Positions 1 to 52,656 of a stretch of 52,656 bases of DNA are shown piece after piece. The notes beneath the pieces are model-generated. The model was not told the DNA's origin, ran no database searches, and saw only the letters and a list, made by a program, of their open reading frames with translations. The DNA is from a virus, in the IMG/VR virus record IMGVR_UViG_3300031801_000001, positions 1-52,656 of that record; one strand, given 5' to 3'. The translations under genes were made by a program, and so were the position numbers. Each line of letters begins with the position of its first letter. Within the stretch, counting starts at the first letter, position 1.

Positions 1-40
1 GAATCCTGAAAAAAATCTCTGGGCGTTTTTCTGACATGTT

Positions 41-121
41 CTATATTTTCAAAAATTTCTCATCCATCGATAACGCTGATCTAGTCACCGTTACCGCCAA
101 TATCCCCATAGGGACATACAT
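41..121 (-). CDS. possible 26-aa peptide, weak
   Basis: A short reading frame with an ATG start and TAG stop lies beyond the last SH3-like gene of the left arm. I see no ribosome-binding site and no known motif. The rest of bases 1-151 shows no convincing gene. Chance is a good alternative explanation. Confidence 0.15.
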   Translation of the reverse strand: MYVPMGILAVTVTRSALSMDEKFLKI

Positions 122-131
122 TCCGGCACTA

Positions 132-152
132 CCCCCCTACCCCCCCCTACCC
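132..152 (-). other. G-quadruplex-capable G tract
   Basis: Read on the minus strand this is GGG-TA-GGGGGGGG-TA-GGGGGG, with four or more G runs separated by TA. It meets the usual sequence rule for an intramolecular G-quadruplex. It begins at the stop codon of the 152-427 gene, so it could act as an RNA or DNA structure at a transcript end. Function is inference. Confidence 0.45.
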
Positions 153-427
153 TATGTTTTGATTTTTGATACTAGCTTGAGGTTAGCCAAAGATTGATAA
201 TTATGCGCTTGCTTGTTGGCATCATCGCTTAGCCAAACGACTTCAACAACCCTGTGTTTATTATCCGAGCCCTCCCTCGCTGCGAGGGAGGGCTCGACGA
301 AGCCGTCCCTCGCCTGGAGCCGATATGGATTACCATAGCCAATCACGAAGCCGAGAAAGTTGTCTTGACCTAGCCAGGATACTAGATCTCCTACTTGAAT
401 CATTGGTTGAATCATTGGTTGAATCAT
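152..427 (-). CDS. SH3-like small protein with triplicated start
   Basis: A 91-aa member of the SH3-like family: VGDLVSW at the start, then GFVIGY and a VVEVVW strand. The N-terminus reads MIQPMIQPMIQ because a 12-bp unit carrying the start codon is repeated, so codons at 427, 415 and 403 could all initiate. An AGGT ribosome-binding site sits best for 427. The central loop is stretched by a GC-rich segment containing a perfect 15-bp inverted repeat (266-296). It follows the 431-616 gene by 3 nt in the same operon. Molecular function is unknown. Confidence 0.75.
   Translation of the reverse strand: MIQPMIQPMIQVGDLVSWLGQDNFLGFVIGYGNPYRLQARDGFVEPSLAAREGSDNKHRVVEVVWLSDDANKQAHNYQSLANLKLVSKIKT
266..296. 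repeat. perfect 15-bp inverted repeat inside a gene
   Basis: Two 15-base arms are exact reverse complements separated by one base. The sequence is GC-rich and built of GAGGG-like units. It lies in the variable loop of the 152-427 gene and adds whole codons without breaking the frame. It would form a strong hairpin in mRNA. Confidence 0.8.
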
Positions 428-430
428 GTT

Positions 431-616
431 CTACCTATTGCCTTTGCTTACTATACTGAGGGGGTTTACTTTTGGATCCCACTCTTTGGCTATGCCATGT
501 CCTGCCCAATTGATGCTTATAAGTTTATATTTTTCATTACCCTCGGTCGCAATTACCAAGCCAAAGTAGGTTCCAGACAAATTAGTATAGCTTATTAGAT
601 CTCCTACCTCAATCAT
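431..616 (-). CDS. SH3-like small protein
   Basis: A 61-aa compact example of the family with no loop insert: MIEVGDLISY, then FGLVIATEG, then the ISINW strand and the terminal SIVSKGNR. The ending resembles that of the upstream neighbour (ILSKGSR), which marks the two as close paralogs. The start at 616 is 3 nt after the preceding stop. Confidence 0.8.
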   Translation of the reverse strand: MIEVGDLISYTNLSGTYFGLVIATEGNEKYKLISINWAGHGIAKEWDPKVNPLSIVSKGNR

Positions 617-619
617 GGT

Positions 620-850
620 TTATCTACTACCTTTGCTTAATATCTTAATGCGTGTTAGGTTTACTGGAAAGCTTTTATTGAAGAATTTTCGGCTTTGTGG
701 ATCAACCCAATGAATTTTCATTCTTTTGTTTTCGTGGTAGCCCTCAAATCCTACCACCAACGCCATGTAGGTTGCTCGCTTAGCGGGTTCAAGTTGAGCA
801 GCAAAGGCGGGGCTCCACTCAATAAGATCCCCTAACTCAATCTCAATCAT
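620..850 (-). CDS. SH3-like small protein
   Basis: A 76-aa protein: MIEIELGDLIEW, MALVVGFEG and MKIHWVD match the three family strands. A longer frame exists upstream, but the internal ATG at 850 overlaps the preceding gene's stop (843-845) in the ATGA style used throughout the operon, so 850 is chosen. Confidence 0.78.
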   Translation of the reverse strand: MIEIELGDLIEWSPAFAAQLEPAKRATYMALVVGFEGYHENKRMKIHWVDPQSRKFFNKSFPVNLTRIKILSKGSR

Positions 851-1130
851 TTTCACCCTCGTTGAGTTCAACAATGTTCTCAAGTAGGCATGTTGAAGGC
901 AAAGATTCATCGCCAAGGGGCATCCACTGAATATGATAAGCTAACGCGCCGACGCGGCGGGCGAGGGGTCCGCATGGGGCGCGGTGCGGCGCACGACGTA
1001 GCAAGCTCGGTCGCTCCCCGGGCGCCCACGGTCTAACCTTAACAACCAATCCAAGATAACCCTCAAGTGGATCATCCTCAAGAATGGGATCAGCCCACTT
1101 AATCAAATCTCCTACCTTGATGGCTTTCAT
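843..1130 (-). CDS. SH3-like protein with GC-rich loop insert
   Basis: A 95-aa protein beginning MKAIKVGDLIKW and continuing LGLVVKV. An arginine, proline and alanine-rich stretch of about 30 residues (bases about 941-1030, very GC-rich) then precedes the YHIQW strand. The insert falls exactly where other members have a short turn. Its composition differs sharply from the flanking coding sequence. Confidence 0.75.
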   Translation of the reverse strand: MKAIKVGDLIKWADPILEDDPLEGYLGLVVKVRPWAPGERPSLLRRAPHRAPCGPLARRVGALAYHIQWMPLGDESLPSTCLLENIVELNEGEND

Positions 1131-1163
1131 TTTTGTAATTCACCTACCCAGATCTTAATGATT

Positions 1164-1370
1164 TTAGCTCTCGGAGACGATATCAATATGGAGGTGGCTG
1201 TAAAAGAGTGGAGGGCGAGTATCCCCCGCCCAGGCAACCTGAAGCGCGGCGGGGGCGGGTGGAGCGGCGGAGCCGCGCCGGGGCTGCACAGCGACAATCA
1301 GCCCCAACTTATTAAAGCCGGGATCGTTCTCGTGCAACATAATACCAACCACCAGATCTCCAACCTTCAC
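1164..1370 (-). CDS. SH3-like protein, GTG start
   Basis: A 68-aa protein: MKVGDLVVGI, LGLIVAVQ, a GC-rich Pro/Ala/Arg turn (bases about 1225-1290) and the ALQVAW strand. A longer frame from a TTG at 1442 exists but lacks a ribosome-binding site. GTG at 1370 has a GAGG motif upstream and lies one base after the stop of a small membrane-peptide gene, so translational coupling is likely. Confidence 0.65.
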   Translation of the reverse strand: MKVGDLVVGIMLHENDPGFNKLGLIVAVQPRRGSAAPPAPAALQVAWAGDTRPPLFYSHLHIDIVSES

Positions 1371-1371
1371 G

Positions 1372-1467
1372 TTAGCGCCCTCGGCGGCGGTGGGGGGATG
1401 GCGGCTCAGTACCTCGGAGATAAAGTCCAAAACCAGCGGCAATCAACAAACTCAATCCAATTTCCAT
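1372..1467 (-). CDS. small single-pass membrane peptide
   Basis: A 31-aa frame, MEIGLSLLIAAGFGLYLRG followed by a basic tail, forms a plausible transmembrane helix with a positively charged C-terminus. It has an AAGG motif 5' of the ATG and ends one base before the GTG of the next gene. The frame competes with the alternative long start of that gene. Function unknown. Confidence 0.4.
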   Translation of the reverse strand: MEIGLSLLIAAGFGLYLRGTEPPSPHRRRGR

Positions 1468-1476
1468 TACGCAACC

Positions 1477-1533
1477 TTATGCAAGTAGAATGCCAACAAT
1501 GGCGAGAATCAATCCCCCAATGGAGATCAACAA
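1477..1533 (-). CDS. possible tiny hydrophobic peptide
   Basis: An 18-codon frame from a TTG encodes an almost wholly hydrophobic helix (LISIGGLILAIVGILLA). It lies in the otherwise empty gap between 1468 and 1558, in front of another small membrane peptide. The start is uncertain and the ribosome-binding site is weak. Confidence 0.22.
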   Translation of the reverse strand: MLISIGGLILAIVGILLA

Positions 1534-1558
1534 AAATAGTTCAAGGATATGGTTTTAA

Positions 1559-1807
1559 TTAGGCTCGCTCAAGATCCTTCAAGTCAACCGATGGAATCCA
1601 AGGACTTCCTTGGGTCCATTGAACAATCGCCCACGGGCGGCGGCAGGCGGGCGGCGGCAGGAGCACATGGGTCGGGGTCAAGGCGGGGAGAATTTCAACA
1701 ATTAGCCCACAATTTTTATACTCTCCCTCTCCACCGCTATATCCCTTGATGCGGACAAGTTCTCCGGGTTTGAAGCTAGGCACGCTCAAGATACCTTGAC
1801 CTAACAT
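1559..1807 (-). CDS. SH3-like protein with Pro-rich insert
   Basis: An 82-aa protein: FKPGELVRI, CGLIVEIL, then a proline-rich insert from GC-rich DNA (bases about 1630-1690), then AIVQW. It ends LKDLERA, close to the SRYLERA end of the 1776-2009 protein, so the two are sister copies. Its start overlaps that gene's 3' end by 32 nt. Confidence 0.72.
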   Translation of the reverse strand: MLGQGILSVPSFKPGELVRIKGYSGGEGEYKNCGLIVEILPALTPTHVLLPPPACRRPWAIVQWTQGSPWIPSVDLKDLERA

Positions 1808-2009
1808 AGTTAGGATTTTCTAGTTCTGGGGTCCAGTTCCACTCAACCACGGCATAAGCTTCTCGGTCAACGCCGGGTCCACCATGCTGCGGACGATCCT
1901 TGTCGTATGGATAGAACTCCAAAACCAACCCATCGTAAGAATAGCGAAAGGGGAGATCCCCAATCGAGCGTACAATCTGCACCTTATCACCAGGCTTAAA
2001 TTCCGTCAT
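1776..2009 (-). CDS. SH3-like small protein
   Basis: A 77-aa protein: MTEFKPGDKVQIV, YDGLVLEFYP, a polar loop, then AYAVVEW and the LERA terminus. Its ATG overlaps the last base of the VWA-metallopeptidase gene's stop, so it is probably cotranscribed with it from the promoter at 3309-3337. Confidence 0.75.
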   Translation of the reverse strand: MTEFKPGDKVQIVRSIGDLPFRYSYDGLVLEFYPYDKDRPQHGGPGVDREAYAVVEWNWTPELENPNYVRSRYLERA

Positions 2010-3286
2010 TAACTCTTATCCTCGATTGAAATAACCCGCTCGTTAGTCTGGAAATAAGGGTTGCGAGCATATTGCGCCGTCGTCATCCACATACGCTGCG
2101 CACGGCTCTTGATCGGCTTCGGAGCGCACATATCAGTCAAAATGATATGCCCGTCAAAGTCACGCTCGTTAACGTACTTAGTAGGAGGATCGAAGTCCGT
2201 CCCGCCGTACCGCACACGCTCCCAGGGGCGGGTTTCGCCCTTTTTCCAAACATACACGCTTTCGGTAGCCACTTCGGAATCAAATGGGATAACCGTGAAT
2301 TCTGCGAGGGTGGAAAGCTTATTTAACTCCGTGAAGAAAGCCGCCAGCATTCCATCGTCCACAGAACCGGACTGATCGATGCTGATAGCAATCTTAGCCT
2401 GCCGGTTAACCTTGCGTCCAGGGTGAATGTACGGGAACCGCTTATTGAGTCTGCGCACCGTTGAGGACTTGCTAGCCCGCTGCGAGCATTTAATGAAGTA
2501 CCTCAAAACTTTCTTCCAATCCACACGGGGAGTTAGTCGATCCATGATCGCTTGCCGGGTGCTGGCAGTAATAGTGCCCCAAGAATTGGACTTCTGAGCC
2601 TCGCCAGCGGCTTTCTGGATGATATCCTTAATCCGCTCTTTGGCGATCTCGTTGGCGGCGGAGGCGGCGGGCGAACCGTCCCCGCCCCAATCGTCGTGGG
2701 AATCAAACTGGTCGGAAGGGCAAGTGCAAGTGCCCTCGCCCCCTTCGCCACCGTCACCGCCACTCTGGCAGTCGCCGTTACACTCGCCCTCGCCCTCGCC
2801 ACCCGGATTCTCGGGGAGGCGATCTAGATACCATTCCGCAGCCTCGAAGGGCGGAAGGTCCGCAAACGGTCCCTGACCGGGCATCAAACAGCCCTCGGGC
2901 AAATTGGAAAGGTGCGAGTTGATCGCCAAGTCGGTAGCATAATTCCACTTCTTATGATCAACGCCCTCGGGCTTGCGTCCGGTGACGTGATCGAAAACGA
3001 GGTGGTAAAACTCATGCTTAAGCACGTCAGCTTTCTGAAGATCCGTCATCTTTGCGAAGAAATCAGGATTGTAGAGCAATTCAAACTGAGCAGTCGTCGG
3101 ATTGACCCGAACGCCGGCAGTCGGAATGCCCTTATAGGGTGCCTTGTTGACACGCCGACTAATTGCGGCGAAAAACGGCTCATTCATGAGCAGGCGTGCA
3201 ACGTGCATATTGAGGTTAAATTCATCCTCGGGCGCTGTGGGCGCTTCGGAAGTCTCGGGGGCGGGCGTGGTTTCAATGTCTGACAT
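2009..3286 (-). CDS. metallopeptidase-like VWA protein (DUF2201 type)
   Basis: A 425-aa protein. Residues about 25-200 form a zincin-like domain with HEFYH at 91-95 (HExxH). A low-complexity Gly/Glu/Cys linker follows (from CGCCCT-type repeats near 2750-2810), then a C-terminal von Willebrand A domain with the MIDAS motif DQSGS (304-308), a GGT loop and TDM. This architecture is the usual partner of MoxR-type AAA ATPases, and one is encoded at 6851-7942. The internal ATG at 3286 is chosen over a longer frame because AGGAAAGGA precedes it and the promoter start site falls near 3302. The pair probably remodels or matures a protein complex by ATP-driven chaperoning; the target is unknown. Confidence 0.85.
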   Translation of the reverse strand: MSDIETTPAPETSEAPTAPEDEFNLNMHVARLLMNEPFFAAISRRVNKAPYKGIPTAGVRVNPTTAQFELLYNPDFFAKMTDLQKADVLKHEFYHLVFDHVTGRKPEGVDHKKWNYATDLAINSHLSNLPEGCLMPGQGPFADLPPFEAAEWYLDRLPENPGGEGEGECNGDCQSGGDGGEGGEGTCTCPSDQFDSHDDWGGDGSPAASAANEIAKERIKDIIQKAAGEAQKSNSWGTITASTRQAIMDRLTPRVDWKKVLRYFIKCSQRASKSSTVRRLNKRFPYIHPGRKVNRQAKIAISIDQSGSVDDGMLAAFFTELNKLSTLAEFTVIPFDSEVATESVYVWKKGETRPWERVRYGGTDFDPPTKYVNERDFDGHIILTDMCAPKPIKSRAQRMWMTTAQYARNPYFQTNERVISIEDKS

Positions 3287-3308
3287 CGTGTTCCTTTCCT
3301 TCATACAT

Positions 3309-3337
3309 AATTTAAGTACGATCTCGGGGGTTGTCAA
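3309..3337 (-). promoter_or_regulatory. sigma70-like promoter
   Basis: -35 TTGACA (3332-3337), 17-nt spacer ending GATCGTACT, -10 TAAATT (3309-3314). It would start RNA near 3302 and drive the VWA-metallopeptidase operon. Confidence 0.8.
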
Positions 3338-3545
3338 CCCCTAAAATAATCTTTTTCTGCCCTCTGAGCGTTAAACGTTGGCACGGGGCTTGCAAGTTCA
3401 AGGTTTATGCCAAATTCTATTATATCGCCTAAAAAAGCACAGAAAAAGCCCTCGCTTCGCTCGGGGTTAGTACCCTAAATATTCTATACAACTCCAATTT
3501 CCCACTTAACACCCATCATATACCATTCTGTCCCACTCACTCCCA

Positions 3546-3743
3546 TCAGATGACAATCAATTCATACTCATAAAAACTTACCTGATTCTCTTTAACAAGA
3601 ACATAATAAAAATCACTACCAGGAATTGTGTGTTTGATCCTTCTTATGACTAACCCTATTCTATTAGAGTGACAACCGTTCATATGTATAGATTTAATTC
3701 TTACAAGTGAACCGACCTTGATCTCTTTCTCTTTCTTCTCCAT
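3546..3743 (-). CDS. SH3-like small protein
   Basis: A 65-aa protein: EKEIKVGSLVRI, RIGLVIRRI, DFYYVLV, then the YEYELIVI end. Last gene of an AT-rich four-copy cluster (3546-4462) whose members share the MxETQxxIKxGSLVKI-type N-terminus, unlike the GC-rich copies at 0-2 kb. No gene is visible between 3338 and 3545. Confidence 0.75.
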   Translation of the reverse strand: MEKKEKEIKVGSLVRIKSIHMNGCHSNRIGLVIRRIKHTIPGSDFYYVLVKENQVSFYEYELIVI

Positions 3744-3757
3744 CAGATAACAGTCAT

Positions 3758-3860
3758 TTACAATTCTGGAAACAATTGATATTCTATTATGTAAGACACT
3801 TACTCAACAGTCTACTCTTGCCAAGTCTCCTACTCTTATTTCTTTTGTTGTCTCGGGCAT
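3758..3860 (-). pseudogene. degraded SH3-like paralog
   Basis: The frame starts MPETTKEIRVGDLARV, matching the N-terminus of its upstream neighbour, but stops after 18 codons. In another frame, just before 3758, a piece reading SYIIEYQLFPEL resembles the family C-terminus. The middle strands are missing, as expected from an internal deletion with frameshift. Confidence 0.5.
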
Positions 3861-3863
3861 AAG

Positions 3864-4046
3864 TTAACTCAACAGTTCAACGCCACTCTTAGCATAAAAT
3901 TGTTTCACTCCAGAAGTAAGCAAAACATAAAATGTATTTTTAAACTCAATAGTTTCTAACACAAGTCCAATCTCTCCCGAGTATACATAAAGTTCAGTTA
4001 TTTTCACTAATGAACCAACTTTAATATCTTTTTGTGTCTCGGGCAT
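3864..4046 (-). CDS. SH3-like small protein
   Basis: A 60-aa protein: MPETQKDIKVGSLVKI, IGLVLETI, FYVLLTSG, ending KSGVELLS. It is the closest intact relative of the degraded copy at 3758-3860 and follows the next upstream gene by 3 nt. Confidence 0.75.
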   Translation of the reverse strand: MPETQKDIKVGSLVKITELYVYSGEIGLVLETIEFKNTFYVLLTSGVKQFYAKSGVELLS

Positions 4047-4049
4047 AAG

Positions 4050-4253
4050 TTAGCTCATAAACTCAAGTTCTTCGTTCTGAAACCATAGGCGCTCGTCATC
4101 AATCAAAACAATAAGTCCAGGGGGAGCAGCATCGCACCCAAATCCCATCACCAGTGCCAACGTGCCCACCCGATTCATATACTTAGTCACAGATGGTGAA
4201 TGTGTTATTTTCACAAGCGAACCAATCTTAATTTCTCTTTGTGTCTCGGACAC
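4050..4253 (-). CDS. SH3-like small protein
   Basis: A 67-aa protein: MSETQREIKIGSLVKI, TLALVMGFG, a CDAAPPG turn, LIVLIDDE and ENEELEFMS-like end. Its ATG overlaps the stop of the 4253-4462 gene. Confidence 0.75.
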   Translation of the reverse strand: MSETQREIKIGSLVKITHSPSVTKYMNRVGTLALVMGFGCDAAPPGLIVLIDDERLWFQNEELEFMS

Positions 4254-4462
4254 TATCGTTTCACTAGAGGGAAGAATTTAAGTCCACTAAGAGCAGTGCT
4301 GTGGTTGTATTTATTATAAGTATTTCTCCACCGTTCACTACCGGGTGAGGTCCACAATACACTAATCTCATCAGAGTCAACACTCAAAATCAAACCCCAA
4401 GCATAGGTGTGTGCAGTATATTCAGAACGCAGCAAATCACCAATCTTATAATGCCTCATCAC
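4253..4462 (-). CDS. SH3-like small protein
   Basis: A 69-aa protein: HYKIGDLLRSEY, WGLILSVDSD, EISVLWTS, then a longer basic tail. It shares one base with the end of the lipoprotein gene upstream, so it is translationally linked to it. Confidence 0.72.
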   Translation of the reverse strand: MMRHYKIGDLLRSEYTAHTYAWGLILSVDSDEISVLWTSPGSERWRNTYNKYNHSTALSGLKFFPLVKR

Positions 4463-4734
4463 TAATCAATTGCGTAAGAACAATCCGCTCCATACAGAAA
4501 GAAAATACTCTGTTCAAATTCAATGTCTCCATCGTTATCATATAGCTCGACAGTGAATCCATTGAGTCTAAAAACAACCACGGAGTTAGGCTCAACTGGA
4601 AACACAAAGTATCCGTTTTGAGACTCGCATACAATTTCTCCAGCTTCACGAAGATGGAATCCACCTTCAAGGAAGCTACAACCGCTTGTCAACAAAACAA
4701 GTATTGCCGCCGTTGCTGCAATAAACTTTCTCAT
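4462..4734 (-). CDS. predicted lipoprotein
   Basis: A 90-aa protein with a classical lipoprotein signal: MRKF, a hydrophobic core (AATAAILVLL) and lipobox LTSGC with the modified Cys at residue 19. The mature part is acidic with two further Cys and no recognised domain. It would be anchored to a cell membrane facing the periplasm, which fits a superinfection-exclusion or envelope role. First gene of the 3546-4734 run; I could not identify its promoter. Confidence 0.75.
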   Translation of the reverse strand: MRKFIAATAAILVLLTSGCSFLEGGFHLREAGEIVCESQNGYFVFPVEPNSVVVFRLNGFTVELYDNDGDIEFEQSIFFLYGADCSYAID

Positions 4735-4845
4735 ATCTTCTCTCCTATTGAAACTTAAACAATAACTCGATCACAATGTTTGTTTGCCAATAATCTTTAG
4801 TGTCATTCTTCTTGATTGTATAATACTCTTTGCGAGATATCTACA

Positions 4846-5007
4846 CTAAATATCGCAAGCCTTTACAAACCTAGAGACATCGAAGCGGGGATTACTCCCC
4901 TGGAAACAAGATGCAAAAGCGAGTGCAACATCCCTGCGAGTGCAGTCTTTAGGGAGGACGGCGATCAGATTTGCGATAGTGATAAAATGTGTTCTAGTCA
5001 GCTTCAT
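4846..5007 (-). CDS. small conserved phage protein
   Basis: A 53-aa frame beginning MKLTRTHFITIANLIAVL and ending NPRFDVSRFVKACDI. The NPRFD-x-x-RF-x-x-AC ending recurs in short proteins of many large marine phages, as I recall. A purine-rich stretch (GAGAGAAGAGAAG) precedes the ATG. A plus-strand frame over the same bases has no supporting features. Confidence 0.7.
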   Translation of the reverse strand: MKLTRTHFITIANLIAVLPKDCTRRDVALAFASCFQGSNPRFDVSRFVKACDI

Positions 5008-5059
5008 TTTCTTCTCTTCTCTCTCAAATTAAAAGGGGAATCGGAGGTAACCATCTGTC

Positions 5060-5728
5060 CTAAACACCCTTGACGATCTTAAGCTGCCGCTCCTCGACGG
5101 TAACCATTTTAGTTCCGCCGAACGGTAGCACCTTATACTTCTTTGCGCCCTTCGCCGCACTTGTAACGGGAGAAGCATCAGACTGAATCACGATCCCTCG
5201 CCAGCCAGCTACAAAGAAAGTTTTGAGTCCAGGCGAGCGTGCGGGAACCCGTAGCTCGACAACCGCACCATCCTTGAAAAGAGGCGGACCGTGGACGCCA
5301 GCTAGCACCTTGGCGGCGTACTTGTTGCCGCACATAGCCTTGTAAGCCTTCTCAGTCGGCACAAAGTCAGGATCCGTCAGGACACGATCTGCGAGATCGG
5401 AGAAATATGGAGGATTTGCCTTGTAAAACGAAGCGCAGATCTTAGCGATTTTACGCTCGGGATCACCATAGCTCGCCTTCCAAGTCGCTGAAGAGGCGAG
5501 GGCAGCAGCAGAAAACTTTTGCTCATTCTTGACGAAGATATCAAATTGGCGCTGAGTCAAACCGCCATATTTATTGAATCCCTCAAGAATCGAAGTAGAG
5601 AAATTGCGAGTCCAATCGTCAACGTGAGGATTGTCCCTCAGCGCCTCAATACGAGCCTTGAGGGCGTCGCTCTTAAGGTGCGCAGACTTCTCAACCGGCG
5701 TGCGACGACGGTAACCGTAATAACTCAT
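5060..5728 (-). CDS. unknown protein, paralog of 27656-28435
   Basis: A 222-aa basic protein. The last about 25 residues (KYKVLPFGGTKMVTVEE) are nearly the same as the end of the protein at 27656-28435, and both have a central helical IAxICAxxY segment and a strand-rich GAVVELR / GSIVEFR section. The pair therefore defines one family with an SH3-like C-terminal part. The start at 5728 gives a TAATG junction with the upstream 54-aa gene; a longer frame is rejected for that reason. Its first residues (MSYYGYRRR) recall the zinc-knuckle protein at 10634-11356. Function unknown. Confidence 0.7.
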   Translation of the reverse strand: MSYYGYRRRTPVEKSAHLKSDALKARIEALRDNPHVDDWTRNFSTSILEGFNKYGGLTQRQFDIFVKNEQKFSAAALASSATWKASYGDPERKIAKICASFYKANPPYFSDLADRVLTDPDFVPTEKAYKAMCGNKYAAKVLAGVHGPPLFKDGAVVELRVPARSPGLKTFFVAGWRGIVIQSDASPVTSAAKGAKKYKVLPFGGTKMVTVEERQLKIVKGV

Positions 5729-5892
5729 TAATTGTTGTCCTGAGCCGAAAGGCGACAAACATTCTTATTGAACTGACGCAACGAGCGGGAGAACGCCTTG
5801 CGGGCGTACTTGTAATCCACACCCGAACAATGGCGGCGTTCAATCTTTGCGATGTTAGCCTCGGAACGGGCTTTGGCGAGTTTGCTATCCAT
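5728..5892 (-). CDS. small basic protein
   Basis: A 54-aa frame, strongly basic (MDSKLAKARSEANIAKIERR, then a KAFSRSLRQFNKN helix). A GGGAGGA ribosome-binding site lies in front, and its stop overlaps the next gene's ATG. It is the first gene behind the promoter at 5919-5947. A nucleic-acid or acidic-protein-binding role is possible from charge alone. Confidence 0.7.
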   Translation of the reverse strand: MDSKLAKARSEANIAKIERRHCSGVDYKYARKAFSRSLRQFNKNVCRLSAQDNN

Positions 5893-5918
5893 AACTGATC
5901 ATTCCTCCCTGTACCTAT

Positions 5919-5947
5919 AATATAAGTACGATCACGGTCAAGGTCAA
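5919..5947 (-). promoter_or_regulatory. sigma70-like promoter
   Basis: -35 TTGACC (5942-5947), 17-nt spacer ending GATCGTACT, -10 TATATT (5919-5924). Predicted start near 5912, giving a 20-nt leader before the 54-aa gene. Confidence 0.8.
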
Positions 5948-5963
5948 CCCCTAAAAATGATTA

Positions 5964-6197
5964 TTATTCAATCTTGATCAAATGGTTTTCAATTTCATAA
6001 TTGATCGAGCCACCTTGCCAAAGAATATTAAATCCCCGGCGGTTGTCGTAGTCGGCGCGGCAAACGATGATCAAGCCGATTCCCTTAGTTTTCATAAATT
6101 TCACCACACGCTCAGCGTCATTATCAAAGACAATGTTGAGCGCATCGGCATCGTAAACGACGGTATCGCCAACGTTGATCGTGCTACTCTCCCTCAC
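5964..6197 (-). CDS. SH3-like protein, leaderless GTG start
   Basis: A 77-aa protein: STINVGDTVVYD, GIGLIIVCR, FNILWQGG, ending ENHLIKIE. The only usable start is GTG at 6197, six bases after the -10 box at 6204-6209, so the mRNA should begin at the start codon itself. No upstream ribosome-binding site is possible with that promoter. Confidence 0.7.
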   Translation of the reverse strand: MRESSTINVGDTVVYDADALNIVFDNDAERVVKFMKTKGIGLIIVCRADYDNRRGFNILWQGGSINYEIENHLIKIE

Positions 6198-6203
6198 GCA
6201 TAT

Positions 6204-6231
6204 AATTTAAGTACGATCTTGAGAAAGTCAA
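6204..6231 (-). promoter_or_regulatory. sigma70-like promoter, leaderless type
   Basis: -35 TTGACT (6226-6231), 16-nt spacer ending GATCGTACT, -10 TAAATT (6204-6209). Initiation about 7 nt downstream coincides with the GTG at 6197. Confidence 0.78.
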
Positions 6232-6251
6232 GGGGTTAAATTGAATTCTTT

Positions 6252-6488
6252 TTAGATCTCGACAAGAAAATCTGTGTACTCCCAATAAATCTTTCCGTTC
6301 CAAAGAACTTCAACCCAATTATTAGTGAGCCCAGGGCGAGGAGGGCGAGGGCGAGGGCGAGGAAGGCGAGGGAGAGGGAACCGGAGGCGCTGGCGTCGGA
6401 CCGGCTCCGTCAAAACCAATCCACAACCAAACTCTTTCGTGTCGTCTTCAAAGCATTTAGGATTGAATTCAACCAGATTACCAATCAC
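6252..6488 (-). CDS. SH3-like protein with Pro/Arg hexamer tract
   Basis: A 78-aa protein: MIGNLVEFN, FGCGLVLTEP, a PR-rich segment of about 26 residues, then NWVEVLWNG and DFLVEI. It belongs to a close four-gene group with 8414-8665, 9429-9671 and 11805-12053, which differ mainly in the tract. Its 3' end and downstream flank are nearly the same as those of the 9429 copy. ATGA overlap with the gene upstream. Confidence 0.78.
   Translation of the reverse strand: MIGNLVEFNPKCFEDDTKEFGCGLVLTEPVRRQRLRFPLPRLPRPRPRPPRPGLTNNWVEVLWNGKIYWEYTDFLVEI
6330..6400. repeat. GC-rich GAGGGC hexamer tract
   Basis: Imperfect tandem units of the GAGGGC/GCGAGG type on the plus strand, coding for Pro-Arg on the minus strand. 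The total length stays a multiple of three. It sits between the second and third SH3-like strands. Confidence 0.8.
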
Positions 6489-6775
6489 GAAACAACCTCA
6501 AGATTACAGCACCACTCCAAAGTTTCAACTCCGATCTGCCACAGGACTTTTATGCTACGACAGGAAAGTCTTATCTCGTGGCGGGGTCCGTCCCTAACAA
6601 ACCTTTCAACGTTCCGAAGATCATCGAACATCCAAAGTCGAGGCTCAGAAAGTGCCAAGCCATGTTGGGGAAGCAAAACGGTCGAATAAATTACAGTATC
6701 ACCGTACCTATAGGGATGGAGAAATTCAAGACTCTTTGCACGTTTCGACCACGTTACCAAATTACCGGGTTGCAT
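6485..6775 (-). CDS. SH3-like protein, divergent
   Basis: A 96-aa protein starting MQPGNLVTWS, with a long polar middle and a SIKVLWQIG strand before CCNLEVVS. ATG 6775 is preceded by GAGGG at good spacing; a TTG at 6790 is the only longer start. It follows moxR after a GC-rich hairpin, so expression may depend on read-through. Confidence 0.65.
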   Translation of the reverse strand: MQPGNLVTWSKRAKSLEFLHPYRYGDTVIYSTVLLPQHGLALSEPRLWMFDDLRNVERFVRDGPRHEIRLSCRSIKVLWQIGVETLEWCCNLEVVS

Positions 6776-6798
6776 GATTATTTCCCTCAAAGAAAGGT

Positions 6799-6842
6799 GG
6801 GGCGAGGGGAAATGAGGGAGGGAGTTTAAATCCCCCCGCCCC
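6799..6842 (-). terminator. GC-rich hairpin after the MoxR gene
   Basis: GGGGCG plus a run of G pairs with CCCC and CGCCCC across an AAACTCCC-type loop. The following minus-strand bases are only moderately T-rich, so it may act as an attenuator rather than a full terminator. Confidence 0.4.
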
Positions 6843-6850
6843 GTTTAATT

Positions 6851-7942
6851 CTACTCCTTCTCGGTGTCGGTATCGTCGCCCTGGAGCATTGTGACCATGT
6901 ACTCCCCGACAACCGTACCATCGGCAGCAGTCGCCTTGTGGAGTGCGATCACGTTCTCCTGATTGCCGCAGTTACCAACCACCGTCCAAAGCTTCATGGC
7001 GACCTCTGAGGGCAGCGTCACGAAATAGCTGGCGAGGTTAGTCACCTGATCAGAGGAAAGCACCTCTCCGAAGCAACCGTGAGCCTCAAGCTTATCGACC
7101 ATCGCCGTGTGCTGATTGATCTCAAAGTCGGCAGTCTTGGCGAGATCGCCGTGATCGAGGATATCCTCTACCGTCACCTGACGCTCATACTCACGCACAA
7201 AGTCATTAAAAGCGATGGCACCCTCAAACCCAACAAACGAAGCCGCAAGCTGGTAAAGAGTCTCACCGGACTCTTCAAGCAAGTTAGCCGGGGCGGCGCA
7301 CTTATTGAAGCGGTCCCAAGAACGGCGGGAGGGGTAAACCTTATTTGGCTCAAACTCGCCCGCGTGCTCAAGGTGCTGGCGGTTCTGGTTAATGAAATCC
7401 CAGATCACACCGTCAACCTTGTTCTTAGCCCAATCCAGCCAATCTTCAACGGACGGCTCAACATCGAAAACCGCATAGCGGTCCAACTCTGCCGGATCCA
7501 TCTCGGACACCTGATACTGGGCTCCGTGCTCACCGCCGTTGATTGCGGCAAAGATCAGAGTACCAGGGTGTACTTCATTGCCGGCGATCTTGCGAGAGTC
7601 GCACAACTCAAAAATGCCCTGGCGAACCTCCGTGGTCGCACGGTCAACCTCGTCCAAGAAAAGGACAACGGGGGACTCGCACGCTTCGGCAAACCAATCG
7701 GGGCTGTTCCAGCTAGTCCGATTGCCATCGGTGGACGGCAAACCCAAGAGATCGCCCTCAGTCATTTGCGACGCTCGGCGCTCGACGACGGGCAGCCCGA
7801 TCTGATTAGCGAAAGCGTAGACAACGGCGGATTTACCGATGCCGTGGCGTCCACGGATCAGAACCGGGAAAACCGCTTCGTCGTCAGTGTTAGTGACCAG
7901 AGGCACGATTGCGTGAAAAGTCTTAAAGTCAATAGCTGCCAT
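6851..7942 (-). CDS. MoxR-type AAA+ ATPase
   Basis: A 363-aa protein with Walker A GRHGIGKS (31-38), Walker B VVLFLDEVD (92-100) and a sensor-1 Asn in the AAINGG segment. The ERRASQMTEGDLLGLP stretch is typical of MoxR/RavA-type chaperones. MoxR ATPases work with VWA-domain partners in metal-centre insertion or complex assembly; the likely partner is the VWA-metallopeptidase at 2009-3286, about 3.5 kb downstream and under its own promoter. A 21-nt leader with GGGAGAGAGAG precedes the ATG. The last residues are acidic (DDTDTEKE). Confidence 0.88.
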   Translation of the reverse strand: MAAIDFKTFHAIVPLVTNTDDEAVFPVLIRGRHGIGKSAVVYAFANQIGLPVVERRASQMTEGDLLGLPSTDGNRTSWNSPDWFAEACESPVVLFLDEVDRATTEVRQGIFELCDSRKIAGNEVHPGTLIFAAINGGEHGAQYQVSEMDPAELDRYAVFDVEPSVEDWLDWAKNKVDGVIWDFINQNRQHLEHAGEFEPNKVYPSRRSWDRFNKCAAPANLLEESGETLYQLAASFVGFEGAIAFNDFVREYERQVTVEDILDHGDLAKTADFEINQHTAMVDKLEAHGCFGEVLSSDQVTNLASYFVTLPSEVAMKLWTVVGNCGNQENVIALHKATAADGTVVGEYMVTMLQGDDTDTEKE

Positions 7943-7970
7943 GTTTTCTCTCTCTCCCTGTTACCTATAT

Positions 7971-7999
7971 AATTTAAGGACGATTTGAGGGTTTGTCAA
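7971..7999 (-). promoter_or_regulatory. sigma70-like promoter
   Basis: -35 TTGACA (7994-7999), 17-nt spacer ending ATCGTCCT, -10 TAAATT (7971-7976). Drives the MoxR gene. Confidence 0.8.
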
Positions 8000-8013
8000 C
8001 CCCCTAAATCAAT

Positions 8014-8121
8014 TTAATTTGTACCCTCAAGGGCATCCACAAGCTGCGCTACAAACAAGTTAAGATTAGGAGCCAAGGCAACCCAACCAAGAATCAGAAC
8101 AGCAGCGACATGAAGCATCAT
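8014..8121 (-). CDS. small membrane peptide
   Basis: A 35-aa frame, MMLHVAAVLILGWVALA followed by a polar tail, with one clear transmembrane helix. GGATGATAA precedes the ATG. It is the only gene between the promoter at 8167-8195 and the MoxR promoter, which argues that it is expressed. Function unknown. Confidence 0.6.
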   Translation of the reverse strand: MMLHVAAVLILGWVALAPNLNLFVAQLVDALEGTN

Positions 8122-8166
8122 TTATCATCCAAGTTTGGAGAAGTTCATTCTCCCCCCCGTACATAT

Positions 8167-8195
8167 AATTTAAGTACGATCCGGGGGTAAGTCAA
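8167..8195 (-). promoter_or_regulatory. sigma70-like promoter
   Basis: -35 TTGACT (8190-8195), 17-nt spacer ending GATCGTACT, -10 TAAATT (8167-8172). Start near 8160; the first gene is the 35-aa membrane peptide. Confidence 0.8.
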
Positions 8196-8214
8196 CCCCC
8201 AAACTGAAAATAGT

Positions 8215-8421
8215 TTAGTTATCCTCGGGTAGTTTCCACCGGCGCTCTTGGCGCAGATACAGGAACGAGCGAAGATCCCAAGCGAAAGCGAGGGCAATGA
8301 TCGTTCCGCCGATGAGTAGCCCCAAAGATGAGGTAGGTTCAAGGATCAGAATTCCAACGGCACAACCAACTAGAAAGTTATCCAAATATTTGCTACAAAA
8401 CTCTCGTACAAAATTAATCAC
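8215..8421 (-). CDS. small membrane protein
   Basis: A 68-aa protein: a short amphipathic N-terminus, then two hydrophobic stretches (FLVGCAVGILILE and GLLIGGTIIALAFAWDL) and a basic tail. Probably two transmembrane helices in a hairpin. Its ATG overlaps the end of the 8414-8665 gene. Holin-like topology is possible, but nothing else supports it. Confidence 0.65.
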   Translation of the reverse strand: MINFVREFCSKYLDNFLVGCAVGILILEPTSSLGLLIGGTIIALAFAWDLRSFLYLRQERRWKLPEDN

Positions 8422-8665
8422 TTTCTACCCCAACTACATAATCAACGTACTCGCAAAAAACCTTGCCATCCCAAAGGACTTCAACCCAATTATCGGTGGG
8501 GCGAGGGCGAGGGAACCGAGGGCGAGGGTGAGGGTGAGGGTGCCACCGAGGGCGAAGGCGAAGGCGAGGGCGAGGGCTTGGCTCCGTCAAAACCAATCCA
8601 CAACCAAACTCTTTCATATCACCCTCAAAATATTTACAGTTGTACTGTACAAGCCTGCCGATCAC
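8414..8665 (-). CDS. SH3-like protein with Pro/Arg/His tract
   Basis: An 83-aa protein from GTG 8665: MIGRLVQYN, FGCGLVLTEPS, a PR/PH tract, then NWVEVLWDG. The GTG start is supported because the same residues begin the sister proteins and because 8665 lies 5 nt past the stop of the zinc-knuckle gene. About 59 bp around 8449-8507 are identical to 11835-11893 in another copy, which implies very recent duplication or gene conversion. Confidence 0.75.
   Translation of the reverse strand: MIGRLVQYNCKYFEGDMKEFGCGLVLTEPSPRPRLRLRPRWHPHPHPRPRFPRPRPTDNWVEVLWDGKVFCEYVDYVVGVESD
8497..8580. repeat. GC-rich GAGGGC/GAGGGT hexamer tract
   Basis: Tandem imperfect hexamers on the plus strand, interrupted by GGAACC and TGCCACC. 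It encodes alternating Pro with Arg or His on the minus strand. The flanks are nearly identical to those of the 11885-11966 tract, yet the order of units differs. Confidence 0.82.
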
Positions 8666-8669
8666 GATT

Positions 8670-9350
8670 TTACTTCCGCTTAAAAAGTTTATCAACCGGA
8701 GCCGTATCGTTGACGAAACCTGCCGGGGGGGCAAAAGGTGTGGAAGAGGGAGAAACGATATCAATAAGCGCCTCTCCGCACGCCGCCCAGCTTCCCTTGA
8801 TCAAAACCGTCTCGCCATCCATTCCGAACATATCCGGGGGATCGATAGATACTTTCCGATCAAAACGGATCATTTCCCTAGCTTTAAAAAGGCGCACCTT
8901 GCCGCCAGAAAGAGCCGCCGTGCAAAAATCCCAATGAATACCAGTCAAGAAAAACAGGCGATCATTGCCAGCGTGGTCCCATCCGTGCTGCGGCATCTTA
9001 ACCAAAGCACCGGGACCGATCCCATCACGCTCAAGGCACGCCACAAAGTCAGCACGCCACTTACGGCTAGCAGCCAAATGCGCAATCTTATCACTCTTGA
9101 GCCGCTTGCAAGTGCGCCGGTTATGCCCGGTGGCTTTATTCCGATCTTTCCAATCTAGCACGAGGACACAGTAGGAGCATTTGCGGGGGGCACGATCATT
9201 CTTTCGCTGGATTGCTTTCTCTGCGCCATAATCCCACTCAACCTCGCCACTCTCAAGTTTGCGGACCCGCTCCAAAAGGGAGGGGCACGTCGCCCGGTTA
9301 TGTCCGGTGGCACTACAATTGCTACAACGGCTTGGGTAGCGAAAACTCAT
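8670..9350 (-). CDS. zinc-knuckle protein, copy 1
   Basis: A 226-aa protein with an N-terminal CCHC knuckle, C-S-N-C-x4-H-N-R-A-T-C (C-x2-C-x4-H-x4-C), and a second longer KCSYC ... GHNRRTC site near residues 60-80. A middle part follows with the GIGPGALVKMPQ motif. The conserved C-terminus contains DMFGMDG and a PPAGFVNDTAPVD segment. CCHC knuckles usually bind single-stranded nucleic acid. Three paralogs (9682, 10634 and plus-strand 12921) share all these blocks. It has its own promoter and is followed by an SH3-like gene. Confidence 0.78.
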   Translation of the reverse strand: MSFRYPSRCSNCSATGHNRATCPSLLERVRKLESGEVEWDYGAEKAIQRKNDRAPRKCSYCVLVLDWKDRNKATGHNRRTCKRLKSDKIAHLAASRKWRADFVACLERDGIGPGALVKMPQHGWDHAGNDRLFFLTGIHWDFCTAALSGGKVRLFKAREMIRFDRKVSIDPPDMFGMDGETVLIKGSWAACGEALIDIVSPSSTPFAPPAGFVNDTAPVDKLFKRK

Positions 9351-9379
9351 TCTTTAATCCCTCTCCTGTCTACTCATAT

Positions 9380-9408
9380 AATTTAAGGACGATTTGAGGG
9401 TTTGTCAA
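9380..9408 (-). promoter_or_regulatory. sigma70-like promoter
   Basis: -35 TTGACA (9403-9408), 17-nt spacer ending ATCGTCCT, -10 TAAATT (9380-9385). The sequence from here leftward is nearly identical to the promoter region at 10376-10404. Confidence 0.8.
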
Positions 9409-9428
9409 GGGGTTAAATTGAATTCTTT

Positions 9429-9671
9429 TTAGATCTCGACAAGAAAATCTACAAACTCCCAATAAATCTTTCCGTTCCAAAGAACTTTAACCCAATTGTC
9501 AGTAGGGTGAGGGTGAGGAAGGCGAGGGCGAGGGTGAGGGAGAAGGCGAGGGTGAGGGTGAGGGCGAGGGACCGGGCGAGGGCTTGGCTCCGTCAGAACC
9601 AATCCACAACCAAACCCTTTTATATCACCCTCAAAATATTTACAGTTGTACTGTACAAGCCTGCCGATCAC
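9429..9671 (-). CDS. SH3-like protein with Pro/His/Arg tract
   Basis: An 80-aa protein from GTG 9671: MIGRLVQYN, GCGLVLTEPS, tract, NWVKVLWNG, DFLVEI. It starts 11 nt after the zinc-knuckle stop. Its 5' part matches the 8414 copy almost base for base, while its 3' part and downstream DNA match the 6252 copy. It therefore looks like a recombinant of the two. Confidence 0.75.
   Translation of the reverse strand: MIGRLVQYNCKYFEGDIKGFGCGLVLTEPSPRPVPRPHPHPRLLPHPRPRLPHPHPTDNWVKVLWNGKIYWEFVDFLVEI
9503..9584. repeat. GC-rich GAGGGT/GAGGGC hexamer tract
   Basis: Imperfect hexamers on the plus strand, richer in GAGGGT (His codons on the minus strand) than the other three tracts. Confidence 0.82.
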
Positions 9672-9681
9672 GATCCGACCC

Positions 9682-10347
9682 CTAAACTGTGAAAAACTCT
9701 TCAACGGGCGTCGGGTCATCAACAAACCCAACCGGGGGAATAAACGTCAGTTTAGATGGCGAAGCAACCTTGATGTTGCTAGCGCCGCAATCGAGGCTGC
9801 TCATTTTGGTTAGCGGAGTTACGCCGTCCATACCGAACATATCAGGAAGGGCAATACTGGTCGTGCGATGGAATTTATCCATCGAGCGGACCGTCAAAGC
9901 GATAATCTTATTTTTAGCCTGCTCAGGCGTGCAACGATCCCACAAAAGATCGACCGCAAAGTAGAGCATAGAACCCTGAGGTTCTGCCGAACGGGGAACC
10001 CTAATCAAAGCACCGGGACCGATCCCGTCACGCTCAAGGGCATTCAGGAAATCACCACGCCAAGTACGAAATTCCGCCAGCTTGGTAACCTTATCACTCT
10101 TGAGTCGCTTGCAAGTGCGCCGGTTATGACCTGACGCAAGCTCGCGCCAGTCGAGGAAGCGGGTGCAATAAGAGCATTTATTCGGGCGTCTCCCCGCCTT
10201 TCGGCGGATCGCTTGCGAGGCACTATAATCATAATCGATTTCGCCACTCTCAAGTTTGCGGACCCGCTCTTTGAGTTCGGGGCACGTTGTCCGGTTATGC
10301 CCGGTGGTATCACAATTGCCGCAACGACTTGGATAACGAAAGCTCAT
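9682..10347 (-). CDS. zinc-knuckle protein, copy 2
   Basis: A 221-aa protein. The N-terminal knuckle is C-G-N-C-D-T-T-G-H-N-R-T-T-C, and a second site reads KCSYC ... SGHNRRTC. GIGPGALIRVP, DMFGMDG and a PPVGFVDDPTPVEEFF end follow. It is closest to copy 1 in the N-terminus. The leader is about 22 nt, as in copies 1 and 3, so the three units share promoter geometry as well as coding sequence. Confidence 0.78.
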   Translation of the reverse strand: MSFRYPSRCGNCDTTGHNRTTCPELKERVRKLESGEIDYDYSASQAIRRKAGRRPNKCSYCTRFLDWRELASGHNRRTCKRLKSDKVTKLAEFRTWRGDFLNALERDGIGPGALIRVPRSAEPQGSMLYFAVDLLWDRCTPEQAKNKIIALTVRSMDKFHRTTSIALPDMFGMDGVTPLTKMSSLDCGASNIKVASPSKLTFIPPVGFVDDPTPVEEFFTV

Positions 10348-10375
10348 ACTTAGTGTATCTCCTGTCTACCCATAT

Positions 10376-10404
10376 AATTTAAGGACGATTTGAGGGTTTG
10401 TCAA
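10376..10404 (-). promoter_or_regulatory. sigma70-like promoter
   Basis: -35 TTGACA (10399-10404), 17-nt spacer ending ATCGTCCT, -10 TAAATT (10376-10381). Drives zinc-knuckle copy 2. Confidence 0.8.
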
Positions 10405-10441
10405 GGGGTTAAATTGAACTTTTTTAATTGATCGAATTCAA

Positions 10442-10630
10442 TCACGGTCGAAGCTTGGATGCAATTTCAAGTTCCTTGCTGGAAAATTCACATTCATTTT
10501 CCTCGCCAGAAACCCACGTTACCAAATAAGATGTGCGAACCATATCATTTACCACTTCACGGACCACGCCAAGATCAGAGCGGGTGGCATTATAGCAAAT
10601 GAACGTTACCAAATCTCCAACCTCAATCAT
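10442..10630 (-). CDS. SH3-like small protein
   Basis: A 62-aa protein: MIEVGDLVTFI, DLGVVREVV, SYLVTWVSG, KELEIASK. Unlike the SH3 partners of zinc-knuckle copies 1 and 2 it has no GC-rich tract. Starts 3 nt after zinc-knuckle copy 3. Confidence 0.78.
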   Translation of the reverse strand: MIEVGDLVTFICYNATRSDLGVVREVVNDMVRTSYLVTWVSGEENECEFSSKELEIASKLRP

Positions 10631-10633
10631 TTT

Positions 10634-11356
10634 TTACTTCTTGAGATCGAAAATTGCCTTAACCGGCGCAGGATCATCATAAAATTCCTCAGGAACTTCA
10701 AACTCCAAAGTCGAAGGACTAGCAATGCTCCACTTGCTCTCGCCAAATTCCCGCCACTGCTCCCTGGTCAATTCAGTCTTGCCGTCCATTCCCAAAAGGT
10801 CAGGAGTACCCACGGTGCAACGCTGATTAAACTCAGTCATAGCTCGACCTTCAAAAATAGCGTTGCGGGGGTTCCCGATCCGAGAATATAGGCAATGTTC
10901 CCACTTGATTTTATCAAGGAAATAAAGCTTCGACGGGCGGTGATAACGAGATTTTGGATCGTCAAGATCCTCGCCAATCCACTTAATGATCGCGCCGGGA
11001 CCGAGCCCCTCACGTTTCAGAACCCTTACGAAATCCTTGCGCCAAGCCGTATTCCTTTTAATATCCTCAGCTAAATCAACCTTGAGGGTGGCGCAACTTC
11101 GGCGGTTATGCCCGATAGCCTTGTGCTGGTCATCATAATCGAGGATGCAACGGCAGTAGCTACATTTACGCTTGATTGTCGCATTCTTACGGCGGATCTT
11201 GCGCTCTTTCTCGCAGGTAGCGGCGTAATCGTATTCAACCTCGCCCTCGTCAAGCTTGCGGATCCGCTCAGTCATTGTAGGGCAAGTTGTCCTGTTATGT
11301 CCCTTGTCGAAACAAATTCCACAACGGGGGCGGCGGCGACCACTATAATAACTCAC
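10634..11356 (-). CDS. zinc-knuckle protein, copy 3
   Basis: A 240-aa protein, the longest minus-strand copy. It starts MSYYSGRRRPRCGICF; the first knuckle is C-G-I-C-x4-H-N-R-T-T-C and the second reads KCSYCRC ... GHNRRSC. The spacer between them is highly charged. GLGPGAIIKW, DLLGMDG and a VPEEFYDDPAPVKAIFD end follow. It is more diverged from copies 1 and 2 than they are from each other. Confidence 0.78.
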   Translation of the reverse strand: MSYYSGRRRPRCGICFDKGHNRTTCPTMTERIRKLDEGEVEYDYAATCEKERKIRRKNATIKRKCSYCRCILDYDDQHKAIGHNRRSCATLKVDLAEDIKRNTAWRKDFVRVLKREGLGPGAIIKWIGEDLDDPKSRYHRPSKLYFLDKIKWEHCLYSRIGNPRNAIFEGRAMTEFNQRCTVGTPDLLGMDGKTELTREQWREFGESKWSIASPSTLEFEVPEEFYDDPAPVKAIFDLKK

Positions 11357-11384
11357 GCTTATCTATTCTCCTGTCTACCCATAT

Positions 11385-11413
11385 AATTTAAGAACGATTT
11401 ACCTAAAGGTCAA
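11385..11413 (-). promoter_or_regulatory. sigma70-like promoter
   Basis: -35 TTGACC (11408-11413), 17-nt spacer ending ATCGTTCT, -10 TAAATT (11385-11390). Drives zinc-knuckle copy 3; the -35 overlaps the 3' end of the 11410-11604 gene. Confidence 0.78.
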
Positions 11414-11604
11414 GGGGTAAAACCAATTTTGTTGAAAGAATATTCTGACTCGATCTTGGTTTTAATCTTGCATGAAGCGCATACAGTATAAATAGAATTA
11501 TTCACGATATGAGCCTTGTACAAATAACGTGCCATATTCCAAGAGCCAACAAACCCTACGAGTCCAACGACGCCGAGAGTAGAAAGTGCAGTAATTGTAA
11601 ACAT
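11410..11604 (-). CDS. small membrane protein with CxxC
   Basis: A 64-aa protein. The N-terminal half is one hydrophobic helix (ITALSTLGVVGLVGFVGSW). The C-terminal half carries CASC and basic residues. It lies one base past the preceding stop and ends the operon that starts at the 12069 promoter. Function unknown. Confidence 0.6.
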   Translation of the reverse strand: MFTITALSTLGVVGLVGFVGSWNMARYLYKAHIVNNSIYTVCASCKIKTKIESEYSFNKIGFTP

Positions 11605-11808
11605 TTATAGCATCTTAAAGCAATTAGATGGAATTGTAAATGACTTCCCGCCGTTTACATAAATTCTGTAAAGTTTTGTTCCTCTTCTCCCAATTTTAAC
11701 TTCTTCAATGATTACACAGAGAACACCTGAATTAATCTTTGGATATCGTCCCTCAAGGCTAGGCGTTAGAGGAATAGGAACATTAAATTCAACCAATTTT
11801 TCGATCAT
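11605..11808 (-). CDS. small protein, distant SH3-like member
   Basis: A 67-aa protein from ATG 11808, which overlaps the upstream stop as ATGA. It begins MIEKLVEFN like the MIGKLVQFN group, then GVLCVIIEEV and LYRIYVNGG. The turn between strands is short and no GC tract is present. Confidence 0.6.
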   Translation of the reverse strand: MIEKLVEFNVPIPLTPSLEGRYPKINSGVLCVIIEEVKIGRRGTKLYRIYVNGGKSFTIPSNCFKML

Positions 11809-12053
11809 TCTTTGATCTCGGCAAGATAATTTGCGTACTCGCAAAAAACCTTGCCATCCCAAAGGACTTCAACCCAATTATCGGTGGGGCGAGGTCGACC
11901 CTGGTGAGAGCGAGGGCGAGGGCGAGGGCGAGGGTGGAGGCGAGGGCGAGGGAGAAGGAGAGGGCTTGGCTCCGTCAAAACCAATCCACAACCAAACTCT
12001 TTCATATCACCCTCAAAAAACTTGGAATTGAACTGAACAAGCTTGCCGATCAT
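11805..12053 (-). CDS. SH3-like protein with Pro/Arg tract
   Basis: An 82-aa protein: MIGKLVQFN, FGCGLVLTEPS, tract, NWVEVLWDG, NYLAEIKE. ATG 12053 has a GGAGGAAAG site; the longer frame would begin upstream of the predicted transcription start and is excluded. Confidence 0.78.
   Translation of the reverse strand: MIGKLVQFNSKFFEGDMKEFGCGLVLTEPSPLLLPRPRLHPRPRPRPRSHQGRPRPTDNWVEVLWDGKVFCEYANYLAEIKE
11885..11966. repeat. GC-rich GAGGGC hexamer tract
   Basis: Imperfect hexamers on the plus strand preceded by GAGGTCGACCCTGG, a palindromic interruption not seen in the other tracts. Flanks match 8497-8580. Confidence 0.8.
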
Positions 12054-12068
12054 CTTTCCTCCACCCAT

Positions 12069-12097
12069 AATATAAGCACCCTCAACCCCAAAGTCAA
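12069..12097 (-). promoter_or_regulatory. sigma70-like promoter, left arm of divergent pair
   Basis: -35 TTGACT (12092-12097), 17-nt spacer, -10 TATATT (12069-12074). Start near 12062. It lacks the GATCGTACT spacer end seen in the other left-arm promoters. Confidence 0.72.
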
Positions 12098-12124
12098 GAG
12101 GGCAAATCAAAAAACTTTATAAAA

Positions 12125-12206
12125 CAAGAAACGTGCCAAGCTTCAACCAGATCCAACCTCACGCATATAAAAGAATGACGCACGCGCGTAGCAAGAAATG
12201 TGCCAA
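12125..12206. promoter_or_regulatory. direct-repeat operator candidate between divergent promoters
   Basis: CAAGAAACGTGCCAA (12125-12139) recurs as CAAGAAATGTGCCAA (12192-12206), 14 of 15 bases alike. The copies are 67 bp apart, in the only divergent intergenic region of the window. A short palindromic ACGCGCGT lies between them. A shared regulator site is inferred. Confidence 0.45.
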
Positions 12207-12225
12207 AAAAAGATCATTTAACCTC

Positions 12226-12253
12226 TTGACTTAACGAAACGACGACTTATATT
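12226..12253 (+). promoter_or_regulatory. sigma70-like promoter, leaderless type
   Basis: -35 TTGACT (12226-12231), 16-nt spacer ending GACGACT, -10 TATATT (12248-12253). The GTG start at 12260 follows after six bases. Confidence 0.8.
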
Positions 12254-12259
12254 ATAGAG

Positions 12260-12475
12260 GTGACAAGTGTAACCAATGATTATCTAAAAAATGGCACCCT
12301 TGTTCGGTGGCATAACGATTTCATTACAAAAGACCTACCTATAAAATCATATCTTGGCACCGTTCTTAATGTACGCGCAACGGAAGGAGGGCTTCCTGAA
12401 TATAAAATCTTATGGGCTGTCGATGGTAGAATTGACTGGACTAATTCGATCTCGGAATATGAGATTGTAGCATGA
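12260..12475 (+). CDS. SH3-like protein, leaderless GTG start
   Basis: A 71-aa protein: KNGTLVRWHND, YLGTVLNV, YKILWAVDG, then SEYEIVA. Closest to the next gene (VLVRWHNNE, YLGLVVD), so the two are tandem copies. No in-frame alternative start lies between the GTG and the conserved core. Confidence 0.75.
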   Translation: MTSVTNDYLKNGTLVRWHNDFITKDLPIKSYLGTVLNVRATEGGLPEYKILWAVDGRIDWTNSISEYEIVA

Positions 12476-12669
12476 ACCAAAAATATAAGATCGGTGTTCT
12501 CGTTCGATGGCACAATAACGAACTAAGTGAAGATCTACCCGACGATTCATATCTCGGCTTGGTTGTTGATACGGAAAACTCTTTAGGCAATCCTGACATT
12601 AAAGTTCTTTGGAATGATGGACTTTCTTCATGGTGTTATGCTGACGGGGATTTTGAGATTTTGTCGTGA
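12472..12669 (+). CDS. SH3-like small protein
   Basis: A 65-aa protein: YKIGVLVRWHNN, YLGLVVDTE, IKVLWNDG, DGDFEILS. ATGA overlap with the gene before and GTGA overlap with the gene after. Confidence 0.8.
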   Translation: MNQKYKIGVLVRWHNNELSEDLPDDSYLGLVVDTENSLGNPDIKVLWNDGLSSWCYADGDFEILS

Positions 12670-12809
12670 GCAATAAAATCAAAGTTGGGGATCTTGTCTC
12701 AAGTCTAGATAATTCAAGTGCGCGAGTTCTTTGGAACGATGGAAAAATTAGTTATATCTGGTCAGATGAGGATTTGTTAAGCCCAAATTACGAACTTTTA
12801 GTCCCTTGA
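12666..12809 (+). CDS. minimal SH3-like protein
   Basis: A 47-aa frame from GTG: MSNKIKVGDLVSS, then ARVLWNDGKIS and DEDLLSP. The GLV strand found in full-length members is missing, so about 15-20 residues of the core are deleted. The coupled GTGA start suggests it is still translated. The next promoter's -35 box lies in its last codons. Confidence 0.6.
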   Translation: MSNKIKVGDLVSSLDNSSARVLWNDGKISYIWSDEDLLSPNYELLVP

Positions 12810-12834
12810 CAACTCCAACTTTCATGCTTATATT
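12806..12834 (+). promoter_or_regulatory. sigma70-like promoter, leaderless type
   Basis: -35 TTGACA (12806-12811), 17-nt spacer ending CATGCT, -10 TATATT (12829-12834). The ATG of the 26-aa peptide begins at 12841, six bases after the -10. Confidence 0.82.
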
Positions 12835-12840
12835 ATACAC

Positions 12841-12921
12841 ATGGAAGAAACATTTTCACTTTTTACTTTTTTCATTGTCCTCGGAACATTTTGGTTCGAG
12901 TTGACTCAGGAAGATAACTAA
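12841..12921 (+). CDS. 26-aa membrane peptide, leaderless
   Basis: MEETFSLFTFFIVLGTFWFE then a polar tail: one hydrophobic helix with acidic ends. Its TAA overlaps the ATG of the zinc-knuckle gene (TAATG), so it may also serve as a translation-coupling leader for that gene. Confidence 0.6.
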   Translation: MEETFSLFTFFIVLGTFWFELTQEDN

Positions 12922-13616
12922 TGCGTTGTTCTTATTGCTGGAATCGTGAAGGTCATAACCGGCTTGGATGCCCGAAACGAAAAGCAATTATTATTGCCAA
13001 CCCTGACGGGTGGGAAGCAACTAGGGAAGCCCAACGACAAACTGCACTCACGAAGCGCAAATGCTCTTATTGCCGAAAGGTTACCCGGCAAGGGACCGAA
13101 AAAGAGCAAGCAAGCGCATTTGGGCACAACCGACGTAGCTGCAAAAAACTCGCAACTGCCTCTGCAAAAGCCAAAAAGCTTTGCCGTAAGTGGCGACAAG
13201 ATCTTAAAGATACCTGCAAAACGGAAGGCGTAGGAGTGGGTGCGTTACTTAGCGTTCCTCAAGATGAATGGTCTAATAATGGAGAATACACACCCACTAG
13301 GAGACTATTGCTCGTAACGGGAATCAGCTTTACAACATGGGATCATCAAGAGCTTAACCACGAAAGCGCAAATACAGATATGAGGTGCAATCCCTGGATT
13401 ATTCAAGGACGATGGGTTCACAACAACCAAAAAGGATCTTCCAAATTTCCAAAACTTATTCATTCTGATTATGAAAGTGGATTTCTACTTTCTGAGGCAA
13501 GCAAAAGCCATTTTGGTTCAGAAGGATGTACAATTGTAGCCCCATCTAAGGGAGAGCTTGGCTTTACCGATAGCTGGATCAACGATGAAAAAGCGGTTGA
13601 TCATCTTTTCAGGTAG
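12921..13616 (+). CDS. zinc-knuckle protein, copy 4 (plus strand)
   Basis: A 231-aa protein: C-S-Y-C-W-N-R-E-G-H-N-R-L-G-C knuckle, then KCSYCRK ... GHNRRSC, GVGVGALLSVPQ, a longer diverged middle and the IVAPSKGELGF ... DEKAVDHLF end. The DxxGMDG block of the minus-strand copies is absent. It is AT-richer than they are, so it is an older or separately acquired copy. It again precedes SH3-like genes. Confidence 0.75.
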   Translation: MRCSYCWNREGHNRLGCPKRKAIIIANPDGWEATREAQRQTALTKRKCSYCRKVTRQGTEKEQASAFGHNRRSCKKLATASAKAKKLCRKWRQDLKDTCKTEGVGVGALLSVPQDEWSNNGEYTPTRRLLLVTGISFTTWDHQELNHESANTDMRCNPWIIQGRWVHNNQKGSSKFPKLIHSDYESGFLLSEASKSHFGSEGCTIVAPSKGELGFTDSWINDEKAVDHLFR

Positions 13617-13686
13617 AATTAACGGAAAAATCGTTTGGCTCAACCGATCAAGTTTTAAGGTTTTGGAAAACGACCCAAATCAGTAA
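13597..13686 (+). CDS. possible 29-aa peptide
   Basis: A TTG-started frame, GRINGKIVWLNRSSFKVLE, resembles the C-terminal strands of SH3-like proteins. Its TAA overlaps the next ATG (TAATG). It may be a remnant or a real minimal gene. Confidence 0.35.
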   Translation: MIIFSGRINGKIVWLNRSSFKVLENDPNQ

Positions 13687-13907
13687 TGCGCAAAATCCCT
13701 AACAAATCCGAACTTTCCTACAGTGGTCTAATCGTGGGAGATCTCGTATACGCATACGATCCTGAGGATGATGCAATTGCTAACGGGGATAGGGGTATTA
13801 TTATTGAGTTGATTGAAGAAGTTGATGCGGTTCAAGTTCATTGGACTCGCCGGAAAGAAGTTAAGGCTGAGAGTTGTGAAAATCTTTATTGTCCTCGATT
13901 GAATTAG
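13686..13907 (+). CDS. SH3-like small protein
   Basis: A 73-aa protein: LIVGDLVYAY, DRGIIIELI, AVQVHWTRR, ENLYCPRLN. The acidic turn DPEDDAIANGD replaces the usual short loop before the second strand. Confidence 0.75.
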   Translation: MRKIPNKSELSYSGLIVGDLVYAYDPEDDAIANGDRGIIIELIEEVDAVQVHWTRRKEVKAESCENLYCPRLN

Positions 13908-13910
13908 CTG

Positions 13911-14108
13911 ATGAAAAATTTGTTAAAGATTGGTTCAATTATTGAATATTCTGTTAATGACGCTCCCGTAGATGTTGGAATCGTCATTAACCAAACCGCA
14001 ATAAACAACGAATTTGCAGTATGGAGAGTGTGGTTTGCGGCAGGGGAAAAGTTTCATTATATCAACGAAACTTGGTTTTACGAACGCTACCGTTTGATTC
14101 AAAAATAG
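13911..14108 (+). CDS. SH3-like small protein
   Basis: A 65-aa protein: LLKIGSIIEY, DVGIVINQT, VWRVWFAAG, then an aromatic tail. Its stop codon lies inside the 51-bp direct repeat that starts at 14105. Confidence 0.72.
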   Translation: MKNLLKIGSIIEYSVNDAPVDVGIVINQTAINNEFAVWRVWFAAGEKFHYINETWFYERYRLIQK

Positions 14109-14341
14109 GTTTTTGATTTTATGTCTCGCGAAAAATTCAAGGTTGGTCAGTTAGTTAGACATCGTAGTTGGAGTTATGGCTTTGGATTAGTTATTGGTTT
14201 TGACCACGACGGAGATCCGACAATTGCGTGGAATAGTGGAGAAACTTCTTCAGAGTGGTATTCTCACGTTTTAATTGTTTCAGATATTTCATAGGTTTTT
14301 GATTTTATGTCTCGCGAAAAATTCAAGGTTGGTCAGTTAGT
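14105..14341 (+). repeat. 51-bp exact direct repeat
   Basis: Bases 14105-14155 recur exactly at 14291-14341. Each copy holds the end of one gene, the untranslated spacer, the ATG and the first 12 codons of the next gene. Downstream of the repeat the two genes are unrelated at base level. A weaker version of the spacer (TAGGGTTTTGGATTTT) recurs near 14528. Confidence 0.9.
14121..14294 (+). CDS. SH3-like small protein
   Basis: A 57-aa protein: MSREKFKVGQLVRHRS, GFGLVIGFD, PTIAWNSG, then VLIVSDIS. Its first 11 residues are encoded by the 51-bp repeat and match the next gene's exactly. Confidence 0.75.
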   Translation: MSREKFKVGQLVRHRSWSYGFGLVIGFDHDGDPTIAWNSGETSSEWYSHVLIVSDIS

Positions 14342-14531
14342 GCGTTTTCCAGCGAATCGCTGGAAATTTCTAGCGAAAGATAATAAACGTAATTACGATA
14401 AAATTGAATCATTAATTGGTTTAGTTGTAAGACTCAGAAAGCCTGACAATGCTCCAGTTGTTTTTTGGAATAATGAAAGAACTTATCAAGCGGATCCATA
14501 CGCCATTGAAGTTATCTCAGACGTTCCATAG
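14307..14531 (+). CDS. SH3-like small protein
   Basis: A 74-aa protein: MSREKFKVGQLVRF, a basic insert, LIGLVVRLR, PVVFWNNE, IEVISDVP. The shared N-terminus and different body, compared with 14121-14294, point to duplication followed by divergence or to domain swapping at the repeat. Confidence 0.78.
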   Translation: MSREKFKVGQLVRFPANRWKFLAKDNKRNYDKIESLIGLVVRLRKPDNAPVVFWNNERTYQADPYAIEVISDVP

Positions 14532-14542
14532 GGTTTTGGATT

Positions 14543-14728
14543 TTGGAAAAAATTAAAGTTGGAGCTTTGGTTAAAATTACCACTGCAACAGACTGGTTTG
14601 GGATTTGCATTGTTTTGGAAATTCATGAGAAAAGCGGGGCAGCGTGGATGAAGCATCCAACAGCAAAAATCTGGACAAAGCACGGAATTCGTCATAAGAT
14701 TGTGCAAGATTTAGAACTTGTTAGATAA
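14543..14728 (+). CDS. SH3-like protein, TTG start
   Basis: A 61-aa protein: MEKIKVGALVKI, FGICIVLEIH, GAAWMKH, QDLELVR. TTG at 14543 is the only start near the conserved core and sits in the same spacer context as the ATG of the two preceding genes. Confidence 0.68.
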   Translation: MEKIKVGALVKITTATDWFGICIVLEIHEKSGAAWMKHPTAKIWTKHGIRHKIVQDLELVR

Positions 14729-14891
14729 TAAATTCAAGGTTGGAGATCTTATTGTTGGAAACATCAAACAATACAAATTATTTATTTGGGATGAAGATGA
14801 ATTCAATTATTATGTTGTTGATGTTGAAAATTCGTTGAAACAATGGATTATGTTTAAGTCCTTGACAGATGATAGCTATGAAAAAATCTAA
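14718..14891 (+). CDS. SH3-like protein, TTG start, divergent
   Basis: A 57-aa frame: MLDNKFKVGDLIVGNI, then YKLFIWDED and YYVVDVEN. It overlaps the previous gene by 11 nt and the next by 14 nt. The G-L-V strand is replaced by a different sequence, so the fold assignment is weaker. Confidence 0.55.
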   Translation: MLDNKFKVGDLIVGNIKQYKLFIWDEDEFNYYVVDVENSLKQWIMFKSLTDDSYEKI

Positions 14892-15063
14892 GTTTAAAAT
14901 TGGTGACTTGGTTGTCTACGATGCAAATAAAACCACAATATGGGAAAGAGAAAAGCAACTTATTGGAATAATAATTGAAACGTTCATCAAAACAAGTCTT
15001 ATTTACTGGAACAACCGAAAAAGACATCACGAACATAACGATTACCTAAAAGTTATCTCATAA
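14878..15063 (+). CDS. SH3-like small protein
   Basis: A 61-aa protein: MKKSKFKIGDLVVYDA, LIGIIIETF, SLIYWNNR, DYLKVIS. Last gene of the plus-strand block; it meets dnaJ tail to tail with no space. An ATG at 14869 would add three residues. Confidence 0.75.
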   Translation: MKKSKFKIGDLVVYDANKTTIWEREKQLIGIIIETFIKTSLIYWNNRKRHHEHNDYLKVIS

Positions 15064-15759
15064 TCATCTTTTTGAATTTTGATTTTTGACTTTCTTACAA
15101 CTCACTGAAACTTCATAGAACTCTGGCTTTTCAATAAAGCCTCTAGTCTGACAGTCGATGCAGGGATCGTTAATGATCTTTCCCCTTCCGACACAAATCG
15201 GACACATCTTTGAAGAGTGATACATCGCTCCACCCATTTGTTTAACTTCGATAATTTCACCATTTTCGCAGTTTTTACAATTTTTCTTTTCTTTTCCTCC
15301 GACTCCATCACAAGCCTTGCACTTGTCATGCGACATCACCCTAAACATTTGTTTGGCTATGCCTTTTTTAAGCTCAACTAAAGAAATTTGAAAACTAAAC
15401 ACCGCGTCATCAGGAGAGGGCGACTCGGGTGTGTCACTGCCACCGGAGGGATTGCTATCACCAAAACCTCTAAAGCGAGCGCCCCCACGGTGTCTAAAAT
15501 GATTTAAAATATCATTAAGATCCATTCCATGAGTATCTTGTCTTTGTGTTGCATGTCTCCTGAAGTCGTACTCACTTCTTTTTGCTTCATCGCCAAGAGT
15601 ATCATACGCAGCAGTGATATCTTTGAATCTAGATTCAATTTTTTCGTTATTTGGATTCTTATCTGGGTGATATTGTTTCGCTAAATCTCGATAAGCTTTC
15701 TTCAAATCATCTTGCGACACATGTTCATCAACGCCTAAGACTTCATAGTAATCAGTCAT
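15064..15759 (-). CDS. dnaJ: DnaJ-type co-chaperone, C-terminally short
   Basis: A 231-aa protein. The J domain (residues 1-70) has the HPD motif in QYHPDKNPN. A Gly/Ser/Pro-rich linker and the start of substrate domain I follow. The cysteine-rich zinc domain has four CxxC pairs (CKAC, CKNC, CPIC, CIDC). Full-length DnaJ is about 375 aa; here the chain stops soon after the zinc domain, so domain II and the dimer region are missing. It should still stimulate host or phage Hsp70, with altered client binding. It has its own promoter; phage GroEL and Hsp20 are encoded elsewhere in the window. Confidence 0.88.
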   Translation of the reverse strand: MTDYYEVLGVDEHVSQDDLKKAYRDLAKQYHPDKNPNNEKIESRFKDITAAYDTLGDEAKRSEYDFRRHATQRQDTHGMDLNDILNHFRHRGGARFRGFGDSNPSGGSDTPESPSPDDAVFSFQISLVELKKGIAKQMFRVMSHDKCKACDGVGGKEKKNCKNCENGEIIEVKQMGGAMYHSSKMCPICVGRGKIINDPCIDCQTRGFIEKPEFYEVSVSCKKVKNQNSKR

Positions 15760-15781
15760 TTGTTATCCTGTTGTTACTAAC

Positions 15782-15810
15782 AATATAAGCACTTTTTGTG
15801 CGTTTGTCAA
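15782..15810 (-). promoter_or_regulatory. sigma70-like promoter of dnaJ
   Basis: -35 TTGACA (15805-15810), 17-nt spacer ending AGTGCT, -10 TATATT (15782-15787). The -35 box overlaps the stop of the upstream gene. Confidence 0.8.
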
Positions 15811-16277
15811 GGGAGAATAGTGATTCCGAGTTCTAATTCAACCGTCTCAAGAATACATGATTGTGCATCACATACTGAATATCTTAGATTTAATTTCAAG
15901 ATCTCTGAGCCGATCTTAATGGGAACAAACTTTATAGGAAGAATGACAACTTTAAGGTTTTCATCAAAATAGAAACTGTCTTTCTCATAAAGTACATAGG
16001 GGACTTTAATAAGCGAAGGTTTTCTACTGAAAGATGTTTTTGCAGGGAAATCTTTATTCCACTTGAATCCATCATAAGCCCTAAACCCAATCATCAACTG
16101 TTCACTCTCACCCAATTGATATTCACTTGACATTTTAAAAAAGCCTTTGCAATATTGGACGGCTCGCACCATTATGACACTTGAATGAGTTGCATCTGCC
16201 TTGCTTTCGTCAGACACGAACAAAGCCAACATTAAAACCAAAAAACTAACGAGCTTTACCATTACATTTCTCTTCAC
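15807..16277 (-). CDS. secreted DsbD N-terminal-like protein
   Basis: A 156-aa protein. A signal peptide (basic MKRN, then LVSFLVLMLALFVSD) is followed by a beta-rich domain ending LRYSVCDAQSCIL. This C-x4-5-C close to the end of an immunoglobulin-like domain resembles the DsbD alpha domain, where the pair exchanges disulfides in the periplasm. An N-terminal Cys is also present (AVQYCKG). It carries one copy of a 27-bp sequence shared with the VWA lipoprotein gene. Family assignment is from memory of the motif, so moderate. Confidence 0.55.
   Translation of the reverse strand: MKRNVMVKLVSFLVLMLALFVSDESKADATHSSVIMVRAVQYCKGFFKMSSEYQLGESEQLMIGFRAYDGFKWNKDFPAKTSFSRKPSLIKVPYVLYEKDSFYFDENLKVVILPIKFVPIKIGSEILKLNLRYSVCDAQSCILETVELELGITILP
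16147..16173. repeat. 27-bp sequence shared with 19359-19385, copy A
   Basis: The same 27 bases occur in the same orientation at 19359-19385. They are read in different frames in two unrelated genes, so the identity is not explained by protein homology. Confidence 0.85.
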
Positions 16278-16488
16278 AATTATCTCCTAAACAGCGTCGG
16301 CAACACTGTTGTCTTTGTTTTTCCAACATTATATCAGATAAATCTTTGTTGCATTGCTGTGCTCTTGCGAAGTCTCTATTCTCTCTGAGACGGATACATC
16401 TTGTCGGGGATGTTACCGGATGAGTGCTGCAATCTGATACTGTTGTGCATGGGGCAATTAAAGCCAACGATATAGCAATTAAAGCCAT
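16246..16488 (-). CDS. secreted Cys-rich protein
   Basis: An 80-aa protein: hydrophobic start MALIAISLALIAPC, then about eight more Cys in a mature part that includes QQCCRRCLGDNCEEKC. Probably exported and disulfide-bonded, or a lipoprotein if the first Cys is modified. It overlaps the DsbD-like gene by 32 nt; a periplasmic redox protein and a Cys-rich secreted protein side by side suggests a functional link. Confidence 0.55.
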   Translation of the reverse strand: MALIAISLALIAPCTTVSDCSTHPVTSPTRCIRLRENRDFARAQQCNKDLSDIMLEKQRQQCCRRCLGDNCEEKCNGKAR

Positions 16489-16501
16489 TTTCCAATCTAT
16501 T

Positions 16502-17734
16502 TTACACTCTCTCCATAAAATTAACTATATCATCATGATTGTTTTGAATCTCGCCAGTTTGAATTACACTAATTATTGCTTTTAACATAGAACCAACCTG
16601 CCCACCGGAGAAACCGAGTTTCATGATATCATGTCCTGTGATATCTAACTCTTTGTTATTAATTGGATTTCCCAAAACCAACGCAATCTTTAACACATCA
16701 TTCTGATAGTGTAAACCAAAACGCTTGAATAACTTATGAAGTAGTTGCAATCTTCCTCTTGAAACTCCATCCATCTCCCAAATGTTTTTATTGCCCTGGG
16801 CAATTTGCTTGGCGAGGTTCAAGATTCCAGACATTTCTTTTGTTGGGCGCATTCGCTCTGGCTCTCCGCCTCTTAAAAAGAATGCAACAAAATTAGTCAA
16901 CATACTCTCGTCAGTATCAACGAATGGAGGATTGATCTCCAAAGGTTCAAACCCAAAACCAAATAAGAACTCACCAATTCCTAATTCTTTTAAAAGTTCA
17001 ATGAGATGACTACTATCTTTTCTTCCTTTTGTCCAAGCCTTTTCAAACTCCATAAAAATTCTTTCAACCGCAATAGAACGAAGAAGATGAAAGTTATTCT
17101 TTATACTTCGCTTTGTTTTTTCCTCAATATCAAAATCAAGGCGGACAGCAAACTGAATTGCTCTCAAAATTCTTAATGGATCTTCAGCAAATCTTTCATC
17201 GGGATTTCCCACTGTGCGTATAACTTTGTTTTGGATATCTTCAACGCCACCAAATATATCAATGATATTGCCCTCTGAATCTTTAGAAAGAGCGTTCATT
17301 GTAAAATCTCTTCTTGCCATATCATCTTCTACAGTTGCAGTGTGATCTGACACAATATCAAAATCCGTATGTTTAGTGCCAGTCTTCTTTTCGGTTCTTG
17401 GAATTGAGAAATCATATTCATCACCGTCGATGACAGCCTTAATGATACCAAAAGACTTTCCAACTTCAGACACCTTACCGAGAGCAGACAATATCTTTTC
17501 TAAATCATCCAAGGGAATTCCAGTTACAACAAAATCAATATCTTTTGGTTCAGGGGCATCGGGGATTAACTCGTCTCGCACAGCACCGCCAACAATAAAA
17601 GATTTACCTCCATTCTGACGAATTAGTCTGTGAATATTATTTAGTGTTTCTGGGGAGGGGGCAGCTTCGGTTAGAATGTAAGAATCAGCATCTTCAACAA
17701 CATAACTATTCCACGATGACATGAATTCTCTCAT
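16502..17734 (-). CDS. cca: CCA-adding enzyme / poly(A) polymerase family
   Basis: A 410-aa class II nucleotidyltransferase. It shows GGAVRDEL (49-56), the catalytic DID (65-67), RRDFTMNAL, and EDPLRILRA of the tRNA nucleotidyltransferase head, followed by a helical C-terminal body. The family adds or repairs the CCA end of tRNA, or adds A tails. The N-terminal about 25 residues lie before the head domain and read SSWNSY ... ILTEAA, matching the tag shared with five other proteins here. The ATG overlaps the upstream stop (ATGA). Whether it is CCA- or A-specific cannot be told from motifs alone. Confidence 0.85.
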   Translation of the reverse strand: MREFMSSWNSYVVEDADSYILTEAAPSPETLNNIHRLIRQNGGKSFIVGGAVRDELIPDAPEPKDIDFVVTGIPLDDLEKILSALGKVSEVGKSFGIIKAVIDGDEYDFSIPRTEKKTGTKHTDFDIVSDHTATVEDDMARRDFTMNALSKDSEGNIIDIFGGVEDIQNKVIRTVGNPDERFAEDPLRILRAIQFAVRLDFDIEEKTKRSIKNNFHLLRSIAVERIFMEFEKAWTKGRKDSSHLIELLKELGIGEFLFGFGFEPLEINPPFVDTDESMLTNFVAFFLRGGEPERMRPTKEMSGILNLAKQIAQGNKNIWEMDGVSRGRLQLLHKLFKRFGLHYQNDVLKIALVLGNPINNKELDITGHDIMKLGFSGGQVGSMLKAIISVIQTGEIQNNHDDIVNFMERV

Positions 17735-18186
17735 TGATATAATTCTTCAACTTCGCCGCAAACATTAAAGGCTTCAATTGATTTATAATCGGCTTCAGAA
17801 AATTCATTAGACATTTCTGGTTTTCCACCTTTCGATGGATGAGTGGCAATTGTAATATGCGGAAGCCCCTGAATTTTAAATGGAACTGGTATATCTTTCA
17901 TATCAATTTTAACTGCCATGACAAAATCATTTTGTGCCATAGCAACAACGGTTAAACAATCGTTAAATCTATGCCACCGTGCAGGAATTCTACCCATCTT
18001 TTGTTCGGAAGGATTAATTAGTGTCATGTGGTGAGCATGAATCTTCCATTCAGCGGGAGCGTAAGACGCAAGCTTCTCTTGAGATTCTTTATCTAGTACA
18101 TATGCTGTATAATGCATACGCTTCGTTGGCTTGCGCATGTTCATCTCTTTAAGATAGTTATTCCAATTTTCAAATATCTTCTTCAT
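17731..18186 (-). CDS. 2H phosphoesterase (RNA ligase/CPDase-like)
   Basis: A 151-aa protein with the two H-x-T motifs of the 2H family, HMT at 53-55 and HIT at 110-112, each at the end of a beta strand. Such enzymes open 2',3'-cyclic phosphates or act on 2'-5' RNA links. ATG 18186 is chosen because GGAGGGAGG precedes it, and it yields the tag MKKIFENWNNYLKE. It lies between the CCA enzyme and a HAD phosphatase, consistent with RNA-end repair. Confidence 0.75.
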   Translation of the reverse strand: MKKIFENWNNYLKEMNMRKPTKRMHYTAYVLDKESQEKLASYAPAEWKIHAHHMTLINPSEQKMGRIPARWHRFNDCLTVVAMAQNDFVMAVKIDMKDIPVPFKIQGLPHITIATHPSKGGKPEMSNEFSEADYKSIEAFNVCGEVEELYQ

Positions 18187-18829
18187 CAATCCTCCCTCCG
18201 TTTCCAGCAATTTCCTTCAACTTTTCAATAGTTGTTTGAGCTGAATGATGGTGAATACCCTCGCCGCCGGCTTCAATCCACGGATCAAGAAACTTCAACA
18301 TATCATCAATTAACAAGCTGTTTTCAGTTGCGTGCTTGAACTTATCGTGTGTTAAAATAACTTTTGATTCATCAATTCCTAAATTTCTTTTAAGCCAATC
18401 AAACTTCCCTTGCGATGAACCCTCACCACTCATCGGCGCTGAGAGTATGATGGGGTTAAACTTCTTAATATAGCTCCAAACAGCCTTGCCTTCTGGCATC
18501 CACTTTAAATTTGCCCAAAACTCTCTATTGTTGCCAACAAGCTTGTACATATAGTTTCTAGCTGATTTGAGCCTAATTGATTTATCAAAACTAATATCTT
18601 TAATTGTAATTTTGTGTTCTCTGCCCAATCTATCAAGGGCGGTTCTTAACTTTTCTTTATATTTATTTCCATTCTCCACGTTTTGAAGACTGTTGTTGAC
18701 ATAATCAATCACTCCATCTTGAAAATTCACCAAAACTCCATCCATATCACAATAGATTTGATAAGGAAAAGTGGAATGTCCCCCTTCAGATAGGAAAGAT
18801 TTCCATTTATTTAAAGCATTCATTGTCAT
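18170..18829 (-). CDS. HAD-superfamily phosphatase
   Basis: A 219-aa protein with motif I DMDGVLVNF (from 28), a Ser in ILSAPMS for motif II and the LLIDDML acidic motif III/IV. The ending EAGGEGIHHHSAQTTIEKLKEI is typical of phage 5'-nucleotidase or polynucleotide 3'-phosphatase-like HADs. The N-terminus LNKWKSFLSEGG carries the shared tag with an LSE site. The substrate may be an RNA or DNA 3' phosphate or a nucleotide. Confidence 0.75.
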   Translation of the reverse strand: MTMNALNKWKSFLSEGGHSTFPYQIYCDMDGVLVNFQDGVIDYVNNSLQNVENGNKYKEKLRTALDRLGREHKITIKDISFDKSIRLKSARNYMYKLVGNNREFWANLKWMPEGKAVWSYIKKFNPIILSAPMSGEGSSQGKFDWLKRNLGIDESKVILTHDKFKHATENSLLIDDMLKFLDPWIEAGGEGIHHHSAQTTIEKLKEIAGNGGRIDEEDI

Positions 18830-18833
18830 AATT

Positions 18834-19301
18834 TTAAATAAGTTTGTTAACCCCGATTAGCTTGTTGATTGTCAATCCGACAATTGTTTTCATTTGTGAT
18901 TTTAAAACTTTTTGAACATATATTCTTGGAGTCAATTCAACCTGGGAAATGCAGCAAAATTTAACTCTCAAACGTACAGAGGTTCCTGTTGAGTCTTCTA
19001 TCGAATGCCCAAATGGCGTAACGATTGTAACGCCAGGGATTGATCTAATTTCTGCCCATGTTTGTTCTTTGTCACCTCCGAGTTCCTTAGAGACATGAAC
19101 AATAAAAACAGCCTCCCAAACATCTTGGCTAAAATCTGTGCCTGTTTCATTTATAAACTCTTTCCACGATGCATCTGGAGTTAGAGGTTTAATTTCCCAC
19201 TCATTATCTTCCAAGATTGTAATCACAGACTTCTTAAATATTCTTTCGTTATTATCGTTTTGCATACTATAATTATCTACAAACTTCTGAAAAGATATCA
19301 T
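18834..19301 (-). CDS. hypothetical protein
   Basis: A 155-aa protein, mixed charge, with a strand-rich C-terminal half. I see no known motif. MISFQKFVDNY at the start is vaguely like the tag but lacks the Trp and the LxE. It overlaps the VWA lipoprotein gene by 29 nt. Confidence 0.55.
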   Translation of the reverse strand: MISFQKFVDNYSMQNDNNERIFKKSVITILEDNEWEIKPLTPDASWKEFINETGTDFSQDVWEAVFIVHVSKELGGDKEQTWAEIRSIPGVTIVTPFGHSIEDSTGTSVRLRVKFCCISQVELTPRIYVQKVLKSQMKTIVGLTINKLIGVNKLI

Positions 19302-21357
19302 TCAAGTAACCTCTAATCTCTTCGCTCGTAATCCCTCCATATAAATTATAACAAGTCATTGCAATATTGGACGGCTCGCACCATTCATTGTTGAACGCTT
19401 GAGGCACGATTGCGTATACCTCAAATACATCTTCTTGTCCGCAATCACCCACTTGACAAGGAGACAATGAATTTCTCACAGTAGCAGCAGTATTTCTTTC
19501 TGTTGATTGTGCTACTTCATCAGTGAATACAACCATCATAGGAAAAGCATCATCTCTAAACGATAAAGCATAATCATTTCTTGCTACATGATATACTGCA
19601 TCATATTGTGGTTCTCTTCCCCCCAAATTACAACCAACACCATTAAGAGCAATTTGAAACTGTTCTGCAGACACAAAATTAATTAAAACATCCGGGGCGT
19701 TTCCAAAGGAGCCAGGAACATTAATAATGGCAAATCTATGTGGAGTACCAATATATTCTAGCACATATGGCTGAATTCCTCTCTTTAATGCACGAATCGT
19801 TGAACACATAGAACCACTTCGATCAATAACAAAAACCATATCCACCTTATCGTGAGCATCTAAATCTTCATCTGTCTCTCCGTCACAGTCATCATCTAAA
19901 TGATTGCAAACCTCTTCTGTTGGCAGTGTTTGCGCCGGACAAAGATTTTCTATAAACACATCTCCAGCATCATCACCCCAAATTCCCCTCTGACAAGTCT
20001 GTCCTCCCTCGGCACAAACCCCTACATTTAGTGTACCAAGAGGTCCGGTATAACAACTACGAGAAAGATCTTCATCAACTTCTTCATCACAATCATCGTC
20101 CCAATTGTTACAAATTTCTGCTTCAGGCAATCCTAAATCTGCTATACATCCCTCTTGAATCTCAGGACGATATACGCATAAAGCCTGACATACTGTATAA
20201 TGCGTTGTAATACATTCGGGAGTATCACATTCGCAACGCATATAACCCAAACCGCAAGTCAATATAGGATTGCCATTACAGGGAAACAACCCTCCAACCA
20301 TTTCTGGTGGACATGCGCAATTTAAATCTTCATCAATCAATCCGTCGCAATCATCGTCAAGTCCATTGCAAGATTCTTCAACGGGCAAATTTGCCGTGCA
20401 ATCAATCCAACTACCAGCATTGCAAATTTCAAAACCTGAGCCACAAATCGTTTGACAAGGTTTAACTAACAATTCATCCACGGCTCCGTCACAGTCGTTA
20501 TCTAAATTATCGCACACTTCTGTCTCTGGTAATGCTGTATCTTGACACTCCAAGTCTGCCTTTGAACCATTCCATACGCAATCATAATGTCCATATTCGC
20601 AAATACCCTCATCAGTCATTCCACATTCCGCACCAACGCCTCTAGCTCCCTCATCTACAACGCCGTTGCAATTGTTATCTATACCGTCACACAGTTCCTC
20701 TGAAGGCAATACTTCGTGCAAACATCCGGTCCATCTTGCAAACTGACACGTTTGAATGCCCTTTTTACATGGTGATGAATTCACTCTCGGATCATTAAAT
20801 ACCAAATAATCCAATGGAGTTCCATCTTGTTTTCTAGGTCCGCTCCAACATGAACGTTTAAGGCTTTCATCAACTGAGTTATCACAATTATTATCGCGTC
20901 CGTCACAAATTTCTGTTGCGGGAAGTTGAATATCAATACACAATCCCTTTACCCAAATATCATCGCCAGTACCTCCAATTCGATCTGGTCCTTCTTCCCA
21001 AGCACCTAGTTCAGAGCCCCCTTCTGGAAGAAATCTGCAAACTTGTCTACCGTAGTCGCATATTCCATGCAATGAACCAAAATCTTCTCCGCTTACTGTA
21101 TAAAACTCAATTGGATAATCATCGTTCCAACACTCTCTCGGATCATCAAGAAAACACTCGCACCCTTCATCGACTTCTCCGTTACAGTTATTATCTTTAA
21201 AATCACACAACTCGGGAATAGAAGCATCTGACTCAGCCAACGGATTATCTTCAGTACATGAAATATCAAGCGAACCTGCAACAAATTGTTTTTCATCTGC
21301 ACACATCGAACATGCCTGAAGTAGCAAACAAAACGGAATAAACTTAATCCACTTCAT
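19273..21357 (-). CDS. MopE-repeat VWA lipoprotein
   Basis: A 694-aa protein. Start 21357 gives a clean lipoprotein signal (MKWIKFIPFCLLLQAC), while the longer frame would bury it. Seven copies of the Asp/Asn-rich metal-binding motif follow (for example EVCNHLDDDCDGETDEDL), each separated by Cys-rich modules. A C-terminal VWA domain with MIDAS DRSGS and a VVFTDEV strand ends the chain. The layout is common in surface proteins of Myxococcota and similar bacteria and is unusual in a phage. It should sit on the outer face of a membrane and bind calcium or copper; adhesion or superinfection blocking is possible. Confidence 0.8.
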   Translation of the reverse strand: MKWIKFIPFCLLLQACSMCADEKQFVAGSLDISCTEDNPLAESDASIPELCDFKDNNCNGEVDEGCECFLDDPRECWNDDYPIEFYTVSGEDFGSLHGICDYGRQVCRFLPEGGSELGAWEEGPDRIGGTGDDIWVKGLCIDIQLPATEICDGRDNNCDNSVDESLKRSCWSGPRKQDGTPLDYLVFNDPRVNSSPCKKGIQTCQFARWTGCLHEVLPSEELCDGIDNNCNGVVDEGARGVGAECGMTDEGICEYGHYDCVWNGSKADLECQDTALPETEVCDNLDNDCDGAVDELLVKPCQTICGSGFEICNAGSWIDCTANLPVEESCNGLDDDCDGLIDEDLNCACPPEMVGGLFPCNGNPILTCGLGYMRCECDTPECITTHYTVCQALCVYRPEIQEGCIADLGLPEAEICNNWDDDCDEEVDEDLSRSCYTGPLGTLNVGVCAEGGQTCQRGIWGDDAGDVFIENLCPAQTLPTEEVCNHLDDDCDGETDEDLDAHDKVDMVFVIDRSGSMCSTIRALKRGIQPYVLEYIGTPHRFAIINVPGSFGNAPDVLINFVSAEQFQIALNGVGCNLGGREPQYDAVYHVARNDYALSFRDDAFPMMVVFTDEVAQSTERNTAATVRNSLSPCQVGDCGQEDVFEVYAIVPQAFNNEWCEPSNIAMTCYNLYGGITSEEIRGYLNDIFSEVCR
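19359..19385. repeat. 27-bp sequence shared with 16147-16173, copy B
   Basis: Located near the 3' end of the VWA lipoprotein gene, where it encodes part of EWCEPSNIA. Copy A is read in a different frame. Confidence 0.85.
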
Positions 21358-21577
21358 TATCTTCTTCCTCTTCCATTGGAGGAGCAGACTTACTGCGTTC
21401 TTCTGGCGGATCGACATCAAAAGGAGCCTCTTCTTTTTCAACTCCTTTTATCGTTAATCTATTTCTTTTATGTTTTTGTCTGACGGCTCTTTGAAGTGGC
21501 TCTTCTTCAAACAGAAGAGTAGGAACATTGTGTGGAAATTCTATAAATTTCTGCCATTGTTCTAATATGCGCTTCAC
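21344..21577 (-). CDS. small tagged acidic protein
   Basis: A 77-aa protein: RILEQWQKFIEF, then LLFEEEP, then a basic patch and a long acidic tail (EEEEDNEVD). The W-x-x-F and LFE elements match the shared N-terminal tag, and almost nothing else follows. It looks like a scaffold-core or internal head protein. Overlaps the next gene by 14 nt. Confidence 0.6.
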   Translation of the reverse strand: MKRILEQWQKFIEFPHNVPTLLFEEEPLQRAVRQKHKRNRLTIKGVEKEEAPFDVDPPEERSKSAPPMEEEEDNEVD

Positions 21578-21601
21578 TTATTAACTAGTTGCTAATATTA
21601 T

Positions 21602-21961
21602 CTAATTTAATTGTTTTTTGATTTCGTCCTGCTCTCTCTGCAATTTGGCTCTAAACAATAAAAGGTTCATCACTGCACGATATTGAGAGTTGGTGATTTC
21701 TTCTCCATCATAATTCGTATTCATTCTCAATAAATTCTCTAAGTCTGCTGTATTGGAGACTAGGGATTTATCAAATTTACTAAACTCATGAATGTCTATA
21801 AGACCTTCAGACACAGTTTCAAAAATCTTAACTGCCTTGTCATCATCCCAATCGCACGCTTCGACCAACTCCATCATACAAGAATAATACTCTGCAAATC
21901 CTTTAACTGATTCTTCTAAAAGCTCAAATGCCTTTGCTCTATCTTCATCATCTTGTTTCAT
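21602..21961 (-). CDS. hypothetical helical protein
   Basis: A 119-aa acidic protein predicted to be mostly helical, with the coiled-coil-like end FRAKLQREQDEIKKQLN. No recognised family. Confidence 0.55.
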   Translation of the reverse strand: MKQDDEDRAKAFELLEESVKGFAEYYSCMMELVEACDWDDDKAVKIFETVSEGLIDIHEFSKFDKSLVSNTADLENLLRMNTNYDGEEITNSQYRAVMNLLLFRAKLQREQDEIKKQLN

Positions 21962-21999
21962 AATTTATTGTTCTCACTCAAATTTAACGTATCGCTTAA

Positions 22000-22269
22000 T
22001 TATTGCTCCTCGGGTAATCTTAGAGAAGAATTAGCTTCAGGAGTAGCCACTTTCTTATTTCCCTTTGACGTACTCCTGATACAAACTGCAATCACTGCCA
22101 TAATAAAAGCAGCATATAAAAACAAACCACCCCAAGCCACAATTTTATTTTGAAGAACAACCCCAAGAACAACCATAAGAAACATTGACTTCGCCAATAC
22201 GAAAAGTGCAACAGCTAATTTTGTAGTGTTATTTGTATCTAAAAGTGCATTAACTAACATTGTGCCCAT
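22000..22269 (-). CDS. membrane protein, two helices
   Basis: An 89-aa protein with hydrophobic stretches at about 18-42 and 46-64 (GGLFLYAAFIMAVIAVCI), then a basic, polar tail. Similar in layout to some phage holins, but no lysis gene is adjacent; the amidase lies 11 kb away. Confidence 0.6.
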   Translation of the reverse strand: MGTMLVNALLDTNNTTKLAVALFVLAKSMFLMVVLGVVLQNKIVAWGGLFLYAAFIMAVIAVCIRSTSKGNKKVATPEANSSLRLPEEQ

Positions 22270-22299
22270 GCATTATATTCTCACATATAGACGCAATTG

Positions 22300-22713
22300 T
22301 TAATCGATTTTAACCAATCTGAACTCATAAAATACAAATCCACCAGAAAGCGTGGAGTCGCTTTCGTTCTTCAAAAAAATATACCCCAGTTGATTATCTT
22401 CGTTATTGGGATTAACATTGTGCCCTCGCAGGAATTCAAGAACCATCAACTTTGTCAACGTCTGAGAGAATTCATTCCAATCTTCTGCATATCCTAGAAC
22501 GAATAGATCATCGAAACCCATACACTTCTCTGCTCTAATAACAAACATATTCGTGCCGAAGACTTCAAATGGAAAAGCCATTTGTGGATTCGGACACGCA
22601 TCCTTCATCTTTTCGACTGTCAATTTATCAATTCTCTTGGAGCGTTCCACATAAGCGCAGCTATATGAACCAAGTAGTATGAGTGCCAATAATGATGCCA
22701 ATAATTTTCTCAT
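22300..22713 (-). CDS. predicted lipoprotein
   Basis: A 137-aa protein with an MRKLLASLLALILLGSYSC signal and lipobox-like SYSC. The mature part starts with a charged helix and contains two Cys. Its first residues resemble the small lipoprotein at 4462-4734, but the bodies are unrelated. Ends a few bases before the next upstream gene begins. Confidence 0.65.
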   Translation of the reverse strand: MRKLLASLLALILLGSYSCAYVERSKRIDKLTVEKMKDACPNPQMAFPFEVFGTNMFVIRAEKCMGFDDLFVLGYAEDWNEFSQTLTKLMVLEFLRGHNVNPNNEDNQLGYIFLKNESDSTLSGGFVFYEFRLVKID

Positions 22714-22718
22714 TTTCT

Positions 22719-25289
22719 TTATCCTTTGTTTTTGTTCTCCAGCATTAATTTTGCAATCTTAACTGTCTGAAGTACAATTCTTTTTACTGTTTCATTTAGT
22801 TCTTCTGGATCAATATCTGGATTGGCATTTCTAATCCTAATTTTTAGAACATTCATTAGGGCTCTAATGTCATTAGATGGTACTGCATGTCCTTTTCTGT
22901 CTGCGTCAAATATGGTGTCAATTAACTTTATGGCAGCATCATTAACCTTTTGATCTTTAGGGAAGCTTTCTCTGGCTTTGGTGGCAAATTCTTTGGCAGA
23001 ATTCCTTAACTCAATTGAGGTTTCAAGTTTTATGTCCTTATCTATTACAATCATTTCCTCAAGAATAAGTTTTGCAGTCTCCAAAACAAAATCCATATTC
23101 TTGTCTAAATATTCAAGCATAAGGAGAGCCGCCTCTGCGTTACTTTCGTGGGTACTAGATGGTAAAAGCGATATAGCCTTCAAAGATAATTTAGTTGAAT
23201 CTCTATCGTCTGTCTGTACGTGAATCACAAAATCCACAAACATAGGCAACGTCATTGAAATAATTGAATGTGGCTTCTCTTTCGGTCCCTCAATGCCTGG
23301 AAGGACTAACTGTTTTGCGGCATACTCTTGAGCTTCGGCTTCTTTTGATTTCAGTTTTTTATACAAATGATCGTTAAATGTATTGGAGCGGAATTCATTA
23401 TATTCAACGCCGCTAAACAGCTCTTTAAAGATTTTGTAATCTGGACTGGATCTGTCCATTGAGGCTATGATAAATTTGTCTGTTTGCGGATCTGTTTTGA
23501 GTTCCAAAACGCCCTCGTCGTATTCCCAGTCGAAATTTTCAAATTCAATCTCTTCGCTTTCAAGCTTGCTTAAAACAGAATCCGTATAAGATGGTTCAAT
23601 ATGTCCATTTTCAACCAATACCTGTCTAATGACATCTTTTACAATCTTATATTTATTATCAACGTCATAAGCGTAGTCTACAAAATCGCTAAATCCATCG
23701 GGGGTGAATTCGTGTTCTATCTCTAGATCAAATCTAATTAAAAGAGTTTGGGAATTAGATTGCCCCCAAGGATTATCAAATAGTATGTCACTGTACCAAA
23801 TATCAGCATCATTAAGAGCATCGCCCAGTTGATTATAAAGTACTCGTTGTTCTTGCCATTCACTCGGCAAAGAATCCAAAATTTCAAATTCCTCAGAATG
23901 GAACTCAACAGCCATCGAGCCTCCAAAAGATAAGTAAACATCATCATCCCAATCACCACCTTCAACTTCAGACCAAACACCGACATACTGTAATCTTCGA
24001 TCTGCATCGGTTTGAATTTGTTCTCTCTCTTCTTCATATTGGTCTGCCAAGTTTGGACCAACTTGTTCAGAATCATCTTCCACGTCACCCGAATATTCTG
24101 TTGTGTGAAAAAAGTCATTAAACATAGAAGACGAATAAGAATCTGAATAACTACCTCCCTTTCTCACAAAATCGTGCATGTCAGGAAGCCCTGTTCCAAT
24201 CAACTTCCCCTCCTCGTCTCTATCAAATTCAATATCTGGATCATTCTGTTCAAGATACTCTCTTTGCGCTGCGAGTGCCCAATCAGAAACAGCCTCTCTA
24301 AAACCAACATAACCGACTCCATAAGTTTGTTCTTCTGGAACGGCTAAATCGTAATCATCGTCTACATTGAAGAACCTTCTTAATCTAACTCTCGCCAAAG
24401 GTTCAGCACCCTCGATACGCCTAGAGGGATCTTCGAAGATTTCTTCGTCTTGTAAATCAATCCCTTCCAATTGTTCGGTTTCTACTACATATGCAATTGG
24501 ACCATGACCTTTTGATTCTGCCATAGCACAATCAAAATAACCTGAACCTTCGCTGTGGCATGAATGAATCTTATTGAAATCTGACATTCTTACAACGTCA
24601 ATTGGATGGCGAGAAACTACAATGGAGAATTTACTAGCAGTCATTATATCTTCTGGGTGGGTTCTGTAATATTCGGACTTGGCGTTCCAGAAATTTAATA
24701 GTTTCTTTGCGTCAACATGATTTATTATTTCACTGTTTCTACCGAAAAGCTTTTGCCATTGTTGATATAATTTTTGCTTTAATTTTCTAAGCTCTTCTCG
24801 CCGTGGATGCGCGACGTAGCCACCGTCGTCAGGGACAGAGACTCGGTGCTCGTAATCCGAGACAGAGCGCCAATATTCTTGATCAAATTTTGTGTATTTC
24901 TCACTTATTTGAGCTGCTCTATTCAGCAACTTTCCGATTTTTGTCTTTCTTTCTTGTGTACCCTTTTGAGTTTCTACTTCCACAGAGACAGTACCAGTAG
25001 AAAAATCCACTTTGTAACCTGCTCCTTCAAAAAATTTAATTAAATCTTGAATTATTTCGTCGGCATAAGTTTGCATCGGAAACGCAACTCGCCACTTTCC
25101 ATCGAACATATGTGCGAAAGAATAGTCATCAATATTGTCGGCTTGTGCCATCCAATCTTTAACTCTTTCATAGTTTGAATCGGTAATTTCGGCAAGAACA
25201 TTTTGTTCAATTTCTTGAAGGACTACTTCACTTAAAAGAGTTTTTTTGGACTCAAGAAATTGTTTCCACTGACCATGAAAATCATTCAT
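22719..25289 (-). CDS. large unknown protein with N-terminal tag
   Basis: An 856-aa acidic protein. It starts FHGQWKQFLESKKTLLSEV, the tag with an LSE site. A block at about 225-275 reads VVSRHPIDVVRMSDFNKIHSCHSEGS then CAMAESKGHGPIAYVV; Cys, His and Asp there could form a catalytic or metal site. I recall the same block in large proteins of other giant phages but cannot assign activity. The remainder is helical and rich in Asp/Glu. Size, acidity and tag suggest an internal virion protein that enters the cell. Confidence 0.6.
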   Translation of the reverse strand: MNDFHGQWKQFLESKKTLLSEVVLQEIEQNVLAEITDSNYERVKDWMAQADNIDDYSFAHMFDGKWRVAFPMQTYADEIIQDLIKFFEGAGYKVDFSTGTVSVEVETQKGTQERKTKIGKLLNRAAQISEKYTKFDQEYWRSVSDYEHRVSVPDDGGYVAHPRREELRKLKQKLYQQWQKLFGRNSEIINHVDAKKLLNFWNAKSEYYRTHPEDIMTASKFSIVVSRHPIDVVRMSDFNKIHSCHSEGSGYFDCAMAESKGHGPIAYVVETEQLEGIDLQDEEIFEDPSRRIEGAEPLARVRLRRFFNVDDDYDLAVPEEQTYGVGYVGFREAVSDWALAAQREYLEQNDPDIEFDRDEEGKLIGTGLPDMHDFVRKGGSYSDSYSSSMFNDFFHTTEYSGDVEDDSEQVGPNLADQYEEEREQIQTDADRRLQYVGVWSEVEGGDWDDDVYLSFGGSMAVEFHSEEFEILDSLPSEWQEQRVLYNQLGDALNDADIWYSDILFDNPWGQSNSQTLLIRFDLEIEHEFTPDGFSDFVDYAYDVDNKYKIVKDVIRQVLVENGHIEPSYTDSVLSKLESEEIEFENFDWEYDEGVLELKTDPQTDKFIIASMDRSSPDYKIFKELFSGVEYNEFRSNTFNDHLYKKLKSKEAEAQEYAAKQLVLPGIEGPKEKPHSIISMTLPMFVDFVIHVQTDDRDSTKLSLKAISLLPSSTHESNAEAALLMLEYLDKNMDFVLETAKLILEEMIVIDKDIKLETSIELRNSAKEFATKARESFPKDQKVNDAAIKLIDTIFDADRKGHAVPSNDIRALMNVLKIRIRNANPDIDPEELNETVKRIVLQTVKIAKLMLENKNKG

Positions 25290-25327
25290 TTTATATCCTC
25301 AAACCTAACTAGGTTAATTGTTTAAGC

Positions 25328-25480
25328 TCAAGGACTGTCATCCCTTTTATAAGATTCATTTCCCTCTTGAACTTCTTCTTCCTCTTCGCTAATTTCAGTT
25401 TCTTCAGAAACTTCTTTATTCAGAAGATGAGAGATTTCCTCTTGAATAATCTCTTTTAGTCTAGCTTTTGTAATGACCAT
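25328..25480 (-). CDS. small acidic phage protein
   Basis: A 50-aa protein from ATG 25480: MVITKARLKEIIQEEI followed by a run of Glu and Ser. The RLKEIIQEE opening is seen on many small proteins of T4-like marine phages. A longer frame runs back into the terminator region and is rejected. Confidence 0.6.
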   Translation of the reverse strand: MVITKARLKEIIQEEISHLLNKEVSEETEISEEEEEVQEGNESYKRDDSP

Positions 25481-25527
25481 ATAATTACTCCTTGAAAATT
25501 CGTAGTAAATAGTTTTTAAAACAACAA

Positions 25528-25555
25528 AAGGGCACCTCAATTTGAAGTGCCCCTT
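25528..25555 (-). terminator. rho-independent terminator after hsp20
   Basis: GGGGCACTTCA-AATT-TGAGGTGCCC stem and loop followed on the minus strand by TTTTGTTGTTTT. It separates the Hsp20 gene from the genes below it. Confidence 0.8.
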
Positions 25556-25582
25556 ATTTTGTTGAATCTCTTACGGTTTCGT

Positions 25583-26029
25583 TTACTTAATAGGAATCGT
25601 AACCGATGCAACTGTGGCTGACGAAGGCTCAACCTCAATAGTTAAAACACCATTGCGATGAGAAGCCGTCACGTCATCGGCAACAACACCTTTATCAACC
25701 TGCCACGAACGAACAAAAGGCTCAATAAACGCCCCTGGATTGTCTTCGTTAGCAAAAAGCTCGACAATTAAAGCAGTGTCGGCAAGACTAATCAAAAAAT
25801 CCTTTCGCATAACTCCTGGGGCTGCAATGATAACTGTCAAGCCTCCATCGTTACGATGGTTTACTGAAGTCTGCGGAATAGACTGCGAAGCGGGCTGCAG
25901 AGCAAACTCAGGAAAGCGGGTGGTGATCCAAGGCTCGTACTGCGTAAGACTGGCAAAGGGACGCCAACCGTCGTTGTCATTAAAGCTCTCAAAAAAATCT
26001 CGATATGGTAATGTTCTTAGTGAATTCAT
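25583..26029 (-). CDS. Hsp20 / alpha-crystallin small heat-shock protein
   Basis: A 148-aa protein. The alpha-crystallin domain covers about residues 60-148: strands GLTVIIAAPGVMRKDFLIS and ALIVELF, then HRNGVLTIEVEP (the conserved GVL) and a terminal VTIPIK that carries an I-x-I-like tail motif. It should hold unfolding proteins. ATG 26029 has an AGGAG site; the longer frame starts in the previous gene. A terminator follows directly, so it ends its transcript. Confidence 0.85.
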   Translation of the reverse strand: MNSLRTLPYRDFFESFNDNDGWRPFASLTQYEPWITTRFPEFALQPASQSIPQTSVNHRNDGGLTVIIAAPGVMRKDFLISLADTALIVELFANEDNPGAFIEPFVRSWQVDKGVVADDVTASHRNGVLTIEVEPSSATVASVTIPIK

Positions 26030-26052
26030 TGTTTTCTCCTTTATAATGTTAA

Positions 26053-26499
26053 TCACTTACTTCTTCTAACTTTCAAGAATCGGGAGACTTTTTGACCTTC
26101 CCCCCAAAACTTTTTGTTCTTTCTATCGTCAGTCACCAAGAGAGTAGAAATAAACTTCTTTCCATCGCCTCTCCAACCATCACTGACGTTAAACCTGTAG
26201 AGTTCTAAATTTCCATAAGGTCGTTTTGGTTCTTTCTTTGCGTACTTCTTACGGGGGGGTTTGATATTTAAGTGTGCAACACATCCATTTACAATATCTT
26301 CCTCGCTCATACCTTCCTCAAGAAGAGAATCGATATCAAGTCCAATAATGTGAGCAGCAATCACCCACCTCTCTTGACCAAACTCTTTCACGTTCCAGAA
26401 AAATGAACCGTGATATCTGCCCTCACGAAGCTTTTCATCTTCCTTAGCCAAAATTGTATACTTTTCAATTGTGCGAAATAAACATTTAATTTTCTTCAA
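26053..26499 (-). CDS. hypothetical basic protein
   Basis: A 148-aa protein with Lys-rich stretches (PPRKKYAKKEPKRPYG) and a W-rich middle. No family recognised. Four bases separate its start from the gene upstream. Confidence 0.55.
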   Translation of the reverse strand: MKKIKCLFRTIEKYTILAKEDEKLREGRYHGSFFWNVKEFGQERWVIAAHIIGLDIDSLLEEGMSEEDIVNGCVAHLNIKPPRKKYAKKEPKRPYGNLELYRFNVSDGWRGDGKKFISTLLVTDDRKNKKFWGEGQKVSRFLKVRRSK

Positions 26500-26502
26500 T
26501 TT

Positions 26503-26808
26503 CTAACCCTTTAACAAAGCTTTACCGTGCAACTTGCCTTCAATAACTTCAGGAGCGCCAATCACAGTAAGATCGATTCCATTATGTCCCCTCAACATAG
26601 AAATTGTTGAAAACTGATGATTCTTATCCAACTCTTCTGGAAGTTTTCCTTCTGTCAAAAGCTGTTTGAATCGTAAATCTTCTCTAACAAGAACTACATG
26701 CTCAGGGTTAATAAACACTTCACGAAATCCATACGACGAAACATCAGACTCGATTGAATGTTTTGCAACCCCTCTATTGTTTACAACCTCTGTCAACTTA
26801 ACAACCAT
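26503..26808 (-). CDS. small conserved phage protein
   Basis: A 101-aa protein: FREVFINPEHVVLVREDLRFKQLL and GHNGIDLTVIGAPEVIEGKL. This pattern occurs in a small protein found next to similar genes in cyanophages and other marine myoviruses, as I recall. Function not known. Confidence 0.62.
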   Translation of the reverse strand: MVVKLTEVVNNRGVAKHSIESDVSSYGFREVFINPEHVVLVREDLRFKQLLTEGKLPEELDKNHQFSTISMLRGHNGIDLTVIGAPEVIEGKLHGKALLKG

Positions 26809-26822
26809 TTTTATTCTCCTTA

Positions 26823-27041
26823 TTATCTTGTAAAAATGTCTCTTTCACGAACTAACCAAGTCTGTCCATCGTGTATGATCCTACAATAAGGATCGCCGGG
26901 AGAAGGCTTGGAAAGTAAAACTACGTTAATAGGTTCCTCAAGCAACGTTGCTCGGCTCATACCTCGATTGCTTTCAGCAATCTGCATTAAATAAACATTG
27001 GATGGAATATAAACCAATTCCCCTATATTATTCAGCATCAT
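26823..27041 (-). CDS. small conserved phage protein
   Basis: A 72-aa protein: NIGELVYIPSNVYL, then PINVVLLSKP and QTWLVRERDIF. A short beta-rich protein that resembles the SH3-like family in shape but has its own conserved ends. Overlaps the next gene by 14 nt. Confidence 0.6.
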   Translation of the reverse strand: MMLNNIGELVYIPSNVYLMQIAESNRGMSRATLLEEPINVVLLSKPSPGDPYCRIIHDGQTWLVRERDIFTR

Positions 27042-27396
27042 TAGACTCCTCAGGTAATGATTCTAATGTTGGCAAAGCTTCTATTTCCGCTGCTTGGGCG
27101 AGAGTGTCTGCTAACGCTGTGGCTTCTTTTTGCTTCAAAATAGTTAAAAATCCTTTAAGGATATCTTCGCAATCTTGAAGTCTAACATCTGTTTTTGACA
27201 ATGAACATCTTGTACTTTCAACGTTGAACATAGCTTTTTCAATGGACTCAATTAAATTTCGCTCACGGAGATCATCACTTGCTAAGTTCAAACTCATTCG
27301 CGCATCTTCCAAAGCAATTCCAGCACCGCCAATTAAATCAATCAATTCTTCAGGAATGTCATCAACATCTACTGTATACTGAATTTTTACCTTCAT
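27028..27396 (-). CDS. small conserved phage protein, helical
   Basis: A 122-aa protein from ATG 27396 with an AGGAGA site: MKVKIQYTVDVDDIPEELIDLI then two long helices with regular Leu/Cys. It is the first gene behind the promoter at 27413-27441, so with the next two genes and hsp20 it forms one short operon. Confidence 0.65.
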   Translation of the reverse strand: MKVKIQYTVDVDDIPEELIDLIGGAGIALEDARMSLNLASDDLRERNLIESIEKAMFNVESTRCSLSKTDVRLQDCEDILKGFLTILKQKEATALADTLAQAAEIEALPTLESLPEESNDAE

Positions 27397-27412
27397 ATTT
27401 TCTCCTACATAT

Positions 27413-27441
27413 AATATAAGCACTAAACTTCATCTTGTCAA
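27413..27441 (-). promoter_or_regulatory. sigma70-like promoter
   Basis: -35 TTGACA (27436-27441), 17-nt spacer ending AGTGCT, -10 TATATT (27413-27418). Drives the 27396 to 25583 operon. Confidence 0.8.
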
Positions 27442-27659
27442 GCTATTCTTGAAACTATTTTTAAATATTTAATTGCAACATCAGTGGTGGCATTTACACG
27501 ATCCAAACCTTTAAACCAACGAACGCTCACCTTTATTTCAAGAGGAGATTCCCAATGGTTCGGCGCTGCCTCTTCAAAAACTACACCCATAGGACTAAGC
27601 TCAGGAAGCCACCAAGAAAGTGTAACCATGTCTCCGATTTGAATCTTTTCCTCACTCAT
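27438..27659 (-). CDS. SH3-like small protein
   Basis: A 73-aa protein: KIQIGDMVTLSW, PMGVVFEEA, IKVSVRWFKG, KYLKIVS. Located 12 kb away from the main SH3 clusters, directly after the 27656-28435 gene (ATGA overlap). Confidence 0.72.
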   Translation of the reverse strand: MSEEKIQIGDMVTLSWWLPELSPMGVVFEEAAPNHWESPLEIKVSVRWFKGLDRVNATTDVAIKYLKIVSRIA

Positions 27660-28435
27660 TTCTTATACTGCTTAATGTTTTTTTCCTCAACCTCAATCAT
27701 TTTAGTATGACCAAATGGTAAAACTTTATATTTCTTTGATCCCTGAGGTTTCGATGATGTGATTCCTGAAGAATTTGCGACAATCACCGTTGCCATTTTG
27801 TTGGCTGATACGTATTCACCTAAATCAACCATAGCGACAAAACCTTTACGGAACTCAACAATGCTGCCGGGTTTATATTTTGAAAGAGAACGCACTTCAA
27901 CCAACAACTCTTTTGACTGTGGACTTTCACATAGTTTTTTATATTGTCTCTTGGACAAAATCTTATTGGGAATTTGACGAACACTAAACGCCAACTCGTA
28001 TAAAGAACTAGAATAGTAGCTATATTTCATGAAATCAGTCGTGGTCCCTCGCCGTCGCCGAAGGCGACCATCTTTTGTTCGTCTCCACATACGGATGTAA
28101 TATTCAGCACAAATTCTTGCTATCTCTTGCTTACGTACACCATAAGAATCAATCCACTTTTGGCGGCGGTTAATAGCTGACGGGGTATATCTGTTTGAAA
28201 TTGAATTTAACTGTCCTACCTCTTGTTTAGACAATCCTTTTTGAAGGTGAAACTTTTCACGGAGAGCTACAAGTTTCTTCTCGTCATCAAACAAATATTC
28301 CACACCATCGATATCCAAAATCCTATTGATTTTATTCAACAGATTGGATGTTGCATCAAAACCGGGCGCCCAATGCTTTTTACGACTACGATGCTGGCGA
28401 TTGATGAGATTGCGCTTAAGGTGGTTGTTACTCAT
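27656..28435 (-). CDS. unknown protein, paralog of 5060-5728, leaderless
   Basis: A 259-aa very basic protein with an RRRRR-type patch in the middle. The C-terminal KYKVLPFGHTKMIEVEE is nearly the same as in the 5060-5728 protein; the N-terminal half differs. The ATG at 28435 lies seven bases after the -10 box, so the mRNA should lack a leader. As at 5060, an SH3-like or small partner gene is adjacent. Confidence 0.7.
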   Translation of the reverse strand: MSNNHLKRNLINRQHRSRKKHWAPGFDATSNLLNKINRILDIDGVEYLFDDEKKLVALREKFHLQKGLSKQEVGQLNSISNRYTPSAINRRQKWIDSYGVRKQEIARICAEYYIRMWRRTKDGRLRRRRGTTTDFMKYSYYSSSLYELAFSVRQIPNKILSKRQYKKLCESPQSKELLVEVRSLSKYKPGSIVEFRKGFVAMVDLGEYVSANKMATVIVANSSGITSSKPQGSKKYKVLPFGHTKMIEVEEKNIKQYKK

Positions 28436-28442
28436 TACATAT

Positions 28443-28471
28443 AATATAACAACGATTTAAACAAATGTCAA
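28443..28471 (-). promoter_or_regulatory. sigma70-like promoter, leaderless type
   Basis: -35 TTGACA (28466-28471), 17-nt spacer ending CGTTGT, -10 TATATT (28443-28448). The gene's ATG is at 28435. Confidence 0.8.
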
Positions 28472-28476
28472 GGGTT

Positions 28477-29310
28477 TTATTGTATGGCAGCAAGAAGATG
28501 TTTAATTGCCTTGTTCTTCTCTTCTTCGTTGTATGAAATATCTTTTATATAATCAACAAACCCACTCAAACGTGGAGCGATTGCTGGAACTGATAAAAGA
28601 TATTGAACTAAATCTTCAAAAGTATTTATATCCTCTGGATTGGCATCTAATCCTATGGCTTTCAAAATCTCAACTGGTTCTGAAATCTTGCTACCGATAT
28701 TTTGCCATTTTGTTTTACTTTTAGGATCGTCTGGATCAAATTGAAGGGGGAGTTCCTTTTTCTGCAACCCGCCAGGATAAGAAATTACATTGCGGGAACG
28801 AGGAGTTCTTTGTAAACTGGCAACATAATTCAATAGAAAGTTTCTAAATGCTCCCTTTACTTCACTCACACGGCGTCCAGTCATCAACCACGATGTATGA
28901 GTAATGTTAGGAGACGCCATTAAATCGATCTGAACAAATTCATTGCTTCCTACAATGGGATATTTTACTGCAATATTCTGTCCCAACAACTTGACGTTGT
29001 TATCTCCTATTGTTTTTTTAAGTTTAGATGTGAGATCGTTCTTAAACTCTATTACGTCAGAGTCTCCCGAACTAATAACAATATCCAAATCTCCTGATTG
29101 TGATTTCTTGCCGGTCGAACCAATTGGTTGATATTCCATAACGCCCGCCGGTTTTAAATATCTTTCAAGAAAATCATCAAGTGTGGACTGAACTGCCGCT
29201 CTTTGTATAAAGGTTGTCTCGCTTCTACCATCTTTGTCTTTAAAAGCTTCGCCACCTTCAGTGAGGAAGGTAAATTCACGCCAATTTTCAAACAATAATT
29301 TCATACTCAT
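28477..29310 (-). CDS. tagged nucleotidyltransferase (pol beta fold)
   Basis: A 277-aa protein. GSTGKKSQSGDLDIVIS (64-80) gives the GS helix and the paired Asp of the nucleotidyltransferase fold, and VQIDLM supplies the third Asp near 129. Substrate unknown: it could modify tRNA, protein or a small molecule. The N-terminus LLFENWREFTFLTEGG is the clearest example of the shared tag, with an LTE site. Separated from the next gene by 12 nt. Confidence 0.75.
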   Translation of the reverse strand: MSMKLLFENWREFTFLTEGGEAFKDKDGRSETTFIQRAAVQSTLDDFLERYLKPAGVMEYQPIGSTGKKSQSGDLDIVISSGDSDVIEFKNDLTSKLKKTIGDNNVKLLGQNIAVKYPIVGSNEFVQIDLMASPNITHTSWLMTGRRVSEVKGAFRNFLLNYVASLQRTPRSRNVISYPGGLQKKELPLQFDPDDPKSKTKWQNIGSKISEPVEILKAIGLDANPEDINTFEDLVQYLLSVPAIAPRLSGFVDYIKDISYNEEEKNKAIKHLLAAIQ

Positions 29311-29322
29311 AATATTAAAAAT

Positions 29323-29601
29323 TTAAATAATTTGTTGTTTGAGTACGAGAAAAAGTATACCCAAAAGCCCAGGGATGATAATCCAAACAACCTTAGTGTA
29401 AGTCGCTTTCCAGTTCTCTAATACACGCAAGCGAGCATAGATTCCCTCATCAGGATTATAGACGGCTTCCTTGATTTGCTTAACATCTACAGCCATTACG
29501 TCCTGCTTATCTTTCAAGGACTCAATTCCATCTAAGGTTCTTTGTATTTTAACATCAAGTTCAATAAATTCGATACTACTTTCTGTTGGCATGTCACCCA
29601 T
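29323..29601 (-). CDS. coiled-coil protein with C-terminal membrane helix
   Basis: A 92-aa protein: an acidic helix (ELDVKIQRTLDGIESLKDKQ), then VVWIIIPGLLGILFLVL at the C-terminus. The layout resembles XhlA-type haemolysin or holin accessory proteins. The longer frame is within groEL; ATG 29601 starts 8 nt after the groEL stop. ATG 29592 with a weak GGGTG site is the alternative. Confidence 0.55.
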   Translation of the reverse strand: MGDMPTESSIEFIELDVKIQRTLDGIESLKDKQDVMAVDVKQIKEAVYNPDEGIYARLRVLENWKATYTKVVWIIIPGLLGILFLVLKQQII

Positions 29602-29609
29602 AACTAGTA

Positions 29610-31178
29610 TTAAATCTGTACAATGGCATAATTTGTTGTGATTAATGTAGAAATCACTGACGCTGCATTTTGTAATGCACACCGCACAACTTTGGTTGGA
29701 TCTACCACTCCACCTTCAAACATATCAACCATTTCGTTTTTAACGACATCGAAACCAATATTCTCTTCGCTCTCTTTTAGGGTTTCTAATAAAAGCTCTG
29801 GGGATTTCCCGGCGTTGAGCATAATCTGTCTAAAAGGCGCATGGGCTGCAGTGCAAACAATATCAACCCCAATTTGTTGTTCTCTATTATCTAATTCAAG
29901 CTCCAAATTTCTTGAAGCTTTAATAAGAGCAGAACCTCCACCTGGAACAATCCCCTCTACTTGAGCAGAACGGACAGCCTCTAATGCATCTTCTACTCTA
30001 TGTTTCTTTTCAATCATTTCGATCTCTGTTGGAGCACCAACTTTAATAATTGCCACTCCGCTAGCCAATCTTGTGATTCTTTCCTGAATTCTTTCACACT
30101 CGCTTAAATTCTCTGTTTGAACAAGTTCCGATTTAAGTCCTTCTATCCTCTCATCAATCTTTTCGTAGTTTGCCTTTCCTCCAATAATTGTTGTACTGTT
30201 CTTCAAAACCTCAACCGTTTTTGCAGTACCCAAGTGCTTAAGCTCCACGTTTCTAATTGCTAACCCAGAGTTTCTAGTTACAAATGTGGCTCCAACTGAA
30301 AGTGCAAGATCTTTTAATATTTCTCTTCTTTCCTCGCCATACTTTGGCGCTTTGACTGCGACAATCTTCATTGTGCCACGAATTGCATTCATAATAAACG
30401 CAGCCAACGCCTGTCCTTCGATCTCATCTGCAACGATAATCAAAGGTCTTCCATCTCTTGCAACAATTTCTAAAACCGGAATGATTTCTTCGACGGCATC
30501 TAATTTATAATCAGTCACCAAAATAAATGGTTCATCATATCTGGCAGAACTTTTTCTCTCGTTAGTGATAAATTGTTTTGCCACATATCCGGCATCAAAC
30601 CTGAATCCCTCAATAATATCGAGACTAGTCTCAGACGATCTAGCTTCCTCAACTGTAATTGAACCGTCTTTGCCAATTTGATCTACAGCAGTCGCAATTA
30701 ACTCACCAATAGTTGTATCTCCGTTGGCAGAAATAGTTGCAATGTGTGCAATATCTTCTTTCGATCTGATTGGTTGTGAAAAGGAAATAATATTCCGAAC
30801 AATAGCTTCAACTGCCTTATCCATTCCCTTTTTAATTTCAACTGGTGAGATATCTGAAATTGAAACACTAACCGCCTTGTCAAACATTGCTCTTGCTAAT
30901 ACTGTTGCAGTTGTTGTGCCATCGCCAGCATCAGTATTTGTCTGCAGCGATACTTGTTTGACGATTTGTGCTCCTAAGTTTTCAAAGGGATCATCAAGTT
31001 CAATAAACTTTGCCACGGTTACGCCGTCTTTTGTAATAATGGGGCTCTTATCTTTCAACTTGAGAATAACGTTTCGTCCTTTCGGACCCAAAGTGGACGC
31101 TACATTGTCTGCCAGCGTATCGATACCTCTTTTGATTTGTTGCTGCAACTCAACATTAGAATTATAAATCTTGGACAA
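29610..31178 (-). CDS. groL: GroEL-type chaperonin
   Basis: A 522-aa protein with the full group I chaperonin layout: N-terminal LKDKSPIITKDGVTVAKFIELDDPFENLGA, the ATP-site DAGDGTTTATVLARA, and the C-terminal GIVPGGGSALI. The Met/Gly-rich tail of bacterial GroEL is missing, as in some phage chaperonins. It starts at TTG with a strong AAGGAGAT site. A GroES-like protein is encoded at 47301-47591, so the phage may carry a complete folding machine for its virion proteins. Confidence 0.95.
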   Translation of the reverse strand: MSKIYNSNVELQQQIKRGIDTLADNVASTLGPKGRNVILKLKDKSPIITKDGVTVAKFIELDDPFENLGAQIVKQVSLQTNTDAGDGTTTATVLARAMFDKAVSVSISDISPVEIKKGMDKAVEAIVRNIISFSQPIRSKEDIAHIATISANGDTTIGELIATAVDQIGKDGSITVEEARSSETSLDIIEGFRFDAGYVAKQFITNERKSSARYDEPFILVTDYKLDAVEEIIPVLEIVARDGRPLIIVADEIEGQALAAFIMNAIRGTMKIVAVKAPKYGEERREILKDLALSVGATFVTRNSGLAIRNVELKHLGTAKTVEVLKNSTTIIGGKANYEKIDERIEGLKSELVQTENLSECERIQERITRLASGVAIIKVGAPTEIEMIEKKHRVEDALEAVRSAQVEGIVPGGGSALIKASRNLELELDNREQQIGVDIVCTAAHAPFRQIMLNAGKSPELLLETLKESEENIGFDVVKNEMVDMFEGGVVDPTKVVRCALQNAASVISTLITTNYAIVQI

Positions 31179-31228
31179 TTCTATCTCCTTATTTGTTTAA
31201 GTAATTTTATCACCATAATCGATGATGT

Positions 31229-33319
31229 TTAAACCTTTCTTAATTTTAGTTTTTCTTCTTCACGTTCAAGGGTTTGAACGCTTGCATCTAGAATATCTTC
31301 AATCTCTTTCAAAACGCCTTCGCCAGCATCATACTTCAAATACTTGGCATATTCAACAAAAGTCATAATATCAGTCATACCGTGCTTCTTTTCAAGTAGT
31401 GTTCTCCAAGTATGTCGCTGTGACGAACGAGAAAACTCATGTTTAAGTCTAATGGCGAATACCTTTTTTTGAGGCTTAGGAAGCATTGAATTCAGTTTCT
31501 TAATTACCATATCCAATATATCGTTCTCAGATAAAACCCCATAAACCAAATTAGAAGAAGTTTGTTGATTGAGGTGTCTACTGACTACCATTTTAAACGC
31601 CTTTGATCTAATTTTCTCAAGAGCTTTGTTAGTTAATGTGCGTCGTCGGGGCGTGGCTTTCTCAACCATAGCATCAAATTCTACTTTCATTTCTGGTTTT
31701 AACTCAAAAAGCCTTTCGGCACTGTTTGCGTCAAAAAAATCAGCTAAGTATTCACTTCCTTTAGATAGTGATTTTTTAATTTCACTTACCTTAACCTCAA
31801 ACTTATCTTCAGGACATTTCACACCGGGAGTAAAGAGACATATACTTTCTCTCTGAATTGAATTTGCTATTGAAGTGTAAACCGTTGGTTGATTTACCAC
31901 GAAGTTTCCATACTCCTCTAAAATTCTTCCAGTTTCTATTCTAGAAGAGTCAAACTCAAAATGCCTTGAATATTTTGCAATTAACCCAGGAAACGCCCTA
32001 ATGGTAGTTTCTGCACTTGTTCCCAAATTTACATATTCCATATCAAGCTCTTCTTTTGTTTTGGTAATCATGATCGCTAAACCGCCCAACATTTGAATCT
32101 TGTATTTCTCTTCGTTGAGTTTTTCATTAATGCTGTTGGCAAATGCCAAAGCAGTGTCATTCCAAACATCAATATGAACTTGAATTGTTTTAGGATCGTG
32201 CATTTCGTCACTAGATGGAGCCGAACCACAAGGAGCGCCGGGGTTAGATTGTGGTTTGGTATATGAATTATCAATGCAATTATAAAATTTAACTGCATCA
32301 ATAGGCATTGCGTTTTGTTGCAAACCGAACTTCAAAAACATGTACTCAATACCACCGCCAACGGCTCCGCTCTTGCTAGTTTGCCTGCCCGAGCCGGGTC
32401 TACCAGTTTGAAAAATTTGATCGCTGCCTTTCTTTAGGGAATAACTAAACAATAACGTTCCCGAATCATCATCACCAATTTTAACAAATGCATCTGCAGT
32501 TGTAGCTAAATTGGCACTAATGCCATCTGCAACCACGCTCAATGTAGTAAGTGAGTCAGTAATTTTCTTAGATAAATTATCTGAATTCAGTTGGTTTACA
32601 GTGTCGGCTACGATATCTTCATAGCCTCTTTTCCCACCACCAGATTGATTCCAAAACGCAGCAACACTGTTAGCTATTTGATAGAATTCTTTAACTACAG
32701 GATTAAGTTTCTGTTGAAGCAAGGTTAGCGCCTTTTGACGTTCAACGTCATCGTTCTCTGTATTTAAGATAATAGCCGACAACATAGCCCAACTATCTGT
32801 ACTGTCTGATTTAAGATCCAGTAAGTGAGTTATAATGTACTCATGTTGAGATTGCAATTCATTTAAAGTATCTGGCAACTCACCTAAAGGAAGAAACAAA
32901 GTAACCATATCTGGTGCGTTGAGAGCGATCTTTAAATTGACATTAATACCCTGCGGAAAATGGGAACTAAAATCATTAATACTAGGTATCATTACCTGTA
33001 AAATTTGTTGAGCCTCCGTGGAACCTTTCCTATATTCAGAATACAGAGATTGAATAACGGAAACAATATCATCTTTACTAATCGGGGAGCCTCCTTGCAT
33101 CGCGGCAATCAACCCAATAACAAAAATCCCTTCAGCAGTATTTCCCATATTAACAGGAACTCTGCCCCTTCTAATAGATTGTCCGGCGACGATATCATGA
33201 TTGGCTGTTTTCGCCAAACCCTCACCAACAAGCTTAACGATATCCTCAAATAATAATTGGTCAGCCCTCTTTGAGAAAAAGTGTCTGACTTGCTCGTTAA
33301 CTATTTGTTTCTTGCTCAT
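31229..33319 (-). CDS. large unknown protein, possibly virion
   Basis: A 696-aa mostly helical protein. It begins with a charged helix (EQVRHFFSKRADQLLFEDIVKLVGEG), followed by MGNTAEGIFVIGLIAAM and a Gly/Ser-rich GSGRQTSKSGAVGGG hinge near 310. LFED near residue 23 could be a processing site. It lies between groL and the amidase, which is consistent with a structural or head protein. I do not recognise the family. Confidence 0.55.
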   Translation of the reverse strand: MSKKQIVNEQVRHFFSKRADQLLFEDIVKLVGEGLAKTANHDIVAGQSIRRGRVPVNMGNTAEGIFVIGLIAAMQGGSPISKDDIVSVIQSLYSEYRKGSTEAQQILQVMIPSINDFSSHFPQGINVNLKIALNAPDMVTLFLPLGELPDTLNELQSQHEYIITHLLDLKSDSTDSWAMLSAIILNTENDDVERQKALTLLQQKLNPVVKEFYQIANSVAAFWNQSGGGKRGYEDIVADTVNQLNSDNLSKKITDSLTTLSVVADGISANLATTADAFVKIGDDDSGTLLFSYSLKKGSDQIFQTGRPGSGRQTSKSGAVGGGIEYMFLKFGLQQNAMPIDAVKFYNCIDNSYTKPQSNPGAPCGSAPSSDEMHDPKTIQVHIDVWNDTALAFANSINEKLNEEKYKIQMLGGLAIMITKTKEELDMEYVNLGTSAETTIRAFPGLIAKYSRHFEFDSSRIETGRILEEYGNFVVNQPTVYTSIANSIQRESICLFTPGVKCPEDKFEVKVSEIKKSLSKGSEYLADFFDANSAERLFELKPEMKVEFDAMVEKATPRRRTLTNKALEKIRSKAFKMVVSRHLNQQTSSNLVYGVLSENDILDMVIKKLNSMLPKPQKKVFAIRLKHEFSRSSQRHTWRTLLEKKHGMTDIMTFVEYAKYLKYDAGEGVLKEIEDILDASVQTLEREEEKLKLRKV

Positions 33320-34169
33320 GCCGCAAATCCTCTAAAATCTCATCCAACTTTAACCCAGCACAATCAATCTTTTTCTTGGTCACATTATAATGATTTGCAA
33401 CGCCCCTAAACTTTCTTTCACCTATAGACTCGTCAACAGTTTCAAGTAGTTTTCCATCCTTTAAAGGACACTTAAGTTCTATTCCATAATGTTCATGAAG
33501 AGCTATTAGTAAAGCATTGAGAGCGTTAACTTGAACTTCATAATATCCCAAGTGAGCACCTAATCTTCTACCATGAACTCGGGAATTTAAAACAGGACGA
33601 TTTCCAAAACCTCTCTTTCTATACCAAGATTGATATTTTGTATAAAATGCATTACTGAAATCGATTCCAATGCTTATTTTGTTTACTTTGCCTGCGTGCC
33701 ATGCAATATCGTTTGTATCGACCATTTGAACAATTGTTCCATCATTGTCAATAACAAAATGAGTTGAATACTTTCTCTTTCTCAAAATCTTGTATGCTGA
33801 ATTTGCAGACAAAGCTGCATCCCAATGTAAAATGGCTTGATATGGCTTGCGTTCTTTTTTTGATTTCTTAAAAGTAAAAGTAGGAAGAGGATGTTGTCTG
33901 ACTTTCCCCCACGCTATGGGAATCTTATCCCCATGACAAATAATATAACTTACTGATTCAACTAAATCTTTGTTTGCTTCTCTTTCAGTCATGATTAGCC
34001 GATAAGTCTCCTTCCCGCATAATCCGTCAACTTTTACATTAAAACGCCGCTGAAATGATTCAATTGCTTCAAGTAAATTATTATCAAAATTAAGTGTTCC
34101 AAACCACTCAGGCTTCCAACCAAGTTTAAGGGCACTTCTTTTATTCCATCTATTCTTCCAGTAAGACAT
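33297..34169 (-). CDS. endolysin-type N-acetylmuramoyl-L-alanine amidase
   Basis: A 290-aa protein. Residues about 28-60 form a peptidoglycan-binding module (FQRRFNVKVDGLCGKETYRLI). The amidase_2 domain follows: ILHWDAA (His115), IAWHAG (His158), SIGIDFSN, and a C-terminal NHYNVTKKKIDCAG where a His and Asp/Cys complete the zinc site. It cuts between the sugar and the stem peptide in the host wall. There is no signal peptide, so release needs a holin. It overlaps the 696-aa gene's start by 23 nt. Confidence 0.85.
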   Translation of the reverse strand: MSYWKNRWNKRSALKLGWKPEWFGTLNFDNNLLEAIESFQRRFNVKVDGLCGKETYRLIMTEREANKDLVESVSYIICHGDKIPIAWGKVRQHPLPTFTFKKSKKERKPYQAILHWDAALSANSAYKILRKRKYSTHFVIDNDGTIVQMVDTNDIAWHAGKVNKISIGIDFSNAFYTKYQSWYRKRGFGNRPVLNSRVHGRRLGAHLGYYEVQVNALNALLIALHEHYGIELKCPLKDGKLLETVDESIGERKFRGVANHYNVTKKKIDCAGLKLDEILEDLRHEQETNS

Positions 34170-34200
34170 TCGCTATCTTAATTAGTTCGAAATATGAACT

Positions 34201-34839
34201 TTAGACAATTTCATCAGCAATTCCATACTCAACAGCTTGGTCGGCTGTTAAATAAACATTTGTATCTCGTTCCATTAGCTCACGAATAAACTCTTCAGTC
34301 ATATTGGTTTCTTTAACGAGAGATTTAATATTCTGTTCCTGAGTCCAATTCACTTCTTCAAGTTCGCTTCTGAGTTCATGCAACGAACCTTGATGGTGCG
34401 AAGAAACACTATGAAGCATTACACGACAATTTGCACCAATCTTTCTCTTACCCTTAGTCCCTGCCGCTAAAATTAAAACACCAGCCGACATCACCTTGCC
34501 AATACCAACAGTATGAATTTCACAATCCTTCCTAACCATGCGCATAACATCATAAACTGCAAACATATCAGCAGCCGCCCCGCCGTGAGTAGAAACATAG
34601 CACTCAAATGACTTATATGATACAGTACCATCATCATCGACTTCCTTGCCTTCGTCTTTAAGCGTCAACATTGCATAAATTAGCTCAGAACACTTAGCTT
34701 CCTCAACTTCACCATAAAGACCAATAACTCTAAGTCTTTCTCGCTCTGATTCGGAGGGAAAAAGCATAACATTAGATTCCGATTGAGTTTGTTCAGCCCC
34801 CTCAGGGGTTTCATCTTCCGGCTCTTTGCTATAATTCAT
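34201..34839 (-). CDS. clpP: ClpP-family serine protease
   Basis: A 212-aa protein. A 35-residue acidic N-terminal extension precedes the ClpP core: THGGAAADMFAVYD, the nucleophile in GKVMSAGVLI (Ser118), His143 in VMLHS, and the VYLTADQAVEYGIADEI end. By alignment the third triad residue is Asn194 where most ClpP have Asp; Asn is known in some Listeria ClpP1-type subunits. It could partner the host ClpX or, in a phage, act as a head-maturation protease; its position near presumed virion genes permits either role. Confidence 0.85.
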   Translation of the reverse strand: MNYSKEPEDETPEGAEQTQSESNVMLFPSESERERLRVIGLYGEVEEAKCSELIYAMLTLKDEGKEVDDDGTVSYKSFECYVSTHGGAAADMFAVYDVMRMVRKDCEIHTVGIGKVMSAGVLILAAGTKGKRKIGANCRVMLHSVSSHHQGSLHELRSELEEVNWTQEQNIKSLVKETNMTEEFIRELMERDTNVYLTADQAVEYGIADEIV

Positions 34840-35222
34840 TTTTTAACCTTTTTTTTGATTTCGTATAATCTACCAGAACGTTTTTGTTCATAAAGAGGAT
34901 ATGGAAAAGTTTTTCCCCACTTTACAAATGCAGCTTGGGACGAAAATTCTCGATAACATAGATAAATTTCATACTTCTTTTTAGAATTATATCCCCCCTT
35001 GTTAATTCGCCAACCATCTAATGAACGAGAAATTCTACTCTTGTTCTTTAAATTGACACCATCAACCTGAAGACAAAAACTAACATCATTATTCTCTGAA
35101 GGTAACTTCCATACAACAGCTTTCACTTTACTCTCCTTTTCTTTACTGCTTTTCTTTGCTTTTTGCATATAATTTATCGCCTTTCCGTTGTAAGAATCTC
35201 TTACTACAACATCTTTAATCAT
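34836..35222 (-). CDS. hypothetical basic protein
   Basis: A 128-aa protein rich in Lys and Arg, with a beta-rich centre (CLQVDGVNL, YEIYLCYR) and a Lys tail. ATGA overlap with clpP. No family recognised. Confidence 0.55.
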   Translation of the reverse strand: MIKDVVVRDSYNGKAINYMQKAKKSSKEKESKVKAVVWKLPSENNDVSFCLQVDGVNLKNKSRISRSLDGWRINKGGYNSKKKYEIYLCYREFSSQAAFVKWGKTFPYPLYEQKRSGRLYEIKKKVKK

Positions 35223-36417
35223 TTTTCTTCAGTACTAATTTAATCACTTCTTCTATGTTTGTCAACCCTCTAATTGTAGGAACGTGGGGTTTTTTGTGTC
35301 CCCCGGAGCCAGCAACGTCATCAGTGGCAGTTCTTTTTGTTTTTGGTATTATATTTTTCAAATCTAATTCATCAACATCTGACAATGCGAGGGCTGCGGC
35401 AATAATATGATCATTGTTTGCATATTTTGAATGTCCAAGAGCAGGAATTATATCTGTGAAATTTTGTCCAATAACTCCGTTAGAAAGAGAAACCAAAGCA
35501 CGCATTCCTTTAAATATTTTTCTTCCTCGGGGATTTAAAGGTCCAGCATTTGCATTGCTCAAAAACTGTGCAGTGTCATTTTGAATATTTTGTAAAATTG
35601 CCATAGCAATTTGTGGAGTTATGTTTGCAAACGGCTTTACGATTTGTCCCAAATCATCTTCAACTTCTTGACCAATCATTTCATCAGTAACACCGGACAA
35701 ATATTTTCCATAACTATCCGAATCACAAACCCTATCAGAAAGACAAAAAATATTAGGAAAAACAGCATCGCCAAGAAGAGTAACATTGGGCAAAGCACGA
35801 AGTTGTTCAAAATAGCCTTCCGACGCTACAACATCTTCTTGAAACTGGGTGGAAATTTGTTTAGTAATCGTTTTTCCAACTGTTCTTTTTCGCTCTTGAT
35901 CTCTCTGAATTGAAAATTCCGTTGGAACGTTAACCTGTACAACTGCAACATCATATCCAATATGAGCTAATGACTCAATTCTATTAGTTAGTTTTTCCAC
36001 ATTTTCGCCAGTTGTATCAATAACAATGGGACTACCCTTTAAAATTAAATTTGCCATATGGCTTGAAGCTGCATTTTGAGCAATAGCTCTTGCTGCCATT
36101 TGTATTTTTTCTAATCTCTTGCTCTCTGGAGTTGATTCAAGATCATACGCAAATTTTAAACTGATTCCAAATCTAGTGAAAATATCTTCTGCTCTTTCAT
36201 CAGAACTTGTATCATTAAACTCTTTGGGGAAGTTCATATAATTTTTGATAAAGGTCTTCCCCGATCCTATCGGACCAAAAATAAATATTGCTTTAAATGG
36301 ATATTTCTCCCTTAAAATGCTGACTTCATTTAAAGGAAATTTAAGAAATATTGATTTATCTTCCTTAATCTCGTTAATTAAGGTTTTTATCAATATTTTT
36401 ATATTTGTCGTTTTCAT
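35215..36417 (-). CDS. P-loop kinase-like (zeta-toxin/PNK type)
   Basis: A 400-aa protein from ATG 36417. Walker A GPIGSGKT appears near residue 46, then an Asp-rich switch, IVIDTTGEN and an Arg-rich lid (QRDQERKRTVGK). This resembles zeta-toxin or polynucleotide-kinase P-loop enzymes, which phosphorylate sugars or nucleic-acid ends. A C-terminal extension of about 150 aa ends in a basic GGHKKPHVPTIRG segment. The start overlaps the upstream gene by 44 nt, so a later start cannot be excluded. Confidence 0.65.
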   Translation of the reverse strand: MKTTNIKILIKTLINEIKEDKSIFLKFPLNEVSILREKYPFKAIFIFGPIGSGKTFIKNYMNFPKEFNDTSSDERAEDIFTRFGISLKFAYDLESTPESKRLEKIQMAARAIAQNAASSHMANLILKGSPIVIDTTGENVEKLTNRIESLAHIGYDVAVVQVNVPTEFSIQRDQERKRTVGKTITKQISTQFQEDVVASEGYFEQLRALPNVTLLGDAVFPNIFCLSDRVCDSDSYGKYLSGVTDEMIGQEVEDDLGQIVKPFANITPQIAMAILQNIQNDTAQFLSNANAGPLNPRGRKIFKGMRALVSLSNGVIGQNFTDIIPALGHSKYANNDHIIAAALALSDVDELDLKNIIPKTKRTATDDVAGSGGHKKPHVPTIRGLTNIEEVIKLVLKKND

Positions 36418-36844
36418 CGGAGTCCTCGGTAGCTTCTTCTGCAATTGCATGTGCCCTAAGATAAGTATCTTCTACTAACCTCAAAGCCTCTTCCCAAGTT
36501 TTAAAAGGAATGGTTGACCACATTTTTGGAGGATAAATTGAAAAAAAACTATTAATACACGAAACTTGCCAATTTTTGATGAAATTCTCGTCCAATTCCC
36601 TCACAAGTCTAATGTTTTTCTCTGAAAGACCGGCTTCCAACATTTGTCTATATTTAATTGTTTGAATGAAAACTAAATCTTTTTCAACAGAAGTCAACAA
36701 TCGAATTGCTAACTCATTGATTTGTCTAATAAAGCTCACTCCATGAACATAGTTAGTTAGTGTTCTAATGAGCCTATAGCAAAAAACTCCAATCACAAAC
36801 CACAAAGCTGCATTGGCTACACTTGATTCAAATAATTCAAACAT
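36374..36844 (-). CDS. membrane-anchored helical protein
   Basis: A 156-aa protein: one N-terminal transmembrane helix (AALWFVIGVFCYRLI), then long helices and an acidic tail (EEATEDSDENDK). Function unknown. Confidence 0.6.
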   Translation of the reverse strand: MFELFESSVANAALWFVIGVFCYRLIRTLTNYVHGVSFIRQINELAIRLLTSVEKDLVFIQTIKYRQMLEAGLSEKNIRLVRELDENFIKNWQVSCINSFFSIYPPKMWSTIPFKTWEEALRLVEDTYLRAHAIAEEATEDSDENDKYKNIDKNLN

Positions 36845-36924
36845 TGCATTTCCTCGTTTTACGACTCATGCAACAGAATATCATATTTTGTGCTCTCACT
36901 TAATATATTTTATTATTGATTTGT

Positions 36925-36958
36925 AAACACACGAACACAATGCTGTGTTCGTGTGTTT
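36925..36958 (-). terminator. 15-bp perfect hairpin, possible bidirectional terminator
   Basis: Two perfect 15-base arms around the loop ATGC. On the plus strand a run of T follows (GTTTTTATTG); on the minus strand the following bases are AT-rich but not a clean T run. It sits in the 146-bp gap between two minus-strand genes, where it would end the transcript of the 36991-37524 gene. Confidence 0.7.
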
Positions 36959-36990
36959 TTATTGTGAAGGGATTAAACTGACAGTTTAAA

Positions 36991-37524
36991 TTATTTCTTT
37001 GCACTCTCACGCAAAAGCCTACGAGCAACTCGGCGAGCGATTTCTGCCACTAAGGCATCTTCATCAGATTCATCTTTTCCAGCTTCGTTAACTTCAACAT
37101 CAGCAGCGTTTAAATCTTCATCGATTTCATCACTAGCTGATTCTTGCATTGGAACCTCTTCATCACCTAAGTCAAGAGGAAGTTCTCCTTCTGGTTCGCC
37201 CAATGGGGGCTCTTCCATGGGAAGCTCGTCGCCCCCCTCCTCACCCGTTACCGAAACATCAATTCCGGTTTCTGCAGTAATGGCATCGGCAATAGCGTCA
37301 ACTAAGTCTTTTACTACTTCTTCATCTGCAACCGGACCAGCATCCAATTCCGGCTCCAACTCGCCTTCGGGCTCAGGAAGCACTTCACCTTCTTCGTCAG
37401 GCACCGGCATTTCATCCAACTGTTGTCTATCGAAAAAGCTTTCAGTTAGTTGATCACCTTGACCAGCTAGATGCATAAAGCGTCTAATATTTTGCTCTTC
37501 TAAAAGCTGCTTTTTATCGCTCAT
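36991..37524 (-). CDS. acidic scaffold-like protein
   Basis: A 177-aa extremely acidic protein (runs of Glu/Asp/Pro) with an RRVARRLLRES basic end. It starts KKQLLEEQNIRRFMHLAG ... LTESFF, an N-RRFM-x-LA motif shared with assembly or scaffold-like proteins of T4-like marine phages, as I recall. LLE and LTE sites near the N-terminus fit prohead-protease cleavage. Likely a head-core protein; inference. Confidence 0.6.
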   Translation of the reverse strand: MSDKKQLLEEQNIRRFMHLAGQGDQLTESFFDRQQLDEMPVPDEEGEVLPEPEGELEPELDAGPVADEEVVKDLVDAIADAITAETGIDVSVTGEEGGDELPMEEPPLGEPEGELPLDLGDEEVPMQESASDEIDEDLNAADVEVNEAGKDESDEDALVAEIARRVARRLLRESAKK

Positions 37525-37601
37525 TGATTTGTCTCCTTGACGAGTTTCATCAATAAATAGTGTTTCATATTAGTAAAACCCATTTCTTCTTTACTTAAAC
37601 T

Positions 37602-37841
37602 TTACTTAAAAGAAAAAGCAAAACGTTTACTCAATTTATCTTTTAATTTATCTTCAATCTGTTTAATGCGAACAAAACTTAGTCCCAATCGATTTCCAAC
37701 TTCTCTCAAAGACATTTCACCATGTCGATCAACCGCAATAAGAACACAATTATTATCTTCTTCGTAATCAATCCACGATCTACAGTCCTGAACCGGACAT
37801 GTTACATCTAATTCTAAACATTTTTTGCTACATTCTCTCAT
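37602..37841 (-). CDS. small sigma-70 region 4-like regulator
   Basis: A 79-aa protein. The C-terminal MSLREVGNRLGLSFVRIKQIEDKLKDKL is a helix-turn-helix of sigma region 4 type, which contacts -35 DNA. The N-terminus has four Cys (ECSKKC, TCPVQDC) that may bind zinc, then WIDYEED. With no region 2 it cannot be a full sigma factor; it may redirect host RNA polymerase. Head-to-tail with a second small regulator (ATGA overlap). Confidence 0.75.
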   Translation of the reverse strand: MRECSKKCLELDVTCPVQDCRSWIDYEEDNNCVLIAVDRHGEMSLREVGNRLGLSFVRIKQIEDKLKDKLSKRFAFSFK

Positions 37842-38161
37842 AAATCTGGATGCTCCTTTTCCATAACGTCAAATATATTTTCAATATCTTTATCGTTCAG
37901 TCCGAACTGATCAATTGTCTCTAATCTTTTCTCCATCAATTTCTTAGATTTATGTCGTTTCATCTTATTGAGAAGAGCTTTTTGTGCTACATAATTCTCT
38001 ATAAATATAAGAATATTTTCATCATGTTCTAGATAGCCAGTCACAAATAATCTAAAAAACTCTGATCTTGTCATGCCATCATATTCCAATCTAATTTTCA
38101 ATCTCGCATGACGTTCCTCTGTGTCAACAAATAAGAAACGCTTCTTAGTTTCTTTAATCAT
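37838..38161 (-). CDS. ribbon-helix-helix-like protein
   Basis: A 107-aa protein: HARLKIRLEYDGMTRSEFFRLFVTGYLEHD matches a beta strand followed by two helices, as in phage-type RHH regulators. A basic helix (KMKRHKSKKLMEKR) follows. DNA binding is inferred. TAATG junction with the upstream gene. Confidence 0.6.
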   Translation of the reverse strand: MIKETKKRFLFVDTEERHARLKIRLEYDGMTRSEFFRLFVTGYLEHDENILIFIENYVAQKALLNKMKRHKSKKLMEKRLETIDQFGLNDKDIENIFDVMEKEHPDL

Positions 38162-39186
38162 TAATACCTCGTTAAAATATGTGGATTACTTTCTTGTTGT
38201 CCTGCGGAAGTTTGAATTATAAATTCAGCAAGGGACCAAAACTGTCTAATATTTCTTGCACCAGAATACGAAAAACCGGACACAATACCCTCTTTAAGTT
38301 CATTCATGATATAACTCACCGCTCCCTTATAGGGCACTACCGTAGAAATCCCTTCAGCGTAAGCAGCACTTCCCTTCCAACTCGCTTGAGCCTTTTTAGA
38401 AGCCATTCCTCTATATTCTTTATATTTTACTCCGTCTTCCGCTACCATAGTTAATCCTGGGGCTTCGTTAGTTCCAGCAAAGAGCGAACCTGCAATGACA
38501 AAATCTGCTCCTGCAGCCAAAGCCTTTACAATATCTCCAGAATTTCTCATGCCTCCGTCTGCGATGATTTTCGCATTAGTTCTCACTTCAGCACAGTCGA
38601 GAATGGTTTGAAACCCTGGGACTCCATGACCAGTTTGAACTCTTGTTGTGCAAATAGAACCTCCGCCAACATTGCACCTAATGCTGTCGGCTCCCCAATC
38701 AGATAAATCGGTATAACCGTCTCCGCCTGCAACATTTCCTGCCATTAAATGAAAGCAATTAGAAATTTCATCCTTTAATTTCTTAATTGTTCTTTCCATC
38801 AAAACATGATGTCCATGAGCCACATCAATACAAATAACTTCTACACCAATATCAATTAGTTCTTTTGCTCTTTCGACAAAATCACCCTTCACGCCGACTG
38901 CAGCAGCAACCGCGCCGGGGGGATCCAAACCCTCAACGGCGTCCTTCGCCATTTTAACTTGGCGATGCAGATCACAATATCTATGAATAATTGCCATGCC
39001 ACCGGCTTTAGCCATAGCGATTGCCATCTTCTCCTCTGAAACGGTGTCCATTGGACTAGAAATAATTGGAATGTCCAACCTGATAAATTCGTCTAATCTG
39101 TTGCCAATATCGATTTCCTTTCTGCTTTCAATGCTACTATATTTAGGAACCAACAAAACATCATCATAGCTCAACATCTTATCCAT
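38161..39186 (-). CDS. IMPDH/GMP reductase family, GMP reductase-like
   Basis: A 341-aa TIM-barrel enzyme with no CBS domains. The active-site loop GGGSICTTR (Cys179) is clear, followed by [36 protein letters not shown] dehydrogenases carry an Arg-Tyr pair in the flap; here the flap ([20 protein letters not shown]) lacks it, and [11 protein letters not shown] resembles GMP reductases. The likely reaction is therefore NADPH-dependent GMP to IMP, but IMP oxidation is the alternative. It would supply the PurA-like enzyme at 45562-46554. Confidence 0.75.
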
Positions 39187-39626
39187 TACTTTCTCTCCAT
39201 AAAGCTCATCATGGGAGCCATATTTTCTCCATCAAATATCACAACCATCGATGGAAAAGGAGCAGAGTTCTTGGAGTTTCCAAATTTCAATCTTCCTTTC
39301 ACAAATCGAATCTCTCTAGCGTGGGTACAGTATTCGTGAAAATATCTAGTATCTGTTCTTGCGGGCAGCAGACATACTATAATTGCATTTCCTCTCTCGT
39401 TGTAAGCTTTCTTAATCCAATTCTTAATCTTAGAATACGGTGGATTCATAAACACAATATGCTTTGCCCAAGATTTAGAAAGTCCATCATCTTCCTCGGT
39501 AAAATATTCATCACACTTATGATTCTTGTCAGAAGCACAAGGATCAAGCGTGAAACCAAACTGTGAGTTTAGTTTATCATAAAACTCCAAAGAAGTACTC
39601 CAACTATCTGATTTGGAACTGAACAT
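39186..39626 (-). CDS. Dam-type N6-adenine methyltransferase
   Basis: A 146-aa protein of the small phage DNA N-6-adenine methyltransferase family: WSTSLEFYDKLNSQFGFTLDPCAS at the N-terminus, the catalytic FMNPPYSKI, then AIIVCLLPARTDTRYFHEY and RFVKGRLKFG. It would methylate adenine in DNA, commonly to evade restriction. ATG 39626 is chosen; the longer frame lies inside dut. Confidence 0.85.
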   Translation of the reverse strand: MFSSKSDSWSTSLEFYDKLNSQFGFTLDPCASDKNHKCDEYFTEEDDGLSKSWAKHIVFMNPPYSKIKNWIKKAYNERGNAIIVCLLPARTDTRYFHEYCTHAREIRFVKGRLKFGNSKNSAPFPSMVVIFDGENMAPMMSFMERK

Positions 39627-39642
39627 TGTTTTCTGAGTTGAT

Positions 39643-40098
39643 TTATTCACCAGTTGAACCCAAAGAACCCTCGCCGCGTTCACTGATCGTAATTGGATAC
39701 CACTCATATAAATCTTCACTACCTTCAACCGCTCTAAATGAAACAACTGGAATCATTACCAATTGTGCAATCTTTTGTCCAGGCTCAATTATTTGTATAT
39801 CATTTCCGACATTATGAAGATTGATAAAAACCTCCCCACTATATCCCGAATCAATTACATGAGCACCAACTAATAAACTTCGCTTACCAGCAACGCTTGA
39901 TCTGTTTTTAACCTCCAGCATAAAACCGTGAGGAATTCCAAAACGCAAACCAGTTTCCAGCATAACGCTATTGCCGGGACGGAGATCAACACTCAATCTA
40001 TTTTCAGGGCAAAAGAACACATCCAGTCCCGCATCAGATGGATTTGCCCTTTGTGGAGGAATTGCGTCTAAGTGCGTTCTTACGTATTCAATAATCAT
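39643..40098 (-). CDS. dut: dUTPase
   Basis: A 151-aa trimeric dUTPase. Motif 1 is SDAGLDVF (21-28), motif 2 the NRSSVAGK segment, motif 3 HVIDSGYSGEV, motif 4 PGQKIAQLV and motif 5 RGEGSLGSTG, so all five are present and the C-terminal Gly-rich lid is intact. It converts dUTP to dUMP and pyrophosphate, keeping uracil out of DNA and feeding dTMP synthesis. Confidence 0.92.
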   Translation of the reverse strand: MIIEYVRTHLDAIPPQRANPSDAGLDVFFCPENRLSVDLRPGNSVMLETGLRFGIPHGFMLEVKNRSSVAGKRSLLVGAHVIDSGYSGEVFINLHNVGNDIQIIEPGQKIAQLVMIPVVSFRAVEGSEDLYEWYPITISERGEGSLGSTGE

Positions 40099-40277
40099 TG
40101 TATTTTCTCCATTTCTTGACAGTGAAAAAGCAATTCCTGTTCTCTAACCAAAACTCTATAAATTTCATATGGTTCGTCAGAAGAATAGCCAGTAATGCTC
40201 ATTCTGTTTATACTACTATCTGGGGCGCCCCCCCAAAACCTCACAAGATCTCCAACTTTTGTACTTGCTTCTTTCAT
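40095..40277 (-). CDS. SH3-like small protein, divergent
   Basis: A 60-aa protein: STKVGDLVRFWGG, then YEIYRVLVREQELLF. The GLV strand is replaced, as in 14718-14891. It lies between the polymerase and dut genes (ATGA overlap with dut), far from the SH3 clusters. Confidence 0.65.
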   Translation of the reverse strand: MKEASTKVGDLVRFWGGAPDSSINRMSITGYSSDEPYEIYRVLVREQELLFHCQEMEKIQ

Positions 40278-40278
40278 A

Positions 40279-43200
40279 TCATCCCAACAACTTCAAATTC
40301 TTCCAAAGTTGCCTGACGCTGAATCCCCACTGCTCATCGTAGTCCAACTTCCCCATGTATGGATGATTTATAAAAATCTTATCCTTTTCTGGACGGACTC
40401 CCCAACATTTGATTCTAGTAATTGTGCTGGAGGAATCAATCACCTTCATGATGTAGTACGCCTTATTGTTCTTTGTTTTCTTGAGAACTACCTCTCTCGG
40501 AATAAACCAAGCAACTCCTAAATTATTATCCCATTCACCAATTGGCGGAATGCAATATTCATCTAATTTCTTAACAACAGAATCATCCATCACCATTTCT
40601 AAAGGAAATTTGCCAGTCAAACTAACAATGTTTTCAAGCTTCTCTTGGTTAGTAAACTCGCCTTCGGGTTTATACAATTCAATATTCTCCAAAAACTTTA
40701 CTTCCTTTCTCGCTCGATCCACAGCCACACAACTCCAAAAGTGTTTTGCACCAGAGAACCGTTTATCCATCAGAATGTCCAAGGCGTCGCTGCGGCATAA
40801 AACATCCAAAGCCTTCTTGTTGAGTTTACTATAAACAATACTCTCGTTAAAAAGAAAATCTTCAATATTTTTAAATGGTCTATTTTGCATAATTTGTGCA
40901 ATTGCAGCTTCGCCCAAACCTTTAATTGTATTGAGAGGTTGAATTAGGGTTTTGCCATCATCAGAAAGCTCCCAAACAACTCCTGAGGAATTTATGTCAA
41001 GGCTCTTAATTTCATAACCAAATCCCTTAACTATTGTAATTGCTTTTTCCTTTTTGGTATCGGAAGCATTATCTAAGTGTGCAGCCATCCATTCATCTTG
41101 ATAATAATTTAGCAGCCAAGCGCACTGATAGGAGATTAAGCTATACGCAATTGCATGGGATTTATTAAAACCATATCCCGAAAATAATACAAACTTGTCC
41201 CACAAATCCTGTGTCTGTCGCTCGGTCAACTTCTTCTCTTGACAACCATCAAAGAACTTCTTCTTGATTTTATTGAGCTTTTTAACACTCTTGCTGGCAT
41301 CCTGCTGACGAGCCTGGGAATGCTCAGTTACCAGAAGCTTTCTTAATACATTGCCCTCGTCCAGAGAAATATTCTTGCCCAACTTGTGAGCGAGCAATGC
41401 AATCTGCTCTTGGAATATAAGCAGCCCATATGTTTCCTTGGTTACATCCTTTACCAAAGGATGAACATACTCAATGGAACTTGGATCTTCTTTGGCTTCT
41501 AAATACATCTTGTCCGCGCCGGCACCTAAAGTGGCAGGACGATAAATGGCAGTAATTGCCGCCAAGTCAGTAATGTTTTGAGGTTTAGCTCTTTTACAGA
41601 AATTCTGTGTTCCGGCTTCTGTAAACTGAAACACACTCGCCCACTTACCAGCATGATAAATGTTTTTGTATACACTCTGATCATTCAAATCAATTCGATC
41701 TGGGTGGAGCTTCTCATTGTAATAATCCTTAATATCCTCAAAGGTTGGATCTTCAACTCCCTCATGTCGAACGAGAATATGATGGATTGCATTCTCTAAC
41801 ATCTGTAAAGTGTCGAGAGCCAAAATATCAAACTTAATAAAACCCATAGGCTCTAAGTGCTTGACTCGTAAACCTTCCGTCCACGGAGTTTGTCTAACGT
41901 CCTTGCTCTTGATAATGGGCATGTATTTAGACATATCTTCAGCAATCACAACGCCGCCAGCATGGCGACCGCACGACTTAACTGAGCCATGAATGGATTC
42001 AATGTGAGTGCCAATATCAGGATGCTTGGTCAAGAAAGCTTTAAGTGAATCACTATATAACATCACCTCTTCGTATGTTGGCTGATACACTCCAGCCTTG
42101 ATTCCTTTCGCTGCTTTAGCTTTAGGAGTCGCCTCTTGCATCATTCTGTTCGTGACAGCATTTACTTCTTGAAATGAGATGTTGTAGAATTTAGAAACGT
42201 CCTTAATTAAACTTCGAAGCTGCAATGTATTCCAATTAGAAATTGGAACCACTTTATCTTCACCCCACTTTTCAATCAATCTTTCTTTCACTCTCCAGTT
42301 GTTTCCAATATCATAATCAATATCTGGATAGTCTTTTGCGTCTGCTCTCAAAAATCTTGAGAAGAGGAGATTGTATTTAATTGGATCAACCTGTGTGATT
42401 CCCAACACGTATGCAACAAGCGAACCTGCCGCAGAACCTCTACCGGCTCCAGAAATCTGTTCACTTGAAGCCATGTCTGCAATGGCTTTCATCATCAAAA
42501 AGTATTTTGAAAAGCCTCTGTCTTTAATAATAGAAATCTCACCCTTTAATCGATCAATATATTCAGTATCAGTCAAACCCATATTCTTCATATTGTCCAC
42601 ACAAAGCCTAACCAATGCCTGCTCCGGGGTATTGCCTGCGGGGACAACAAAATCAGGAAGCCTTACCGTGTTATCGGGAATGAACTTTTCAATTCTCTTG
42701 TGAGCAATGTCGTGTGTTCTTTCCATGCTTTCGCGGATTTCATCATCGTTATATTCAATACCAAGATTGCCTGAATACTTCTTGTAAGCTTCCCACATTT
42801 GCTCCCCATTTTTAGGGTATAGCTCATAGCCTGTTTCATCAACAGAAACGGGAATGTCGTCAGAAAGCCAGTCTGGTCTTTTCCTTCCAATCCAGCCTAA
42901 TCTTTTATAGAGTTCGCGGTCCTTCCACGATTCGGGAGATGGGTAATGACTGTCAGCAGTGGAAATTAATTGCGTCTCCATCTCTCTTGCAATTTGAATT
43001 ATATATTGATTTAATTCATGTTGTTCTGGGATACTATTCCATTGAACTTCTGCGTACCATCTGTCGCCAAAGGTGTCTTGCATCTTGCGAGTTGTCTCTC
43101 GCATTGTTTCCAAAACTGCCTCCGAACCTTGATCTTTGTTTTCCCAATAATCTTTGGCGTAGATGCCACCAAGACAGGCTGAAGAAGCGATAATTCCCTC

Positions 43201-43731
43201 GCTGTGTTCTCTTAGCATAGAATAATCCATGCGAGGATAACTATAAAAATTCTTTGGATCATACGACTTGGTTACAAGCTGAAATAGATTACTCAGCCCA
43301 ATTTGATTCTGCGCAAGAAGAATGATGTGATTTCTTCGATTCAGCTTTTTGTTGCTCTTCCTCGATAAACCCTCATCCTCAATAGAAATACCAGACTCGT
43401 CACCTTCGTCCTTTTTCTTTCGACCTTTCTTTTTAGCTTTCTCGATCTCAAACTGGGCGCGTTCCTTTCGCCATTCCTCAATTGAGGAAATAAAATAGGC
43501 TTCGATTCCATAAATTGGTTTAAAGTCTTTGCCATCTTCAAGCATTTTCTTTGCGTGCAAAACCTGATAAGGCAAACCATTCATATTGCCATGATCTGTC
43601 AAAGCCAAGGCATCAGAACCATTCTCAAAAGCGAAATCCATATGTTTATTCGGGTAACCAAGTCCGTCAAAAGGTGAACCAGCAGTAGAGTGAGCGTGTA
43701 AACCTACAAATGGAATTTTACTCTTGCACAT
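40279..43731 (-). CDS. dnaE: DNA polymerase III alpha subunit
   Basis: A 1150-aa protein. The N-terminal PHP domain opens FVGLHAHSTAGSPFDG and continues ALTDHGNM. The palm follows with GAGRGSAAGSLVAYVLGITQVDP and the catalytic YPDIDYDIG, then a fingers region (FQEQIALLAHKLG, GYGFNKSHAIAYSLISYQCAWLL) and a helix-hairpin-helix-like GLGEAAIAQIM. The C-terminal OB-type region is present but short. A charged linker near 110-130 splits the PHP domain. It would be the phage's own replicative polymerase; no separate proofreading exonuclease is visible in the window. Confidence 0.95.
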   Translation of the reverse strand: MCKSKIPFVGLHAHSTAGSPFDGLGYPNKHMDFAFENGSDALALTDHGNMNGLPYQVLHAKKMLEDGKDFKPIYGIEAYFISSIEEWRKERAQFEIEKAKKKGRKKKDEGDESGISIEDEGLSRKSNKKLNRRNHIILLAQNQIGLSNLFQLVTKSYDPKNFYSYPRMDYSMLREHSEGIIASSACLGGIYAKDYWENKDQGSEAVLETMRETTRKMQDTFGDRWYAEVQWNSIPEQHELNQYIIQIAREMETQLISTADSHYPSPESWKDRELYKRLGWIGRKRPDWLSDDIPVSVDETGYELYPKNGEQMWEAYKKYSGNLGIEYNDDEIRESMERTHDIAHKRIEKFIPDNTVRLPDFVVPAGNTPEQALVRLCVDNMKNMGLTDTEYIDRLKGEISIIKDRGFSKYFLMMKAIADMASSEQISGAGRGSAAGSLVAYVLGITQVDPIKYNLLFSRFLRADAKDYPDIDYDIGNNWRVKERLIEKWGEDKVVPISNWNTLQLRSLIKDVSKFYNISFQEVNAVTNRMMQEATPKAKAAKGIKAGVYQPTYEEVMLYSDSLKAFLTKHPDIGTHIESIHGSVKSCGRHAGGVVIAEDMSKYMPIIKSKDVRQTPWTEGLRVKHLEPMGFIKFDILALDTLQMLENAIHHILVRHEGVEDPTFEDIKDYYNEKLHPDRIDLNDQSVYKNIYHAGKWASVFQFTEAGTQNFCKRAKPQNITDLAAITAIYRPATLGAGADKMYLEAKEDPSSIEYVHPLVKDVTKETYGLLIFQEQIALLAHKLGKNISLDEGNVLRKLLVTEHSQARQQDASKSVKKLNKIKKKFFDGCQEKKLTERQTQDLWDKFVLFSGYGFNKSHAIAYSLISYQCAWLLNYYQDEWMAAHLDNASDTKKEKAITIVKGFGYEIKSLDINSSGVVWELSDDGKTLIQPLNTIKGLGEAAIAQIMQNRPFKNIEDFLFNESIVYSKLNKKALDVLCRSDALDILMDKRFSGAKHFWSCVAVDRARKEVKFLENIELYKPEGEFTNQEKLENIVSLTGKFPLEMVMDDSVVKKLDEYCIPPIGEWDNNLGVAWFIPREVVLKKTKNNKAYYIMKVIDSSSTITRIKCWGVRPEKDKIFINHPYMGKLDYDEQWGFSVRQLWKNLKLLG

Positions 43732-44626
43732 TATCTACCCCCACGAGATTAAATTCTCTATAACAACGAATGATATCAAGTTCTGGTCTTATAATCTCTA
43801 AAGCGTCACCGCTTCCCAAATATTTGCCATAATTTTCCCAGCTATCAATACCATAATAAAACAACAATTCGTTCAAAATCCAACTATCTTTTGTTTCTTC
43901 ATATGTAATCTCTATATTAACAGATTTAAAGATTTTGTCAAGAGAAAAGAACCTAGCTGAATATCTTTTTTCCAGGGGGAGCCTTTTGGTTTGTATTTTT
44001 GGATGACCTTTTTCTTTAATGCCGGTGCCTTCTTTTATTATATAATTCTTTATGTCTCGCAACTCTTCAGCAGTAAACGTGAACCCTAAGTATAAACCAT
44101 CTTTAATAGTTTGTCCATTATAAGCAAGAGCAAATCCTCTATTTGAAGATATATATTTTCTCATTGAACCTAAAAATTCTACTGGATAAACGCCATAAGG
44201 AAATGAAACATAATATCTATTTGGCGCTGTCCATCTGCTAATATTAGAGCTAACTGATTTAGCTGTCATAGCGCCATGAATCACACTCCACCCTAATGAA
44301 TCTCGCCTTCCCCTGTCTCTCGGATTGATGGGAACATAAAAAATAGGAATCTTTCTGTCTCTCTGTTCAAAATTAAGTCTACTCATGCAAATAGGATCTT
44401 GAGCAAAATCACCAAGCCGATGTTTTATCAGTGGTTCAATATCGTCATTACAAACAATCCAAATAGTTTCACAACCAGCATATGCACACTCAACCACGGA
44501 ACGTTCAACTGCCAGATAGTCTTGTCCTACGGGCATCAACGCATCGTGCCATGGCATATTGAAGTCTAATTTTTGACCAGCAACAGGAACAATGCCAGCT
44601 AAATGAAACGCACCATTACCGGGCAT
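43718..44626 (-). CDS. GT-A/nucleotidyltransferase-like protein
   Basis: A 302-aa protein. The N-terminus AGIVPVAGQKLDFNMPWHDALMPVG ... CAYAGCETIWIVCNDD resembles sugar-nucleotide transferases (substrate loop, then a strand ending in DD). The catalytic part beyond residue 110 is not diagnostic. It overlaps dnaE by 14 nt and the next gene by 11 nt, so it is made with the replication enzymes; DNA or sugar modification is a possible role but unproven. Confidence 0.55.
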   Translation of the reverse strand: MPGNGAFHLAGIVPVAGQKLDFNMPWHDALMPVGQDYLAVERSVVECAYAGCETIWIVCNDDIEPLIKHRLGDFAQDPICMSRLNFEQRDRKIPIFYVPINPRDRGRRDSLGWSVIHGAMTAKSVSSNISRWTAPNRYYVSFPYGVYPVEFLGSMRKYISSNRGFALAYNGQTIKDGLYLGFTFTAEELRDIKNYIIKEGTGIKEKGHPKIQTKRLPLEKRYSARFFSLDKIFKSVNIEITYEETKDSWILNELLFYYGIDSWENYGKYLGSGDALEIIRPELDIIRCYREFNLVGVDNVQE

Positions 44627-45545
44627 TTAAATAAATCTCTCCTCCCAAGGTCTGAGTTGTCTTGTACAGATAATCATCTATGGGAAATTGTAGCTTATAA
44701 TCTTCAGCAATCTCTTCTTCGCTCAACGCAATGAATGTAATATCGCCTTCTTGTTTTGAAGAGAAATCATAAAATGGAATCACATCCCTTCTCTCATATT
44801 CAATTGCTGGTAAATAATAAGAGTATTTACTTGGATCATGTACATCTTTTCCATTTCTAGTGCCTCGGATTCCAAGCTCTTTCATTATTTTAAGTACTTT
44901 GAATTTAACAAACGTGTCAGTATACTGAACGTCTCTAAGTTGTTGTCCAACCATAAAAGAAATTGCCGCAATATCTTTAGCATTTCTTATTTGTGCCTTA
45001 TAAAAATAAATCTCTTTTACGAAATCATCATTAGTGAATGTGTAATCAATATTATGTTTATTGCCTCTCCGAACATTAAACCAATCAACAACCTTATATT
45101 TTTTGATTCTGTCAGACAAAGAGAAGGGCAAACCCCGAACATTCTCGTTATCAAATACAAACAATTTACCAAATTTGCCCTTAATAACTCTAGATCTCCG
45201 AGTTACAACTTTAAATTCATTATCATCTTGAATTCTAAATGAAGCCGACTTAAGAGAAAGAGGACACAATCCCGAAAGAGATAAAACAAAAAACAACTTT
45301 TGCCATACCTCAAATCTCGGCAGACCAACCTCCACAATACCATTCCCAGTGTTTAGTTCATAGCTTCTCGGTTCAAATCCAAACTGTCCAAGATCAAAAT
45401 TTGAATCAAAAAATTCAAATGGTAATGGAGGTTTGTCGGCATTAATAATTATTGGATATTTGTTCAAATAAGCAAACATCAATGCATTTAAGCCACTTCC
45501 TACAACCAAATTATCGTATGAATATGAATGATTAAGTTTAATCAC
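44616..45545 (-). CDS. Rossmann-like phage protein
   Basis: A 309-aa protein from a GTG start. VVGSGLNALMFAYLNKYPIIINAD fits a G-x-G-x-x-A dinucleotide-binding turn with an Asp at the end of the second strand. The rest has no recognised motif. It is always read together with the transferase-like gene (11-nt overlap). FAD or NAD binding is a guess from the first 40 residues. Confidence 0.5.
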   Translation of the reverse strand: MIKLNHSYSYDNLVVGSGLNALMFAYLNKYPIIINADKPPLPFEFFDSNFDLGQFGFEPRSYELNTGNGIVEVGLPRFEVWQKLFFVLSLSGLCPLSLKSASFRIQDDNEFKVVTRRSRVIKGKFGKLFVFDNENVRGLPFSLSDRIKKYKVVDWFNVRRGNKHNIDYTFTNDDFVKEIYFYKAQIRNAKDIAAISFMVGQQLRDVQYTDTFVKFKVLKIMKELGIRGTRNGKDVHDPSKYSYYLPAIEYERRDVIPFYDFSSKQEGDITFIALSEEEIAEDYKLQFPIDDYLYKTTQTLGGEIYLNAR

Positions 45546-45561
45546 GTAAACGTATCAAATG

Positions 45562-46554
45562 TTAAATAATTTCTTTATTCGAACTGAAAGTGATGTCCAC
45601 TGTTGGGTTAGTACCACTTTTGATAAAAGTCTGCATTTCGTCCATGGATTGGAATCTTTTCTCTTCGTCTCCAACTAAAATAACAAAACCACCGTACTCT
45701 TCCAAAACATCAATCTTGTTGATAATGAGATCGGTGACTCCATTAACTTTAATAGCACGTTGTAGTCTTTCCCAGTTCATCCAATTACATTGTCTTGGGC
45801 GCCCTGTGGTTGCTCCAAACTCTTCACCTAGCCTTCTAATTGTATGCCAAAATACCTGATCGTGAGGTTCAAATGACTTCGCACCAACATATGTTTCATA
45901 AATCTTCGCTACGCCATAAACCCGGCGAATCGCTTGAGCGGGAATACCTGAATTCAAAACTGCACCAATGCCAGTATTTGAGCTTGTAACAAATGGATAG
46001 TCACCATGATCAATATCTAAGCAAAATCCCTGAGCCCCTTCAAATAAAGCCACAACTCCATCACCATGTAGCTCATCAATTGAATCAACAAGACGAGAAC
46101 GCAAAAGAGGCTCGTCCACGTCTTCTGCTCGGATACCCCTGCGTGCAAACTTATCAGTATAGCACTGACCAATACCTCTCTTGGTTGTTCCGATTTTAAC
46201 ATCTTTTGAATCTTCATTAAGATGCTTGTCTGTAACAATATGAGCGTTATGAGCAATTCTTAGATTGTCAAAAGCTTTAATGCCCTTGCTCTCCAACTCT
46301 TCGATCTCTTCAAAGAGAGTTTTTACATTGATAACGCAACCGGGTCCAATAATTGATGTTTTATTGAAAAAAACACCCGCTGGAAGGAGGTGAGTAATGC
46401 ATTTTTCGCCCTCATGATAAATTGTATGTCCAGCGTTTGCTCCGCCGTTGAATCTTACAACATGAGTGTACTCTGGGTTCTTCGCCAGATTGTAAGATAC
46501 TTTACCCTTGGATTCGTCTCCATGTTGAAGACCTAAAACTACATCAGCTATCAT
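45562..46554 (-). CDS. purA: short adenylosuccinate synthetase (PurA-like)
   Basis: A 330-aa protein, about 100 residues shorter than bacterial PurA and close to the archaeal and phage PurZ size class. HGDESKGK (11-18) keeps the catalytic Asp13; PurZ enzymes that make the dGMP adduct have Ser there. NAGHT (40-44), IGTTKRGIG (121-129), GATTGRPRQ (247-255, aspartate loop) and NKIDVL (279-284, guanine recognition) are present. The loop Gly is Ser15 and the usual GGHNAGH is GGANAGH. ATG 46554 has a GGAGAAAG site. The expected reaction is IMP + Asp + GTP to adenylosuccinate; a dGMP-type activity is less likely but testable. Confidence 0.85.
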   Translation of the reverse strand: MIADVVLGLQHGDESKGKVSYNLAKNPEYTHVVRFNGGANAGHTIYHEGEKCITHLLPAGVFFNKTSIIGPGCVINVKTLFEEIEELESKGIKAFDNLRIAHNAHIVTDKHLNEDSKDVKIGTTKRGIGQCYTDKFARRGIRAEDVDEPLLRSRLVDSIDELHGDGVVALFEGAQGFCLDIDHGDYPFVTSSNTGIGAVLNSGIPAQAIRRVYGVAKIYETYVGAKSFEPHDQVFWHTIRRLGEEFGATTGRPRQCNWMNWERLQRAIKVNGVTDLIINKIDVLEEYGGFVILVGDEEKRFQSMDEMQTFIKSGTNPTVDITFSSNKEII

Positions 46555-46825
46555 TGCTTTCTCCATTTGGTTCTGTCAGAACCAAATAGATTCCATTTGG
46601 CTCAATGATCGTACAACCGCATTTAACAGATATACTATCAAGCCAACCATTTGCATCCTCCACACTCCACACAATTTCTTTAACTTGATTGTTACCTTCA
46701 TCTGACTTAAAAATTTCAGATACCGAAACATGATATTCTTCCTTTTTCACGTCTAAGCCATGAAAATAGTTTGTTCTAACCATTGCAATTCCATTTTCAA
46801 TAATAATAGTGCCTAATTCAATCAT
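46544..46825 (-). CDS. small beta-rich protein
   Basis: A 93-aa protein: IELGTIIIENGIAMV, YHVSVSEIF, VKEIVWSVED and GIYLVLTEPNG. The pattern is reminiscent of, but not clearly within, the SH3-like family. Overlaps purA by 11 nt. Confidence 0.5.
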   Translation of the reverse strand: MIELGTIIIENGIAMVRTNYFHGLDVKKEEYHVSVSEIFKSDEGNNQVKEIVWSVEDANGWLDSISVKCGCTIIEPNGIYLVLTEPNGESNDS

Positions 46826-47300
46826 CTTTAACCGCCTTTTTAATTTCCATTTCTTCCAATAAATTCAAAGCTTTATCAACAAATTCAGCAGTTGGTCTGA
46901 CCTTATTAAGAGTCATGGCAGCTTTTTGCAATGTCGCCTTAATCAACTTTCTATAAACATCGGGACAATTAGATTTATTTACCACCTCCTCGGCAATATA
47001 CTTTTCAATATTTTCTAGAACTTCCCATGAAAGCAATTCAGTTTTGGCAGGATGAAATACTTCAATTTTCGATTGAGAACGAACAGGAACGAAATAATGT
47101 AATACATTTTGTGCCTTGTCCTTGTTTTCTATTTTGTTTTGAGTTCTCTCTAGATGAGAGACAACATCATGCGGGGGAATTCCGCTTACATCGATATACA
47201 CAACAACAATGGGCATTAAACCATTCTTAACGCCTTCTTCCAAAACAACAACTCTCTTCTTTAGTTTATTGATATCTTCAAAATTCCGACTAGGTAACAT
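46818..47300 (-). CDS. hypothetical protein
   Basis: A 160-aa protein: a charged N-terminal helix, strand LMPIVVVYIDVSG, PPHDVVSHLERTQ, and helical ends. Unrecognised. Its ATG directly abuts the stop of the GroES-like gene, so both are expressed together. Confidence 0.5.
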   Translation of the reverse strand: MLPSRNFEDINKLKKRVVVLEEGVKNGLMPIVVVYIDVSGIPPHDVVSHLERTQNKIENKDKAQNVLHYFVPVRSQSKIEVFHPAKTELLSWEVLENIEKYIAEEVVNKSNCPDVYRKLIKATLQKAAMTLNKVRPTAEFVDKALNLLEEMEIKKAVKDD

Positions 47301-47591
47301 TTAATCCATTCTCACAACTGCCAAAACATAATTCTCAAGAATCAAATGTTGGGTTTGTTCCTTAAATGTAACATTCTCAATCATCTGATTGTTAACCACC
47401 ACAACGTCTCCTTTAAAGACAGAAACGCTGCAATCCTTTGCAACTGATTTAACTTTATAAAGTTCATGAAAGCTTGCAACTGTCACATGTGATTCAGGAA
47501 AAAGAACCAAAGATTCCTCTTTTTCTTCTTCTTCTTTCTCAATCGGATCAAGAGTGAGATACCTATTAACAGGCTCTAAACTATATATCAT
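47301..47591 (-). CDS. GroES-like co-chaperonin
   Basis: A 96-aa protein with the GroES strand pattern. LEPVNRYLTLDPIE corresponds to the first barrel strands, an acidic EKEEEEKEE segment sits at the mobile loop, and SLVLFP follows. Then come YKVKSVAKD, VFKGDVVVVNN, and the diagnostic ending HLILENYVLAVVR, which matches the IMSESDILAIVE end of GroES. Sequence identity is low, as for phage gp31-type co-chaperonins. The phage GroEL gene is 16 kb away. OB-like alternatives cannot be excluded without modelling. Confidence 0.55.
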   Translation of the reverse strand: MIYSLEPVNRYLTLDPIEKEEEEKEESLVLFPESHVTVASFHELYKVKSVAKDCSVSVFKGDVVVVNNQMIENVTFKEQTQHLILENYVLAVVRMD

Positions 47592-47803
47592 TCATCGTTC
47601 CATTGCCAAATTGAAGGCTGTTTTCTCAACATTGCCAAAGAAAGTTCAGGGGGATCTCCGTGAGGTTGCTTGTGAACTGTTGTAACTTGAAAAAGCAATT
47701 TTGCATCTCCCTGTACAATAATATCACCTTCGCGTAATTCTTTAAGTTCTTTTTTAGACCATTTTCCATTTCTAAACGTTTCATAAATCTCATTTTCATC
47801 CAT
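47588..47803 (-). CDS. small protein, possible SH3-like
   Basis: A 71-aa protein: YETFRNGKWSKKEL then ELREGDIIVQGDAKLLFQVTTV, which fits the first two SH3-like strands (EGDIIV), and a tail ending IWQWNDE. Overlaps its neighbour by 4 nt. Confidence 0.5.
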   Translation of the reverse strand: MDENEIYETFRNGKWSKKELKELREGDIIVQGDAKLLFQVTTVHKQPHGDPPELSLAMLRKQPSIWQWNDE

Positions 47804-47814
47804 TTTTAATTCCT

Positions 47815-47892
47815 TTATACCCTCGGGTATTTCTTTTCAAGCAGCTTGTACATCTTTTGGATTTCTGCCAAGTCTGCATCATTGTGTTCCAT
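47815..47892 (-). CDS. possible 25-aa helical peptide
   Basis: MEHNDADLAEIQKMYKLLEK followed by KYPRV. An amphipathic helix that lies in the region following the methyltransferase remnant, in another frame. It may be a real tiny gene that fills the space of the lost methylase body. Confidence 0.35.
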   Translation of the reverse strand: MEHNDADLAEIQKMYKLLEKKYPRV

Positions 47893-47894
47893 GA

Positions 47895-48056
47895 CGCCTC
47901 TAAACAAATTACAGAATCCCACTTACATTGTGTTGTGCCATATGACAAATCACATAAAATCATATCAACCGAACCATCGTCAACAATGGGCAACAATCGT
48001 AAACAACCACCCTGAATTATTTTGTTAAGCAAACTATCCGCACTTACTAAATCCAC
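47895..48056 (-). pseudogene. N-terminal remnant of a DNA methyltransferase
   Basis: The frame reads QGGCLRLLPIVDDGSVDMILCDLSYGTTQCKWDSVI, which matches the first block of beta-class N4/N6 DNA methylases: GDCLELL, then D-x-x-Y-G-TTQ-KWD. The catalytic DPPYG is DLSYG, and everything after about residue 48 (the SAM-binding motif and target domain) is missing. It overlaps the nrdJ 3' end. Confidence 0.6.
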
Positions 48057-50442
48057 ACGACTTGCAAGTCACGCAGCCCTCAACATAAATCAAATCTGCT
48101 CCACAACTCTCACAAGAGATACCATCAACCTGTTCGCCATCTTGAATATACTTTTTCAGTACTCTGGCAATACATTTTGAAAAACTAAACATTTCACTGT
48201 CTCTGTCCTTCATCAATTGCTCGACCAAGAATTTAGTTTTCGCTCCGTGTCTCAATGCCAATGAAAGCATTCTTGTAAAAGCTGAATGATTTGCATTATC
48301 AAACACTCGTACAATATCCTTAACAACAACTTCGCTTTCATCGTCTCCAAATCTTAAATCGTATTTAGAATTTGTAGTTTTCCTTGAATTCTTCACAAGA
48401 ATTCCTTTTCCATACTTTTTCGGAATCTCAATCAAATCCGACTTACCGCCCATAACCTCATAAGGTTTATCACCATACAATCCAACCAATATCGTCCAAG
48501 GCTCTCCTTGAATCGTGGTATGGTGAATTTCGCACTCTAACTCTTTTGGTCGTTTTGGGGAACATCGTTGTGGAAAACCATCTTCCTTTTTCTCTGTCAC
48601 CAAAACTCCGGTACGAGAACCATCTACGTAAACAGTGATTCCCTTAAGTCCTTTCTTCCATCCCTTAAAATATAACTCTCCTACAACATCTGGAGACGTG
48701 CCTGCAGGAAGATTAATTGTTGAACTAATCGAATGATCAATATACTTTTGAATGGTCGCCTGTATTTCAATTCTTCTATTCCACTCAATTGTATCTGAAG
48801 AAATAAAGAATTTAGGCAATTCAGTTGAACCATTCACTTTGAATTTTTTCCTCCATTGCTGAATGTTGTGGTGAAACACTTTATATTCTTTCCATCTATC
48901 TCCGAGATCGTCTACAAAATCAGCCTCTTCGTTAATCTGATCATGATTGAGCTTTCTTCTACGAAGATACCAATTTCTAAATACCGGCTCAATACCAGAG
49001 CTTGTCTGAGACAAGATAGAAACCGAACCAGTAGGAGCATTTGTCAATAGTGAAATATTACGTCTCCCAAATTTGGAAATTTTGTCCCGCAAAAAATTTG
49101 GCAATCTTTTAATATAAGAATTGTTTTGTTCCACAGCCCAGGAAAAAACAGGAAAAGCTCCACGTTCCTTAGCCAACTCAACGCTCTCGGCATAAGCTTC
49201 ATTTCTAAGGATTTTATAAATTGAATCAATAACCTTGAGAGCTTCTTCGGAATCATAAGCTAAATTCAAGCACGCCAAAGCATCAGCCAATCCGTGCGTA
49301 CCCAAGCCCGTCCGTCTACCACCCTCGCAAGCCTTAAGCATCTTAGTCCACAAAACCTTTTCAGATTCAGTATCTACGATATCGATAATGCCCCTAAGCT
49401 TCTCAATTTCAAGCTCAACCAAATCATCTGATAAACGCATTGCCACTGAAACTGTCTTTTTGAAAGCCTTGAAATCAAAAACTGGTTCTACAAAGGGACT
49501 TTTAATAAAGCCTTTGAGGTTTAGTGAAATCAAACGACACGAATCATATGGAGACAAGGCAATTTCACCACAAGGGTTAGTTGTCACAGTCTTATACTGT
49601 TCATAACACTGAGCGGGTAAATTCTTGAGAATATTATCCCACATCAGCAATCCCGGCTCAGCATTTTCTGTAGCCGACTTAACAATTGATTGCCACAAAT
49701 CTTTTGCCTTGATTGTCTTGGTATATTTTGGCTTTTTGGAATCAATAGGAAACCTTAACTCAAAATCTTTATCTGCCTCGACGGCTTTCATGAATTCGTC
49801 ACTAATTTTGACTGAAACATTCGCTCCAGTTACTTTTGACAAATCATTTTTCATTGTCACAAATTTCTCAATATCTGGGTGTGCGACATCCATTGAAATC
49901 ATCAACGCTCCACGCCTATTGTTCTGACCAATCATACGACAAACAAATGAATAGAAATCTGCAAAACTCCAAGCTCCCGTCGATGTTCCGGCTGAATTGC
50001 TTACTCTTGCTTTCTCAGGACGAAGAGTTGAGATATCAATACCCACCCCACAACGGCGAGCAAATAAATTAGCCAATTCTTTGCCTGACTCCATGATGGA
50101 GGAAATACTATCTTGGGGGGATGCTACAACCACGCAATTTGATAGGGAGACATTAACATTATTGTTGCCAATGCCATACATTGGTGAACCTTGAGGGACA
50201 ATCTTTGAGAAATTCTTGAAATAAGAATAAATCTCCTCTTCGGATAGCTTTCTATCTCCTCCAAATTGTTCTTCTATTCTCGCAAACTCTTTCGCTAAGC
50301 GGTGATGCATTGCATCGGGAGTAGACTCTAAAATTACTCCCTTCTTGTTTTTAAGGGCGTACTTATCAAATACATTAGCAGCTAACTCATCATCATTGAA
50401 ATATTTTAAAGACTCATCCTTAAATTGTTGCTCGGTAAACAT
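48034..50442 (-). CDS. nrdJ: class II (B12-dependent) ribonucleotide reductase
   Basis: An 802-aa protein with NCVVVASP (first active-site Cys), RCGVGIDISTLRP, the NPCGEIALSPYDSCRLISLNL block and the LTNAPTGSVSILSQTSSGIEPVF loop. The C-terminus CESCGADLIYVEGCVTCKSCGFSKC is the Cys pair and zinc ribbon typical of NrdJ, not NrdA. It reduces ribonucleotides with adenosylcobalamin and needs no oxygen or small subunit, so the host must have or import B12. Confidence 0.9.
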   Translation of the reverse strand: MFTEQQFKDESLKYFNDDELAANVFDKYALKNKKGVILESTPDAMHHRLAKEFARIEEQFGGDRKLSEEEIYSYFKNFSKIVPQGSPMYGIGNNNVNVSLSNCVVVASPQDSISSIMESGKELANLFARRCGVGIDISTLRPEKARVSNSAGTSTGAWSFADFYSFVCRMIGQNNRRGALMISMDVAHPDIEKFVTMKNDLSKVTGANVSVKISDEFMKAVEADKDFELRFPIDSKKPKYTKTIKAKDLWQSIVKSATENAEPGLLMWDNILKNLPAQCYEQYKTVTTNPCGEIALSPYDSCRLISLNLKGFIKSPFVEPVFDFKAFKKTVSVAMRLSDDLVELEIEKLRGIIDIVDTESEKVLWTKMLKACEGGRRTGLGTHGLADALACLNLAYDSEEALKVIDSIYKILRNEAYAESVELAKERGAFPVFSWAVEQNNSYIKRLPNFLRDKISKFGRRNISLLTNAPTGSVSILSQTSSGIEPVFRNWYLRRRKLNHDQINEEADFVDDLGDRWKEYKVFHHNIQQWRKKFKVNGSTELPKFFISSDTIEWNRRIEIQATIQKYIDHSISSTINLPAGTSPDVVGELYFKGWKKGLKGITVYVDGSRTGVLVTEKKEDGFPQRCSPKRPKELECEIHHTTIQGEPWTILVGLYGDKPYEVMGGKSDLIEIPKKYGKGILVKNSRKTTNSKYDLRFGDDESEVVVKDIVRVFDNANHSAFTRMLSLALRHGAKTKFLVEQLMKDRDSEMFSFSKCIARVLKKYIQDGEQVDGISCESCGADLIYVEGCVTCKSCGFSKCG

Positions 50443-50452
50443 TTATTTCCTA

Positions 50453-51817
50453 TTATTTCTTCTTTTTAAAGTCAGCATATTTTCTCTTTAGACTCTCAGC
50501 CTGTTCTTTTGTTGATGCTGTTACAATCTGATCAATTGTCTCAGTTGTCTGTTGCATCACTTCAATTTTTACTCTCGATGTGTCCATCAGGATAGGATAA
50601 ATCAAACCATCTGGACCATTTCTATTCTTTGCTATAAACACTCTTCCGCCGTTGTTAATCTTATCCTCAATTGTCCGAGAGACAGTGAAAATAAAGTCAG
50701 CAACAAAACACTTGTTATAGGCTTCCGAAATGGCTTCCATTGTAATAACTTCTGCATTCAATCCTGATCTATTCGTCTGAGAGGCTGTGAAAAGCGGACA
50801 TTGAAATTCCTGAGCCAGTGAACGAAGCTCTTCATAAATAGATTCCAGTTCATATCTTTTCTCTTTTCTTATCACTGTTGGACGCAATAAATCACCATAA
50901 TCTACAATAATCATATCAATAGATTCGCCAAAACGACGAAGCTTCTCTAAGTGATTTCGAATTGTATTTACCGAAGCAGATTTAGTTGGATATTCCTTAA
51001 CAATCAATTTACCTTGTAAACTTTTAACTTTTTCAAGAATATCGTCCTTAAAAAGAGATAACTCATCCAAAGGAACATTTGTCATACAACTATCATATCT
51101 TGAAGCCACAACTTTATCTTGAAGCTCTAAAGTATAATGTACTACATTCTTTCCCTGCAACAAAGCCTGCACACCTAAATGCACAAGGCACATGCTTTTT
51201 CCTGCACCTGTCGCAGCGATTACCACTCCCAATTCTCCATCACCCAATCCACCACTAGTGATTGAATCAATCTCTTTCCACCCAGTTGAAACTGGATTAC
51301 GAAATCTTGGTTTAAATCTCTCTTCAAAATCTTTCAAATAGTCATAGCCAACATTATTATCTAATCCTAATTTAAGAGCGTCCAAAATGGACTTTGAAAT
51401 CTCATCAAAAGATGATGTTTGCAACAATTTTGAACTTTTAATCATTGCTTCTTTGAGTTTTTGCTTCTTACAAAAATCCAAAGCCGTTTCTTTGATGTAT
51501 TTCATTCCATCTACGAAGTCAGAGGATTGCACACGGGCGAAGAAGCTCCTCACTTGCATCTGTAGGGCTTCTGGCTCATCATCCATGTCAGACTTAAGGA
51601 TGGAGGTTAAAGTGTTGTAGGATGGATGTGAGCCGTACTTCTCTCTGTATTCAAAAATCTTCTTTGTAAAGATCTGTAAGTACTTGAGTTCTAGGAACTG
51701 AATATCGAGAACTTCAGAAATTTGATCACAGAATGGTCTGTCTTGAAGGATTAGTTGACACAATGACTCTTGAAATGCCTTTCCGTATTTAGAAAAAGAA
51801 ACCTTATCTTTATTCAC
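50453..51817 (-). CDS. DnaB-type replicative helicase
   Basis: A 454-aa protein. A helical N-terminal domain precedes the RecA-like core, which has Walker A ATGAGKS (202-208), VVHYTLELQDKVVASR and Walker B MIIVDYGDLL. A QTNRSG motif and a basic KRKYADFKKKK tail follow. It unwinds the fork ahead of PolIII. No primase is recognisable in the window. Overlaps the next gene by 8 nt. Confidence 0.9.
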   Translation of the reverse strand: MNKDKVSFSKYGKAFQESLCQLILQDRPFCDQISEVLDIQFLELKYLQIFTKKIFEYREKYGSHPSYNTLTSILKSDMDDEPEALQMQVRSFFARVQSSDFVDGMKYIKETALDFCKKQKLKEAMIKSSKLLQTSSFDEISKSILDALKLGLDNNVGYDYLKDFEERFKPRFRNPVSTGWKEIDSITSGGLGDGELGVVIAATGAGKSMCLVHLGVQALLQGKNVVHYTLELQDKVVASRYDSCMTNVPLDELSLFKDDILEKVKSLQGKLIVKEYPTKSASVNTIRNHLEKLRRFGESIDMIIVDYGDLLRPTVIRKEKRYELESIYEELRSLAQEFQCPLFTASQTNRSGLNAEVITMEAISEAYNKCFVADFIFTVSRTIEDKINNGGRVFIAKNRNGPDGLIYPILMDTSRVKIEVMQQTTETIDQIVTASTKEQAESLKRKYADFKKKK

Positions 51818-52085
51818 TAACCAACTCCAAAATTTCTATTTCTTCATTTCGGGAACCGATATTTCCTCCCCATAAAACTATGTATTGTTCAGTCTCCTGC
51901 CACGTTTCAGGGGGATCTTTACCAATATCTTGATACTCTGTTGATTTTGCTACACCAGTAACCAAACCAACCTTCCCATGAAGCTCTGAAAGTATTGTTG
52001 GGTCGCCTTTTGAATCGCAACCCATTGTAAGAGCGTCATGCACACGAACCAAGTCTCCAACTTTAATTTCTCTTTTCTCACTCAT
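51810..52085 (-). CDS. SH3-like protein
   Basis: A 91-aa protein: EIKVGDLVRVHD, KVGLVTGVA, a QDIGKDPPETWQE insert, then YIVLWGGN. A gene upstream overlaps its start by 8 nt. MSEKREIKVGDL resembles the MSETQREIKIGSL of 4050-4253, so the right-hand copies belong to the same family as the AT-rich 3.5-4.5 kb group. Confidence 0.78.
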   Translation of the reverse strand: MSEKREIKVGDLVRVHDALTMGCDSKGDPTILSELHGKVGLVTGVAKSTEYQDIGKDPPETWQETEQYIVLWGGNIGSRNEEIEILELVSE

Positions 52086-52155
52086 TCCAATCTCGTTCCA
52101 ATGCCTTTTGTGGCTCTTCTTTGTGGATCAGCAAATGTTCTTGCAATGTAGCCAT
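52078..52155 (-). CDS. 25-aa peptide
   Basis: MATLQEHLLIHKEEPQKALE then RDWNE. It reads through the start of the SH3-like gene and is followed by it in the coupled pattern seen elsewhere. No motif. Confidence 0.4.
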   Translation of the reverse strand: MATLQEHLLIHKEEPQKALERDWNE

Positions 52156-52203
52156 ATTAACCTTTTTGTTCGGAACTTTTAAGGCAAATTTTGCGGCAAC
52201 TTC

Positions 52204-52332
52204 TTACTCAAGTTCGGGAAAAAATCGTTGAAACAACTCTTTGACTTGTTCTTTGGTTGCATTTTCGATATTTACAATATATCCGCCAACAACTTTATGC
52301 ACACTAATATTATTTACATAATCATTACTCAT
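52204..52332 (-). CDS. 42-aa protein
   Basis: MSNDYVNNISVHKVVGGYIV then a helical NATKEQVKELFQRFFPELE. It looks like a complete small alpha/beta domain. ATGA overlap with the SH3-like gene above it (52329). Confidence 0.5.
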   Translation of the reverse strand: MSNDYVNNISVHKVVGGYIVNIENATKEQVKELFQRFFPELE

Positions 52333-52520
52333 TCTGAATCGTATCTCCAGCAATCCTCAATCCAATGTTCGCTCAAATGAATTTTGGTTCCACAGTGCAA
52401 CATAATAATATAAAGTAAACTACCTTCAACATCTATTTGTCCCATTATAATACCATATTTACCTGATATCTTTTCTCTAATAATGCTGGAATCTTTAACT
52501 TTTATTAGGGTGCCAATCAC
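52329..52520 (-). CDS. SH3-like small protein
   Basis: A 63-aa protein: MIGTLIKVKDS, KYGIIMGQI, LYIIMLHCG, then EHWIEDCW. Its MIGTLI start resembles the MIGNLV/MIGKLV group of the left arm, but with no proline tract. Confidence 0.65.
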   Translation of the reverse strand: MIGTLIKVKDSSIIREKISGKYGIIMGQIDVEGSLLYIIMLHCGTKIHLSEHWIEDCWRYDSE

Positions 52521-52538
52521 ACACTAATTAGTTATCCG

Positions 52539-52656
52539 TTAAACCTCTAATAGATAATTGCCACTAATGGTGAAAGGTTTATTCTCTCCGCACAACATCA
52601 CTCTAACAGTGGAGGGATCCCATCCTTGTTCTCTCCCGAGAATCTCTAGAACCAAA
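52539..52656 (-). CDS. partial CDS, C-terminal end only
   Basis: An open frame runs into the window edge and ends VRVMLCGENKPFTISGNYLLEV. Codon use and the ILGREQGW stretch look coding. The product cannot be identified from 38 residues. Confidence 0.55.
   Translation of the reverse strand, partial: LVLEILGREQGWDPSTVRVMLCGENKPFTISGNYLLEV

Follow-up and report, generated by a model that had tools for sequence, protein, structure and literature searches.

Marine phages seem to reshuffle a common pool of small, probably host-directed SH3-like proteins

A dense island of SH3-like genes next to a MoxR-VWA gene pair

The window, as we call the whole 52,656-nt stretch analysed here, covers 52.7 kb from a lineage of large marine phages that is uncultured and has no close relative in culture. 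Genes for small SH3-like proteins, referred to as cassettes, crowd its first 15.1 kb. Unless marked otherwise, their E-values refer to an external-pool profile made from 2,092 cassettes, all from outside the window. On the minus strand the array begins with seven cassettes at 152-427 (91 aa, E 6.7e-6), 431-616 (61 aa, E 1.7e-5; leave-one-out 2.4e-6), 620-850 (76 aa, E 6.2e-5), 843-1130 (95 aa, GC 53%, E 8.6e-8), 1164-1442 (GC 60%, E 4.2e-8), 1559-1807 (GC 54%, E 1.1e-7) and 1776-2009 (E 0.0027). The adjoining DUF2201 VWA/putative metallopeptidase gene (2009-3337, minus; Pfam 1.6e-21) is, by synteny, one anchor of the island. Further minus-strand cassettes lie at 3546-3743 (E 3.4e-9), 3864-4046 (E 2.2e-9), 4050-4253 (E 6.7e-5; 5' end common with 3864-4046, repeats D10 and D13), 4253-4462 (E 2.5e-6), 5964-6197 (E 6e-4), 6252-6488 (Pro/Arg-rich insert, E 1e-5; repeat family D2/D3) and 6485-6790 (E 1.7e-4). 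Among them, a 232-aa protein (5060-5758, minus; paralogue at 27656-28435) may hold a diverged SH3-like domain at its C-terminus (weak, E 0.07). The second syntenic anchor, a MoxR-like AAA ATPase (6851-7942, minus; Pfam AAA_5 4.9e-9), has 133 viral-contig relatives.

Beyond this gene, still on the minus strand, cassettes are interspersed with zinc-knuckle genes. A Pro/Arg-rich cassette (8414-8668, E 0.0033; repeat D1, 82% DNA identity with 9428-9674) is followed by one of four zinc-knuckle paralogues (8670-9350; weak zf-CCHC_2 match, 0.0036; repeats D5, D8 and D9), a second Pro/Arg-rich cassette for which an AlphaFold2 model was made (9429-9674, E 3.7e-5), a paralogue of 8670-9350 (9682-10347), a cassette at 10442-10630 (E 2.8e-9), a further zinc-knuckle gene (10634-11356; zf-CCHC_2 0.006) and another Pro/Arg-rich cassette (11805-12056, E 0.014; 81% DNA identity with 8422-8668). 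Near 12.1-12.26 kb the strand changes, and the plus strand carries cassettes at 12260-12475 (E 4.4e-6), 12472-12669 (predicted five-strand barrel, 4-nt ATGA overlap with the upstream gene, E 2e-11) and 12666-12809 (47 aa, possibly internally deleted, E 8e-6), then the fourth zinc-knuckle paralogue (12921-13616; blastp to relatives) and cassettes at 13686-13907 (E 3.8e-6) and 13911-14108 (E 0.0075). The next one, 14121-14294 (E 4.4e-10; weak YccV-like match, Pfam 9.2e-5), sits between two copies of a 51-nt exact direct repeat (D12; 14105-14155 and 14291-14341), which forms a local junction. The plus-strand run ends with 14307-14531 (E 2.1e-10), 14543-14728 (E 4e-6), the marginal 14718-14891 (GC 26%, E 0.037) and 14869-15063 (E 6.2e-12). 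Four SH3-like genes, all minus, lie outside the island at 27438-27659 (E 8.8e-6), 40095-40277 (E 1.2e-4), 51810-52085 (E 5.2e-11) and 52329-52520 (E 0.009). Neighbouring window ORFs mostly overlap by 4 nt or leave short gaps, and true recent duplicates are the Pro/Arg-rich quartet and the 14121/14307 pair.

The initial annotation had counted about 33 small SH3-like proteins, most of them before 15 kb. We judge this count to be right because the external-pool profile, built solely from outside relatives, retrieved 30 window ORFs at E<=0.01 (26 lie within the first 15.1 kb), together with two just above the cut-off (11805-12110, E 0.014; 14718-14891, E 0.037); the top score among shuffled ORFs was 8.1 bits. 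Leave-one-out profiles of 17 seed proteins regained 15 of the omitted members at E<=0.002 (the remaining two: 0.014 and 0.26), with shuffled ORFs at or below about 15 bits. The same annotation had described gene strings on both strands, GC-rich and AT-rich versions and at least one decayed copy, and all of this was borne out: per-gene GC ranges from 26 to 60%, and the truncated cassette at 3804-3860 (minus) keeps a complete N-terminus, MPETTKEIRVGDLARVDC, within 18 codons that run into a stop. The dense SH3-like family of the window is thereby confirmed as real. The external-pool profile gave no support for the ORFs 26823-27041 and 47588-47803 and a marginal value for 11605-11862 (E 0.17). A single window protein used as query did not find viral relatives, and the diversity of the first family alignment (A1) precluded back-translation.

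The cassettes are predicted to share one small barrel

AlphaFold2 models of two divergent members, 12472-12666 and the Pro/Arg-rich 9432-9674, have a five-stranded small beta barrel in common (pLDDT 81 and 77; pTM 0.67 and 0.65), in line with the family assignment made initially. The models suggest a Tudor/KOW/SH3-like five-stranded barrel as the family fold, the Pro/Arg-rich copy included. Nearly all of their PDB matches are Tudor, KOW, chromo or SH3-like barrels with Z about 7-7.8 (values below 8 are weak alone), among them the UvrD Tudor domain bound to RNA polymerase. The second Foldseek match, SPbeta YorP of Bacillus subtilis (PDB 2heq), is likewise a small stand-alone SH3-like protein; we take it to be a prophage gene, and we know of no array and no function for it. 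Profile comparison of alignment A2 with KOW families gave weak similarity to Spt5 (E 1.5e-4), NusG (E 1.5e-3) and also ribosomal uL24, and single members matched KOW, DUF1918 and MIB_HERC2 weakly. NusG, Spt5 and UvrD have the same small barrel as part of larger cellular proteins, whereas the cassettes carry no demonstrated conserved functional motif.

Each protein consists of one barrel of 50-95 aa, no ORF has two SH3 domains, and the interiors are highly diverse (mean column identity 17% in A2). Searches of Pfam, PHROGs, NCBIfam and PADLOC gave scattered weak SH3-like matches or none; PADLOC, which covers mainly defence and not anti-defence proteins, had no telling match for any member. A YccV/HspQ identity (PF08755) was rejected: it would entail a full match of about 100 residues, and a match was seen in 1/104 members over 34/101 positions. 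T4 MotB is a DNA-binding early product from a non-essential region, with an N-terminal KOW/SH3-like domain and a predicted KOW plus OB fold (PMC7827196). Like the cassettes, it is a phage product for which a KOW/SH3-like domain is predicted; however, it has two domains and forms no array, and a MotB-type assignment, which requires KOW plus OB-fold, was rejected for these single-barrel arrays. The SH3-like fold is common to many functions.

Arrays of this kind recur across the lineage

Neither DNA nor protein comparison matched the arrays to cultured phages, whose Pol III alpha is at most 30% identical, which left no annotated neighbour to draw on. A search for close relatives of the window was also negative. 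Within the lineage, the island adjoining the MoxR-VWA gene pair regularly carries such arrays, a placement backed by synteny among relatives. More than 2,000 distinct cassettes were collected, with a maximum of 39 in one record and strings of 20-40 per genome, and SH3 density is 7.6 per 10 kb adjoining MoxR vs 0.6 adjoining Pol III alpha. No description of SH3-like phage arrays was found in the open-licence literature. Tiny genes of unknown role abound in large phages; for the more than 2,000 collected from this uncultured marine lineage, one fold and one assembly rule emerge, and the rule predicts repertoire change between close relatives.

A coding junction links adjacent cassettes in relatives

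In relatives, adjacent cassettes are linked by a conserved DNA junction of about 33 nt. The same stretch specifies how the upstream protein ends (LEVISESR-stop), provides the ribosome-binding site and specifies how the downstream protein starts (VKVGDLV). The pattern was flanked by SH3 ORFs on both sides in 148 of 166 matches, and 840 distinct junctions are conserved from -21 to +11 relative to the Gly codon. Where a junction gene comes next, 74% of cassettes end in SR, against 9% otherwise; the junction Val codon is GTC in 78% vs 45%, and the purine-rich ribosome-binding site reads as Glu-Val. Overlaps of 14 nt, through which a gene's start codon and ribosome-binding site fall within the 3' end of its upstream neighbour, occur in 551 of 1289 genes. 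The 33-nt junction is absent from the window, even allowing 3 mismatches; local equivalents are present there, such as the 51-nt repeat on either side of one cassette. The junction offers a simple DNA signature for detecting other arrays.

In the ninR region of lambda, boundary sequences link small phage genes. Such interlinked lambdoid genes likewise form chains with overlapping stop and start, a ribosome-binding site within the upstream gene and homologous recombination that exchanges modules at short homologies, but the genes linked there are unrelated, whereas here one diverged family with 20-40 members per genome is joined by a junction that encodes its own N- and C-termini. Relaxed homologous recombination has been described in lambdoid phages, including a nin region (PMC3945230). 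Exchange with breakpoints at the boundary was found in the relatives only.

Whole cassettes are exchanged between relatives

Near-identical phages differ by gain, loss or replacement of whole cassettes at junctions. In a dense-array test, used because an earlier sparse-anchor test was diluted, 81 of 90 breakpoints were no more than 31 nt away from the start of a cassette, against an expectation of 30. One cassette was gained or lost between L149 and L152, the breakpoint carrying a 20-nt repeat, in L201/L218 a cassette gave way to a variant of a gene found at another place in the array, and L261/L263 and L279/L291 show further array changes; indels are flanked by shared end repeats of 20-42 nt. 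Breakpoints at gene ends are also expected if selection removes broken genes.

Shared cassettes usually have changed neighbours and ordinary genes keep theirs. At 88-98% identity, broken flanks numbered 124/154 for SH3 genes vs 1/17 for other genes, and in a second data set 53/84 vs 13/72 (P 9e-9); at 98-100% identity the latter gave 2/125 vs 0/199 (P 0.15). These pairwise counts are not mutually independent. Different samples have cassette pools in common, in different orders. Only 4 within-contig pairs reach 80% identity among 1,714 cassettes in relatives, and 131 contig pairs share cassettes below 98% identity with mostly different neighbours; exchange and reshuffling therefore dominate. 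The earlier reading holds for the existence of the SH3-like family, for how dense it is and for a repertoire in change; as the mechanism, "ongoing duplication" does not hold. Cassette dN/dS is 0.13-0.25, so these are real, conserved proteins that are reshuffled between phages and neither hypermutated nor mainly tandem-duplicated; selection is strongly purifying.

RecA family members are present in 6/7 relatives and a RecT-type annealase was not found. Eight records, some fragmentary, contain no reverse transcriptase (RVT_1) and no tyrosine recombinase (PF00589). We rejected hypermutation or a diversity-generating retroelement on the dN/dS values and the reverse transcriptase missing from these records, and an integron on the IntI missing from them.

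Possible role of the cassette island

We consider it reasonably probable that the island is an assembly of single-domain SH3-like barrels, linked by junctions and exchanged in relatives, with similar turnover in the window. Each cassette would be a Tudor/KOW-type protein of 50-95 aa under purifying selection, and in relatives the cassettes run head-to-tail through a junction that combines protein end, ribosome-binding site and next start. As this junction lies at both ends, any two cassettes are homologous at their two ends, and a recombination event there would leave an intact, translationally coupled array. The gain, loss, replacement and reordering of whole cassettes with breakpoints at junctions, next to ordinary genes that keep their neighbours, are what was observed in relatives. 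The exchange is presumably general homologous recombination, as the lineage encodes a RecA/UvsX-type recombinase, and the window array, with its local junction repeats only, may turn over in the same way. Repeated promoters are seen in the window, and the proteins may be expressed early from these putative sigma-70-type elements (TTGAC-N17-TWWATT). The proteins may bind host targets such as RNA polymerase, ribosome, nucleic acid or defence proteins, and their function would then be binding or takeover of host machinery; reshuffling would therefore change the host-interaction repertoire. If they do bind host targets, these could be sought directly by setting the cassette content of phages against their host range. 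Bolder, and doubtful, is the idea of self-concatenating cassettes, in which a coding junction acts at once as the end of one protein, ribosome-binding site, start of the next protein and site of recombination, and large repertoires of single-domain binders are continually reshuffled against host machinery or defences. If true, this would be a viral equivalent of variable repertoires built from cassettes.

Birth and death of a small family combined with general phage mosaicism, broken-gene recombinants being lost and the junction being no more than the signals for ribosome binding, start and stop that tightly packed genes normally have, is a rather unlikely account. Overlaps are indeed common among packed phage genes, similar DNA is imposed by the conserved strands that open and close the barrel (KVGDLV, LEVIS), and some window copies are plain duplicates. 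Conservation nevertheless exceeds what the protein demands, as seen in the GTC preference, the SR tail almost only at junctions and the purine-rich site read as Glu-Val; indels carry the shared end repeats, recent within-contig duplicates are rare, and non-cassette genes of these loci, compared at equal identity, retain their neighbours. Similarly improbable is a dosage or redundancy family, in which near-equivalent barrels binding nucleic acid, ribosome or RNA polymerase are supplied in bulk and membership hardly matters: the KOW similarities and the UvrD match would fit it, yet interiors so diverse, each under purifying selection, suggest distinct roles.

Integrons and antigenic variation use cassette arrays with shared ends, and the arrays described here resemble them as exchangeable small coding units with common end sequences; they differ in that no integrase was found in the eight records, in a junction that is coding sequence and in showing no silent-versus-expressed distinction. 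A true diversifying system of this sort, with a mechanism of its own besides general recombination, would fit the L201/L218 case, in which a variant of one array member replaced another, and the reordered common pools, but we regard it as quite improbable given purifying substitution and neither candidate enzyme in the eight records. The exchange reading is also hardly endangered by an assembly artefact: the data are metagenomic throughout and the junction recurs many times per genome, but it is shorter than usual assembly k-mers, independent assemblies hold identical arrays (L166/L202, 13,010 nt at 100% with 8 cassettes; L150/L189, 11 cassettes), and the flanks of 98-100% identical cassettes agree in 295 of 329 cases.

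The cassette family and its genomic setting

The initial annotation described a family of about 33 tiny SH3-like proteins in the window, and this family was borne out by profile searches as well as by structure prediction. Leave-one-out profiles regained 15 of 17 seeds at E ≤ 0.002, and an iterated search over ten records gave about 170 members with zero decoys at E < 0.01. A profile of 2,092 distinct cassettes (genes for one such protein each), all from outside the window, picked out 30 window ORFs at E ≤ 0.01. Two further ORFs fell below 0.04, and the top shuffled ORF of the control scored 8.1 bits. AlphaFold2 predicted a common fold, a five-stranded barrel (pLDDT 81, 104-sequence alignment), and a similar barrel for a Pro/Arg-rich copy, in which the Pro/Arg loop joining the second and third strands was of low confidence. 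The models matched Tudor, KOW, chromo and SH3-like barrels in the PDB (Z slightly below 8), and the family sequence profile reached the KOW domains of Spt5 and NusG. A paralogous protein pair (5060-5758 and 27656-28435 (-)) shares the C-terminus KKYKVLPFGxTKM, which may be a diverged SH3-like domain; Pfam and PHROG searches of both proteins gave no match.

Most window members flank a DUF2201/VWA gene (2009-3337) and a MoxR-like ATPase gene (6851-7942). The density of SH3-like genes is 7.6 per 10 kb near MoxR relatives (80 loci, 60 of them with at least five) compared to 0.6 near Pol III alpha, and a single record (G010) holds 39 members, the majority inside 8.2 kb. Between 3309 and 12834, about eleven alike sigma-70-type promoters (TTGAC, ~17 nt, TWWATTATA) lie on both strands, each at the head of a gene group; promoter-like sites number 45 in the window versus 19.7 ± 4.8 in shuffles. 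In all 113 array loci of relatives with at least eight members, these share one strand; the window island occupies both strands.

A coding junction links cassettes in relatives

Adjacent cassettes of relatives overlap by 14 nt inside a conserved stretch of about 33 nt with the consensus TGGAGGTNATCAGTGAAAGTCGGTGATTTGGTA. Its upstream frame reads L-E-V-I-S-E-S-R-stop, and the downstream frame begins with GTG or ATG followed by K-V-G-D-L-V. Judged by its position, GGAGGT (the Glu-Val codons and the preceding base) probably acts as the Shine-Dalgarno sequence. A degenerate pattern search in viral contigs returned at least 120 such stretches; among the matches listed, 148 of 166 junction occurrences lay between two SH3-like ORFs. 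Positions -21 to +11 have a high information content, which drops almost to zero in the cassette interior. The SR tail is present in 74% of genes followed by a junction neighbour but in 9% of others, and the Val codon is GTC in 78% versus 45%. Such features suit a DNA-level element better than protein constraint alone.

Whole cassettes are exchanged between relatives

The contig loci L149 and L152 differ by a single cassette between flanks of 99.5-100% identity, and the breakpoint carries the 20-nt repeat ATGAAAGTCGGTGATTTGGT. Between L201 and L218 one cassette is replaced, the replacement being 92% identical to another L201 cassette only a few genes away; similar events were seen in L261/L263 and L279/L291. 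In 26 differences of this kind, 81 of the 90 breakpoints fell no more than 31 nt from a cassette start (30 expected).

For cassettes shared between contigs at 88-98% identity, the flanks were non-homologous in 124 of 154 cases versus 1 of 17 flanks of other genes in a first set, and in 53 of 84 versus 13 of 72 in a second (80 distinct contigs); at 98-100% the values were 34 of 329 versus 0 of 134 and just 2 of 125 versus 0 of 199, P values for these comparisons being indicative only because the pairs are non-independent. Arrays of the same phages assembled independently were concordant. The 185.9 kb contig G002 carries a two-gene SH3 unit at both ends (L097 63-447, L106 5502-5889); its genome may be circular, which would place both copies side by side.

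The initial annotation had also proposed ongoing duplication. The window does contain true duplications, namely a Pro/Arg-rich SH3 quartet (three at 81-82% DNA identity, the fourth at ~57-59% protein identity). In relatives recent within-contig duplicates are rare, with four pairs among 1,714 cassettes. Repertoire change is therefore mainly an exchange of old, diverged cassettes. General homologous recombination would be the simplest mechanism: a RecA-family recombinase occurs in six of seven relatives and RecT in none, and neither a reverse transcriptase nor a tyrosine recombinase was found in the eight records searched.

The array of the window

The window shares family, lineage and island with its relatives. 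A search for the 33-nt junction found no copy in it, and its cassettes chiefly end in short overlaps or 3-12 nt gaps. Local counterparts of the junction are a 51-nt exact repeat on both sides of cassette 14121-14294, a common 5' end of the cassettes at 3864 and 4050 and a truncated cassette copy at 3804-3860. At 8414-12056 (-), four zinc-knuckle paralogues partly alternate with Pro/Arg-rich SH3-like genes, in part through duplication of a two-gene unit; a degenerate GC-rich hexanucleotide repeat makes up the Pro/Arg insert. The window array probably reshuffles like those of relatives.

Selection and possible function

Across 262 same-length cassette pairs, dN/dS was 0.13-0.25. Cassettes are under purifying selection and therefore encode functional proteins. 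Given their fold, the host-type promoters, their location in the island and the purifying selection that acts on such diverse members, the likeliest role is host-directed binding (to RNA polymerase, the ribosome, nucleic acids or defence proteins), to which we give about an even chance.

The closest precedent known to us is the interlinked gene chain of the lambda nin region, together with module exchange mediated by boundary sequences. Relaxed recombination is documented in lambdoid phages, a nin region included (PMC3945230), and T4 MotB, which has a predicted KOW/SH3-like domain, shows that a phage protein of this type can bind DNA (PMC7827196). The array here differs in that it comprises a single protein family and the coding ends of its members themselves make up the junction; the open-licence literature searched yielded no description of such arrays.

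An uncultured phage lineage

In the 52,656 bases of this IMG/VR virus record, annotation lists DnaB (confirmed by profile), a ribonucleotide reductase-like protein, Pol III alpha, PurA, IMP dehydrogenase, dUTPase, ClpP, GroEL (confirmed by similarity) and a DnaJ-like protein. Megablast against 50,697 phage records gave no match, and Pol III alpha reached at most 30% identity there; viral contigs contained 74 relatives at 55-69%, and several of these lie on 147-186 kb contigs that are clearly syntenic with the window. The window is therefore part of a large uncultured phage lineage, probably mostly marine judging from samples and MAG sources.

A candidate WOR-3 MAG labelled as bacterial chromosome (L384, CP070664) also contains an SH3-like array, along with a Pol III alpha that shares 63% identity with that of the window, either as a prophage-like insertion or as a mis-joined phage genome. 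A Methylococcaceae MAG has a junction-bearing contig (L383, NHDW01000006.1, 305,838 b) and a Pol III alpha of 40% identity, which may lie on that contig too; since both lie in one MAG, a jumbo phage may have been binned into it. A 722-aa window protein (19273-21441 (-)), conserved in relatives, has a VWA-like C-terminus and several metal-binding motifs of the MopE type.

Follow-up and report, generated by a model that had tools for sequence, protein, structure and literature searches.

Why do six proteins with unrelated bodies in one phage fragment begin with the same kind of short peptide? The stretch of DNA analysed here (the window) is the 52,656-nt record IMGVR_UViG_3300031801_000001, a fragment of an uncultured T4-like phage. 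The original prediction listed six proteins that share W-x-x-[FY] followed by [LI]-x-E, and all of the peptides are found at the N-termini named. As judged by sequence comparison, the shared N-terminus is very probably a capsid-targeting propeptide (CTS) of the T4 internal-protein type, carried by enzymes that would be packaged in the virion and probably injected.

The six tagged proteins of the window

The N-termini consist of W-x-x-[FY], a spacer of 0–10 residues and [LI]-x-E, i.e., all six proteins carry [LI]xE after the targeting part. The spacer is 0 residues in the 2H and HAD proteins, 2 in the nucleotidyltransferase, 7 in the 856-aa protein, 9 in the CCA enzyme and 10 in the small acidic protein. 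The proteins and their tags are as follows.

16502–17734, minus strand: CCA tRNA nucleotidyltransferase / poly(A) polymerase head domain, 410 aa (PF01743, PF12627, phrog_2244)
17666–17734, minus strand: CCA-adding enzyme tag, MREFMSSWNSYVVEDADSYILTE, predicted cut before AAPSPETL
17731–18186, minus strand: putative 2H phosphoesterase, 151 aa, with HMT and HIT motifs in its sequence
18145–18186, minus strand: 2H protein tag, MKKIFENWNNYLKE, predicted cut before MNMRK
18170–18829, minus strand: HAD-type 5'(3')-deoxyribonucleotidase-like protein, 219 aa (PF06941, phrog_420, phrog_2643)
18785–18829, minus strand: HAD protein tag, MTMNALNKWKSFLSE, predicted cut before GG
21344–21577, minus strand: small acidic protein, 77 aa, without a family match
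21506–21577, minus strand: small acidic protein tag, VKRILEQWQKFIEFPHNVPTLLFE, GTG start, EE after the predicted cut
22719–25289, minus strand: 856-aa protein, conserved RHPxD..RM.D...SCHS...CA..E..G.G in alignment
25227–25289, minus strand: 856-aa protein tag, MNDFHGQWKQFLESKKTLLSE, then VV; additional LxE sites (LQE, LAE)
28477–29310, minus strand: putative nucleotidyltransferase, 277 aa, motif GS..K.SGDLDIVI in its sequence
29257–29310, minus strand: nucleotidyltransferase tag, MSMKLLFENWREFTFLTE, predicted cut before GG

The bodies behind the tags are unrelated, with a CCA polymerase, a HAD/NT5C protein and the rest without a family match. The CCA enzyme matches PF01743 (2.4e-23), PF12627 (1.5e-10) and phrog_2244 (1.5e-62). 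Alignment with its PDB homologues starts only at residue 27 (residue 5 of 1miv), and the tag is therefore an extension that precedes a complete enzyme. It is retained in the L103 and L064 homologues. The 2H protein starts at an internal ATG, position 18186, instead of the listed TTG, and has a weak match to PF08302 (E 0.013). Its tag is retained in L064, L079, L103 and L114; the L064 homologue is 52% identical and is followed by a tagged CCA gene, in the same order as in the window. The HAD protein matches PF06941 at 2.6e-5, just below the cut-off, as well as phrog_420 and phrog_2643. A homologue with 47% identity in G010 has the N-terminus MEKYLKNWQNYLQE/G (a slash marks the cut site).

The tag of the small acidic protein is the least secure among the six; the L012 and L209 homologues, which correspond to the C-terminal part of the protein, do not have it. 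The 856-aa protein shows no match in Pfam or PHROG and no PDB fold with E below 0.06, and its AlphaFold model has a mean pLDDT of 71.5 and a pTM of 0.41. Its homologues with tags (L029, L010, L119, L070, L084 and L038) were retrieved by the tag scan, and four homologues have a different N-terminus. A search for related loci by means of the 856-aa and a 696-aa protein found none by that route. The nucleotidyltransferase has no match in Pfam, PHROG or PDB. An L089 homologue, 44% identical, begins MKQLFENWRRFLKSEVLTE/GG, where LTE/GG is retained and the spacer differs in length. A tblastn comparison of the nucleotidyltransferase and 856-aa proteins with isolate phages gave no match.

Comparison with T4 internal proteins and head genes

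In the T4 CTS, residues 4 and 7 serve in targeting and residues 8 and 10 in processing, with cleavage by gp21 after L/I-x-E (PMC9026906). IPII and IPIII start with MKTY4QEF7I8AE10/A, and by sequence comparison the four fixed positions of the tag coincide with these residues. IPI, with MKTFKEFTSTTTPVSTITE/A, is the counterpart of the long-spacer form, while the short tag has the spacing of IPII and IPIII. In both systems the peptide is N-terminal, 10–24 residues long, with aromatic-x-x-[FY] and then [LI]xE; there is an S77 gp21-type protease and a gp23-type capsid protein with an LxE propeptide site; and the cargo is strongly diversified. The uncultured tag differs in having W as the first aromatic residue and an upstream [LF]-E-N element. 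After the predicted cut, its residues are often acidic and less A/G-rich than at the T4 internal-protein sites. The cargo is also different in scale: T4 has three small basic proteins per phage, whereas at least 95 clusters carry the tag, and many of these are recognisable enzymes. As the tag matches the T4 head-loading label residue for residue, the enzyme toolkit is probably delivered with the DNA.

By this mechanism the W-x-x-[FY] aromatic pair would dock the new protein on the prohead core, and the protein would be enclosed as the shell forms. The gp21-type (S77) prohead protease would then cut after [LI]-x-E to free the mature enzyme, which probably enters the host together with the DNA.

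Two other packaged systems can be compared. The propeptide of T4 Alt has 7 residues and is not known to have the W-x-x-F element. Alt is similar in being an enzyme with a short N-terminal propeptide that is packaged in the head, is injected and targets host machinery (PMC9026906), but it is an ADP-ribosyltransferase, and there is no ART among the tagged window proteins. In phage P1, the first 30 residues of DarB are enough to direct a foreign protein into the head (PMC9024508). The Dar proteins differ in that they do not have a common sequence and a link to LxE is not shown, and DarB is about 250 kDa.

The original prediction suggested a search for a gp21-like protease in the rest of the genome. 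The S77 protease and head genes are not found in the window record, as expected for a fragment; relatives have them. Among the 17 tagged records of at least 100 kb, 16 have the S77 protease. It is also present in all four records of 140 kb or more that were retrieved with the window's DNA polymerase (DnaE), where the tag was not used. G010 (186 kb), which is syntenic with the window, encodes a portal protein, the S77 gp21-type protease, an acidic scaffold and a gp23-type capsid protein in the 20-21-22-23 gene order. This capsid protein has its own LxE site, LLRE/AS (ELLREAS). A gp23-type capsid protein (PF07068) is found in 17 of 36 tagged virus records.

The tag could instead recruit a partner other than the core, e.g., GroEL encoded by the phage itself. 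In T4, the gp23 N-terminus, with a tag-like LLNKWKPLLEGEG stretch, directs proteins to GroEL according to a link cited in PMC10052503. GroEL is encoded by the window and by all four fetched relatives, and capsid proteins of the tagged phages begin with a loosely tag-like ..LLSKWERTGLLEG.. segment. This proposal is improbable in that it leaves without explanation the [LI]xE after the aromatic pair, which follows also at shifted spacings, the many tagged proteins that are small enzymes, and the T4-form tags that mark virion proteins of cyanophage S-CREM2.

Targeting to another site in the infected cell, such as the replication site, a membrane or a phage compartment, with the T4 resemblance as coincidence, is less probable still. 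Many of the tagged nucleotide and RNA enzymes could act at a replication site, but the replication genes themselves have no tag. Tags are rare near the DNA polymerase, where 0.99 Mb gives 10 regex matches; tag-selected loci give 266 in 1.09 Mb. Nor would this reading account for the link with S77 or for the agreement with mapped CTS residues.

Spread and conservation of the tag

The consensus of the tag is MKLLFENWRKYLNE, and it occurs as a portable module in IMG/VR contigs. The strict pattern is found in 109 stretches of viral contigs compared with none in 84,980 cellular genomes (257 Gb). A tblastn comparison of the FENWR tag with isolate phages gave chance matches to Streptococcus phages only, and INPHARED lists no cultured representative of the lineage. 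Clustering with 25 residues removed gives 115 clusters of tagged proteins, at least 95 of them with the tight tag. The cargo comprises CCA, 2H and HAD proteins, nucleotidyltransferases, Nudix, SAM lyase, kinase, NMNAT-like, HD and DUF192 families and many unknowns, with up to eight tagged proteins per 11-kb locus. The tag is thus a portable module on many unrelated proteins, and in this Far-T4-related uncultured lineage the head probably serves to deliver enzymes from a large set whose membership changes. The search covered the open-access literature (subscription papers were outside its scope) and found no earlier description of the tag in uncultured phages.

Conservation of the tag acts on the peptide and stops at the tag borders. 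In alignment the consensus MKLLFENWRKYLxE is confined to the protein start, and outside the tag the identity between unrelated families drops to about 0.27. When proteins are retrieved by FENWRx[FY] only, [LI]xE is present within 8 residues in 91 of 116, compared with 8–13 in other stretches. Most homologues retain the tag, and W, F/Y, L/I and E are kept while the tag sequences differ. A DNA or RNA element at gene starts (promoter, translation signal or recombination hotspot) with an incidental peptide is rejected on these properties: variation is far greater at third codon positions than at the other two, the four residues persist in homologous tags, and identity ends at the start codon and just past E. 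Tags within one genome can have near-identical DNA, which fits recent copying. The T4 late-promoter-like NATAAATA is found upstream of 0 of 34 tagged genes, i.e., there is no enrichment.

The motif is short, and shuffles yield single matches (0.7 per window), but chance, as with a degenerate motif chosen by eye, is hardly credible given the shuffle test, the excess in G010 and G026 and the conservation in homologues. The loose motif is present in 5 of 82 called window genes, a count that leaves out the GTG-start gene of the small acidic protein, compared with 0.68 expected from residue shuffles (p about 0.001) and 0.09 expected from internal windows. The tight form is present in three window genes compared with 0.11 expected (p about 0.002). 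G010 has 13 matches against 1.8 expected, and G026 has 10 against 1.2.

Virion proteomes of cyanophages and the nature of the cargo

The published virion proteome of S-CREM2 has the strict T4-form motif in 3 of 51 proteins detected by MS and in 0 of 167 undetected proteins (p 0.012), where the counts are small and contamination is possible according to its authors. The three marked proteins are a SAM hydrolase, a kinase and an NMNAT; the S-CREM2 paper makes no mention of a CTS. In the S-SCSM1 proteome the motif is in 1 of 47 virion proteins and 2 of 236 others, which is not significant (p 0.42). The virion NMNAT of S-SCSM1 starts with MKSFLQFLKE, and a clear T4-form protein, MKTFKQFMSE, has no virion flag. 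Across S-CREM2, S-CRM01 and S-SCSM1, the SAM hydrolase, kinase and NMNAT reported from virions begin with a T4-form CTS, and W-type tags of the uncultured lineage are on the same Pfam families as those of S-CREM2. The T4-like cyanophages differ in having the F-x-x-F form instead of FENWR and few tags per genome.

Comparison strongly supports the proposal of a T4-type CTS cut after [LI]xE by a gp21-like protease, through the exact match to positions mapped by mutation in T4, the protease in the window's relatives, peptide-level selection across about 95 clusters and the tagged S-CREM2 virion enzymes. That the tagged proteins of this lineage are packaged, cleaved and injected is inferred, as is what the enzymes do inside the host. 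The suggestion that they act on tRNA or other RNA ends on entry finds no support as a general rule, since Nudix, SAM lyase, kinase, NMNAT-like, HD and DUF192 proteins and many unknowns are also among the cargo. Such work would suit the CCA enzyme, the 2H protein and, less surely, the nucleotidyltransferase, but no others.

A broader picture is favoured, with some reserve. In a widespread uncultured T4-like lineage, one evolvable address tag would make the head a general protein-injection device with about ten enzymes per phage, and cargo would be swapped as new genes become fused to the tag. This rule would also explain the cyanophage virion enzymes, and virion cargo would therefore be predictable from sequence across T4-like phages. 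This is of significance in that phage proteins injected besides DNA are known only for a handful of models, and a tag recognisable in sequence data would allow prediction of the proteins that uncultured phages inject. It flags more than 90 protein clusters, many of no known function, as likely factors of host takeover or anti-defence in the first minutes. The tag also offers a cause for the presence of kinases, SAM hydrolases and NMNAT-like enzymes in cyanophage virions, and the tags may represent ready-made short signals by which proteins could be loaded into T4-like heads.

A possible seventh tagged protein is encoded in the window.

18834–19301, minus strand: 155-aa protein, MISFQKF...ITILE/D, internal SWKEFINE/TG

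This candidate, proposed from its sequence only, is weaker than the six, and a search for homologues found none. Its start, MISFQKF, is comparable to that of the S-CRM01 kinase, MISFDQFLSE.

The tag in the window proteins and their homologues

All six N-terminal peptides of the original prediction, W-x-x-[FY] followed by [LI]-x-E, are present at their genes, with two starts corrected: the putative 2H phosphoesterase begins at the ATG at 18186, and the small acidic protein at a GTG. Shuffled N-termini scored by this rule would give 0.68 tagged genes for the window, which has five with ATG starts alone (p about 0.001); for the tight form of the tag, three are observed and 0.11 expected. A 155-aa protein at 18834–19301 is a possible seventh.

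Tagged window proteins: residues between [FY] and [LI]xE; tagged homologues (L, compared loci)
2H phosphoesterase: 0; L064, L079, L103, L114
HAD protein: 0; 7 of 10 loci
Nucleotidyltransferase: 2; L089
856-aa protein: 7; L029, L010, L119, L070, L084, L038
CCA enzyme: 9; L103, L064
Acidic protein, 77 aa: 10; homologues without tag

In the tagged homologues the intervening residues have changed, and even the spacer. The nucleotidyltransferase start is MKQLFENWRRFLKSEVLTE/GG in L089 compared with MSMKLLFENWREFTFLTE/GG in the window (slash, predicted cut). Gene order in L064, tagged 2H and then tagged CCA, is that of the window. Alignment of the CCA enzyme with its PDB relatives begins only at residue 27, so that the predicted cut LTE23/A24 would leave a complete enzyme. 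Some 856-aa homologues have a different N-terminus instead of the tag. Those in L091, L071, L097 and L053 begin M[LR][NS]DE[QE]ILxxAxxLL..., then VLREVT or LLREIT, with no W tag; judged from sequence, this start is possibly an alternative targeting N-terminus. The 856-aa family (window 22719–25289) has a strictly conserved core, RHPxDxxRMxD...SCHS...CAxxE, and gave no family match and no fold match.

Conservation of the peptide and its T4 counterparts

The pattern Phe-Glu-Asn-Trp-Arg-x-[Tyr/Phe] near an ATG matched at least 120 stretches in IMG/VR. At least some 260 candidate tagged ORFs were parsed from the loci with matches listed, the densest of which has up to eight in 11 kb. A stricter 14-codon pattern is found in 109 stretches, on viral contigs; bacterial and archaeal genomes totalling 257 Gb gave no match. 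The FENWR form was not found among INPHARED isolate phages. With the first 25 residues removed, the tagged proteins form at least 115 clusters, at least 95 of them with the tight tag, and alignment of 97 cluster representatives shows conservation confined to MKLLFENWRKYLxE. Between unrelated families, nucleotide identity is at background directly beyond the tag borders and third codon positions within the tag are variable, which indicates that selection acts on the peptide.

The T4 internal proteins IPII and IPIII start MKTYQEFIAE/A, and IPI starts MKTFKEFTSTTTPVSTITE/A. Mutagenesis of the IPIII capsid-targeting sequence assigns residues 4 and 7 to targeting and 8 and 10 to processing, and the prohead protease gp21 cuts after L/I-x-E (PMC9026906). 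These four positions coincide exactly with the W, [FY], [LI] and E of the tag, and the long-spacer tags of the window copy the form of IPI. Among the matches listed, 116 non-redundant proteins were retrieved by FENWRx[FY] alone; 88 have [LIVMF]xE directly after the aromatic residue, and most others a few residues downstream. [LI]xE lies within 8 residues in 91 of the 116, compared with 8 to 13 for stretches elsewhere in these proteins. The window tag is very probably a capsid-targeting propeptide.

Head genes and published virion proteomes

No protease of the gp21-like S77 type was found in the window record, a fragment of 52.7 kb; relatives of the window carry one. It is present in 16 of 17 tagged virus records of at least 100 kb (T4 as positive control) and in all four records of at least 140 kb retrieved by the window's DNA polymerase III alpha, where the tag was not used. 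G010, a 186-kb relative, has homologues of 34 window genes in mostly conserved order. Its portal, S77 protease, acidic scaffold-like protein and gp23-type capsid protein (propeptide site ELLRE/AS) follow the T4 order. The 2H homologue is present there, and tags were verified on the HAD and 856-aa homologues. Among the isolates nearest in capsid protein are Microcystis phage Mel-JY01 and Rhodothermus phage RM378, the Far-T4 group reference.

Two groups of acidic proteins were also seen. Short proteins at window 25328–25477 and L126 1056–1403 start MVITKARLKEIIQEEI, which on its sequence may be another head-directed N-terminal type; the L126 protein (MKISKARLKQIIKEEL) adjoins the S77 protease gene. 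The second group, a family, starts LLNE/[AS]TVRRFMKLA and has many LxE[AGS] sites (window 36991–37524; G026 21038–21772; L200, L204, L226, L253). It is among the proteins richest in LxE[AGS] in the related records G026 and G039, and is a candidate core protein or second packaged class coded outside the head module.

The T4-form motif was fixed on T4 and S-CRM01 before other proteomes were tested. In S-CRM01 it starts a Ser/Thr kinase (MISFDQFLSE), an acetyltransferase (MKTFDEFLTE) and g33 (MRTFESFLAE); a Ser/Thr kinase is reported from S-CRM01 virions in work cited in PMC10665884. MS detected 52 proteins of S-CREM2 (PMC10665884 Table 3). The strict motif is found in 3 of 51 testable detected and 0 of 167 undetected proteins (p 0.012), and with one-residue slack in 4 of 51 and 0 of 167 (p 0.003). 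The three bearers of the strict motif are a SAM hydrolase, an APH/ChoK kinase and an NMNAT-like cytidylyltransferase. The virion-flagged NMNAT of S-SCSM1 starts with the motif (MKSFLQFLKE), although overall enrichment is not significant there (1 of 47 virion-flagged, 2 of 236 others). These results link the T4-form motif to virions in cultured relatives; for the uncultured lineage, packaging is inferred by comparison. In Mel-JY01 (L178 6406–7692) a SAM lyase annotated only as hypothetical has the T4-form start MQFKQYILGE/SS.

Probable cargo and other window genes

Pfam gave no match for most of the 97 tagged representatives. The matches are Nudix, poly(A) polymerase head, 2H, SAM lyase, kinase, AAA_33, guanylate kinase, HD, RNase T, amidase, DUF192, NT5C/HAD, transglutaminase-like and others; CTP_transf_like, S-AdoMet_lyase and Pkinase are shared with the motif-bearing cyanophage proteins. 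In the four genomes covered completely, replication genes and the capsid module are untagged. This is more in keeping with enzymes stored for host takeover, nucleotide salvage and anti-defence than with the RNA-end set originally predicted. For two or three of the six window proteins, immediate action on RNA ends is plausible; if packaged, the CCA enzyme and the 2H protein could together serve to mend tRNAs that host anticodon nucleases have cut.

A MopE-like protein, in which CNGxDDDCDGxxDE repeats accompany a vWA-like region, is coded close to tagged genes in several relatives (window 19273–21357; L012, L014, L065, L075; G010 109984–111825; G046, another relative, 180807–183134). An adenylosuccinate synthetase akin to the phage PurZ-type family (phrog_1211; 45562–46566) has IMP dehydrogenase (38161–39186) and a dUTPase-like gene (39643–40098) nearby. 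A modified purine (2-aminoadenine) in the window genome is possible; the polymerase, however, is DnaE-type. At 8670–13616 a zinc-ribbon-like family, CxxC...GHNRxTC, is represented by several diverged copies, not all on one strand.
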